A stretch of 38,287 nt of DNA from Bacteroidales bacterium (GTDB taxonomy: Bacteria; Bacteroidota; Bacteroidia; Bacteroidales; UBA932). The DNA is taken from positions 1 to 38,287 of the forward strand of contig JAKSKF010000012.1 in the NCBI GenBank assembly GCA_024401825.1, in the 5' to 3' direction. Position numbers and translations under genes: made by a program. Shown here piece by piece: positions 1-38,287 of the stretch. Numbering within the stretch: position 1 is the first letter of the stretch; every line of letters starts with the position of its first letter. Below the pieces are notes generated by a model, which was given only the letters and a program-made list of their open reading frames with translations, was not told where the DNA came from and ran no database searches.

Positions 1-186
1 GAGGTGGTCAAGACCTGGTCTCGCGCCAGTATGATTTCCCCTGACTTCATCGGCCACACCGTTGCAGTTCATAATGGAAACAAGTTCATTCCCGTTTATG
101 TAACTGAAAATATGGTAGGTCACAAATTCGGCGAATTCGCGCCGACACGTACATTCCGCGGACATTCAGGTAACAATAAGAAGTAA
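1..186 (+). CDS. rpsS: 30S ribosomal protein uS19 (RpsS), 5'-truncated by window edge
   Basis: C-terminal 61 residues of uS19, open at the left window edge. The reading frame continues upstream through base 1, so the internal GTG at 4 is not a start. The tail has the conserved uS19 pattern: WSRxSxIxPxFIGHT, then HNGxKFxPVYVTExMVGHKxGEFAPTR and the basic end RGHSG. uS19 binds the 16S rRNA head with uS13. It lies 5 nt upstream of rplV, the normal S10-operon order. Confidence 0.97.
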
Positions 187-191
187 TCACA

Positions 192-608
192 ATGGGAAAG
201 CGTAAAAAACTTATGGCCGAACGCCTCAAGGAGGCTAAGAAGGTTACAGCTATTGCAAAGCTGAATGACGTTCCTACATCCCCCCGCAAAATGCGTCTGG
301 TTGCAGACACAGTCAGGGGTCAGGAGGTAAATCACGCTCTGGACCTGCTTCATTTCTCAAAGAAGCAGCCTTCAGTACGCCTTGAGAAGCTTCTCCGCAG
401 CGCAATCGCAAACTGGGAGGCCAAGAATCCTGAAAAGAGCAAGGAACTCGACAACGGAAACGTATATGTAAAGACTATTATGGTTGACGAAGGCCGCACG
501 CTCAAGCGCATCCGCCCCTGCCCTCAGGGCCGTGCCGGACGCATCCGCAAGCGTTCAAACCACGTCACCGTGATTCTCGATGTCAAAAAACCAGTAGAGG
601 AGAAATAA
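192..608 (+). CDS. rplV: 50S ribosomal protein uL22 (RplV)
   Basis: 138 residues, slightly longer than the roughly 110-residue minimum of the family because of N- and C-terminal extensions. It shows the uL22 core [14 protein letters not shown] and the beta-hairpin region ending in [17 protein letters not shown], which lines the peptide exit tunnel. It begins 5 nt after rpsS and ends 1 nt before rpsC, so the three genes are one transcript. The ATG start directly precedes the Lys-rich N-terminus and no other start fits. Confidence 0.97.
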
Positions 609-609
609 T

Positions 610-1377
610 ATGGGACAGAAAACAAACCCTATCAGCAACAGAATCGGTATCACCCGTGGTTGGGACTCTAACTGGTGTGGTGGTAACTACGCAGAGAAGA
701 TTGCCGAGGATTTCGAAATCCGCAAGTATCTGGGCAATCGCCTTGCCAAGGCAAGCCTTAGCAGAATAGTAATCGAGAGAACCCTCAAGCTCATCACCGT
801 CACAATCTATGCGGCCCGTCCCGGTTTCATTATCGGAAAGGGCGGCACCGAGGTTGACAAACTCAAGGAAGAGCTCAAGAAGGTTACCAAGAAGGACGTT
901 CAAATCAACATTTACGAGGTAAAGCGCCCCGAGGTTGACGCCCACATAGTGGCAGACTCCATCGCCCGTCAGATTGAGGGCCGTGTAAGCTACCGCAGGG
1001 CCATCAAGATGGCCGTGGCAAACACGATGAGAGTAGGCGCCGAAGGCATCAAGATTCAGGTCAGCGGCCGTGTAGGCGGAGCCGAAATGGCACGCAGCGA
1101 AATGTTCAAGGAAGGACGTACTCCTCTCCACACTTTCCGCGCCGACATCGACTATGCTCTTGCAGAGGCCCACACCAAGGTAGGTTGCCTCGGTGTCAAA
1201 GTCTGGATTTGCAACGGTGAGCGTTACGGCAAGCAGGACCTTACTCCCGCAGCCCTTGCGGCCGCCAATTCACAGGCGTCCGGAGCAGGACGTTCCAACC
1301 GAGGCGAGCGTTCAGACCGCCGTTCAGACCGTCGCTCGGACCGTCGCGGTCCCCGCAGGGAAAACACTCAGAAGTAG
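610..1377 (+). CDS. rpsC: 30S ribosomal protein uS3 (RpsC)
   Basis: 255 residues. The N-terminus MGQKTNPxSNRxGI is diagnostic. The KH domain carries the IIGKGG loop near residue 74, and the C-terminal half contains [13 protein letters not shown]. uS3 lies at the mRNA entry of the 30S subunit. The C-terminal extension is basic and built on three RSDR units encoded by a 12-bp tandem repeat (1309-1344), ending [11 protein letters not shown]. In most bacteria rplP follows directly; here an intrinsic terminator follows and rplP is about 10 kb away. Confidence 0.98.
1309..1344 (+). repeat. 12-bp tandem repeat x3 inside rpsC
   Basis: Three consecutive 12-mers (1309-1320, 1321-1332, 1333-1344) differ at the last base or at two internal bases and each encode Arg-Ser-Asp-Arg. 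They form the variable basic tail of uS3. Such repeats can change copy number by slippage without breaking the frame. Confidence 0.85.
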
Positions 1378-1389
1378 TAAATTATTTAC

Positions 1390-1397
1390 TATATTTG
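1390..1397 (+). promoter_or_regulatory. Possible Bacteroidota -7 box (TATATTTG) ahead of the tlpA-like/uvrC/pnuC genes
   Basis: TATATTTG matches the TAnnTTTG -7 consensus of Bacteroidota housekeeping promoters. I see no TTG about 19-20 bp upstream, so only half the promoter is supported. Transcription from here would start near 1401-1404, inside the left arm of the rpsC terminator, so its own transcript could not form the full hairpin. Confidence 0.4.
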
Positions 1398-1399
1398 CG

Positions 1400-1433
1400 A
1401 CCGGTTTCGTCTTCGTGGCGAAGCCGGTTTTTT
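1400..1433 (+). terminator. Intrinsic terminator after rpsC
   Basis: Left arm 1400-1411 (ACCGGTTTCGTC) pairs with right arm 1417-1428 (GGCGAAGCCGGT) around a 5-nt loop. That gives a 12-bp stem with two G-U pairs, followed directly by six T (1428-1433). It would end the rpsS-rplV-rpsC transcript and so physically separate this part of the S10 operon from rplP. Confidence 0.88.
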
Positions 1434-1453
1434 GAAATCAAAAAAGTCTGTAT

Positions 1454-2458
1454 ATGAAGAAAACATTATTTGCAGCATCGGCTGTACTTGTTGTCCTGTG
1501 TTCCTGCAACCGCATCCCCACAACCAGATTCATGGGAGAGATGACCGGTTTGGAAACGGTGGAAATCAAGTCTGAAGTCTCAGAGACGGATACTGTCATT
1601 GCCTTGAAAGACGGAAAATTCGATGTCAGGCTCTCCTGCTCGCCCGAAACTCCGGCATTGTTCATAGCCGGCGGGGATACCTTGGAGTTCCTCCCCGACG
1701 GGACAGTTCTTATTGCAGGTCTCGATGCAGAGGGCAGGCTCTCAATCAAGTCCAAGACTCCTAAAAAGTCCGCCAACGTGGCCTTCGGTAAATATCTGGC
1801 CTGGGATGAGAAGAATCCCCCTCTCCAGGAAATCGGTGACACCTGTCAGGCATATATCCGCGCGTTCCCCGAGTCCTATGTCGCCTATCTTGCCATGCTC
1901 AAGGCCATAGGCGCCGAAGTCTTCGATGACGCCACCCTGAACGACCTCTACGGCATTATGACCGGCGCATTCAACCACGACCCCGTCATCCAGTGGTCGC
2001 GTCAGTGCCTGAACGACAGGCTTGCAACGGCGGAAGGCACCCCCTTCGTGGATATGGTGATAGACCAGGACCCCGAGAACCGCGGGAAGAACGTGAAGAG
2101 ACTTTCCGACTTCGTGGGCAAGGGAAAGTATGTCCTGGCTCACTTCTGGAGTTCCCGGGATACGGCAAGCTGCAAATCCGTGGAGACAATCAAGGAGATA
2201 TACCTGAAATACGGCTCGGAAGACTTCGACGTTGTCAGCATCGCCGTCTATGACATAATTCCCCAGACCGTCAAGGCTGCCGCGGAGCTTGGAATCACCT
2301 GGAACCAGATAATCAACGCCGAGCATATGGGCACGTCCATCTACGGTTTCGAGAAGATTCCCTACCTGATACTTTTCGGCCCGGACGGAATCATTCTCAA
2401 GCGCGGTCTGAAGCTTGAAGAGCTCGACGCCAAGATATCCGAGACGCTTGGACGTTAA
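1454..2458 (+). CDS. TlpA/thioredoxin-fold lipoprotein without a CXXC pair
   Basis: 334 residues. The signal peptide has a lipobox ending at Cys18 (LCSC), so it is a predicted lipoprotein. The middle region (about 25-190) resembles the N-terminal part of Bacteroidota DUF4369/TlpA-type proteins. Residues about 210-334 look like a thioredoxin fold: YVLAHFW at the active-site strand and the cis-Pro loop KIPYLILFGPDG. Where TlpA proteins have WCxxC, this one reads WSSRDTASC, so only one Cys (Cys240) remains and disulfide oxidoreductase activity is doubtful. Its 3' end overlaps the proposed uvrC start by 11 bp. Family assignment is good; function is open. Confidence 0.75.
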   Translation: MKKTLFAASAVLVVLCSCNRIPTTRFMGEMTGLETVEIKSEVSETDTVIALKDGKFDVRLSCSPETPALFIAGGDTLEFLPDGTVLIAGLDAEGRLSIKSKTPKKSANVAFGKYLAWDEKNPPLQEIGDTCQAYIRAFPESYVAYLAMLKAIGAEVFDDATLNDLYGIMTGAFNHDPVIQWSRQCLNDRLATAEGTPFVDMVIDQDPENRGKNVKRLSDFVGKGKYVLAHFWSSRDTASCKSVETIKEIYLKYGSEDFDVVSIAVYDIIPQTVKAAAELGITWNQIINAEHMGTSIYGFEKIPYLILFGPDGIILKRGLKLEELDAKISETLGR

Positions 2459-4238
2459 AGAAAAAATATCCCTGTTCCCGCATTCCCCCGGAGTCTATAG
2501 ATATTATGATTCCGAGGGAAATGTGATATATGTGGGCAAGGCGAAGGACCTTCACAAGAGGGTGGCCCAGTACTTCGTGTCTCCCGACAGGCTCAATTCA
2601 AAGACCAGGCTGCTGGTGAGCAGGATAGCGGACGCCCGATATTCCGTGGTGGATACTGAAGCGGACGCCCTGCTTCTGGAGAACAACCTCATCAAGCAGT
2701 ACAAGCCCAAATACAACATACTCCTCAAGGACAGCAAGACATATCCCTGGATATGCGTCAGCGCCGGAGACTTTCCCAGGGTGTTCCTTACCAGGAGAGT
2801 CACCCGCGACGGTTCGAGATACTTCGGGCCGTACAGCTCCGTCAATCACGCCCGCTATCTTCTGGATTTCATAGGCAGGGCCTGGCAGCTTCGAAGCTGC
2901 AACCTCAAGATAACTTCCGACGCCGTTCTCCGGGGCAGATTCCGACCCTGCCTGGAGTTCCATATCGGCAAGTGCGGGGGCTGCTGCATAGGCAGGATTT
3001 CAAAGGAGTCGTATGACGAACAGATAAACGAGATAGTGGCTCTGCTCAGCGGGGGAGTAGGTTCCCTCATCAGGGATTGCAGGGAGAAGATGCGGCAGGC
3101 CAGCGACAATCTTGACTTCGAGTCCGCCCAGATGTTCAAGGACAGGATAGAAAGCCTGGAGAAGCATTACTCCCGTTCCGTCGTGACTTCAGCCACCAGC
3201 GACGACACCGACGTGTTCTCCCTGATTTTCGAGGGCTCCGAGGCATTCGGCAATTTCCTCCGCATCAGGGGCGGGTCCATAGTCCAGTCATTGAACCTGG
3301 GCTTCAGAATGCAGCTTGAGGAGGACCAGGCGGTTGTGTTGAGCGAATTCATAGCCGAGATTATGGCAAAGTTCGGGACTCTTGCGAAGGAGATAACGGT
3401 CCCCTTCCTTCCTGACGTCCAGCTCCCCGGCATAGAGTACAGGACCCCGCAGAAGGGGGACAGATTCTCCCTGCTTCAACTGAGCGCAAAGAATGCGAGG
3501 GAATATGCGTTGTCCGTGGGAAGGCAGAGGGAGCGCGCCAACCCGGACGAGTACCGGCGGGCCGGCCTTGAAGAGTTGAAGAATGCCCTGGGGATGACGG
3601 AACTGCCCGTGCATATGGAATGTTTCGATAACTCCAACATACTGGGGACCAATCCCGTGGCCGCCTGCGTAGTGTTCAGGGACGGAGTCCCCTGCAAGAA
3701 GGATTACAGGAAATTCAAGATAAAGACTGTGATAGGAGCCAACGACTATGCATCGATGAAGGAGATAGTGAACAGACGCTATTCCAGGATGCTGAAGGAA
3801 AACCCCGAAGACATTCCCCAGCTGGTGGTCATAGACGGTGGCAGAGGTCAGTTGAGTTTCGCCTGGCAGGCTTTGGCGGAACTGGGACTGACATCCAGGC
3901 TTACCGTGGTGGGCCTGGCGGAAAGACTTGAAGAAGTGATAAGGGTTTCAGACCCGTACCCGCTTTTTCTGGACAGGAATTCCAGGGCTCTCAGACTTCT
4001 CCAGCAGATAAGGGACGAGGCGCACAGATTCGGAATAAGTTTTCACAGGGACCTGAGGAGCAAGGCGCAGATAGAGTCCGTCCTGCATACTGTCAAGGGA
4101 GTGGGACCGAAGACGGAGGAGCGCCTGCTGCTTCATTTCGGCAGCGTGGCCCGCATAGGCTCCGCGCCTGCGGGTGAACTCGAGGCGCTTGTGGGCAAGG
4201 CGCTGGCAGAAAGAATAAAGGAAGCATTATATGAATAG
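2448..4238 (+). CDS. uvrC: Excinuclease ABC subunit C (UvrC)
   Basis: 596 residues, normal UvrC length. The GIY-YIG nuclease domain (about 10-90) contains PGVYRYYD and IYVGKAKDLHKRV. A Cys-rich segment starts at Cys168 (CLEFHIGKCGGCC), and a UVR motif (DFESAQMFKDRIESLE) lies near 220-240. The RNase H-like second nuclease domain has ECFDNSN near 390 and VIDGGRGQLS near 461, and tandem helix-hairpin-helix motifs occupy the last 50 residues. UvrC makes both incisions in nucleotide excision repair. I chose the TTG at 2448 because it gives the usual LDVKEKISLFPHSPGVY start; a TTG at 2415 would add 11 residues unlike the family. It overlaps the upstream gene by 11 bp and pnuC by 8 bp. Confidence 0.96.
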   Translation: MDVKEKISLFPHSPGVYRYYDSEGNVIYVGKAKDLHKRVAQYFVSPDRLNSKTRLLVSRIADARYSVVDTEADALLLENNLIKQYKPKYNILLKDSKTYPWICVSAGDFPRVFLTRRVTRDGSRYFGPYSSVNHARYLLDFIGRAWQLRSCNLKITSDAVLRGRFRPCLEFHIGKCGGCCIGRISKESYDEQINEIVALLSGGVGSLIRDCREKMRQASDNLDFESAQMFKDRIESLEKHYSRSVVTSATSDDTDVFSLIFEGSEAFGNFLRIRGGSIVQSLNLGFRMQLEEDQAVVLSEFIAEIMAKFGTLAKEITVPFLPDVQLPGIEYRTPQKGDRFSLLQLSAKNAREYALSVGRQRERANPDEYRRAGLEELKNALGMTELPVHMECFDNSNILGTNPVAACVVFRDGVPCKKDYRKFKIKTVIGANDYASMKEIVNRRYSRMLKENPEDIPQLVVIDGGRGQLSFAWQALAELGLTSRLTVVGLAERLEEVIRVSDPYPLFLDRNSRALRLLQQIRDEAHRFGISFHRDLRSKAQIESVLHTVKGVGPKTEERLLLHFGSVARIGSAPAGELEALVGKALAERIKEALYE

Positions 4239-4968
4239 TGAAAGGTACAATAAAGTTTTCAATGTAGTCATAGTGTCGGGTATGGCCGCCGCCCTTACCT
4301 TGGCAACCGTGTTCAAATGGGGAGGGGACGCCCGGGAGAATGCGTTGCTCCTGGTTTCCGTGTTCGGTTCCCTTATGGGGGCGATGAGCGGAGTGATGTC
4401 GGCCAACGGCAAGATATTGACGTTCTTCTTCGGCCTTCTGGACGTGTCGATATATGGAGTGATGTGCCTTATGAACTGGATGACCGGCGGCTCGGGGCTC
4501 GGGACGGCCATCCTGCATATATTATATTTTGTCCCGATGCAGTTCATAGGGTTCTTCCAATGGCGCAAGATGGGAGCCGGTGCCGTTGACGCCGTCAGGC
4601 CAAGGAGGCTCACCGGACGCCGGATGCTCCTTCTGGCAGCGCTTTTCCTCGTCGGCGTGGCAGTCAGTTATCTCCTCATCGCCAATTTCGACAGGTCGGA
4701 AACGGAGACGCTCATAAAGATGACGGTGGTTCTGGATGTGATTCCCCTGATGTGCAACATCATCGGCCAGCTGCTTATGAGCACTGCCTATGTGGAGCAA
4801 TGGATATTCTGGATAGGAGTGAACGTGTTCTCCATCCTGATGTGGACCAAAGCCCTGGTTGACGGACAGAGTTCATTCGCTGGCGTTTACATTGTAAAGT
4901 ATTGTTTTTACCTCACCAACTGCATACACGGACTGAGATTGTGGATGAGAATGAGTAAAAAGAATTAA
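4231..4968 (+). CDS. pnuC: PnuC-family nicotinamide riboside/NMN transporter
   Basis: 245 residues with about seven hydrophobic segments. PnuC landmarks are QFIGFFQWRK near 110 and EQWIFWIGVNVFSILMW near 190-205. The hydrophilic loop after residue 120 carries a basic stretch (RPRRLTGRR). PnuC proteins are facilitated-diffusion channels that import vitamin B3 derivatives for NAD salvage, trapped by a downstream kinase. The ATG lies inside the uvrC 3' end (8-bp overlap), so translation is probably coupled. No NadR or Nudix partner is next to it. Confidence 0.88.
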   Translation: MNSERYNKVFNVVIVSGMAAALTLATVFKWGGDARENALLLVSVFGSLMGAMSGVMSANGKILTFFFGLLDVSIYGVMCLMNWMTGGSGLGTAILHILYFVPMQFIGFFQWRKMGAGAVDAVRPRRLTGRRMLLLAALFLVGVAVSYLLIANFDRSETETLIKMTVVLDVIPLMCNIIGQLLMSTAYVEQWIFWIGVNVFSILMWTKALVDGQSSFAGVYIVKYCFYLTNCIHGLRLWMRMSKKN

Positions 4969-4970
4969 TA

Positions 4971-5001
4971 TTGGAAAAACGGCTAATTTTTATTAATTTT
5001 G
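4971..5001 (+). promoter_or_regulatory. Bacteroidota-type promoter for acpP
   Basis: TTG (4971-4973), 20-bp spacer, TAATTTTG (4994-5001): a full match to the -33/-7 consensus. Expected start near 5005-5008, leaving an A-rich leader of about 50 nt before acpP. The leader has no Shine-Dalgarno sequence but is very rich in A just upstream of ATG, as usual for strongly translated Bacteroidota genes. Confidence 0.85.
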
Positions 5002-5057
5002 CAGTCCGCGTGTTGATAAGAAAAAACAAAATAAATATAAACTAAAACAAAACTATT

Positions 5058-5300
5058 ATGACTAATCAGGAAATCCTTAGCTCGGTGACAGACATCATTG
5101 TCGACAAGCTGGGTGTTGAACCTTCAGTGGTTACCGAAACTGCGAATTTCACAAATGACCTCGGAGCAGATTCCCTTGATACCGTAGAACTCCTTATGGA
5201 GTTTGAAAAGGTATTCGGAATCAAGATACCGGACGAAGAGACACGTGAAATCGTCACAGTGAAAGATGCTGTTGACAAGGTGGCGGAGAAATTGAAATGA
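5058..5300 (+). CDS. acpP: Acyl carrier protein (AcpP)
   Basis: 80 residues, acidic, with the 4'-phosphopantetheine attachment motif [10 protein letters not shown]; the modified serine is Ser39. The C-terminal helix ends in [13 protein letters not shown] carries growing acyl chains in type II fatty acid synthesis and donates acyl groups for lipid A. It has its own promoter (4971-5001) and terminator (5309-5339), so it is monocistronic here. In many Bacteroidota and other bacteria fabF follows acpP; here a convergent DUF4270 gene does. Confidence 0.98.
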
Positions 5301-5308
5301 CAAAACAT

Positions 5309-5339
5309 AAAAAAAGAGGTCGGCAGACCTCTTTTTTTT
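5309..5339. terminator. Bidirectional terminator between acpP and the DUF4270 gene
   Basis: A-tract 5309-5315, stem AGAGGTC (5315-5321), loop GGCA, stem GACCTCT (5326-5332), T-tract 5332-5339. The flanking A and T tracts make it a terminator on both strands. The minus-strand stop codon of the DUF4270 gene (5338-5340) lies on its edge. Confidence 0.9.
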
Positions 5340-6966
5340 ATTGTTTCCCCTCAGGTCTCGGAACCGAGAAGGTTATTTTCAGAATGGGACGCTTCGTCTC
5401 GTCGGGGTACTGAGGTCCGCACAGATACGCCCTGTAATAATTGGCTATGTCAAGCTGGATGGAAGAAGATACGGACACGTTGTTTGCCGCATACTGGGCC
5501 ATCATCATATAGTTGTAATAGTTGGTGTAGGAGTTGTAGCCGTATCCTCCATACCCGTATCCGCCGTATCCTCCATACCCGCCGTACATATTGTTGTAGT
5601 ATGACTGATAAGCCAGTTGCTCGTAATATTGGCTGAGCTCGGAGTTGGAATTGTCCGTGGTGACCGTGTAATAGTTCATAACCAGCAGCCAGACATCATA
5701 CTTGCCCGTCGCTATCTCTTTATCGTCCGTTGTGAGCAGGGTCTGGAGATGGTAGCTGAAGTCGGGAGAATAATTGAGGAGGGACCGGTTTATGTCCCCG
5801 GAGTCCTCCGTCTCGTCGGAAGCGTCGGTCAGGCTGACGAAAGTCGCGGTGGTGTCTGTCCGGATTCTTGTCGTGGGGCTGAGCACCACCGGGTATCTGC
5901 TCATCTGAGTATAGTCTTCCGGGAATTCGAAGGGGAACACCAGCGAAGCCTTGTTGATTATCACTTTCTGAGGGTCTCCGCCTTTTGCCGCAATCATCTC
6001 GGAGGCGGTCTTCTTGAGCCAGGCGGCGGGAATTCTGGGCTTTATGCCTCCTCCTCCGCAAATGAATATGGTCTCACCCGCCTTGCCTTCCCTGTCACGC
6101 ACAGACTCCTCGTTCGTAAGGTTCAGGGCATATTGGGAATAACGTGCCCCGCTCGGAGTGTAATAGAGAAGGGAATCTCCATTGAAGATGTCAGTTGCGC
6201 CCAGCATAAAGAAGAAGCACGTGTCTTTCCTGGTTCCTTCATACTCGGAATTGAAGGACAGCTTTACGCAGTTGCCCGTAAGCTGATATGAATCGGAATC
6301 GTAGCCGAACTGAAGTTCCAGGTTGTTGATGCGCCCTCCTTCGCCTATGGGGTCGTCCGTTTCCAGGTAGATGCCGGGGATTTTCTTCAGATAGTTGTCC
6401 AGACTGCTCAGGTCATCCTTTGTCAGACTGAAGAATTTCTTTGCGAAATCCTCCGTCATATCCATCGACAATGAGTCCTTTCCGTTGAGGACAGGGGTGT
6501 TCCTGAGAATGGAAACGTTTGAATGGGAAATGCTTGCGTTGCAGTCGAAGTCCTTGCTGGTCAAGGCCCTGCTGAGTTCATAGGCCCTTACGTTCTGCAG
6601 AATCCGGGCATGACCGGCGTCGTCGGTCGAAACGGTGTCGCAGGCGAGTCCCAGATGGAAAGCGCGGAACTGCGGCTCCTTTCCGAAATCGAGTTCCTTG
6701 CTCAGGGGGACAATCGTCACCGCGCTGGAACGTGTTGACAAGCGCCCTTCGGCATCGCGGATTGCTCCTATCACAACGTTGGTCTGAGAATATCCGGAAA
6801 GGCTGTCGGCCATCTTCAGGTCGATGTCATCAAGGAAGGTCTGTTCAATGTAAATGTCGTAAACCTGGTCTCCGGGAAGCAGATTGGAGCCAACTTCGCT
6901 GTTTATTTCCACACAGGACAGACAGGCTGCCAAGATTGCTGTGAATGCCGGTAATCTGCGTTTCAT
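5338..6966 (-). CDS. DUF4270-family lipoprotein with Gly/Tyr-rich insert
   Basis: 542 residues. The signal peptide has a lipobox (LAAC, Cys15; a second candidate is Cys18) followed by the typical DUF4270 opening with GSNLLPGDQ. The family is confined to Bacteroidota and its function is unknown. It commonly sits beside the short GT5 starch-synthase-like gene, as here (2-nt gap, same strand, so one operon). Near residues 458-485 there is a low-complexity tract of Gly-Gly-Tyr and Gly-Tyr units followed by Asn/Tyr-rich sequence. The protein is probably exported and lipid-anchored. Confidence 0.82.
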   Translation of the reverse strand: MKRRLPAFTAILAACLSCVEINSEVGSNLLPGDQVYDIYIEQTFLDDIDLKMADSLSGYSQTNVVIGAIRDAEGRLSTRSSAVTIVPLSKELDFGKEPQFRAFHLGLACDTVSTDDAGHARILQNVRAYELSRALTSKDFDCNASISHSNVSILRNTPVLNGKDSLSMDMTEDFAKKFFSLTKDDLSSLDNYLKKIPGIYLETDDPIGEGGRINNLELQFGYDSDSYQLTGNCVKLSFNSEYEGTRKDTCFFFMLGATDIFNGDSLLYYTPSGARYSQYALNLTNEESVRDREGKAGETIFICGGGGIKPRIPAAWLKKTASEMIAAKGGDPQKVIINKASLVFPFEFPEDYTQMSRYPVVLSPTTRIRTDTTATFVSLTDASDETEDSGDINRSLLNYSPDFSYHLQTLLTTDDKEIATGKYDVWLLVMNYYTVTTDNSNSELSQYYEQLAYQSYYNNMYGGYGGYGGYGYGGYGYNSYTNYYNYMMMAQYAANNVSVSSSIQLDIANYYRAYLCGPQYPDETKRPILKITFSVPRPEGKQ

Positions 6967-6968
6967 TC

Positions 6969-7787
6969 CTACACTTGCTCGTAAAAACGGTCGTATTTGT
7001 CTATGTATCCGTCACTCTCCATACTTTTTGCGTCATAGTCCAATACGGGCAGACCGCTCTGCTTGCAGAAAGTCTTGAGCCCGGAGTCAACCTTGTCTGA
7101 AGCGAGGATGACCCCGTCCGAATACCGGATGGCTGTCTTGGCAAGATTGATGCCATCGGCCTGACGTAGAAGTTCCAGGTCCTCCGGCGTTATTCCTCCG
7201 AAGACGGCCTTGTCGGCAAAATCTGCGTTGAAACTATCTGTGGGGGTGTCGTCATACAGGGAGAGGACCACTTTGCTGGAAGCGAAGATGGGGTCGTCCC
7301 TGTATGCTTTCTTGAGATAAAGCGGAATCAGGTGGGAAATCCATCCCTGACAGTGGATTATGTCCGGGGCCCAGCGGAGTTTCTTGACGGTTTCCAGAAC
7401 GCCCCTTGCAAAGAATATTGTCCGTTCGTCATTGTCTGCGAAGAACTTGCCGTTTTCATCGAAGAACGTCTGCTTGCGGTGGAAGTAGTCTTCGTTGTCT
7501 ATGAAATAGACCTGGAGACGGGCGGCTGAAATCGAGGCGACCTTTATGACGAGGGGGCGGTCAACGTCGGAAATGATGATGTTCATCCCGGAAAGCCGGA
7601 TTACTTCGTGCAACTGGTTCTTCCGCTCGTTGATGCAGCCGTAGCGGGGCATGAACGAGCGTATTTCCTTCTTCCTCTCCTGTATTCCCTGCGGCAGGTA
7701 ACGTCCTATGGACGATGATTCCGTCTGGGGCAGATAGGGGAAAATTTCGGAATTGACGAACAGTACTCTTTGGACATTGTTTCCCAT
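6969..7787 (-). CDS. Short glycogen/starch synthase-like protein (GT5 N-terminal domain only)
   Basis: 272 residues; a full GlgA has about 480. It matches the N-terminal Rossmann-like half of GT5 enzymes: VLFVNSEIFPYLP at the start, IRSFMPRYGCINER, and APDIIHCQGWISHLIPLYLKK. The usual KxGGL ADP-glucose loop is replaced by ESSSIGR, and the whole C-terminal nucleotide-binding domain is absent, so synthase activity is doubtful. I chose the ATG at 7787 because the alternative GTG at 7793 lies inside the -7 promoter box. The gene is divergent from ftsX and forms an operon with the DUF4270 gene. Confidence 0.78.
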   Translation of the reverse strand: MGNNVQRVLFVNSEIFPYLPQTESSSIGRYLPQGIQERKKEIRSFMPRYGCINERKNQLHEVIRLSGMNIIISDVDRPLVIKVASISAARLQVYFIDNEDYFHRKQTFFDENGKFFADNDERTIFFARGVLETVKKLRWAPDIIHCQGWISHLIPLYLKKAYRDDPIFASSKVVLSLYDDTPTDSFNADFADKAVFGGITPEDLELLRQADGINLAKTAIRYSDGVILASDKVDSGLKTFCKQSGLPVLDYDAKSMESDGYIDKYDRFYEQV

Positions 7788-7792
7788 TATCA

Positions 7793-7800
7793 CAAAGATA
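7793..7800 (-). promoter_or_regulatory. -7 box for the GT5-like/DUF4270 operon
   Basis: On the minus strand the sequence reads TATCTTTG, a full TAnnTTTG match, ending 5 nt before the ATG at 7787. No clear TTG is seen upstream, where the spacer is A-rich. The geometry predicts a leader of at most a few nucleotides, or none. Confidence 0.6.
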
Positions 7801-7830
7801 ATAATTTTTTTCGATATTTCGATATTTCAC

Positions 7831-7838
7831 TATCTTTG
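7831..7838 (+). promoter_or_regulatory. -7 box for ftsX-DUF3098-uppP-lpxH
   Basis: TATCTTTG matches TAnnTTTG, 19 nt before the ftsX ATG, giving a short leader of about 12-15 nt. The -33 region is T-rich without a clear TTG. A 9-bp tandem duplication (TCGATATTT type, about 7811-7829) lies in the spacer shared with the divergent promoter. Confidence 0.6.
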
Positions 7839-7857
7839 ACGGCAAATCAGGTGGGAT

Positions 7858-8736
7858 ATGGCCAAAAAAAAGAAAAGTTCATTGAGAAGAAGGATGGTCG
7901 GCGCATATGTTTCCTCCATTCTCAGCATTTCTCTGGTACTGATACTTGTCGGCACGGCGACTCTGTTGCTGATGAACGCCAAGTCCGTGTCGGACTATTT
8001 CAAGGAAAACCTGCTCATGTCCGTCATCCTGAAATCCGATGTCACCGAAGAGGAGGGGGCCCGGTATGCGGAGGAACTCCGCAAGCGCCCTTATGTGCTG
8101 TCTTCCAAGTACATAGACCAGGAACAGGGGACGCGGGAACTTGAGGCCCTCCTGGGCGAGGACTTCCTTGCCGTCTTCGAGGAATCTCCGGTGCCTACGT
8201 CCGTGGAACTGAATCTGAAAGCGGAGTATGTGGCTCCCGACAGTCTGGCCGTCGTGACCGAACTTCTGGGCGAGGACGAGCCGGTGGAGGACGTCAAGTG
8301 CCAGCAGGGCCTGGTGGAGGCGCTGGACTCCAATATGAAGAAAGTGTCGCTGATACTCCTGATAGCGGTCGCCGCCCTTCTGTTCATATCACTGATTCTG
8401 ATAAACAATGTCGTGAGGCTTCACGTCTTTGCAAAAAGATTCTCCATCAGCACGATGAAACTGGTCGGGGCTACCCATTCGTTCATCTGCCGTCCTTTCC
8501 TCAAGAGGGCGGTCCTTCAGGGATTTATGGCGGCCCTGCTGGCCATCCTGGCGCTTGCCGGACTGCTGTACTGGCTGAATTCGGCTCTTCCCCAGCTGCT
8601 GGCAATCGTCCAGGTGGAGATGTTCGTCAAGGCCGGAGGCGTTGTCCTTGCATCCGGACTTGTGATTTGTGTTGTCGGGACTTATTTTTATGTCAACAAA
8701 CTGCTCTCTATGAGCAAGAATGAATTGTATGGATAA
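7858..8736 (+). CDS. ftsX: Cell division protein FtsX
   Basis: 292 residues. It has a Lys-rich cytoplasmic start, TM1 (about 14-38), an extracytoplasmic domain (about 40-160) with the FtsX pattern VILKSDVTEEEG and YIDQEQGTRE, then three TM segments (about 162-186, 215-237, 255-279) separated by the conserved FSISTMKLVGATHSFICRPFL. FtsX with FtsE forms an ABC-like complex that activates peptidoglycan hydrolases at the septum. ftsE is not in the window. The gene overlaps the DUF3098 start by 8 bp and heads an envelope-biogenesis operon. Confidence 0.93.
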   Translation: MAKKKKSSLRRRMVGAYVSSILSISLVLILVGTATLLLMNAKSVSDYFKENLLMSVILKSDVTEEEGARYAEELRKRPYVLSSKYIDQEQGTRELEALLGEDFLAVFEESPVPTSVELNLKAEYVAPDSLAVVTELLGEDEPVEDVKCQQGLVEALDSNMKKVSLILLIAVAALLFISLILINNVVRLHVFAKRFSISTMKLVGATHSFICRPFLKRAVLQGFMAALLAILALAGLLYWLNSALPQLLAIVQVEMFVKAGGVVLASGLVICVVGTYFYVNKLLSMSKNELYG

Positions 8737-8968
8737 GATGGCAATGGGGCCGAAGGGCCTCAAATTTCTCCTTGCCGGACTGCTCGTTATGCTGGCCGGT
8801 TACGTATTGATGATGGGCGGCCTGAGTCCGGACCCCAATGTCTTCAATTACGGAATGTTCGATTTCAGGAAACTGGTGGCCGCGCCTCTGGTGATTCTGG
8901 CCGGAGTGGTTCTGGAAATTGTTGCCATAATGGGAAAATTTGACAAAGGGGGAAAGGAGGAACAGTGA
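8729..8968 (+). CDS. DUF3098 small membrane protein
   Basis: 79 residues with two hydrophobic helices (about 9-28 and 50-70) separated by the family signature GGLSPDPNVFNYGMFDFRKL, then LVAAPLVILAGVVLEIVAIM. DUF3098 is a Bacteroidota-specific family often found between ftsX and uppP; function unknown. I chose the ATG at 8729 (MDKMAMG) over 8720 because it matches the family N-terminus. It overlaps ftsX by 8 bp, and its TGA shares an A with the uppP ATG. Confidence 0.85.
   Translation: MDKMAMGPKGLKFLLAGLLVMLAGYVLMMGGLSPDPNVFNYGMFDFRKLVAAPLVILAGVVLEIVAIMGKFDKGGKEEQ
8955..8960 (+). promoter_or_regulatory. Strong Shine-Dalgarno (AGGAGG) for uppP
   Basis: AGGAGG lies 7 nt before the ATG at 8968. 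It favours this ATG over the GTG at 8965 and stands out in a phylum where most genes lack such sites. Confidence 0.75.
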
Positions 8969-9783
8969 TGGACTGGTGGCAGGCTCTTCTGCTTGGAATA
9001 GTGCAAGGTCTGACAGAGTTTCTCCCCGTCAGCAGCAGCGGACATCTCGTCGTTGCCGGGGAACTGTTGTCTGTTGACCCGGAGGGCTTCCTGGATTTCA
9101 CGGTGGCCGTTCACTTCGCCACAGTCCTGAGCACTCTTGTGGTGTTCCGAAAAGAGATTGCGGACCTGTTCAAGGGGCTTTTCCGCTTCCGCTACAATGA
9201 CCAGACCGACTATGTCTGCAAGATTCTCGTTTCGATGATTCCCGTTGCGGTGGTCGGATTCTTTTTCAAGGACTGGATAGAATCCCTGTTCGGAGGCGGA
9301 ACCGGAATTGTGCCCTGGTGCCTTGTGGTAACTGCGCTGCTGCTCTTTCTTTCCGAAATCGTCGGGCGCTCGAGAGCGGATGCCGTCTGTCCCCATCGCA
9401 ATGGAATTTCCTATCCTCAGGCCATCGTGGTGGGCTTTGCCCAGGCTCTGGCCGTACTCCCCGGACTGTCCCGCTCGGGAACCACCATTGCCACGGGACT
9501 GATGTCCGGAGTCAGGCGTGACGGGATTGCCCGCTTCTCCTTCCTTATGGTGCTTGTTCCCATTGTCGGAGAACAGGGACTGAACTTGGTGAAATCTCTT
9601 TCAGGGGGCGTCCCTTCCGTTTCCGGAGTGGGTATTGCGGCTCTTCTGACCGGTTTTGCCGCCGCCTTCTTCTCCGGGCTTTTTGCCTGCAGGGTGATGA
9701 TAAATCTCGTGAGCAGGGTCAAACTCGGCTGGTTCGCCCTTTACTGTCTGGCCGTCGCCGCGCTGCTCTTTGTATTCGCATAG
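8968..9783 (+). CDS. uppP: Undecaprenyl-diphosphatase (UppP/BacA)
   Basis: 271 residues, polytopic. It has the two catalytic BacA motifs: GIVQGLTEFLPVSSSGHL (Glu17, Ser22-24, His26) and PGLSRSG at 165-171 (Arg169). It recycles undecaprenyl pyrophosphate to the monophosphate lipid carrier for peptidoglycan and O-glycan export; loss or overexpression affects bacitracin sensitivity. It is joined to DUF3098 by a TGATG overlap and followed 6 nt later by the lpxH-like gene, so the four genes form one envelope operon. Confidence 0.95.
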   Translation: MDWWQALLLGIVQGLTEFLPVSSSGHLVVAGELLSVDPEGFLDFTVAVHFATVLSTLVVFRKEIADLFKGLFRFRYNDQTDYVCKILVSMIPVAVVGFFFKDWIESLFGGGTGIVPWCLVVTALLLFLSEIVGRSRADAVCPHRNGISYPQAIVVGFAQALAVLPGLSRSGTTIATGLMSGVRRDGIARFSFLMVLVPIVGEQGLNLVKSLSGGVPSVSGVGIAALLTGFAAAFFSGLFACRVMINLVSRVKLGWFALYCLAVAALLFVFA

Positions 9784-9789
9784 ACTTTT

Positions 9790-10530
9790 ATGGAAGAACG
9801 CAAGGGAATATATTTTGTCTCGGACGTGCATATCGGCGCTGACGAAGGGAATCCCCGGGAAAGGGAAGAGCGCTTCGTCGAGTTCCTGAGAAGCATTCCC
9901 AAGGACACTACGAAGGCCGTTTATATGCTTGGAGACATCTGGGACCTCTGGTACGAATACCGCGACCTCATCCCCAAGGACGGAGCCAGGGTGGTGGCCC
10001 TTATGTCAGAACTTGTCTGCGCGGGGGTCGAAGTGCATTTCTTCCCCGGCAACCACGATATGTGGGTAAGCGATTTCTTCGAGAGAATAGGGGTGCAGAT
10101 GCACTCGCAGCCTGAATTCCTGACGTTGTCGGACAAGGTTTTCTGCCTCGGGCACGGAGACATCATAGGCGGAACGGATGCGGGCTACCGGTTCCTGCAC
10201 TGGGTCTATACAAGCAGGGTCGTGCAATTTTTCTTCAGCCTGCTCCATCCCAGGATACTGTTTGCAATGTCCCGAAAATGGTTCCGAATCAGCCGGAACT
10301 CGCACAAGACCTTCGAATTCGACCCCGGAAAACAGCGGATTGTCAAATGGGCGGAAAATGTCAGCGCCGTCAGAAAGGTGGATTATTTTGTCTTCGGGCA
10401 TTTCCACAGGAGGGTGGAAACAACCCTTTCCGGAGGTTCGCAGTTCTTCATCCTGGAAGACTGGCTCACTTCCTCGCCCTTTCTCTTTTTCGACGGGCTC
10501 TGCCTGACTCACCGGACCTTTGCAAAGTAG
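9790..10530 (+). CDS. lpxH: UDP-2,3-diacylglucosamine diphosphatase-like metallophosphoesterase (LpxH type)
   Basis: 246 residues. All calcineurin-like metal motifs are present: SDVH (Asp12, His14), GDIWDLW (Asp49), GNHD (Asn88, His89), GHGD (His122) and GHFH (His204, His206). The central segment WVYTSRVVQFFFSLLHP resembles the helical cap of LpxH, which cleaves UDP-diacylglucosamine to lipid X in lipid A synthesis. The symbol rests on family resemblance; a different phosphoesterase of the same fold is possible. Its last 65 bp overlap the 3' end of the convergent DUF4294 gene. Confidence 0.85.
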   Translation: MEERKGIYFVSDVHIGADEGNPREREERFVEFLRSIPKDTTKAVYMLGDIWDLWYEYRDLIPKDGARVVALMSELVCAGVEVHFFPGNHDMWVSDFFERIGVQMHSQPEFLTLSDKVFCLGHGDIIGGTDAGYRFLHWVYTSRVVQFFFSLLHPRILFAMSRKWFRISRNSHKTFEFDPGKQRIVKWAENVSAVRKVDYFVFGHFHRRVETTLSGGSQFFILEDWLTSSPFLFFDGLCLTHRTFAK

Positions 10531-11209
10531 TGTTCAGAGAGTCTCTGGCAATGTTGACGGCAGGCGGGTACTCATAGAAAATGGAGAAATAGAAACTGTC
10601 CCATCCGCCGCTGTCCCAAATCTTCACAAGTTCCTCTGTCTTAAGGTCCTTGCCCTTGGGGTCATACCTGCTTTTCAGGTCCTGGTCAAAGATTTTCGCC
10701 ACGAGTTGCCAGAATCCCGCGGCGAAGCCGTTCTCATAGGTCTTGATGATTTCATAACCGCTCATCCCGCACTCCCTGTCCACCAGTCTGACGAGCAGGA
10801 CCCCCTGGGTTATGGTCATCTTGCGGATGTCCTTCTCGAAGAGCTTGAAAAGTTCCTTCTCGACCTCGTTGACGTATTTGTTCCGCTCGGCTCTCTTGAT
10901 TTTCCCTCTTGACAGTTCAGCGTTCACCTGCTGCATCATCTTGCGCCCTACAAGCGCGTAGGGATAGACTTTGTTGAAGTTGTAAACGGTCTTGTAAAAG
11001 CGCCTCCAGTCACCTTTCTTCATCCCCTTTCCCTTGGGGAAAATCCAGATGGGGTCTATCTGGTCCAGGTACATCGTATCTCCCTGCTCGTCAATGGTTA
11101 TGCCCATCACGTGGCCCTTGATTTTTTCAAATTTCGGAGCAGTTGCCGAGCCCTGGAGAACCAGAAGGGATGAAAGCAGCGCGAGCAGTATGAAACAAGA
11201 CTTTTTCAC
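10466..11209 (-). CDS. DUF4294-family exported protein
   Basis: 247 residues from the GTG at 11209, which starts a clean signal peptide (VKKSCFILLALLSSLLVLQ). The body has the DUF4294 pattern: IWIFPKG, RRFYKTVYNFNKVYPYAL, EKELFKLFEKDIRKMTITQG, VRLVDRECGMSGYEIIKTY and FWQLVAKIFDQDLKSRYDP. Bacteroidota-specific, unknown function, probably periplasmic. Upstream extension to 11404 is excluded by the -7 box at 11215-11222. The C-terminus (RARRKRERARK) is strongly basic and lies in the 65-bp antisense overlap with lpxH. Convergent with lpxH and divergent from rplP. Confidence 0.82.
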   Translation of the reverse strand: MKKSCFILLALLSSLLVLQGSATAPKFEKIKGHVMGITIDEQGDTMYLDQIDPIWIFPKGKGMKKGDWRRFYKTVYNFNKVYPYALVGRKMMQQVNAELSRGKIKRAERNKYVNEVEKELFKLFEKDIRKMTITQGVLLVRLVDRECGMSGYEIIKTYENGFAAGFWQLVAKIFDQDLKSRYDPKGKDLKTEELVKIWDSGGWDSFYFSIFYEYPPAVNIARDSLNTTLQRSGESGRARRKRERARK

Positions 11210-11214
11210 CGCCG

Positions 11215-11222
11215 CAAAGTTA
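11215..11222 (-). promoter_or_regulatory. -7 box for the DUF4294 gene
   Basis: Minus-strand TAACTTTG matches TAnnTTTG and ends 5 nt before the GTG start at 11209, the same geometry as the GT5-like gene. No upstream TTG at the right distance. It predicts a leaderless or nearly leaderless transcript. Confidence 0.6.
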
Positions 11223-11257
11223 ACAAAATTCGTGCTACTCTGTTTCCCGGTATAAGC

Positions 11258-11347
11258 TCTGTCGAAAATGTGAGGAAAAATTTTTTTTGCATTTTCGTAA
11301 CTCTCTGAAAATTGAAAAGTTGGCTTATTGGATTTTCTGTCGAAAAT
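11258..11347. repeat. 12-bp direct repeat pair upstream of the rplP operon
   Basis: TCTGTCGAAAAT occurs at 11258-11269 and again at 11336-11347, 78 bp apart start to start, in the AT-rich spacer between the divergent DUF4294 and rplP promoters. The second copy lies about 24 bp upstream of the rplP -33 box. Could be a regulator site or chance. Confidence 0.5.
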
Positions 11348-11370
11348 ATTGCAAAATAATGTCGATTTCT

Positions 11371-11401
11371 TTTGCGTGCACGGGAATTTTTTGTATCTTT
11401 G
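11371..11401 (+). promoter_or_regulatory. Consensus Bacteroidota promoter for the rplP-rplQ cluster
   Basis: TTTG (11371-11374), 19-bp spacer, TATCTTTG (11394-11401): full match to the phylum's housekeeping promoter. Expected start near 11405-11408, leaving a leader of about 80 nt. It gives the second half of the ribosomal supercluster an independent strong promoter, consistent with the split from rpsC. Confidence 0.88.
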
Positions 11402-11408
11402 CAATCCA

Positions 11409-11453
11409 AAAATCCGCCTTGGAACTGCGTAAAACGCTGATTTTCAGGATTTT
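11409..11453 (+). promoter_or_regulatory. Possible leader hairpin of the rplP operon
   Basis: AAAATCC (11409-11415) can pair with GGATTTT (11447-11453), enclosing a small inner GCG/CGC stem (11427-11437, loop TAAAA). It would sit at the extreme 5' end of the mRNA, where ribosomal-protein autoregulatory structures often lie. No known r-protein binding motif recognised. Confidence 0.35.
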
Positions 11454-11488
11454 ATAGTGAATTTTAGTTTAATTAAAGTAATACAGCG

Positions 11489-11908
11489 ATGTTACAACCT
11501 AAGAGAACAAAATTTAGAAGGGAACAGAAAAACCGTATGAAAGGCAACGCCCAGAGAGGCGCTCAGCTTGCGTTCGGTTCTTTCGGTCTCAAGACCCTCG
11601 AAGAGTGCTGGCTTACGGCCCAGCAGATTGAGGCTGCCCGTCAGGCTATCACGCGTAAGATGAACCGTGAGGGACAGCTCTGGATCAAGGTCTTCCCTGT
11701 GAAGCCTATCACAAAGAAGCCTCTTGATACCCGTATGGGTAAAGGTAAAGGTGACCCCTATGCATTCGTCGCTCCCATCACTCCCGGCCGTATCATCTTC
11801 GAAGCGGAAGGTGTTTCGCTGGCTATAGCGAAAGAGGCTATGCGTCTGGGCGCCAACAAACTTCCTGTAGCGACCAAGTTCGTGGTTCGCAGGGACTATG
11901 TAGAATAA
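11489..11908 (+). CDS. rplP: 50S ribosomal protein uL16 (RplP)
   Basis: 139 residues, normal length. It opens [19 protein letters not shown] and carries the conserved loop [10 protein letters not shown] near residue 82, which reaches the peptidyl-transferase region, and [14 protein letters not shown] at the end. The family usually has a Val or Ile before RMGKGKG; here it is Thr. First gene of the resumed S10/spc cluster, with an 80-nt leader instead of the usual few bases after rpsC. Confidence 0.98.
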
Positions 11909-11924
11909 TTCAACGGAAAAAGAA

Positions 11925-12122
11925 ATGAAAGCATCAGAAGCACGCGAAATGTCTGTAGCAGACCTGCGCGACAGGATTGCGGTTGAAAAGGGCAATCTTG
12001 ATACAATGAAGATCAATCACGCTATTTCTCCGCTGGAGGATACGTCCAAGTTTAAGAAGACCAGAAGGGATATCGCTCTTATGATCACTATCCTTGCTGA
12101 AAAAGAAAAGAAACAAAACTAA
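11925..12122 (+). CDS. rpmC: 50S ribosomal protein uL29 (RpmC)
   Basis: 65 residues, two-helix protein beside the tunnel exit. Pattern: MKASEAREMSVADLRDRI, then SPLEDTSKFKKTRRDIALMITIL. It follows rplP by 16 nt and precedes rpsQ by 11 nt, the conserved order. Short for its frame but unmistakable in context. Confidence 0.95.
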   Translation: MKASEAREMSVADLRDRIAVEKGNLDTMKINHAISPLEDTSKFKKTRRDIALMITILAEKEKKQN

Positions 12123-12133
12123 AAGTTTGACTT

Positions 12134-12388
12134 ATGGAAAGAAATCTTCGTAAGGAAAGAATAGGAGTAGTGGTCAGCAGCAAGATGGACAAGACCATCG
12201 TAGTTGCCGTTGAACGTAAAGAGAAACATCCTATGTATGGAAAGTTCGTCAAGAAGACCACAAAGTTTGTTGCCCAGGATGACAAGAACGAGTGCGGAGA
12301 GGGAGATACCGTCCGCATTATGGAAACCCGTCCTCTGAGCAAGACCAAGAATTGGAGATTAGTAGAAATCGTAGAAAAAGCTAAATAA
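12134..12388 (+). CDS. rpsQ: 30S ribosomal protein uS17 (RpsQ)
   Basis: 84 residues, OB-fold. Signature segments [40 protein letters not shown] and [20 protein letters not shown]. Binds 16S rRNA early in 30S assembly. 3 nt before rplN. Confidence 0.97.
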
Positions 12389-12391
12389 TAT

Positions 12392-12757
12392 ATGGTACAG
12401 CAGGAATCACGTTTACTGGTGGCAGACAACAGCGGCGCTAAGGAAGTCCTTTGCATCCGCGTACTCGGAGGTACTCGCCACCGCTATGCCACTGTCGGCG
12501 ATCAGATCGTCGTGTCAGTCAAGAGTGCCATCCCTGGTTCAGAGGCCAAGAAAGGTACAGTCTCAAAGGCTGTAGTGGTCCGCACCAAGAAAGAAATCCG
12601 CCGTCCCGACGGTTCATACATCCGTTTTGACGACAACGCTTGTGTTCTCCTCAACAACACAGGAGAGCTCCGCGGAACTCGTATCTTCGGCCCCGTTGCC
12701 AGAGAGCTCCGTGAGAATTTTATGAAAATCGTTTCACTTGCACCCGAAGTTCTTTAA
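12392..12757 (+). CDS. rplN: 50S ribosomal protein uL14 (RplN)
   Basis: 121 residues, canonical length. Begins [27 protein letters not shown], with [27 protein letters not shown] and the ending [12 protein letters not shown]. It contacts uL19 and 16S helix 14 at the subunit interface and is a docking site for the silencing factor RsfS. Confidence 0.98.
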
Positions 12758-12769
12758 CAATCAGGCATT

Positions 12770-13087
12770 ATGAAGAAAATTCACATCAAGAAAGGCGATA
12801 CCGTGTATGTAAATGCAGGTAACGACAAGGGAAAGACCGGAAAGGTCCTCTCAGTTGTCCCTTCAAAGGACCGTGCTATTGTTGAAGGCATCAATATGGT
12901 CAGCAAGCACACAAAACCCAATTCCAAGCAGCCTCAGGGCGGCATCGTAAAGCAGGAAGCGGGAATTCACATTTCTAACCTCAATCTCATTGACCCCAAG
13001 TCAGGCAAGCCCACTCGCGTAGGTTACAGGCTCGACGGAGACAAGAAGATTCGTTACGCTAAAAAATCTGGGGAGGAGATCAAGTAA
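12770..13087 (+). CDS. rplX: 50S ribosomal protein uL24 (RplX)
   Basis: 105 residues with a KOW motif: [22 protein letters not shown] basic loop ([17 protein letters not shown]) and the C-terminal [22 protein letters not shown] match the family. It initiates 50S assembly by binding 23S domain I. 2 nt before rplE. Confidence 0.97.
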
Positions 13088-13089
13088 TT

Positions 13090-13689
13090 ATGGCAAAGAA
13101 TGCAAAAGCAGAGGTCAAGGCTCAGGGCCTTCCTCAGGGATATGTTCCTTCCCTCAAGAAAGTATATAAGGAAGAAATCGTTGACAAGCTGATGAAGCAG
13201 TTCAATTACACTACCGTAATGCAGGTGCCCAAGCTCGTCAAGATTACAATCAATGAAGGTGTCGGAGAAGGCACACAGGACAAGAAAGTCGTTGAGGAGT
13301 CAGCCGCCGAGCTCGCTCTCATCTCCGGACAGAAGCCTGTCATCACCAACTCACGCAAGGATATTTCCAACTTCAAACTCCGTAAGGGAATGTCAGTGGG
13401 CACCAAGGTCACCCTTCGCGACGTCAAGATGTATGAGTTCCTGGAGAAACTCATCCGCGTCGCTCTTCCCCGTATCCGCGACTTCAACGGAATAGCTGAG
13501 AAGATGGACGGACAGGGCAACTACACGCTCGGTCTCAAGGAGCAGATTGTCTTCCCTGAAATCGACATCGACAAGAACCCTCGTATCCACGGACTCGAGA
13601 TTACTTTCGTAACCACCGCCGCAACGGATGAGGAGTGCCACGCTCTCCTTACCGCATTCGGCCTTCCTTTCAAGAAACATAACAAGTAA
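13090..13689 (+). CDS. rplE: 50S ribosomal protein uL5 (RplE)
   Basis: 199 residues, about 20 more than E. coli uL5 because of a charged N-terminal extension ([16 protein letters not shown]). The core is conserved: [51 protein letters not shown], and [23 protein letters not shown]. Binds 5S rRNA and the P-site tRNA in the central protuberance. Confidence 0.97.
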
Positions 13690-13694
13690 AGAAT

Positions 13695-13964
13695 ATGGCA
13701 AAAGAATCAATGAAAGCCCGCGAAGTGAAGCGCGCGAAAATGGTTGCTAAGTACGCCGAGAAGAGAAAGGCTCTCAAGGAAGCAGGCGATTGGGCGGCTC
13801 TCGACAAGCTCCCCAAGAACTCTTCCGCAGTCCGTCTTCACAACCGTTGCTCTCTCACCGGCCGTCCGAAGGGTTATATGAGAGCCTTCGGCATCAGCCG
13901 TATCCAGTTCCGTGAGATGGCATCCAACGGCCTCATCCCCGGAGTCAAGAAAGCAAGTTGGTAA
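13695..13964 (+). CDS. rpsN: 30S ribosomal protein uS14 (RpsN), zinc-free form
   Basis: 89 residues: the long form without the CxxC...CxxC zinc ribbon (only one Cys, in [22 protein letters not shown]). The N-terminus [23 protein letters not shown] is basic. Binds the 30S head with uS3 and uS10. Confidence 0.97.
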
Positions 13965-13982
13965 TAATAAAAGAACAATAAT

Positions 13983-14378
13983 ATGACAGATCCTATTGCA
14001 GATTACCTCACAAGGATTCGCAATGCCTATATGGCAGGAAAGAAGGTCGTGGAGATTCCCTCTTCAAATATGAAGGTCTCCATCACCAAAATCCTTTGCG
14101 AGAAGGGTTACATCCTCAGCTACAAGATTGTCGAGGGTACCCCGTTCAACACTATCAAAATCGCTCTGAAGTACCATCCTCAGACCAAGGTAGCCGCAAT
14201 CAAGAAGATTGAACGCGTTTCCACTCCCGGTCTCCGTCAGTACACAGACGTGAAAGATATGCCCCGCGTTCTCAACGGACTCGGAATCGCAATCCTCTCA
14301 ACATCAAAGGGCGTCATTACCGACAAGGAAGCCAAGGAACTTGGCGTGGGTGGTGAAGTTTTGTGCTACGTATATTAA
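13983..14378 (+). CDS. rpsH: 30S ribosomal protein uS8 (RpsH)
   Basis: 131 residues. MTDPIADYLTRIRNAYMAGK at the start, IERVSTPGLRQYTDVKDMPRVLNGLGIAILSTSKGV at the RNA-binding C-terminus. In E. coli uS8 is the translational repressor of the spc operon; no matching mRNA site could be confirmed here by eye. Confidence 0.98.
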   Translation: MTDPIADYLTRIRNAYMAGKKVVEIPSSNMKVSITKILCEKGYILSYKIVEGTPFNTIKIALKYHPQTKVAAIKKIERVSTPGLRQYTDVKDMPRVLNGLGIAILSTSKGVITDKEAKELGVGGEVLCYVY

Positions 14379-14399
14379 TATTTAAAGGTATATAAAACA

Positions 14400-14960
14400 A
14401 TGTCAAGAATTGGTAAATTGCCTGTAAGCCTTCCGACCGGAGTCAGCGCCACGCTTGAAGACGGCAACGTGATGAAGGTTAAAGGACCCCTCGGTGAGAT
14501 GAGCCAGAAGATAGATCCGGACATCAAGGTCACCATTGAGGACAATACTATTAAATTCGAAAGACCTACCGACCAGCCCCGTCACCGTTCTATGCACGGT
14601 CTGTACCGCGCTCTGGTGAACAATATGGTTGTCGGTGTGTCCGAAGGATTCACTATCAAGCAGGAACTCGTCGGTGTCGGTTACCGTGTATCCGTTTCCG
14701 GCCAGCTTCTGGTTTTCTCTCTCGGTTATTCACACGAGATTCAGCTTATGCTCCCCAAGGAAGTCAAGGCTGAGGTTCCCGACGTGAGAAAGGGTGAAAA
14801 CCCCGTCCTGGTTCTCAAGAGCGCCGACAAGCAGCTCGTAGGCCAGGTAGCCGCAAAGATTCGTACATTCCGCAAGCCTGAACCTTACAAGGGCAAGGGT
14901 ATCAAGTTCGTTGGTGAGCAGCTCCGCCGCAAGGCAGGAAAGACTGCAGCCGCTAAATAA
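14400..14960 (+). CDS. rplF: 50S ribosomal protein uL6 (RplF)
   Basis: 186 residues, two uL6 repeats. Starts MSRIGKLPVSLPTGV, with HRSMHGLYRALVNNMVVGVSEGF in the middle and the C-terminal signature PEPYKGKGIKFVGEQLRRKAGK. Sits near the factor-binding centre beside the sarcin-ricin loop. Confidence 0.98.
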   Translation: MSRIGKLPVSLPTGVSATLEDGNVMKVKGPLGEMSQKIDPDIKVTIEDNTIKFERPTDQPRHRSMHGLYRALVNNMVVGVSEGFTIKQELVGVGYRVSVSGQLLVFSLGYSHEIQLMLPKEVKAEVPDVRKGENPVLVLKSADKQLVGQVAAKIRTFRKPEPYKGKGIKFVGEQLRRKAGKTAAAK

Positions 14961-14975
14961 TAGGAGACAGGAATT

Positions 14976-15338
14976 ATGGCATTGAATAGAATTGAAAGAC
15001 GAAGAAGAATTCACTACCGTATCCGTAAACACGTCAGCGGCACAGCGGAAAAACCCAGAATGGTCGTTTTCCGCTCCAACAAGCAGATTTACGTTCAGAT
15101 AGTTGATGACGAGCAGGGCAAGACCCTCGTCGCGGCTTCTTCAAATGACAAGCAGCTTGCAGCTGAATGCAAGGGCAAGAACGGTATCGACGCTGCCGCA
15201 ATAGTCGGCAAGGCTATCGCCCAGCGTGCCATCGAAAAGGGTATCAACACCATTTGTTTCGACCGTGGCGGTTATCTTTTCCATGGCAGAGTTAAAAGTT
15301 TGGCAGATGCTGCCCGTGAAGGCGGCCTCGTATTCTAA
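14976..15338 (+). CDS. rplR: 50S ribosomal protein uL18 (RplR)
   Basis: 120 residues. Typical pattern [50 protein letters not shown], and the end [26 protein letters not shown]. Binds 5S rRNA. A GGAGA purine tract about 10 nt upstream acts as a plausible ribosome-binding site. Confidence 0.97.
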
Positions 15339-15349
15339 TAATTAAGACT

Positions 15350-15868
15350 ATGGCAAATACAAATGTTAAAAGAGTAAAGACTTCTGATCTTGAATTGAAA
15401 GACAGACTGGTCGCCATCCAGAGAGTTACCAAGGTGACTAAGGGTGGTCGTCACTTCCGCTTTGCCGCAATTGTGGTCGTAGGTGACGAGAACGGCGTTG
15501 TCGGCTATGGTCTTGGTAAGGCTAATGAAGTTACCGCCGCTATCGCCAAGGGCGTTGAGGATGCAAAGAAGAATCTTGTCAAGATTCCCATCATCAACAC
15601 CACCATTCCTCACGAGCAGGAATCAAAGTTCGGCGGCTCACGCGTGTTTATGAAGCCTGCGGCTCCCGGTACCGGTGTAAAGGCGGGCGGCGCCATGCGT
15701 GCAGTTTTCGAATCAGCCGGAATCCAGAACGTGCTTGCAAAGTCAAAGGGCTCATCCAACCCTCATAACCTGGTGAAGGCAACGGTTACCGCTCTCACCG
15801 AGATGAGAGACGCCTACACTGTGGCAGGCCTTCGTGGAGTTCCTATGAGTAAAGTATTTAACGGATAG
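15350..15868 (+). CDS. rpsE: 30S ribosomal protein uS5 (RpsE)
   Basis: 172 residues. Double-stranded-RNA-binding N-terminal domain with [37 protein letters not shown], and the C-terminal domain with [17 protein letters not shown] and [11 protein letters not shown]. Acts in translational accuracy; spectinomycin contacts this protein's loop near residues 30-40. Confidence 0.98.
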
Positions 15869-15872
15869 GAGG
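15867..15872 (+). promoter_or_regulatory. Strong Shine-Dalgarno (AGGAGG) for rpmD
   Basis: AGGAGG overlaps the rpsE TAG stop and lies 8 nt before the rpmD ATG. Perfect anti-Shine-Dalgarno complement, unlike most neighbours. Confidence 0.7.
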
Positions 15873-15880
15873 ACACGGTT

Positions 15881-16063
15881 ATGGCAAAACTCAGAATTAC
15901 ACAGGTTATCAGCAAAAACGGAGAAACCAAGCGCCAGATTGCAAATCTGCGTTGCCTCGGAATCCGCAAGATGCATCAGACTGTAGAGGTTGAGAAGAAC
16001 CCTGTCAGTATGGGTCAGCTTCAGAAAGTGGCTCACCTCATCAAAGTAGAAGAAATAGATTAA
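15881..16063 (+). CDS. rpmD: 50S ribosomal protein uL30 (RpmD)
   Basis: 60 residues, ferredoxin-like fold. MAKLRITQVISKNGETKRQIANLRCLGIRKMHQTVE is the family pattern. Lies between rpsE and rplO in the conserved order, with a strong Shine-Dalgarno. Confidence 0.96.
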   Translation: MAKLRITQVISKNGETKRQIANLRCLGIRKMHQTVEVEKNPVSMGQLQKVAHLIKVEEID

Positions 16064-16068
16064 GGAGG
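16063..16068 (+). promoter_or_regulatory. Strong Shine-Dalgarno (AGGAGG) for rplO
   Basis: AGGAGG lies 9 nt before the rplO ATG at 16078 and shares its first A with the rpmD TAA stop. Confidence 0.7.
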
Positions 16069-16077
16069 ACCGATATT

Positions 16078-16527
16078 ATGAAACTTGAAACACTCGCACC
16101 TGCAAAGGGTGCAACCAAGACAAGCAAAAGATTAGGTCGTGGCCAGGGTTCCGGCAAGGGCGGCACTTCCACCCGCGGTACCAAGGGCGCGCAGGCGCGT
16201 GCCGGCTATGAGCATAAGATCGGTTTCGAAGGCGGCCAGATGCCTCTTCAGAGACGTCTTCCCAAATTCGGCTTCAAGAATCCCACAAGGATTGAGTTCA
16301 AGGCTCTCAACCTTTCTGCAATCGAGGCTCTCGCAACCAAGCTCGGCGTCGCCGAAGTCGGTGTGGAGGAATTCGTTGCGTCAGGTCTGGTAACCCGCAA
16401 TGAACTCGTAAAGGTCCTTGCAAACGGAGAAATCAAGACCGCTCTCACCATCAAGGCCGACGCTTTCTCCGCTTCCGCAATTTCTAAAATCGAGGCTGCA
16501 GGTGGAAAGGCAGTCGTAATTGAGTAA
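16078..16527 (+). CDS. rplO: 50S ribosomal protein uL15 (RplO)
   Basis: 149 residues. The Gly/Arg-rich N-terminus (GRGQGSGKGGTSTRGTKGAQAR) threads into 23S rRNA, and FEGGQMPLQRRLPKFGFKNP follows. The C-terminal globular domain ends AISKIEAAGGKAVVIE. Immediately upstream of secY, as in nearly all bacteria. Confidence 0.98.
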   Translation: MKLETLAPAKGATKTSKRLGRGQGSGKGGTSTRGTKGAQARAGYEHKIGFEGGQMPLQRRLPKFGFKNPTRIEFKALNLSAIEALATKLGVAEVGVEEFVASGLVTRNELVKVLANGEIKTALTIKADAFSASAISKIEAAGGKAVVIE

Positions 16528-16532
16528 TTACA

Positions 16533-17873
16533 ATGAAGTTTATTGAGACAATAAAAAACATCTTCAAGATTGAGGAACTCCGCAAGAGGTTGGCTTACAC
16601 CTTCATCCTCATTCTGGTATATCGTCTCGGGTGCTTTATTGTCATCCCCGGCATCGATGCCAGACTGCTTGCCAGTTCCGACCTCGCCAAGACAGCTTCC
16701 GAAGGTCTTGTCGGCCTTCTGAATATGTTCTCCGGCGGCGCGTTCGGCAACGCCTCAATCTTCGCGCTCGGTGTGATGCCGTACATTTCGGCATCCATCA
16801 TCGTCCAGCTCCTTGGTATGTTCGTTCCCTATTTCCGCAAGCTTCAGCTTGAGGGAGAGAGCGGACGCAAGAAGATGAATCAGATTACACGTTATCTGAC
16901 CATCCTCGTCATCTGTATCCAAGGTCCCGCCTACGTGGCTGCTATCCACAACCAGATTCCCCCTCAGGCATTCGTGGCCGTGAACCAGCTCGGTTGGAGC
17001 AACTTTGTGTTCAACCTTGTCTCCACAGTCATCCTGATGGCAGGTTCGATGTTCGTAATGTGGCTCGGTGAGCGTATTACAGACCGCGGTATCGGCAATG
17101 GTATTTCACTTATCATTATGATTGGTATCGTAGCCCGTCTGCCTTTCGCTCTCTTCGCTGAGGCCGGTGAGAAATTCACCACCAACAACGGAGGTGTCCT
17201 CATGTTCGTGGTCGAACTTCTCATCTGGTTCTTCGTGATACTTGCTACAATCGCTCTCGTGCAGGCAGTCCGCAGAGTGCCCGTCCAGTACGCGAAAAGA
17301 GTTATCGGAAACCGTCAGTACGGTGGTGTGCGCCAGTACATCCCTCTGAAAATCAATGCCGCCGGCGTTATGCCCATCATCTTCGCCCAGGCCCTGATGC
17401 TTTTCCCTATGCTCTTCTCCCGCTTTGACGCGACCCGCGGTCTTGCCGCAACCCTGAGCAATTACACCGGATTCTGGTACAACCTCATTTTCGGACTTTT
17501 GGTCATCATCTTCACATACTTCTACACCACTGTGACCGTCAATCCTCAGATGATGGCGGAAGATATGAAGAAGAACGGAGGTTTCATCCCCGGTGTAAAG
17601 CCCGGCAAGAGCACTATGGAGTTCCTTGATACAATTATGTCAAGGGTAACGCTTCCCGGATCAATCGCTCTGGCAGTGATTGCAATCCTGCCCGCCATCG
17701 CCCGCATACTCGGCGTAACAGATGCGTTCGCAGGATTCTACGGCGGTACTTCGCTGTTGATTCTTGTAGGTGTTATTCTGGATACACTCCAGCAGATTGA
17801 AAGTTATTTGCTGATGCGTCACTATGACGGCCTTATGAAGACGGGCCGCCTGACCGGACGCTCAGGAATGTAA
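16533..17873 (+). CDS. secY: Protein translocase subunit SecY
   Basis: 446 residues, ten predicted TM helices. Landmarks: ELRKRLAYTFILILVYRLGCFIVIPGID at TM1, the plug and GGAFGNASIFALGVMPYISASIIVQLL region at TM2, GNGISLIIMIGIV at TM4, and the cytoplasmic loop NPQMMAEDMKKNGGFIPGVKPG. Forms the Sec channel used by all exported lipoproteins and outer-membrane proteins in this window. Lies 5 nt after rplO; no adk follows. Confidence 0.98.
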   Translation: MKFIETIKNIFKIEELRKRLAYTFILILVYRLGCFIVIPGIDARLLASSDLAKTASEGLVGLLNMFSGGAFGNASIFALGVMPYISASIIVQLLGMFVPYFRKLQLEGESGRKKMNQITRYLTILVICIQGPAYVAAIHNQIPPQAFVAVNQLGWSNFVFNLVSTVILMAGSMFVMWLGERITDRGIGNGISLIIMIGIVARLPFALFAEAGEKFTTNNGGVLMFVVELLIWFFVILATIALVQAVRRVPVQYAKRVIGNRQYGGVRQYIPLKINAAGVMPIIFAQALMLFPMLFSRFDATRGLAATLSNYTGFWYNLIFGLLVIIFTYFYTTVTVNPQMMAEDMKKNGGFIPGVKPGKSTMEFLDTIMSRVTLPGSIALAVIAILPAIARILGVTDAFAGFYGGTSLLILVGVILDTLQQIESYLLMRHYDGLMKTGRLTGRSGM

Positions 17874-17896
17874 GTTCTTTGATAATCGGAAAGGGA

Positions 17897-18676
17897 ATGG
17901 TTAAGCCTAAGACCGAGGAAGAGATTGAACTGTTGAGGCAGAACGCCATAATTGTCAGCAAGACATTGGCAGAAGTCGGTAAGGCAGTCGCTCCAGGTGT
18001 GACAACCAAAGAGTTGAATAGAGTGGCTGAGACTTTTATCCGCGACAACGGCGCAATCCCGAGTTTCCTCGGATTCGAAGGCTTCCCCGCAGCAATCTGT
18101 GCCTCTGTAAACGATGTGGTGGTCCACGGGTTTCCGTCAGACTACGTCCTCAAGGAGGGAGACATCGTGACAGCCGACATAGGTACGTTGTACAAAGGCT
18201 ATAACGGCGACTCCGCATACACTTTCCCCGTGGGGGAGGTGGACGCGAAGACCCGTATGCTTCTGGACGTGACGAAAGCTTCGCTCTACAAGGGAATAGA
18301 AGCGGCTGTGGCGGGTAACAGAACCGGTGACATCGGATACGCGGTGCAACAGTACGTGGAGTCTTTCGGATTTTCGGTGGTTCGCGATTTGGAGGGCCAC
18401 GGAATAGGAAAGGAGATGCACGAAAACCCGGGAGTGCCCAACTTCGGGCACAGGGGCAGAGGCACCCACCTCGTTGACGGAATGACCATTTGTATTGAGC
18501 CGATGATAAATGCAGGGGGTAGGGGTGTTTACCTTGACCGCAACGGTTGGGCGGTACACACCTCTGACCACAGCAAATCGGCCCATTACGAACTTACTGT
18601 TGTTGTCCGAAAAGGCAAGGCTGAACAACTGTCGACTTTCGATTACATAGAGAAAGATGGAAAGATCAATTTTTAA
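17897..18676 (+). CDS. map: Methionine aminopeptidase, type I (Map)
   Basis: 259 residues from the ATG at 17897, starting MVKPKTEEEIELL. A TTG at 17879 would add six residues but fits the family less well. Metal ligands are visible in context: DIGTLYKGYNGDSAYTF (two Asp), GHGIGKEMHENPGVPNFG (His), EPMINAG (Glu), and the last Glu in AHYELTVVV. It removes the initiator Met from nascent proteins. The secY-map-infA order is typical of Bacteroidota. Confidence 0.95.
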   Translation: MVKPKTEEEIELLRQNAIIVSKTLAEVGKAVAPGVTTKELNRVAETFIRDNGAIPSFLGFEGFPAAICASVNDVVVHGFPSDYVLKEGDIVTADIGTLYKGYNGDSAYTFPVGEVDAKTRMLLDVTKASLYKGIEAAVAGNRTGDIGYAVQQYVESFGFSVVRDLEGHGIGKEMHENPGVPNFGHRGRGTHLVDGMTICIEPMINAGGRGVYLDRNGWAVHTSDHSKSAHYELTVVVRKGKAEQLSTFDYIEKDGKINF

Positions 18677-18688
18677 AGTGAATTTTTA

Positions 18689-18907
18689 ATGTCAAAGCAA
18701 GTAGCAATAGAACAAGACGGAAAGGTCATAGAGACCCTCCCCAACGCGATGTTCAAAGTCGAGCTTGAGAACGGTCACGTCCTTCTCTGCAACATTTCAG
18801 GGAAGATGCGTATGAACTTCATCCATATCCTTCTGGGCGACAAGGTTAGAGTTGAAATTTCACCTTATGATTTGACCAAGGGCAGAATATCTTTCAGATA
18901 CAAATAA
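18689..18907 (+). CDS. infA: Translation initiation factor IF-1
   Basis: 72 residues, OB-fold. [34 protein letters not shown] and the ending [22 protein letters not shown] match IF-1 throughout. Blocks the A site during initiation. 12 nt upstream of rpmJ. Confidence 0.98.
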
Positions 18908-18919
18908 AAACATAACGAT

Positions 18920-19036
18920 ATGAAAGTCAAGACATCCATCAAGAAACGCAGCGAAGATTGCAAAATCGTACGTCGCAAAGGCCGTCTGTACGTTATATGC
19001 AAGAAGAACCCCAAGTTCAAGATGCGTCAGGGATAA
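18920..19036 (+). CDS. rpmJ: 50S ribosomal protein bL36 (RpmJ), zinc-site-depleted
   Basis: 38 residues, ATG at 18920 and TAA at 19034-19036. Begins [21 protein letters not shown] and ends KMRQG, the bL36 frame. Zinc-binding bL36 has ligands Cys11, Cys14, Cys27 and His33; here position 11 is Ser and 33 is Phe, leaving only Cys14 and Cys27. Zinc binding as in the canonical form is therefore unlikely. It fills the infA-rpsM gap exactly as expected. Confidence 0.96.
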
Positions 19037-19069
19037 TATTTAATTGTCTAACAAAACCAAAGTATAATT

Positions 19070-19447
19070 ATGGCAAGAATAGCCGGTGTTGATTTACCCA
19101 ACAACAAACACGGAGAGATAGGTCTTACCTATATCTTCGGAATCGGACGCTCTTCAGCAAGAAGAATTCTCGCTAAGTGCGGAATCGATCCCAACATCAA
19201 GGTTGGTGACTGGAATGATGACCAGATCGCCAAGATTCGTGCTGAAATCAATGAGGCCTACAAGATTGAGGGCGAACTCCGCTCTTCAGTCCAGATGGAC
19301 ATCAAGCGCCTTATGGATATCGGTTGCTACCGTGGAATCCGTCATCGTTCAGGACTTCCCGTTCGCGGCCAGAGCACCAAGAACAATGCCCGCACACGCA
19401 AGGGTAGAAAGAAGACAGTTGCCAACAAGAAGAAGGCGACCAAGTAA
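19070..19447 (+). CDS. rpsM: 30S ribosomal protein uS13 (RpsM)
   Basis: 125 residues. [34 protein letters not shown] with a helix-two-turn-helix, then [33 protein letters not shown] and a Lys-rich tail. Contacts the P-site tRNA and uL5 across the interface. 33 nt after rpmJ. Confidence 0.98.
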
Positions 19448-19460
19448 AAATTGATGAATT

Positions 19461-19847
19461 ATGGCAAAGAAAACTACAACATCCAAGAGGGTTGTCAAGG
19501 TTGACGCTTATGGGCAGGCTCATATTTCATCAACCTTCAACAACGTTATCGTGTCACTTACCAACTCTCAGGGTCAGGTCATCAGCTGGGGCTCTGCAGG
19601 CAAGTGTGGTTTCCGCGGCTCCAAGAAGAACACTCCCTATGCAGCCCAGATGGCGGCGGAAGATGCGGCCAAGACTGCTTTCGATGCGGGTCTTCGTAAA
19701 GTCAAGGTATATGTAAAAGGCCCTGGAGCAGGTCGTGAATCTGCAATCAGAACCATCAACAATGCAGGTATCGCCGTGACTGAGATTATCGACGTCACCC
19801 CTATGCCTCATAACGGATGCCGTCCTAAAGGCCGTCGTAAAGTTTAA
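19461..19847 (+). CDS. rpsK: 30S ribosomal protein uS11 (RpsK)
   Basis: 128 residues. [51 protein letters not shown] and the C-terminal [16 protein letters not shown] are diagnostic. Lies in the 30S platform near the E-site mRNA. 13 nt after rpsM. Confidence 0.98.
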
Positions 19848-19865
19848 TCTTAAAATTACAGAACT

Positions 19866-20468
19866 ATGGCAAGATATACAGGACCAAGTACCAAAATCGC
19901 GCGCAAGTTCGGCGAGCCTATCTTCGGAGCAGACAAGGACTTCGAGAAGAGAAACTATCCTCCGGGACAGCACGGACTGGCTTCAAAGCGCAAGAAACAG
20001 AAAGAGTACGGTACCCAGCTTAAGGAGAAGCAGAAAGTCAAATATATGTACGGCGTTCTGGAGCGTCAGTTCCACAACACTTACGACAAGGCTTCACGTA
20101 TGGCAGGTCAGAAAGGTGAGAACCTCGTTCTCCTTCTCGAGAGCCGTCTTGACAACATCGTTTACCGTATGGGTATCGCTCCCTCACGCGCGGCGGCCCG
20201 TCAGCTCGTGTCCCACCACCACATTACCCTCAACGGAGAGGTGTGCAACATCCCTTCCACCCAGGTAAAGCCCGGTGACACTGTTGCTGTCCGCGAGCGT
20301 GACAAGAGTCTCGAGGTCATCCAGCAGAGCATAGCTTCCGCAAGCAGGTATTCCTGGATAGAGTTCGACACAAAGACTCTTTCCGGTAAGTTCCTCAATA
20401 TGCCTGTTCGCGCCGAGATTCCCGAATCCATCAACGAGCAGCTTATAGTTGACCTCTATTCCAAGTAG
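19866..20468 (+). CDS. rpsD: 30S ribosomal protein uS4 (RpsD), zinc-free form
   Basis: 200 residues. [21 protein letters not shown] without the N-terminal Cys cluster of zinc-binding uS4. The S4 RNA-binding domain has [40 protein letters not shown]. Initiates 30S assembly and, in other bacteria, represses the alpha operon. Confidence 0.98.
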
Positions 20469-20493
20469 TGTTTAACACCAAAAAAGAATCAAT

Positions 20494-21504
20494 ATGGCAA
20501 TCTTAGCATTTCAGAAACCTGACAAGGTGTTAATGCTCGAAGGCAAGACCGAAACTTCAGCCAGTTTCGAGTTCAGACCTCTTGAACCCGGATACGGACA
20601 GACAATCGGCAATGCCCTCCGTCGCATCTTGCTGGCCTCTTTGGAAGGATATGCTATCAGTCAGATTAAAATCGACGGCGTTCAGGACGAGTTCCAGACT
20701 ATCCCCGGAGTTATCGAGGGGATGCAGGATATCATCTTGAATCTCAAGCAGGTGCGTTTCCGCAGAATGGTTGAGACCGTTGACTCTGAGACAGCAACTA
20801 TCGTTATCAGCGGCAAGCAGGAGTTTACTGCAGAGGATATCTCCAAGGGATTGTCTTCTTTCAAGGTGTTGAATCCTGAACAGCACATCTGCTCGCTCGA
20901 GCCTTCAGTCAAGATAAGCATCACCCTGGTTATCACCAAGGGCCGCGGATTCGTTCCCGCAGAGGAACTCAGAGATGAGAACACTCCCATCGGAACCATC
21001 CCCGTCGATGCCATCTACACCCCCATCCGCAAGGTGAACTGGACCGTCAGCCCCTGGCGTGTGGAGCAGAAGACCGACTATGAGACCCTCACCCTTGAGA
21101 TTGTGACCGACGGTTCAATCTCACCCGATGCGGCGCTTCAGGATGCGGCAAACATACTTATCTACCATTTCAAGCTCTTTACCGACGAGAAGAAAATGTC
21201 TCTGGAAAATGCAACGGAAATCAGCAACAAGGAACTTGACGAGGAAAGTCTCCATATGAGACATCTTCTCCTCACCAAGCTCTCCGATATGGGCCTTTCA
21301 GTCAGGGCATACAACTGCCTCAAGGCCGCCGATATCGAAACGTTCGCTGATTTGGTTTCATATTCCCGTTCAGAGCTTATGAAGTTCCGCAACTTCGGCA
21401 GAAAGTCTCTCAACGAGATTGACGTTCTGGTGGAGAAGATGAAACTCTCATTCGGAATGGATGTTACCAAGTACAATATTGAAAACAAGAAAAAGAACGT
21501 ATAA
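20494..21504 (+). CDS. rpoA: RNA polymerase alpha subunit (RpoA)
   Basis: 336 residues. N-terminal dimerisation/assembly domain (1-230) with [25 protein letters not shown] and the [21 protein letters not shown] segment. The C-terminal domain (about 260-325) carries the HhH-type DNA-contact region [22 protein letters not shown] and [13 protein letters not shown]. 2 nt before rplQ. Confidence 0.98.
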
Positions 21505-21506
21505 AG

Positions 21507-22019
21507 ATGAGACACAATAAAGCACTCAACCATCTTGGAAGGAAGAGCGGACACCGCAAGGCGCTTATGTCCAATCTGGCATCTTCGCTGATTCTTCACA
21601 AGAGAATCACCACTACGGTTGCCAAGGCCAAGGCCCTCAGGAGCTATGTCGAGCCTCTTATCACCAAGTCAAAGGAGGATACAACTCATTCCCGCCGTGT
21701 TGTTTTCAGTTACCTGAAAGACAAGAAAGCCGTGTCTGAGCTGTTCCGTACAGTGGCTCCCAAGATTGCAGACCGTCCCGGCGGATACACCCGTGTTCTT
21801 CACATCGGTTTCCGCGCAGGCGATGCGGCAGAAATGGCTCTTATAGAGCTCGTTGACTTCAACGAGGCGGCTCTTGCCACTACAAAGCCCGCCGCAAAGA
21901 AGACGACAAGGCGCAGCTCCAAGAAAACGGAGACGGCTCCCGCAGCTGAGACTCCCGCTCCCGAAGCTCCTGCAACTGAGGCTCCCGCAGAGCCCGCAGA
22001 AGAGAAGACCGCTGAATAA
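21507..22019 (+). CDS. rplQ: 50S ribosomal protein bL17 (RplQ) with acidic C-terminal tail
   Basis: 170 residues. The conserved part (1-120) has [28 protein letters not shown] and [28 protein letters not shown] low-complexity extension follows: Lys/Arg/Thr-rich, then about 35 residues of Ala/Pro/Glu repeats ending EEKTAE. Such tails occur in Bacteroidota bL17. Last gene of the ribosomal cluster. Confidence 0.97.
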
Positions 22020-22037
22020 TGATTCAGGACTTCCGAC

Positions 22038-22071
22038 AAGAGGCCGGCCAGAAAAAATGGTCGGCCTCTTT
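22038..22071 (+). terminator. Terminator hairpin after rplQ
   Basis: AAGAGGCCGGCC (22038-22049) pairs with GGTCGGCCTCTT (22059-22070) with one G-U pair, around a 9-nt A-rich loop. The T tract is short (three to four T), so efficiency is uncertain, but position and stem strength support it. Confidence 0.75.
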
Positions 22072-22095
22072 CAGCATATTTAGTGAGGAAATTCC

Positions 22096-22103
22096 TATAT
22101 TTG
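22096..22103 (+). promoter_or_regulatory. -7 box for the fimbrillin/hydrolase gene
   Basis: TATATTTG matches TAnnTTTG and ends 6 nt before the ATG at 22110. No TTG at -33 spacing. Predicts an mRNA with almost no leader and rules out the GTG at 22083 as the start. Confidence 0.6.
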
Positions 22104-22109
22104 CATAAT

Positions 22110-24191
22110 ATGAAGTATAGGAAAGGATTGGCGGCCTTGCTCTCTCTTGCCGCCGTGTGGGGTTGTGTGAAGGAAAACGCGGAGACCCCGCGCACCGGCC
22201 CTGAAATCGAAATTGACCCTCAGGCGAGGGTGTTCAATGCTTATGCGGAAAAGGATTCTTCGCAAACCAGGACATACCTGGGCTCGGACGGGCTCGTTTA
22301 CTGGAACGGGCAGGACCGTGTGAGCGTGTTCGCCGGAGAAAGCGTAAATCAGGAATATGTGTTCGCAGGGGAAACCGGCGACAGGGGCGGTCTGCTCAGG
22401 AAGGCTGCCGTCAATGAGAAATCCGGCGCGGAAGATACGAAGGCAGTCGCCCTGGATGCGAATTATGCCGTATATCCGTACGATTCCGGAATCTCCATAT
22501 CTGAGGACGGTATCATCAGTCTGGAACTTCCTGCAGTTCAGGACTACGCCGGCGACGGTTTCGGTCCCGGGGCGAACACTATGGTGGCCGTGACAAAAGA
22601 TGCGTCGGATGATGATTTCCTGTTCAGGAACGTAGGCGGATATCTTGTGCTGAATCTTTACGGGGACATCTCGGTCAGCAGCGTCACCCTGACGGGAAAT
22701 AACGGGGAAAAGCTTTCCGGCGCCGCCAGCGTGAGCATCGGGTACGGGAAGTCTCCCGAAGTGACGATGGAAGGCAACGCAAGACAGAGCGTGACTCTGG
22801 ACTGCGGTTCCGGAGTGACCTTGGGACGGTCTGCCGAAACTGCCACCCGGTTCTGCTTCACGCTTCCTCCCGTCCACTTCTCCAAGGGCTTCACCATATA
22901 TGTGACAGACACCGGTGGAAAAACGTTCACCAAGTTCTGCAATCTTTCCCAAACGGTAGCCCGGAACGAGATAAATTATGTCTCCGCCTGCAAGGTCTAT
23001 TCGAAGGCGGGCCAATTTGTGGCAGAGTCCGCTCCCTCCGAGTTGTATGACAAGGATAAGGTGAAGAAACTTGTCCTGGAATACGGCGGGGACTATATCC
23101 CGAGCGGAATAATAGGAACTATAGCGGTGAATCTGCTTGTAAGCATTCTTGAGAAGAACGGGGAAATTTCCCTGCACAGGATAATCTACACCACGACGGA
23201 CAGGGACGGATGTGTGGTCGAGGCGTCCGGACTGGTGGCCTACCCCACCAAAATCAAGACTTTCACCAAGGTCCTCAATGTCTGTCACCAGACAGTGGAC
23301 ATAGATGACGCCCCTTCCGAGGCGGATTTGCCATATCTTATGTGCGCTGCCTTCAAGGAGGGCAACCAGGTGGTGGCTATGGCGGATTATCTGGGATACG
23401 GAATAAGCCGGACCGCTGATTTGCAGCATCCCTATATGCACTCCTCCATCACGGGAAACACCTGCGCGGATATGTTCGAGGCCGCGATGCAGTTTATGGC
23501 GGATGAGCGCGGAGTCAGAAAGGGAAACACCCTTGCCGTTGACCTGATAGGATATTCCCAGGGTGGCGCGGCTGTCGTTTCCACTCTTGTGGAACTGGAA
23601 AATCGCGGATATTCCTCAAAAATCAATGAAGTCCGCGTAGGAGGGTGTCCGTTCAGACTTGAAGACGTGGTAAGCGGGTTTATCGAAGACCCTTCCAAGC
23701 CGTATCCGCATATCGAGTTCCTTCCTTTATTCTTCAGGGGGATGGATTATGCCTGCAGGCTCAACCTGGATTTCAGGGAGATTTATGCGCGGAACGTTTT
23801 TGACAGCGGCGCCTTCGCGCTGTTCGACAATACTCAAATCAGTTCCTGGCACAATCGTCTCGGGTCTGACACCAAGAAGGTTCTTCATCCGGATTTCTTC
23901 CTCCCTGAATACAATCACAACCCTGAAATTCTCCGTCTGATTGATGCGGCAGCCCGGAATTCGGTTGCCGACCTGACTCCGAAAAATGCGCGGAAAATCA
24001 AGATTTACCAGTCCAGGACGGACGAAGTGATGGATTATGACAGGGCGAAGGAAATGAGCAGAAAATGGTCCTGCTCTTTTACCGATTTGGAAAAGACTTC
24101 GCACGGTTCGGCCGGTGTGGAATTCTTCGGGATTTATATGGCCCCCAATCTCTGGGACTTAATCAAGGGTCTCGTCCCCGAGGACCTTTAG
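22110..24191 (+). CDS. Lipoprotein: fimbrillin-like N-terminus fused to secretory-lipase-type alpha/beta hydrolase
   Basis: 693 residues. Lipoprotein signal peptide ending LAAVWGC. Residues about 25-290 resemble Bacteroidales fimbrillin-like lipoproteins: the RTYLGSDGLVYWNGQDRVSVF segment and the later FCFTLPPVHFSKGFTIYVTD repeat-strand pattern. Residues about 320-693 are an alpha/beta hydrolase with nucleophile elbow GYSQGG (Ser483), a likely Asp638 (SRTDEVMD) and His665 (KTSHGS). DYLGYGISRTADLQHPYMHS resembles secretory lipases (LIP family). Probably a cell-surface esterase or lipase. It ends 33 bp inside the convergent ROK gene. The substrate is unknown. Confidence 0.75.
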   Translation: MKYRKGLAALLSLAAVWGCVKENAETPRTGPEIEIDPQARVFNAYAEKDSSQTRTYLGSDGLVYWNGQDRVSVFAGESVNQEYVFAGETGDRGGLLRKAAVNEKSGAEDTKAVALDANYAVYPYDSGISISEDGIISLELPAVQDYAGDGFGPGANTMVAVTKDASDDDFLFRNVGGYLVLNLYGDISVSSVTLTGNNGEKLSGAASVSIGYGKSPEVTMEGNARQSVTLDCGSGVTLGRSAETATRFCFTLPPVHFSKGFTIYVTDTGGKTFTKFCNLSQTVARNEINYVSACKVYSKAGQFVAESAPSELYDKDKVKKLVLEYGGDYIPSGIIGTIAVNLLVSILEKNGEISLHRIIYTTTDRDGCVVEASGLVAYPTKIKTFTKVLNVCHQTVDIDDAPSEADLPYLMCAAFKEGNQVVAMADYLGYGISRTADLQHPYMHSSITGNTCADMFEAAMQFMADERGVRKGNTLAVDLIGYSQGGAAVVSTLVELENRGYSSKINEVRVGGCPFRLEDVVSGFIEDPSKPYPHIEFLPLFFRGMDYACRLNLDFREIYARNVFDSGAFALFDNTQISSWHNRLGSDTKKVLHPDFFLPEYNHNPEILRLIDAAARNSVADLTPKNARKIKIYQSRTDEVMDYDRAKEMSRKWSCSFTDLEKTSHGSAGVEFFGIYMAPNLWDLIKGLVPEDL

Positions 24192-25340
24192 CGTCTCATC
24201 CCTGGCTTTCAGGCAGGCTCCTGTACATCCGCCCTTTTCCCCGAGGGCGGACGTCTTTATTGTCACGTTCTGGGAAATCAGCCTCAGCGAATATCGGCGG
24301 ACGGACAGTTTCAGGGGAGAGACGAAAATGTCGCCCGCGGCCTGCAGACTGCCTCCGATAATCACCGCTTCCGGGTTGAACAGGTTGATGAGGTTGGCAA
24401 TCTGCCTGCCGAGTTCGGACCCTGCGCGCTCGATGACCTCGATGGAGAGCATATCGTCCCTCATCGCAGCGTCAATCACATCGTACTCATCTATCTCCGT
24501 CCCTTTCAGAATCCTGTCCCTCAGGATGGAGGATTCCCCTTTCCCTATCCTGTCCCTCAGACGCGAGCATATAGCCCGCCCGGACACCTCCGTCTCCAGG
24601 CATCCCTTCTTCCCGCAGTGGCACATAATCTCGTTGTCATAGATTGAGGTGTGCCCGAACTCGCCGCTGAACCCGTTGGTCCCGTAGTAAACCTTGCCGT
24701 CGATGATGATGCTCAGACCTATTCCCCAACCTACGTTGACAAAGAGGAAATTGCGCAGTCCGTATCCTTCCTTCCGGCAGAGCTCGCCGTAGGACATTAG
24801 GCGGGTGTCGTTGTCTATCAGGACCTTGAACCCCAGGCGGTGGGAGAGTATGTCGCTCAGGGGCTCCTCGTTGTTCTCGAAGTTGAATATGGTGTGACTC
24901 CTTCCCGTACGGTGGTCCACCCGCCCTGAAATGTTGAAGGCGGCGCAGCGGACGCTGTCTCTGGAAACGGACGTCCCGTCGATGAAATCCTCGCATTTCA
25001 GGCAGATGGTTTCCATCATTTCAGGAGTGTTCTCGAAAATTATCTTTTCCTCCTTTTCGGCGACGGTCCTGCCTGAAAGGTCCATCAGGGCCAGGGACAG
25101 GGAACCGTGCTTGGGGTCGACGCCCAGAAAATAAGCCCCTCCGCTGCGGATGTCGTACAGTTTGGGCCTGCGTCCGTGACCCGGTCCGCTCCGCCCGCAA
25201 CCGACAACCCAGCCGGAGGCCTCCAGGAGCGAGAGATACTTGGTGGTGGTGGGAACGCTGGCATTGACGGCGGATGCGATGTCTGCGATGGACATACTGC
25301 CGTTCTGGCACAACTGTCTGATTATTTGCCGTTTCAACAT
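24159..25340 (-). CDS. ROK-family transcriptional regulator (NagC/XylR type)
   Basis: 393 residues from the ATG at 25340. N-terminal winged HTH (about 5-45: MSIADIASAVNASVPTTTKYLSLLEASG). The ROK domain has NVGWGIGLSIIIDGKVYYGTNGFSGEFGH and the zinc-binding motif His230...Cys240-x-Cys242-x4-Cys247. The kinase-type Asp (Asp178 in DNDT) is present, so sugar binding is plausible. A GGAGG site lies 4 nt upstream and a full consensus promoter is present. Divergent from the AGE-led operon, so probably its repressor or activator, responding to an (amino-)sugar. The effector is not identifiable. Confidence 0.9.
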   Translation of the reverse strand: MLKRQIIRQLCQNGSMSIADIASAVNASVPTTTKYLSLLEASGWVVGCGRSGPGHGRRPKLYDIRSGGAYFLGVDPKHGSLSLALMDLSGRTVAEKEEKIIFENTPEMMETICLKCEDFIDGTSVSRDSVRCAAFNISGRVDHRTGRSHTIFNFENNEEPLSDILSHRLGFKVLIDNDTRLMSYGELCRKEGYGLRNFLFVNVGWGIGLSIIIDGKVYYGTNGFSGEFGHTSIYDNEIMCHCGKKGCLETEVSGRAICSRLRDRIGKGESSILRDRILKGTEIDEYDVIDAAMRDDMLSIEVIERAGSELGRQIANLINLFNPEAVIIGGSLQAAGDIFVSPLKLSVRRYSLRLISQNVTIKTSALGEKGGCTGACLKARDETLKVLGDETLD

Positions 25341-25344
25341 CAAT

Positions 25345-25349
25345 CCTCC
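25345..25349 (-). promoter_or_regulatory. Shine-Dalgarno (GGAGG) for the ROK regulator
   Basis: On the minus strand GGAGG ends 4 nt before ATG 25340. It decides this start over a possible upstream one at 25388. Confidence 0.65.
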
Positions 25350-25357
25350 GTTTGGTA

Positions 25358-25388
25358 CAAAATTAAAGTAATTTATAATAAAACCCAA
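25358..25388 (-). promoter_or_regulatory. Consensus promoter of the ROK regulator
   Basis: Minus strand: TTG (25388-25386), 20-bp AT-rich spacer, TAATTTTG (25365-25358). Same architecture as the acpP promoter. Expected start near 25352-25355, leaving a leader of about 15 nt that contains the Shine-Dalgarno. Confidence 0.82.
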
Positions 25389-25448
25389 TACAATGTGTAA
25401 ATAATTTTAAAATGATTTAGTGATGAGGGTGTCTTAAACATTGGCATA

Positions 25449-25507
25449 ACTATCAGATAATCAGTATAGTGGGCAATAACGGATAATAAAGCGCCTTTAA
25501 TAAAAGG
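25449..25507. promoter_or_regulatory. Candidate operator sequences between the ROK gene and the AGE operon
   Basis: Two small dyads lie in the 228-bp divergent spacer: ACTAT (25449-25453) with ATAGT (25466-25470), and CCTTT (25494-25498) with AAAGG (25503-25507). A degenerate -7 box for the AGE gene (TATCTTAC, 25528-25535) lies just downstream, without a -33 TTG. This fits a regulated promoter, but no known ROK operator consensus is recognised. Confidence 0.3.
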
Positions 25508-25568
25508 GATTTAAAAATAAAGATTACTATCTTACGAAAATCGAACAGTACTAAAATCTGTATATACA

Positions 25569-26744
25569 ATGGCAAACTTGGATTTCAAGAAACTCGCGTC
25601 CCAATACAGGGACGAACTTCTGAACAACGTGCTCCCTTTCTGGCTTGAAAAGTCGCAGGACAAGCAGTACGGCGGATATTTCTCCTGCCTGCAAAGGGAC
25701 GGAAGCGTGTTCGATACGGACAAATTCATATGGCTCCAGGGCCGTGAGGTCTGGATGTTCGCCATGCTCTACAACTCCCTTGAAAAGAAGCGGGAGTGGC
25801 TTGACGCGGCGGTTCAGGGAGCGGAATTCCTGAAGAAGTACGGCCACGACGGGAATTATGACTTCTACTTCTCCGTCACAAGGGAAGGAAAGCCCATCGT
25901 CTATCCCTACAACATCTTCTCCAACACCTTCGCCTGTATGGCGTTCGCCCAGCTTGCAAAGGCGACCGGAAGCGGGGAATATGCCGAAATAGCGAGGAAA
26001 ACCTTCGAACGGATTCTGGCGCGCCGCTCCAATCCCAAGGGAAAGTGGTGCAAGATAGTCCCGGGAACCCGTCCGATGAAGGATTTCGCCCTGCCTATGA
26101 TTATCTGCAATATGGCTCTTGAGGTGGAGGACATAATCAATGACCCCGCCCTCATAGAGAAGACTATAGACGAGAGCGTCCACGAGATTGTGGATGTGTT
26201 CTATCAGCCCGACCTGGGTGTGATTCTGGAAAATCTGGCGCCGGACGGAAGCCTTCTCGACTGCTTCGAGGGCCGCAGGGTCAATCCCGGTCACGACCTC
26301 GAGGCGATGTGGTTCCTTATGAACATAGGTATCCGCAGAAATGACAAGGCGCTGATAGAAAAGGCGGTTCAGATTTCATTGAGCGTCATAGAATACGGTT
26401 GGGACAAGCAGTACGGCGGAATATTCTACTTTATGGACCGCAAGGGCTGTCCCACCCAGGAGCTCGAGTGGGACCAGAAACTGTGGTGGGTGCACATCGA
26501 ATCCAGCATAGCGATGATAAAGGGCTACCAGCTTACGGGCAACGAAAAGTGCCTGGAGTGGTTCGAGAAACTCAACGACTACCTGTGGAAGAATTTCAAG
26601 GACAAGGAGTATCCTGAGTGGTACGGTTATCTGAACCGCAGGGGAGAAGTCCTGCTTCCGCTCAAGGGAGGCAAGTGGAAAGGATGCTTCCACGTTCCCA
26701 GAGGCCTCTATCAGATTTGGCAGATACTTGAAACACTGGCATAA
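25569..26744 (+). CDS. AGE-family epimerase (N-acylglucosamine 2-epimerase/renin-binding-protein type)
   Basis: 391 residues, full AGE length with the alpha6/alpha6-barrel pattern. FWLEKSQDKQYGGYFSCLQRDGSVFDTDKFIWLQGREVWMFAMLYN opens the family. His242 (NPGHDLEAMWF) and His375 (GCFHVPRGLYQIW) align with the two catalytic histidines, and His309 lies in KLWWVHIES. The family interconverts GlcNAc and ManNAc, or related sugars such as glucose/mannose units; the substrate cannot be fixed from sequence. No signal peptide, so cytoplasmic. First gene of the PUL, and its TAA overlaps the next ATG (TAATG). Confidence 0.88.
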   Translation: MANLDFKKLASQYRDELLNNVLPFWLEKSQDKQYGGYFSCLQRDGSVFDTDKFIWLQGREVWMFAMLYNSLEKKREWLDAAVQGAEFLKKYGHDGNYDFYFSVTREGKPIVYPYNIFSNTFACMAFAQLAKATGSGEYAEIARKTFERILARRSNPKGKWCKIVPGTRPMKDFALPMIICNMALEVEDIINDPALIEKTIDESVHEIVDVFYQPDLGVILENLAPDGSLLDCFEGRRVNPGHDLEAMWFLMNIGIRRNDKALIEKAVQISLSVIEYGWDKQYGGIFYFMDRKGCPTQELEWDQKLWWVHIESSIAMIKGYQLTGNEKCLEWFEKLNDYLWKNFKDKEYPEWYGYLNRRGEVLLPLKGGKWKGCFHVPRGLYQIWQILETLA

Positions 26745-28057
26745 TGAAAAGACTCGCGTTGACATTGGCATTGTTGGCGGCTGTTGCGGCAGGTTCTGTG
26801 GCAAGGGCCAACAACAACTATATGTGGTTTGACTGCGAGGCGAACTACAAGACCCTGAGCAATCCCGACAACATCAGGAACTATCTGGTGAAGGTCAGGG
26901 ACCTGGGCTTTGACAATGTTGTGGTTGACGTCAAGTCCATTATGGGGGAAGTGCTGTATCAAAGCGGGATAGCGCCTTATATGAGTCCGTTCGAGGGTGT
27001 TTCCCGCCCTGTGGACTACGATATGATGGGTTATTTCCTGCAGTACGGACACGAACTCGGACTCAAGGTCTTCGCCAGCCTGAACGTGTTCTGCGGCGGG
27101 CACAATTTCATGAACCGGGGCATCATCTACACAGACCACGCCTCCTGGCAGAGCATCTGCTACATCAAGGGGAAACTTGTCCCCATCAGCCGCAACAAGA
27201 AGAACTACAACGGAATGCTCAATCCCTCCAATCCGGAGGTACAGCAGTATGAACTGGACATCCTGAAGGAGTTCGTCCGCAAATATCCGTCCTGCGACGG
27301 CCTCATCTTCGACAGAATCAGATACGACGGCATAACCTCCGATTTCAGCGACCTGTCCCGGCGGCAGTTCGAGCAGTATGCCGGGGTTCGGGTGGAGAAC
27401 TTCCCCGAGGACATCATCAGTTGGAAGGGCTTCCTGGGAATCACCAGGAGCAAATGGCGTCCCGGCAAGCATTTCAAGAAATGGTGCGAATGGCGGGCGA
27501 TGGTTATCCACGATTTCGTGGAAAGGACCCACGACGAGCTCAAGGCCATCAATCCAAACCTGATGATAGGAGACTACACGGGGGCCTGGTATCCGACCTA
27601 CAACGAACTCGGGGTGAACTGGGCCTCGAGGGAGTATGACCCGTCCGTGGATTTCGACTGGGCGACTCCGGAATACAGGAATGCCGGTTATGCGGAGCTT
27701 CTGGACATCTATATGACAGGCCTGTACTACTCTTACATCACCAAGTCTGACATAGACAGGGCCCGTTTCATAAAAGGCCAGAGCGGCGAGGCCGGCCTGA
27801 AACTGGACCTTACCTACTGCTACAGTGTGGAAGGCGGAGCCGAACTCGCAAAGAAAGTGACACGGGGAGTGGTTCCCGTGGTAGGCTCAATCTATGTCGA
27901 GCAGTATCTCGGCGAGATGCGCAAGTTCGCTCCCGCGGTGGAGCAGTCCCTCAAGTCAACCGGGGGAGTGATGGTGTTCGACATATCCCACCTGGACAAG
28001 CACGGTCTCTGGGGGGAGCTTCAGACAGCGATGAAAAATCAGAAACAAACCAAATAA
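26744..28057 (+). CDS. GHL10-like glycoside hydrolase, periplasmic (copy 1)
   Basis: 437 residues. Type I signal peptide (MKRLALTLALLAAVAAGSVARA). TIM-barrel features of the GHL10/DUF187 group: LVKVRDLGFDNVVVDVKS (strand 2), YGHELGLKVFASLNVF, and the putative active-site strand CDGLIFDRIRYDG (Asp190), then GAWYPTYNELGVNWAS. The characterised GHL10 enzyme E. coli DigH cleaves denuded peptidoglycan strands; whether this one does is unknown. Paralogue of 34605-36032. Translation is coupled to AGE by TAATG; 9 nt before susC. Confidence 0.75.
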   Translation: MKRLALTLALLAAVAAGSVARANNNYMWFDCEANYKTLSNPDNIRNYLVKVRDLGFDNVVVDVKSIMGEVLYQSGIAPYMSPFEGVSRPVDYDMMGYFLQYGHELGLKVFASLNVFCGGHNFMNRGIIYTDHASWQSICYIKGKLVPISRNKKNYNGMLNPSNPEVQQYELDILKEFVRKYPSCDGLIFDRIRYDGITSDFSDLSRRQFEQYAGVRVENFPEDIISWKGFLGITRSKWRPGKHFKKWCEWRAMVIHDFVERTHDELKAINPNLMIGDYTGAWYPTYNELGVNWASREYDPSVDFDWATPEYRNAGYAELLDIYMTGLYYSYITKSDIDRARFIKGQSGEAGLKLDLTYCYSVEGGAELAKKVTRGVVPVVGSIYVEQYLGEMRKFAPAVEQSLKSTGGVMVFDISHLDKHGLWGELQTAMKNQKQTK

Positions 28058-28066
28058 TCAACGAAT

Positions 28067-31000
28067 ATGCTTAAGAAATTATCCGTAATTCTGCTTTCCC
28101 TCATTCTCGGATGCACAGTTGCATCTGCGCAGAACGCATTGTCGGGAACAGTCAGAGATGAGAACGGAGAGCCTATTCCCGGTGTGACGGTTCTGGTCAA
28201 GGGAACCACCAACGGAACCACCACCGACATTGACGGCAAATACCGTCTTTCAGTCCCCAAGAAGGCAGTGATTGAATACAGCTGCATAGGACTGACGGGC
28301 ACGACGTTCGTTTATGACGGGTCCAAGACCCACGACGTAGTCTTGACGGAAGACCAGCTCTTCCTTGATGACGTAGTGGTTGTGGGATACGGTACCCAGA
28401 AGAAAAGTTCACTTACAAGCGCGGTTTCCGCAATCAAGGGAGATGAACTCCTCAAGGCCCCTTCGACCAACGTGTCACAGGTGCTGGCCGGGCGTCTTCC
28501 CGGAATCTCCTCAGTGCAGGAGTCAGGCGAGCCCGGTCTGGACCAGGCATCCCTGAGAATCCGCGGTTCGGTCTATGGAGTGGCGTATGTGGTTGACGGC
28601 TTCCCCGTTGACAACATCAACGACATAGACCCTGCGGACATAGAGAGCGTATCCGTCCTCAAGGATGGAGCCTCGGCCGCGGTTTACGGACTCAAGGCCG
28701 CTGGCGGTGTAATCATAATCACCACCAGGAAAGGTGACAAGGGAGACACCAAAATCACCTACAACGGTTCGGTCGGCGTTTCAATGAACGCCAACTTCCC
28801 CCGGTTCATGGACGGCCCCCAGTTCGCCTACTACTACAACGTGGCTCAGATGATGGACCAGCTGGCCAACGGAGAAATAGCTTCTTCAGACCAGTATGTT
28901 CCCTATTTCACCCAGGAGAACATAGCCGCGATGACAAACGGTGACCCCGCCGACGGATGGGACAACGTCGACTACATCAACAAGGTGTTCGGCACGGGCG
29001 TCACGCAGAAGCACAACCTCACCTTCCAGGGAGGAAACGACAAGGCGCGTCATTTCACATCTTTCGGATTCCTGTCCCAGAAGGGTAACATAGACAACTT
29101 CGACTACCGCAGATATAACGTCCGTACCAACATCGACGGAAAGATTGGAAAGAACTTCGACTACAAGGTGGGCGTCAGCGGCGTGCTCAGCAACCGCAAC
29201 ACTCCCGCATACCTTTCCGGAGGTTCTGATTCGGACGGAGGCACGGAGGCCGGCTGGTTCAGTATATCCCGCCAGACCATCCAGATGCATCCCTATCTGC
29301 CCGAGAAGTACAACGGAGTATATACCGGCGCCGTCCAGAACAACCAGTCTTATCTGGTCAGCCCTCTGGCTTCCATCTACGAGTCGGGATTCAAGAAGAC
29401 AAGGAGTTTCGACTTCTCCGCCAACGTTGACCTCACCTACAACTTCCCCTTCCTCAAGGGGCTGTTCATCAAGGCTTCGGGTTCCTTCAGTTACGGCAAC
29501 TCCTACAACAAGAACCTCAGCACGCCCTACGCAATGTACAGCCACACCAAGGTGGGCGACCAGTGGGTATGGAACAGCCGTACCGACAACCCTCACGTTT
29601 CCGACAACGTGACCAACCTCGGAGAAGGCTCCACCTACTCGATGCAGCTTGTGGGACAGGGAAGCATCGGCTACCAGAACAGTTTCGGAAAGAACAACGT
29701 CGACCTCCTCGCGCTTGTGGAAGTACGCCAGTACGAAGGCAACAGCCTTGCCGCATACGTCAAGAACCTTCCCTTCGCGTCTCTTCCGGAACTGAGCAAC
29801 GGTGTTCCCACTACGAGTCCCGTCTCCGGTTGGAGCAGCGCATCCCGCAGCGCGGGTTACGTGTTCAGGGCAAAGTACGACTATGACGAGAAATACCTTG
29901 CCGAGTTCACGGGCCGCTATGACGGTTCCTACAAGTTCGCAGGAATGACCGGAACCCGCTGGGGCTTCTTCCCCTCCGCCTCAATAGGTTGGAGAATGTC
30001 CAAGGAGGACTGGATGCAGGACGTCAAGCCCATCAACGACCTCAAGCTCAGGGCCAGCGTGGGTCTGCTCGGAAATGACAGCGTCAGCGAGTATATGTTC
30101 CTCAGCACCTACAGCCAGTACGGCTCCAAGATTGCCTACGGCCTTCTGGACGGTTCGACTCTGATTGTTCCCGCCTACTACACCTCAGGAATTCCCAACA
30201 CGGACCTCACCTGGGAGAAAACCCTCAGCTGGAACGCCGGTTTCGATATGACGATGTGGAACGGCCTTCTGGGACTGGAAGTCGACGGGTTCTACAACTA
30301 CACCTACGATATGCTCACCTACCAGAGCACCGGATTCCCCAGTTCGATGGGCGGCTACTATCCCACCTGGGTCAACAAGAACGCCATCGACGCCAAGGGT
30401 ATAGACATTATGGTAAGCCACCGCAATCACGTTGACCTGGGAGGCAAGCCTTTCTACTATGACATAACCGGAAGCCTCACCTACTCGCACACCCGCTGGC
30501 TCGTTTACAACGACGAACCCAATATCGTGGATTACCGCAAGGTGGTGGGCACCCGGTACGGAAGCATACTCTGCTGGCAGGCTGACGGCCTGTTCCGGAG
30601 CGAGGACGAGATAGACAACAGCGCCTGGTTCGGAACCCGTCCCAACGTCGGGGACATAAAGTACAAGGACCTCAACGGTGACGGAAAAATCGATGAGGAC
30701 GACAAGGGATTCTTCGGACGCAGCAACCGTCCCCAGCTGACCTTCGGTCTGAACCTCAACATAGCCTGGAACGGAATAGACTTCAACGCCCAGTTCACCG
30801 GAGGAGCCCTCTTCGACATCTCTATGACCGGTACCTACTACAACGGTTATGACGACAACACCATCTGGACACAGACCTTCAAGGAGGGAGGAAACTCTCC
30901 TCTGTTCCTCGTGGAGAACGCATACAGCGAATACAACCCCAATGGAACCTTCCCCCGCCTGACCCTGAGCACCACGAGCCACGGCGGAGACAACGGCCTG

Positions 31001-31246
31001 AGCAGCACCTTCTGGATTCGTGACGGCAAGTACCTGCGCCTGAAGACCGCCCAGTTGGGTTACACCCTTCCCCAGACCTGGACCCATAAAGCCGGAATAG
31101 ACGCTTTCCGTATCTTTGTGGAAGGTCAGAACCTCTTTACCATCTCGGGACTTCCCGCAGGCGTGGACCCTGAATCTCCGGGAGTCAACAACGGTTATTA
31201 TCCCCAGCAGAGATTGCTTATGGGCGGTATTACACTTACATTCTAA
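28067..31246 (+). CDS. SusC/RagA-family TonB-dependent outer-membrane transporter
   Basis: 1059 residues. Signal peptide cleaved after ASA (residue 21); carboxypeptidase-regulatory-like Ig domain (about 25-95, GTVRDENGEPIPGVTVLVKGT); TonB-box region DDVVVVGYGTQKK (101-113); plug domain with the SusC pattern LAGRLPGISSVQ and SVLKDGASAAVYG; then a 22-strand-type barrel ending in Phe (GGITLTF). No N-terminal STN/secretin domain, so not an anti-sigma-coupled type. With SusD it imports oligosaccharides too large for porins. Directly followed by susD, 12 nt away. Confidence 0.96.
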   Translation: MLKKLSVILLSLILGCTVASAQNALSGTVRDENGEPIPGVTVLVKGTTNGTTTDIDGKYRLSVPKKAVIEYSCIGLTGTTFVYDGSKTHDVVLTEDQLFLDDVVVVGYGTQKKSSLTSAVSAIKGDELLKAPSTNVSQVLAGRLPGISSVQESGEPGLDQASLRIRGSVYGVAYVVDGFPVDNINDIDPADIESVSVLKDGASAAVYGLKAAGGVIIITTRKGDKGDTKITYNGSVGVSMNANFPRFMDGPQFAYYYNVAQMMDQLANGEIASSDQYVPYFTQENIAAMTNGDPADGWDNVDYINKVFGTGVTQKHNLTFQGGNDKARHFTSFGFLSQKGNIDNFDYRRYNVRTNIDGKIGKNFDYKVGVSGVLSNRNTPAYLSGGSDSDGGTEAGWFSISRQTIQMHPYLPEKYNGVYTGAVQNNQSYLVSPLASIYESGFKKTRSFDFSANVDLTYNFPFLKGLFIKASGSFSYGNSYNKNLSTPYAMYSHTKVGDQWVWNSRTDNPHVSDNVTNLGEGSTYSMQLVGQGSIGYQNSFGKNNVDLLALVEVRQYEGNSLAAYVKNLPFASLPELSNGVPTTSPVSGWSSASRSAGYVFRAKYDYDEKYLAEFTGRYDGSYKFAGMTGTRWGFFPSASIGWRMSKEDWMQDVKPINDLKLRASVGLLGNDSVSEYMFLSTYSQYGSKIAYGLLDGSTLIVPAYYTSGIPNTDLTWEKTLSWNAGFDMTMWNGLLGLEVDGFYNYTYDMLTYQSTGFPSSMGGYYPTWVNKNAIDAKGIDIMVSHRNHVDLGGKPFYYDITGSLTYSHTRWLVYNDEPNIVDYRKVVGTRYGSILCWQADGLFRSEDEIDNSAWFGTRPNVGDIKYKDLNGDGKIDEDDKGFFGRSNRPQLTFGLNLNIAWNGIDFNAQFTGGALFDISMTGTYYNGYDDNTIWTQTFKEGGNSPLFLVENAYSEYNPNGTFPRLTLSTTSHGGDNGLSSTFWIRDGKYLRLKTAQLGYTLPQTWTHKAGIDAFRIFVEGQNLFTISGLPAGVDPESPGVNNGYYPQQRLLMGGITLTF

Positions 31247-31251
31247 GGAGG
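31246..31251 (+). promoter_or_regulatory. Strong Shine-Dalgarno (AGGAGG) for susD
   Basis: AGGAGG overlaps the susC TAA stop and lies 7 nt before the susD ATG. May raise SusD translation within the polycistronic mRNA. Confidence 0.7.
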
Positions 31252-31258
31252 AACGGAT

Positions 31259-32917
31259 ATGAAAAAATATACAGTAATATTGGCTGTTTCGGTCATTGCG
31301 CTCGTTTCCTGCAACAAGTTCCTGGATATGACTCCCAGGGACAGGGTTTCCGCAAAGACCATCTGGAACACGACAGAAGCCGCAGAGTACAACATCAACT
31401 ATCTGTACTCTTACATCTGGGACATCAATTCCAGCCCTACCGTCATAGGACTTACCGAGTCCCTGACGGACGAGATGAAATACACTTCATACAACTACAA
31501 CGCGCTTTGCTACATCCCGTCGGAGATGGCATACGGCGGACAGGTCATCAAGGCCTCCTACGTCGATTCCTATCTGGGATGCTGGGGAACGCTCTACACC
31601 GCAATCCGCCAGACCAACGAGGCCCTGAACTACCTCCACGCCTATGGAGAGATGAGCTCCGGGGACAAGACCCGCTTGGAAGGAGAAATCCGATTCATGC
31701 GCGCCTACCTTTACTTCGAACTTGTCAAAAGGTACAAGTCCGTCATAATCTATGACGAGGACCTGTCCGCCATTGTCAAGGACAAGGCCCTGTCAAGCGA
31801 GGAGGAAGCCTGGGACTTCATCTGGAACGACCTTGATTTCGCGGCTCAGAACCTTCCCGTCGCGGCAAACGCGAAAGGCCGTCTCAACAAGGGAATAGCC
31901 TGCGGATTCATCACCAGGGCGATGCTTTACGCCAAGCGCTACGACAAGGTGACGGCCGCAGCCCAACAGGTCAAGGAACTCGGCTATGAGCTGGAGGAAA
32001 ACTACTCCGACGCCATCTCGAAGTCTCTTCAGAACGGCAACAGGGAGACCATACTCCAGTACACTTTCGACTATGCCAACGACATTGTTCACAGTTTCAA
32101 CTACTACTACACCCCGGGAGGAGACTACACCCTGATAGAAAGCAAGGGCGGCGCATACGGAGTCCCCACCCAGGAACTCGTGGAGAGTTACGAATACGCC
32201 GTGTCGGGAGGTTTCCCTGACTGGACGGAATGGCATAACCCTTCCGGTACGGTCAAGACCCCCCCATATGCGCTTCTTGAGCCCCGTTTCCAGGCCACCA
32301 TACTCTACAACGGAGCCGAGTGGAAGGGCCGTAAAATCGAGCCTTATGTAGGCGGAACGGACGGCTGGGCGGTCTGGAAGACAGAGAAGGAACCCAAGGG
32401 CAAGACAGTCACCGGATATTATCTTCGCAAGCTTGTCGACGAGAGTTACGATGTCAGCATCTCGTCTTCAAGCCAGAACTTCGTGTTCCTGCGCTACGCT
32501 GAGGTACTCCTCAACGCGGCGGAAGCCTATGTGAAGGGCTCTCCCGCAAACGAGGCGGAGGCCAACGCCATCCTTCGCAAAATCAGGGCCCGCGTAGGTC
32601 TTCCCTACGTGGACAAGAGCGGAAATGACCTGTGGAAGGCAATCGTACAGGAGCGCAAGGTTGAACTTGCGTTCGAAGGCCTCCGCTATTGGGACCTCCG
32701 CCGCTGGCAGGTCTCCGACCGGGATTATCCCGAGGGACTCGCTTCCTATCAGCAGCACGGCCTGAAGATAGAGAAGAGCGGGGACACTTTCACCTATTCA
32801 TATGTCTCAGTGGACGAAAAGGATAGAACTTACTCACCTAAGCTCTATCAGTTCCCTATGCCCGAAAGCGAGTTGAATTCCAATTCGCTCGTGAACCAAT
32901 ACGATGAATGGAAATAG
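31259..32917 (+). CDS. SusD/RagB-family outer-membrane glycan-binding lipoprotein
   Basis: 552 residues. Lipobox at Cys18 (ALVSC) followed by NKFLDMTPRDRVS, the classic SusD start. TPR-rich helical core: EIRFMRAYLYFELVKRYKSV (helix pair near 145-165), NEAEANAILRKIRARVGLPYV and QERKVELAFEGLRYWDLRRW near 465-485. SusD forms the hinged lid of the SusC barrel and binds glycan. Pairing with the upstream SusC is certain from order and spacing. Confidence 0.95.
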   Translation: MKKYTVILAVSVIALVSCNKFLDMTPRDRVSAKTIWNTTEAAEYNINYLYSYIWDINSSPTVIGLTESLTDEMKYTSYNYNALCYIPSEMAYGGQVIKASYVDSYLGCWGTLYTAIRQTNEALNYLHAYGEMSSGDKTRLEGEIRFMRAYLYFELVKRYKSVIIYDEDLSAIVKDKALSSEEEAWDFIWNDLDFAAQNLPVAANAKGRLNKGIACGFITRAMLYAKRYDKVTAAAQQVKELGYELEENYSDAISKSLQNGNRETILQYTFDYANDIVHSFNYYYTPGGDYTLIESKGGAYGVPTQELVESYEYAVSGGFPDWTEWHNPSGTVKTPPYALLEPRFQATILYNGAEWKGRKIEPYVGGTDGWAVWKTEKEPKGKTVTGYYLRKLVDESYDVSISSSSQNFVFLRYAEVLLNAAEAYVKGSPANEAEANAILRKIRARVGLPYVDKSGNDLWKAIVQERKVELAFEGLRYWDLRRWQVSDRDYPEGLASYQQHGLKIEKSGDTFTYSYVSVDEKDRTYSPKLYQFPMPESELNSNSLVNQYDEWK

Positions 32918-32919
32918 TT

Positions 32920-34608
32920 ATGAAAAAGACGATACTTACTATGCTGACGCTCGCGCTCGTGGCAACATCCTGCCACAAGCCCGAGTATGTGAAGCCCACC
33001 GCCGACAGGCAGGGCCTGACCAGTCTCACGGCAATCTTCACCTTCGGTCCCTTCGTTGACCAGGAGCTTGCAAAGCTCACCATAGAGGACGACAGCCAGG
33101 ACTACTTCGTGATACCGATTCCGTATTATTTCCCCGCAAGTTCAGAGAACCAGACCCTGGCATATATGACCAGCGTAAGGGTCCAGGCGGAACTTCAGCC
33201 GAACTTCAAGCTGGACCCGCCCCTGGGAGTGCTGGACCTTACGGATGAGCACAAATTCACCCTTACCGACCCTTTCGGCAACAGCCGCCAGATTATCATC
33301 ACGGGCCAGAGGGTGAAGTCCGCGGATTGTGAAGTCCTGTCCTTCTCGCTTGACAACCCCAAGGTGTCCGGCGTAATAGACAAGACGGCGAAGACCATAG
33401 TCCTTCCCACGGGGGATGACGTTTCCCATTGTACGGCCACCATATCCGTGTCTCCTCACGCTACGGTGTCTCCGGACCTTTCCAAGCCCAGGGACTACAC
33501 CAATCCCGTCAAGATTACGGTGACGGCCCACGACGGAAAGACCACGGCCGAATACACCGTTCAGACAGGAGCTCCGGAGAAGATGGAAAGCGGCATCAAC
33601 ATCAACAGCATAGAGAAGCTGTTCAATCTTGACCCCGTGACCAGAATGGGCCTTCCTCCCTACAACGAGTCCGTTTACATTTCTCTCGCTTCAATCGAGG
33701 GCAATCTCATAGTTTGCCTCGGCAACGGTTCGGCTCCCGTCTATTTCGACGGAATCTCCGGAGACAGGAAGGGATTCGTGAATCTCGGTTCCGCTCCCGC
33801 GGATGTCATCGCCAATGACGAGGGCGGGCACCTCCTCTTCGCTTCGTACGCACAGGGAGGAGACAACCGTGAGACCGTGAACATCTGGAAGACCTCTTCC
33901 GTATCGGATGCTCCCGTGCTGTTCCACTCGTTCGACAATCCCATTGACGTGCCCATAGGACACAGGATGAAGATTATGGGCGATGTGGAGAAAAACGCCG
34001 TGATTACTTTCACCGCCGAAGGCATCGAGTCGGTGACTTCGACCGCCAAGGCCGTTTACCTCACGGTCAAGGGAGGAGCAGTGACTTCCGTCGATGTGGT
34101 TGACTTCGCGTCAGTCACCGGAGGTTGGGGCCCCGCTCCCGTGCATATTGCGACCGTGGTTCCCGCATCAGTCGAACCCGGTTTGGACGGTTGGTTCTAC
34201 GACTATTACAACGGCAATGCCGATGCTGAGGGCAACTACCTCCTGCATTACTGTACGGCCGCCGGAGCGGACAACATCGTTGCAAGACTGGGCAATGGAA
34301 ACTACAATCCCAACTGCCTTGACTCCAAGGGCTTCAACAATTGCCGCTATATGGTTCTCCTTATCGTGAGCCACTTCCCCCAATGGGTTGGACCGATGCT
34401 CTATATGTTCGACATCACCGACCCTGCCTCGACGGCTCTGCTCGTATCCAACGAGAACCTCGCCTGGACACAGAAGGGAACCAACGGAGTCGCCGCTGGA
34501 GACGTGATTCTCAGTCCTTCGGCAGACGGGTACAAACTGTATATGTACTTCTATGACCACAACTCACAGGCCGCCGGCGGTTATGTTGTGGATTGTATCA
34601 AGAGATGA
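32920..34608 (+). CDS. DUF5018-type surface lipoprotein (SusE-position glycan-binding protein)
   Basis: 562 residues from the ATG at 32920; an ATG at 32908 lies inside susD and lacks a signal. Lipobox Cys18 (VATSC). Residues about 135-217 form a DUF5018-like Ig domain (VLSFSLDNPKVSGVI ... NPVKITVTAHDGKTTAEYTVQ). Residues about 225-562 form a beta-rich domain with FPQWVGPMLYMFDIT and GWFYDYYNGNADAEGNYLLHY that is colinear with the C-terminal half of the BACON protein at 36059. By position, a cell-surface glycan-binding protein that presents substrate to SusCD. Its TGA overlaps the next ATG. Confidence 0.75.
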   Translation: MKKTILTMLTLALVATSCHKPEYVKPTADRQGLTSLTAIFTFGPFVDQELAKLTIEDDSQDYFVIPIPYYFPASSENQTLAYMTSVRVQAELQPNFKLDPPLGVLDLTDEHKFTLTDPFGNSRQIIITGQRVKSADCEVLSFSLDNPKVSGVIDKTAKTIVLPTGDDVSHCTATISVSPHATVSPDLSKPRDYTNPVKITVTAHDGKTTAEYTVQTGAPEKMESGININSIEKLFNLDPVTRMGLPPYNESVYISLASIEGNLIVCLGNGSAPVYFDGISGDRKGFVNLGSAPADVIANDEGGHLLFASYAQGGDNRETVNIWKTSSVSDAPVLFHSFDNPIDVPIGHRMKIMGDVEKNAVITFTAEGIESVTSTAKAVYLTVKGGAVTSVDVVDFASVTGGWGPAPVHIATVVPASVEPGLDGWFYDYYNGNADAEGNYLLHYCTAAGADNIVARLGNGNYNPNCLDSKGFNNCRYMVLLIVSHFPQWVGPMLYMFDITDPASTALLVSNENLAWTQKGTNGVAAGDVILSPSADGYKLYMYFYDHNSQAAGGYVVDCIKR

Positions 34609-36032
34609 TGAGAACAGCTTACAGAATATTTGCGGCTTTTCTTGCCGTTTCCCTGGCTTTTTCGGGAATGTCCTGCCAGAAACCTCAGCAGGGCACACCC
34701 GACTGGCCCTGGGTTGACCCGGAGCCCAAGCCGGATACCATCCCGACACCTCCACCGGGCCCGGACGAGCCGGAAGAGCCGGAGCCTCAGTTCAAGGGAA
34801 AGCCCCGCTATGTGTGGATAGATGCGTCAGCGAATTTCAGGTACTACGCCAACAGCGAGAGCCAGATTGAGCAGGACCTTCTCAAAATCAAGGCGATGGG
34901 CTTCACTGACGTGATTGTGGACGTGCGTCCTACGGAAGGCACCGTGCTTTTCAAGTCAGACATCTGCCCTGCAGCCACAAAACTGGCGGCCTGGGTGGAC
35001 GGACAGTACAAGTTCGTCAACAGGACAGAGACCTTTGACTTCCTGCAGGCCTTCATTGAATACGGACACAAGGCGGGCCTCAGGGTCAATGCCGCTATCA
35101 ACACCTTTGTATGCGGATACAGCTACGGAAACAAGAGCGTGGGCCCTGTCTTCACTGGAGAAGTCCCCGCAAAATGGGCTACGGTAGTGAATACGGCGGA
35201 CGGCCTTCAGAGTTCTTTCTATGACGGAGTGCAGGGGACGGTGTTTATGAATCCTGCCAACGCCGATGTCCGGGAGTTTATGCTCAGTCTCATCGGTGAA
35301 CTTGCCGCCTACAAGCCGGACGGAATAATTCTCGACCGCTGCCGTTACGACGACACGGGCTTGGGAAGCGATTTTTCCGAAGAGTCCCGCAAGGCCTTCG
35401 AGGCTTACATCGGCAGGACTCTGGACAACTGGCCTTCCGACGTGTTCGCCCCCGGCACTGAAGCCCTTCCAAGGACTTTGAGCGCTACGCAGAAATCCTG
35501 GATGAGCTTCAGGGTGAAAACCATCCACGACTTTGTGGAGAAGGCTTCCCTGAAGGTGCATTCCATATCCGCCGACACCCGGTTCGGATGCTATGTGGGC
35601 GCCTGGTACGCCGACTACTATCCATCAGGAGTCAACTGGGCGAGTCCGGATTACAATGCCCGCAACAGTTATTCCTGGGCTGACGCCGACTACTCCGGAT
35701 ACGGTTTCGCGGACCATTGTGACTTTATGATGTTAGGATGTTATGCCGGCACCAAGAACATCTATGGCAACGGCGAATGGTCTATGCAGGGCTTTGCGAA
35801 ACTCGGAAAGCAGAAGATAGGAAACAAGGTTGAGGTCAGCGGCGGTCCCGACATAGGCAATGCCTCCGGCTTCGAGTCAGGCGGTCAGGGCGCGCTTATC
35901 CCCAAGACCATAGACGCCTGTATCAACTCCTGTGACGGATACTTTGTCTTCGACCTCTGCCACATCCGTATGTATGACTACTGGAGCAATTTCAAGACAG
36001 GAATCGACGAATATCTGAAAACAGTCAAATAA
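34605..36032 (+). CDS. GHL10-like glycoside hydrolase, lipoprotein (copy 2)
   Basis: 475 residues. Start at ATG 34605 (ATGA overlap with the upstream stop) or the adjacent ATG 34608; the TTG at 34593 is unlikely. Lipobox SGMSC, then a Pro/Glu-rich linker of about 35 residues before the catalytic domain. Barrel features parallel copy 1: IKAMGFTDVIVDVRPTEGTVLF, YGHKAGLRVNAAINTF, PDGIILDRCRYDD (Asp244), GAWYADYYPSGVNWASPDY. The linker and lipid anchor suggest a surface-exposed enzyme that makes fragments for SusCD. Exact linkage specificity unknown. Confidence 0.75.
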   Translation: MMRTAYRIFAAFLAVSLAFSGMSCQKPQQGTPDWPWVDPEPKPDTIPTPPPGPDEPEEPEPQFKGKPRYVWIDASANFRYYANSESQIEQDLLKIKAMGFTDVIVDVRPTEGTVLFKSDICPAATKLAAWVDGQYKFVNRTETFDFLQAFIEYGHKAGLRVNAAINTFVCGYSYGNKSVGPVFTGEVPAKWATVVNTADGLQSSFYDGVQGTVFMNPANADVREFMLSLIGELAAYKPDGIILDRCRYDDTGLGSDFSEESRKAFEAYIGRTLDNWPSDVFAPGTEALPRTLSATQKSWMSFRVKTIHDFVEKASLKVHSISADTRFGCYVGAWYADYYPSGVNWASPDYNARNSYSWADADYSGYGFADHCDFMMLGCYAGTKNIYGNGEWSMQGFAKLGKQKIGNKVEVSGGPDIGNASGFESGGQGALIPKTIDACINSCDGYFVFDLCHIRMYDYWSNFKTGIDEYLKTVK

Positions 36033-36058
36033 CACTTTATTACCAATTTCTATTTATT

Positions 36059-37954
36059 ATGAAAAAGTTTCTTTTTTTGATGACCGCATCCGTTGCTCTT
36101 CTTGCAACGGCTTGCCAGCAGAAGCAGGACCCCGTTACTCCTGCTGTCACTCTTACCAGCGAGGCTGAAGTGGGCGTTCCCACCGAAGGCGGGCAGTTCA
36201 CAGTGACCTTCACTTCGAACGTCCCCTGGACAGTATCCCTGGACAATGCAAACTGGACCGTATCTCCCAAGTCAGGCGATGCGGGTTCGGCTTCCGTCAA
36301 GGTTACGGCGACTGACAACACTACCAACGACCCTGTTGTGTCAAAACTCACAATCAAGGCCCAGTCAGCCAGCGCCACCGTCGTCTTCACCCAGCTTCAG
36401 AAAGACGGGATGGTTGTAAATGTCACCGAGTATGAGGCTCCCTGTGAGGCTTCTACAGTCAGCGTGAAGGTTCTTGCAAACGTAACCGTCACGGCTACCG
36501 CAAACAATGACTGGCTCACCATTGCCGAGGGTACCAAGGGTCTGGTTGAAAAGACTTTCGAGGTTGCAGTTGCCGCCAACGAGGGTGAAGCCCGCGAGGG
36601 AACTGTCACCATCAAGGGAGCAGGCAAGGAAGAGACCGTCACCATCAAGCAGGCTGCATTCGAGCCCAAGTTCGAGGTTGACAATTATGATTTCGATGTA
36701 ACAAAGGACGGAGGCGAGTTTACAGTGAACATAACCACCAACGTTGAGTTTACCGTAAAGGATTATTCAGACGGTTCATTCCCTTGGCAGAGCGCTACAC
36801 TTGCACCGGACAAAAAGAGCCTGAAGGTTGTCATCGGTGCCAATGAGAACTATGACGCGCGCACGTCATATGTCAAGTTCACCGTTCCTGCAATCCAGGA
36901 CCCTGTCGAAGGCGAGGATGGCGAGCCCACGGGAGAGACCAAGGACCACGAGGTAAGGGTTTACTTCCATCAGGTAGGCTATACCACCGTAAATTGGGAG
37001 ACTGCTCTTCCCGAACAGTTTAAGACCGGTACTCAGCTTTCAATGGCAAAGCTCTCAGACTTCTATTTGCTTTTTGACGGTGTCAACTTCCCTGTATTCT
37101 TCAATCCTTCGACCGGAGAAATAACGGGTATCGATGATTGGCAAATCATTGTCGAATCGACAAAGGCGGGCGAAGACATAGAGATAGCAGAAATCTTCAA
37201 CGATGATGCCGGCAACTTGCTTGCAGTTACCAAAGCTTCTTACCTTGAACAGTTTGACGTCTTTGTGATTCCTGCCGGAATTTCACTCGAGTCCGTAGAG
37301 CCTGTCATCCTCTTCAGCTCATACTTTGATTACTACGGATACGGATATGGCCACTTTGCGGCAAGCGGCAATGTCCTGGACGACGGTGTCGTAACAGCCT
37401 TCTTTACAGGACAGGTGGATGGCGGAATTTCCGCACAAGGGGCATATTGGGAAATCGAGAACGGTCAGGTCAGCCAGCGTGAACTCATTGAAATTCCAAC
37501 CGGAAGTACAATCTGGGCTTCCAACAATGTGGCATTCGTTCCTTTCGGAACAAGCGCGGCCGACGGATTCCTCTATGACGGTTATGACGGGACATATACT
37601 CTTCGGCATATAGCAGGAGGCGTATCCACACCTCTTGCAACTATAGGAGACTGGGCAAATGGCGTAACCAGCATCAAGGCCGGTGTCTGGGGAAGCAAAC
37701 CTGTTGTAGCCATCAACAATATGGCTTACTTCCCTCAGTGGGGTATGCCTTCGGTGCTGACAGTATTCGACGCAACTGCGATGACCCCCATCACAACCGT
37801 CGAGATTCTTGCTGACGGCCGTGAGGGTTCATTTATGTCAGACCCTCACCAATCGTCTTGCTTATTGTTTGAACAGAAGGGTGACGCTCTCATCGTTTAC
37901 TCAGCAGACGGCTCACAGGGTCTTCTCCAGAAGATAACCATACCTGCCAAATAG
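36059..37954 (+). CDS. BACON-domain lipoprotein with shared C-terminal beta-rich domain
   Basis: 631 residues. Lipobox Cys19 (LATAC). Three BACON-like Ig domains: about 30-115 (TSNVPWTVS...NWTVSPKSGDAGSASVKVTA), 118-200 (ATANNDWLTIAEG...EGTVTIKGAGKEETVTIKQ) and 205-305. The C-terminal half (about 310-631) is homologous in order to the DUF5018 protein (FPQWGMPSVLTVFDAT, GFLYDGYDGTYTLRHIAG). BACON domains bind carbohydrate or mucin in some proteins but often act as spacers. Probably a second surface glycan-binding protein; last gene of the PUL. Confidence 0.78.
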   Translation: MKKFLFLMTASVALLATACQQKQDPVTPAVTLTSEAEVGVPTEGGQFTVTFTSNVPWTVSLDNANWTVSPKSGDAGSASVKVTATDNTTNDPVVSKLTIKAQSASATVVFTQLQKDGMVVNVTEYEAPCEASTVSVKVLANVTVTATANNDWLTIAEGTKGLVEKTFEVAVAANEGEAREGTVTIKGAGKEETVTIKQAAFEPKFEVDNYDFDVTKDGGEFTVNITTNVEFTVKDYSDGSFPWQSATLAPDKKSLKVVIGANENYDARTSYVKFTVPAIQDPVEGEDGEPTGETKDHEVRVYFHQVGYTTVNWETALPEQFKTGTQLSMAKLSDFYLLFDGVNFPVFFNPSTGEITGIDDWQIIVESTKAGEDIEIAEIFNDDAGNLLAVTKASYLEQFDVFVIPAGISLESVEPVILFSSYFDYYGYGYGHFAASGNVLDDGVVTAFFTGQVDGGISAQGAYWEIENGQVSQRELIEIPTGSTIWASNNVAFVPFGTSAADGFLYDGYDGTYTLRHIAGGVSTPLATIGDWANGVTSIKAGVWGSKPVVAINNMAYFPQWGMPSVLTVFDATAMTPITTVEILADGREGSFMSDPHQSSCLLFEQKGDALIVYSADGSQGLLQKITIPAK

Positions 37955-37979
37955 TTCGGTTGAGACTGTTTTACAAATC

Positions 37980-38013
37980 GGCCGGCCGGGTTTTTCCCCG
38001 ACCGGCCTTTTTT
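37980..38013 (+). terminator. Intrinsic terminator at the end of the PUL operon
   Basis: GGCCGGCCGGG (37980-37990) pairs with CCCGACCGGCC (37997-38007) with one C-A mismatch, followed by six T (38008-38013). The T-rich loop is 6 nt. Located 25 bp after the BACON gene stop. Confidence 0.88.
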
Positions 38014-38287
38014 CTAAGGGCAGAGAACCGAAATGTGTGTAATTGAGCAGGTCTCTGAACGGTGGTTTGATTCTCTTGCCTTCTCAACCCCCGGCCCCTG
38101 GCCGGCCCCTTTCAGGGGCATTGCCGCTCCGACTTCGTCTCCGCGGGCGCGGATGAACACAAGTATGCTGTTGTCGGTGTATTTAGATTATGTCTTAAAA
38201 TGTCAGTATTATGGAATCAAGCGCAGTTTAAGGCATTTCTCAACCTCATTATTGTGCTGTATTCCGCGTTGGAAATATTGATTTTCT
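38014..38287. other. Non-coding or unassigned right end
   Basis: No supported gene. An 82-codon frame at 38033-38281 has no recognisable domain, signal or promoter. A GC-rich dyad GCCCCTG (38094-38100) with CAGGGGC (38113-38119) lies within, not followed by T residues. The left part is GC-rich and the right part (38160-38287) AT-rich, as in an upstream region of a gene beyond the window. Confidence 0.4.

Follow-up and report, generated by a model that had tools for sequence, protein, structure and literature searches.

Gut Bacteroidales obtain glycans mainly through polysaccharide utilization loci (PULs), which as a rule are recognised by their classical CAZymes. Among the systems closest to the locus considered here is probably, by its presumed gene order, the region of B. 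thetaiotaomicron from BT0433 (NanR, a ROK protein) to BT0439-BT0443 and BT0449-BT0453. The nan operons of Tannerella and Bacteroides (NanE, NanO, NanU) similarly associate a ManNAc-to-GlcNAc epimerase with a SusCD pair (PMC3969230). With regard to the enzymes, described GHL10 proteins include Cwp19 from C. difficile, reported to be a lytic transglycosylase (PMC6016235) in which a key role has been proposed for Asp196 (PMC5765458), and DigH from E. coli, which is reported to degrade denuded glycans (PMC12288456). Among the titles and abstract openings seen in the open-licence literature, the longer lists in part, no published PUL with GHL10 or DUF4985 was found.

The present locus occupies positions 24159-37954 of the window, that is, of the whole stretch of 38,287 nucleotides analysed (contig JAKSKF010000012.1 of the Bacteroidales assembly GCA_024401825.1). 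Profile searches assign its genes to ROK, AGE, SusC, SusD, DUF5018 and BACON proteins and to two GHL10 proteins with DUF4985, and all eight have open frames at the following positions:

24159..25388, minus strand: ROK-family transcriptional regulator with a winged HTH and a ROK sugar-sensing domain, transcribed away from the operon (PF00480 174.7 bits, cut-off 22.9; HTH_24 35 bits)
25389..25568, no strand: divergent promoter region between ROK and AGE, 180 bases
25569..26744, plus strand: AGE, predicted N-acyl-D-glucosamine 2-epimerase (GlcNAc/ManNAc), presumably cytoplasmic (PF07221 260.5 bits, cut-off 23.4; NF052547 674.4 bits, cut-off 600)
26744..28057, plus strand: GHa, putative glycoside hydrolase GHL10 + DUF4985 with a signal peptide and no clear lipobox by eye, predicted to be periplasmic
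28067..31246, plus strand: SusC/RagA TonB-dependent outer-membrane transporter (TIGR04056 897.1 bits, cut-off 368.25)
31259..32917, plus strand: SusD/RagB surface glycan-binding lipoprotein (PF07980 175.3 bits, cut-off 23.1)
32908..34608, plus strand: DUF5018 lipoprotein, probable surface glycan-binding protein (PF16410 323.8 bits)
34593..36032, plus strand: GHb, putative glycoside hydrolase GHL10 + DUF4985, a lipoprotein with a Trp-containing N-terminal segment, CQKPQQGTPDWPWVDPEP
36059..37954, plus strand: BACON-domain lipoprotein, probable surface glycan-binding protein (PF13004 59.6 bits)

The GHL10 domains (PF02638) of the two enzymes score 61.2 and 42.7 bits (cut-off 27.9). A sequence-only reading of the window had proposed this combination of ROK, AGE, two GHL10 proteins and SusCD, and the profile scores, all above their cut-offs, bear it out; its statement that sialidase, lyase, sulfatase and classical GH are lacking also holds for the nine window proteins scanned. 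What it did not mention is the C-terminal DUF4985 domain of each GHL10 protein (114.3 and 111.2 bits, cut-off 39.3). The stop codon of AGE and the start codon of GHa share one base (TAATG), and the remaining genes are tightly spaced on one strand, GHb probably starting at ATG 34608 rather than at TTG 34593. SusC and SusD are adjacent, 12 bases apart, as in a SusCD PUL, and the linked binding proteins, enzymes and regulator of such a locus are represented by DUF5018, BACON, the two GHL10 proteins, AGE and ROK. Since only 333 bases separate the last gene from the contig end, the locus may be cut.

Regarding its distribution, the locus is a member of a PUL conserved among gut Bacteroidales, with relatives in Bacteroides, Muribaculaceae, Cryptobacteroides and Tidjanibacter genomes. 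The search for orthologous loci that had been suggested as a check returned the same core order in many genomes, and an arrangement so often repeated is not due to chance. By tblastn, where a match had to cover 25% of the query or more and span at least 80 residues, SusC, SusD and DUF5018 each occur in 40/40 full-flank related loci, AGE in 36/40, a metallophosphoesterase in 35/40 (three types pooled), the phosphodiester glycosidase NAGPA in 34/40, DUF5009 likewise in 34/40, and GH20 in 4/40. AGE is thus absent from four full loci, and three of the 61 AGE matches are just 36-39% identical. Among the best 80 of 368 loci, a sample biased to close relatives of GHb, NAGPA lies directly between DUF5018 and GHb at 51 of the 73 core GHb genes. 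Genes were called as longest ORFs, by which some are lost to antisense frames, and absences in such calls were not counted. The copy number of GHL10 is left aside, since one reference (GHa of L135) was out of frame, and the row of that reference was disregarded at the active site. The order AGE-SusC-SusD-DUF5018-NAGPA-GHb-metallophosphoesterase-GHa-DUF5009 is common to B. xylanisolvens XB1A (L135, where the AGE frame has only 317 aa) and B. stercorirosoris (L134); unlike the window, both have their own NAGPA and GH20, and the XB1A locus also has a SASA fusion and a GDSL esterase. A locus from another family of the class (L177) likewise brings AGE, SusC, SusD, GHL10, NAGPA and DUF5009 together. 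Although classical CAZymes are lacking in the window and scarce in relatives, the PUL occurs in all the groups named above, and its gene content yields a short list of candidate substrates.

AGE is, on its sequence, a predicted GlcNAc/ManNAc epimerase. It exceeds the NCBIfam equivalog cut-off (NF052547), reaches 65.7 bits against the cellobiose epimerase model (cut-off 800), and has N-acetylglucosamine 2-epimerases as best PDB matches (519 and 503 bits, as against at most 70 bits for cellobiose epimerases); it is also the sole PF07221 match found in this genome. Together with the DUF5009, phosphodiester glycosidase and few GH20 genes of relatives, these scores support the amino-sugar part of the earlier proposal. 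Proteins of the DUF5009 family cluster with HGSNAT (PMC12423673); a relative of HGSNAT, NagX, has been proposed to N-acetylate glucosamine (PMC9007349). NagA (TIGR00221) exceeds its cut-off in just 11 of 36 locus genomes, with no match in this genome (89% complete) nor in the single-contig genome G050, and because of this scarcity the classical route past GlcNAc-6-P is not supported by gene content.

Our preferred reading, to which we give a probability of about 0.42, is a SusCD PUL for an N-acetylhexosamine glycan of microbial envelopes, most likely containing ManNAc, phosphodiester-linked HexNAc and O-acetyl groups. From the gene content and linkage observed, and from enzyme families assigned by profiles, we infer a substrate, cell locations, a direction and an order of steps as follows. 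The glycan would be bound at the surface by the SusD, DUF5018 and BACON lipoproteins and cut there by GHb, plus NAGPA where present, before import of the oligosaccharides through SusC. Breakdown would be completed in the periplasm by GHa together with phosphoesterases and esterases, joined in some species by GH20, and DUF5009 may N-acetylate free glucosamine. The HexNAc would then be taken up by an MFS sugar porter, and ManNAc converted by AGE to GlcNAc, ready for phosphorylation, while the ROK protein would sense a HexNAc and control the divergent promoter.

In this genome, the periplasmic and uptake steps require that contig C1 belongs to the same locus. Clustered at the end of C1 are genes for sugar porter (TIGR00879 367.5 bits, cut-off 237.8), DUF5009, phosphoesterase, DUF4434 and FAD-oxidoreductase proteins; their identity to genes in relatives' PULs is 37-76%, and by this homology the cluster is probably the remainder of the window locus. 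The NAGPA gene expected inside a PUL for phosphodiester-linked HexNAc is absent from the window locus, where DUF5018 directly adjoins GHb, and the phosphate part of the preferred reading accordingly rests on relatives; the two NAGPA matches of this genome sit on other contigs (C9 and C45), away from the locus. In relatives, the domain (NAGPA/DUF2233, that of the human uncovering enzyme) is present at 102 bits in L018, and the protein of L135 matches PDB 3ohg (E 5.8e-13). The phosphodiester glycosidase and phosphatase genes located in relatives' loci lie outside what the window shows. The NAGPA family is a broad one, its listed non-animal PDB relatives being named as uncharacterised or by locus.

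Wall teichoic acid has a linkage unit of ManNAc-GlcNAc-1-phosphate, and capsules of ManNAc-phosphate exist. More specifically, the PUL might harvest such phosphodiester amino-sugar polymers from other microbes. This tentative version also takes GHL10-DUF4985 to be a glycoside hydrolase family new to science, whose DRxR active site would fit anionic substrates. It further includes the Trp tag, a Trp-rich N-terminal segment (counted without the start of the GHL10 domain) that the surface enzymes would have in common and by which they perhaps dock to SusCD. With phosphoglycans or teichoic acids as food, these bacteria would be feeding on the envelopes of neighbouring cells, and roles would be gained for DUF4985 with GHL10, DUF4434 and DUF5018. 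The best PDB relative of the GHL10-DUF4985 family is Cwp19 (5oq2, profile match, E 1.1e-10). GHL10 is common to both and to DigH, the likeness having been scored for Cwp19 alone, while DUF4985 and the PUL setting are added here. In contrast to the Asp195-Asp196 pair of Cwp19, the family has a DRxR motif: in the alignment to 5oq2, both window proteins have Arg at the Asp196 position, as do 165 of the 185 frames (3 have Tyr, and 17 gave no motif) and 45/45 aligned rows, a selection from 133 listed frames and the window. With an active site unlike that of Cwp19, hydrolysis by GHa and GHb remains putative. GHL10-DUF4985 is found joined to a metallophosphoesterase in L178, in a frame without unread bases, and to a SASA O-acetylesterase in L135. 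An 814-aa frame in L026 was rejected as a phosphoesterase-GHL10 fusion, since it crosses unread assembly bases (X).

That the substrate is another glycan, e.g., of plants or algae, with AGE handling a sugar outside those considered, appears unlikely. In its favour, GH97 is carried by the distant variants L065 and L176. The DUF4434 protein of C1 matches PDB 4h41 (E 4.9e-182), which we take to be BT_0435 and which is entered as a putative alpha-L-fucosidase. Against such a glycan stand the epimerase scores given above and the linked gene families, which indicate HexNAc.

Use of sialic acid or host glycans, in which AGE would serve as the NanE that follows a neuraminate lyase, with ROK as NanR, is rather improbable. 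Sialic acid catabolism in Bacteroidetes is reported to include ManNAc-to-GlcNAc epimerization (PMC3969230), BT0433 is predicted to respond to sialic acid and GlcNAc (Ravcheev et al., PMC3878776), and SASA esterase domains are found in relatives. In contrast to the nan operons, the window has no sialidase or lyase, and its SusD is not NanU (25.6 bits, cut-off 425). NanA (TIGR00683) exceeds its cut-off in 0/36 locus genomes, although 22 match below it and the model may miss Bacteroides-type lyases; the best match of this genome reaches 109.6 of 382 bits. Sialidase families were not seen among the neighbour genes scanned, a part of all neighbours.

Denuded peptidoglycan was the target tentatively suggested by the sequence-only reading, and this part of the proposal is not supported, whereas its amino-sugar part is. 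The GHL10 proteins would cut peptide-free GlcNAc-MurNAc chains, SusCD would import them, and MurNAc and GlcNAc would enter cell-wall recycling. The likeness to Cwp19 and the activity of DigH on denuded glycans speak for this, as does the reported distant relationship of NagX, an HGSNAT relative like DUF5009, to the MurNAc transporter TfMurT (PMC9007349). G050 carries NamZ as well as an AmpG-like gene (TIGR00901 168.8 bits, cut-off 350) next to the locus. NamZ-family matches within about 10 kb occur in 5/36 genomes, four of one genus (G050 and G238, beside the locus; G214 and G151) and a weaker one (72 bits) in G256. Conversely, a NamZ relative is present in 0/80 loci (best 80 of 368; one NamZ query, the NamZ-bearing genus being poorly represented, with SSF also 0/80), and with these counts the NamZ gene beside ROK in L035 was discarded as decisive evidence. 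No mur, nag, ampG or namZ gene is among the nine scanned window proteins. MurQ exceeds its cut-off in 15/36 locus genomes, and in each of them it lies either over 500 kb away or on a different contig (draft contigs may still be near); in this genome it scores 296.9 bits (cut-off 302), on another contig. The suggested check for linked nag, nan and mur genes hence gave MurQ near the locus in 0/15, along with the NanA and NagA counts above. Given also the Arg in place of the Cwp19 Asp, we regard peptidoglycan as an improbable target, and we know of no role for an AGE epimerase in the use of GlcNAc-MurNAc strands.

A poly-GlcNAc substrate, PNAG biofilm polymer or chitin oligosaccharides, seems the least probable. 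In its favour, searches with the GHL10-DUF4985 profile give matches to PgaB, in its PNAG hydrolase domain (4p7l), at E 0.0005 and 0.002, a GHL13 match is seen for one member (23 bits, below the cut-off of 27), DUF5009/NagX-like N-acetyltransferases would fit partly deacetylated GlcN and some loci have GH20. Against it, the similarity to PgaB is partial as well as weak, GlcNAc use needs no AGE, GH18 and GH19 were not seen among the neighbours scanned, and NAGPA and the phosphoesterases would be left unexplained.

Among other features of the locus, DUF5018 weakly matches the DUF4960 protein of PDB 8a9y (E 1.8e-5). As for regulation, the ROK protein is far below the cut-offs of its best NCBIfam models (Mlc, 167.8 of 530 bits; NagC, 165.9 of 650). 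A palindrome, CTTTTTA-N9-TAAAAAG, was considered as its operator; its best match in the window is just 10/14, and an operator is therefore not claimed there. Among relatives, at least 12/14 matches occur in 13/34 promoter regions, the palindrome having been chosen from these same regions with spacers of 4 to 13 tried, as against a mean of 0.5 and a maximum of 3 regions in 30 approximately dinucleotide-preserving shuffles. With a spacer of 8 or 9, this level of match (12/14 or better) is reached in 10/13 ROK-AGE regions.

The eight genes that the sequence-only reading had placed between 24159 and 37954 were all found by open frames and profile scans, just as it had described them. The ROK gene is divergent, and the plus strand carries, with overlaps or short gaps, genes for the epimerase (AGE), GHa, SusC, SusD, a DUF5018 protein, GHb and a BACON protein, in that order. 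By profile scan, both GHa and GHb combine GHL10 with DUF4985:

26744..28057, plus strand: GHa, putative glycoside hydrolase
34593..36032, plus strand: GHb, putative glycoside hydrolase and lipoprotein

The window is the complete contig C4 (38,287 bases) of a 1.48-Mb draft genome. The nearest named relatives of GHb are found in Bacteroidales MAGs from horse faeces (68-70% identity) and in Candidatus Cryptobacteroides (54-61%). Upstream of the locus (window 20494-24191) are rpoA- and rplQ-like genes (named by eye), separated from it by a gene whose 702-aa product has a lipase-like GYSQGG motif but no Pfam match. In a stretch from another genome (L066:573-5372), the rplQ-like gene is directly followed by the SusC gene of a related locus, so that the chromosomal site is partly conserved.

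With 674.4 bits against a curated cut-off of 600, the window AGE passes as a predicted N-acyl-D-glucosamine 2-epimerase, and it stays under the cut-offs for cellobiose 2-epimerase (65.7 vs 800 bits) and mannose isomerase (35.9 vs 600). The solved structures nearest to it bear the name N-acetylglucosamine 2-epimerase (519 and 503 bits), and the cellobiose epimerases listed among its structure matches all score at most 70 bits. It is the sole PF07221 match found in its own genome. In the Bacteroides xylanisolvens XB1A locus (L135:955-1908), the AGE frame has 317 aa vs 391 in the window, so its start may be truncated.

Counting the own genome each time, DUF4985 was found in 9 of the 41 genomes of the first search of relatives and in 54/299 genomes of the same family, and the GHb profile matches 9/395 genomes of the phylum with E up to 1e-30. 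Genes were called in 14 and then 40 fetched stretches, two of the 14 (L030 and L031) being further GHL10 sites in the own genome; a SusC-SusD-DUF5018-GHb core recurs, frequently with GHa and AGE. When species-level genomes were scanned with the GHb alignment, 368 stretches were confirmed and the best 80 retained; at least 21 kb was available in 40 of these 80, and it is these 40 loci that are counted here. SusC, SusD and DUF5018 are present in 40/40, AGE in 36 (all except L102, L103, L105 and L123), metallophosphoesterases of three pooled types in 35, phosphodiester glycosidase (NAGPA) and DUF5009 in 34 each, and BACON in 32. Less frequent are FAD oxidoreductase (25/40), DUF4434 (23), MFS (19), ROK (12), CE2 (9), GH20 (4), GDSL (2) and SASA (1), while NamZ and SSF were found in 0/40. 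Among all of the best 80 of 368, many of them incomplete, AGE is found in 61, NAGPA in 64, metallophosphoesterase in 56 and DUF5009 in 54. Organisms with the locus include B. xylanisolvens XB1A, B. stercorirosoris and Caecibacteroides pullorum. Of the nine genomes of the phylum matched by the GHb profile, one from another family of the class (L177) brings together AGE, SusC, SusD, GHL10, NAGPA, DUF5009 and an SSF transporter. The window locus belongs to a genuine, conserved PUL, probably for an amino-sugar glycan. Three others of the nine, from other lineages (L172, L173, L174), have a GHL10 protein with 42-49% identity to GHa but no PUL genes within the 14-20 kb fetched; the family may therefore be older than the PUL or serve a different function.

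Regarding the substrate, NAGPA is a phosphodiester glycosidase by its Pfam name, and the animal members with known structures go by the name N-acetylglucosamine-1-phosphodiester alpha-N-acetylglucosaminidase. DUF5018, NAGPA and GHb directly adjoin in this order at 51 of the 73 core GHb genes of relatives, and metallophosphoesterase is as common as NAGPA in their loci. Natural fusions join GHL10-DUF4985 to a metallophosphoesterase (L178) and to a SASA O-acetylesterase (L135). HGSNAT and DUF5009 proteins intermix, and according to the same source no function of DUF5009 has been confirmed (PMC12423673). NagX, a distant relative of HGSNAT, takes part in the use of glucosamine by five bacteria, has been proposed to acetylate it, and is distantly related to the putative MurNAc transporter TfMurT (PMC9007349); the DUF5009 protein of L135 scores 39.1 bits against the NagX model (cut-off 480). 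Taken together with GH20, which is found in a few loci, the NAGPA, phosphoesterase, SASA and DUF5009 families point to an acetylated hexosamine glycan bearing phosphodiesters and O-acetyl groups. Since neuraminate lyase is over its cut-off in 0/36 locus genomes, the presence of AGE points to ManNAc in the glycan, with the reservation that Bacteroides lyases may escape this model; the own genome's best match to it, at 109.6 bits, probably represents a dihydrodipicolinate synthase. The phosphoglycan hypothesis is testable, and stronger in the relatives than in the window locus.

The sequence-only reading had proposed uptake of an amino-sugar glycan, perhaps denuded peptidoglycan. The first part is supported by the AGE score and the linked HexNAc families; the peptidoglycan part is not supported, as MurQ, where over cut-off, is on a different contig or far from the locus and a NamZ-family match is near it in 5/36 locus genomes. 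NamZ-family proteins occur in 36/36 of these genomes, so that presence alone is uninformative. In four genomes of one genus NamZ either adjoins the locus (G050, G238) or is no more than about 10 kb away (G214, G151), and a weaker match (72 bits) lies within about 10 kb in G256. As the SSF count of 0/80 indicates, this genus is poorly represented in the 80, and the 0/80 for NamZ is not informative for it. In the 15/36 locus genomes with MurQ over cut-off, it is found either on a different contig or at a distance of more than 500 kb; the own-genome match, on C37, has 296.9 bits (cut-off 302). In G050, SpoIID-domain, AmpG-like (168.8 bits, cut-off 350) and NamZ genes lie together next to the PUL (L035:1-3026, L057:15583-16899). 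An ampG-type gene is common to this cluster and to the peptidoglycan-recycling cluster described for Tannerella forsythia, where ampG is found with murT, murK and murQ (PMC7670621). NagA is over cut-off in 11/36 locus genomes, and neither the own genome nor the single-contig G050 has a match; barring an unrecognised deacetylase, this result counts against any simple GlcNAc-catabolic reading, including that of an N-acetylhexosamine glycan with phosphodiester links.

Contig C4 stops 333 bases past the BACON gene. The end of contig C1 carries FAD oxidoreductase, metallophosphoesterase, DUF5009, sugar porter (TIGR00879, 367.5 bits) and DUF4434 genes, 37-76% identical to the matching PUL genes of relatives, together with a 735-aa protein without Pfam or NCBIfam match; this cluster would be the other part of the locus, separated in the assembly. 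The C1 DUF4434 protein matches PDB 4h41 (E 4.9e-182), which we take to be BT_0435. In B. thetaiotaomicron, the ROK regulator BT0433 has been predicted by Ravcheev et al. to be a NanR for sialic acid and GlcNAc (PMC3878776), and the window locus is probably the counterpart of the BT0433 region. Among the papers listed in literature searches, none gave an account of this gene set or its substrate. No NAGPA gene lies beside GHb in the window; of the two matches genome-wide, that on C9 has no PUL gene in the surrounding 3.6 kb, and that on C45 sits in a different SusCD locus. The latter (L171, G000:C45:50000-69900, 2-18630) encodes BACON-NAGPA, GDPD (a glycerophosphodiester phosphodiesterase, 86.5 bits) and NAGidase (a beta-N-acetylglucosaminidase, PF07555) proteins, with a GH123 gene on the opposite strand, and is a candidate PUL for teichoic acid or a glycerophosphate-glycan.

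Among solved structures, the GHL10-DUF4985 profile has matches to Cwp19 (5oq2, E 1.1e-10) and PgaB (4p7l, E 0.002); no close solved relative of the subgroup was found in structure searches. Cwp19 is a lytic transglycosylase (PMC6016235) whose Asp196, next to Asp195, has been proposed to act in catalysis or in stabilising the intermediate (PMC5765458). While a classical GHL10 of the own genome (on C27) retains FDDYFYP, the two proteins of the window have FDRIRYD and LDRCRYD. The fetched loci contain 185 GHa/GHb-like frames in all; at the Asp196 position, 165 of them have Arg and 3 have Tyr, the motif not being found in 17. Asp179, Arg180 and Arg182 are invariant across 45 aligned domains, selected out of 133 listed frames and the window. 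Unlike Cwp19, GHa and GHb therefore lack the proposed key acid, although they are GHL10 by profile; a different residue may take its place, or the preferred substrate may be anionic.

In NAGPA and many core GHb lipoproteins, Trp residues stand right behind the lipid Cys, e.g., IPDWPW (window 34593-36032; L135:8946-11401). WxW occurs within 25 residues in 58/67 NAGPA and 12/56 core GHb proteins, and in none of 79 SusD, 86 DUF5018, 64 BACON and 106 further lipoproteins from these loci. One Trp or more is found in 61/67 NAGPA, 48/56 core GHb, 1/86 DUF5018 and 3/64 BACON proteins, yet also in 78/79 SusD. This segment may be a docking tag. Lastly, a palindrome, CTTTTTA-N9-TAAAAAG, recurs in promoter regions of relatives, e.g., upstream of AGE in L092, L094, L101 and L136, and is a candidate ROK operator of the relatives. 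At least 12/14 matches were found in 13 of 34 regions vs a mean of 0.5 in shuffles, the pattern having been chosen from the same data. The palindrome is also present where the divergent gene is DUF4434, not ROK.
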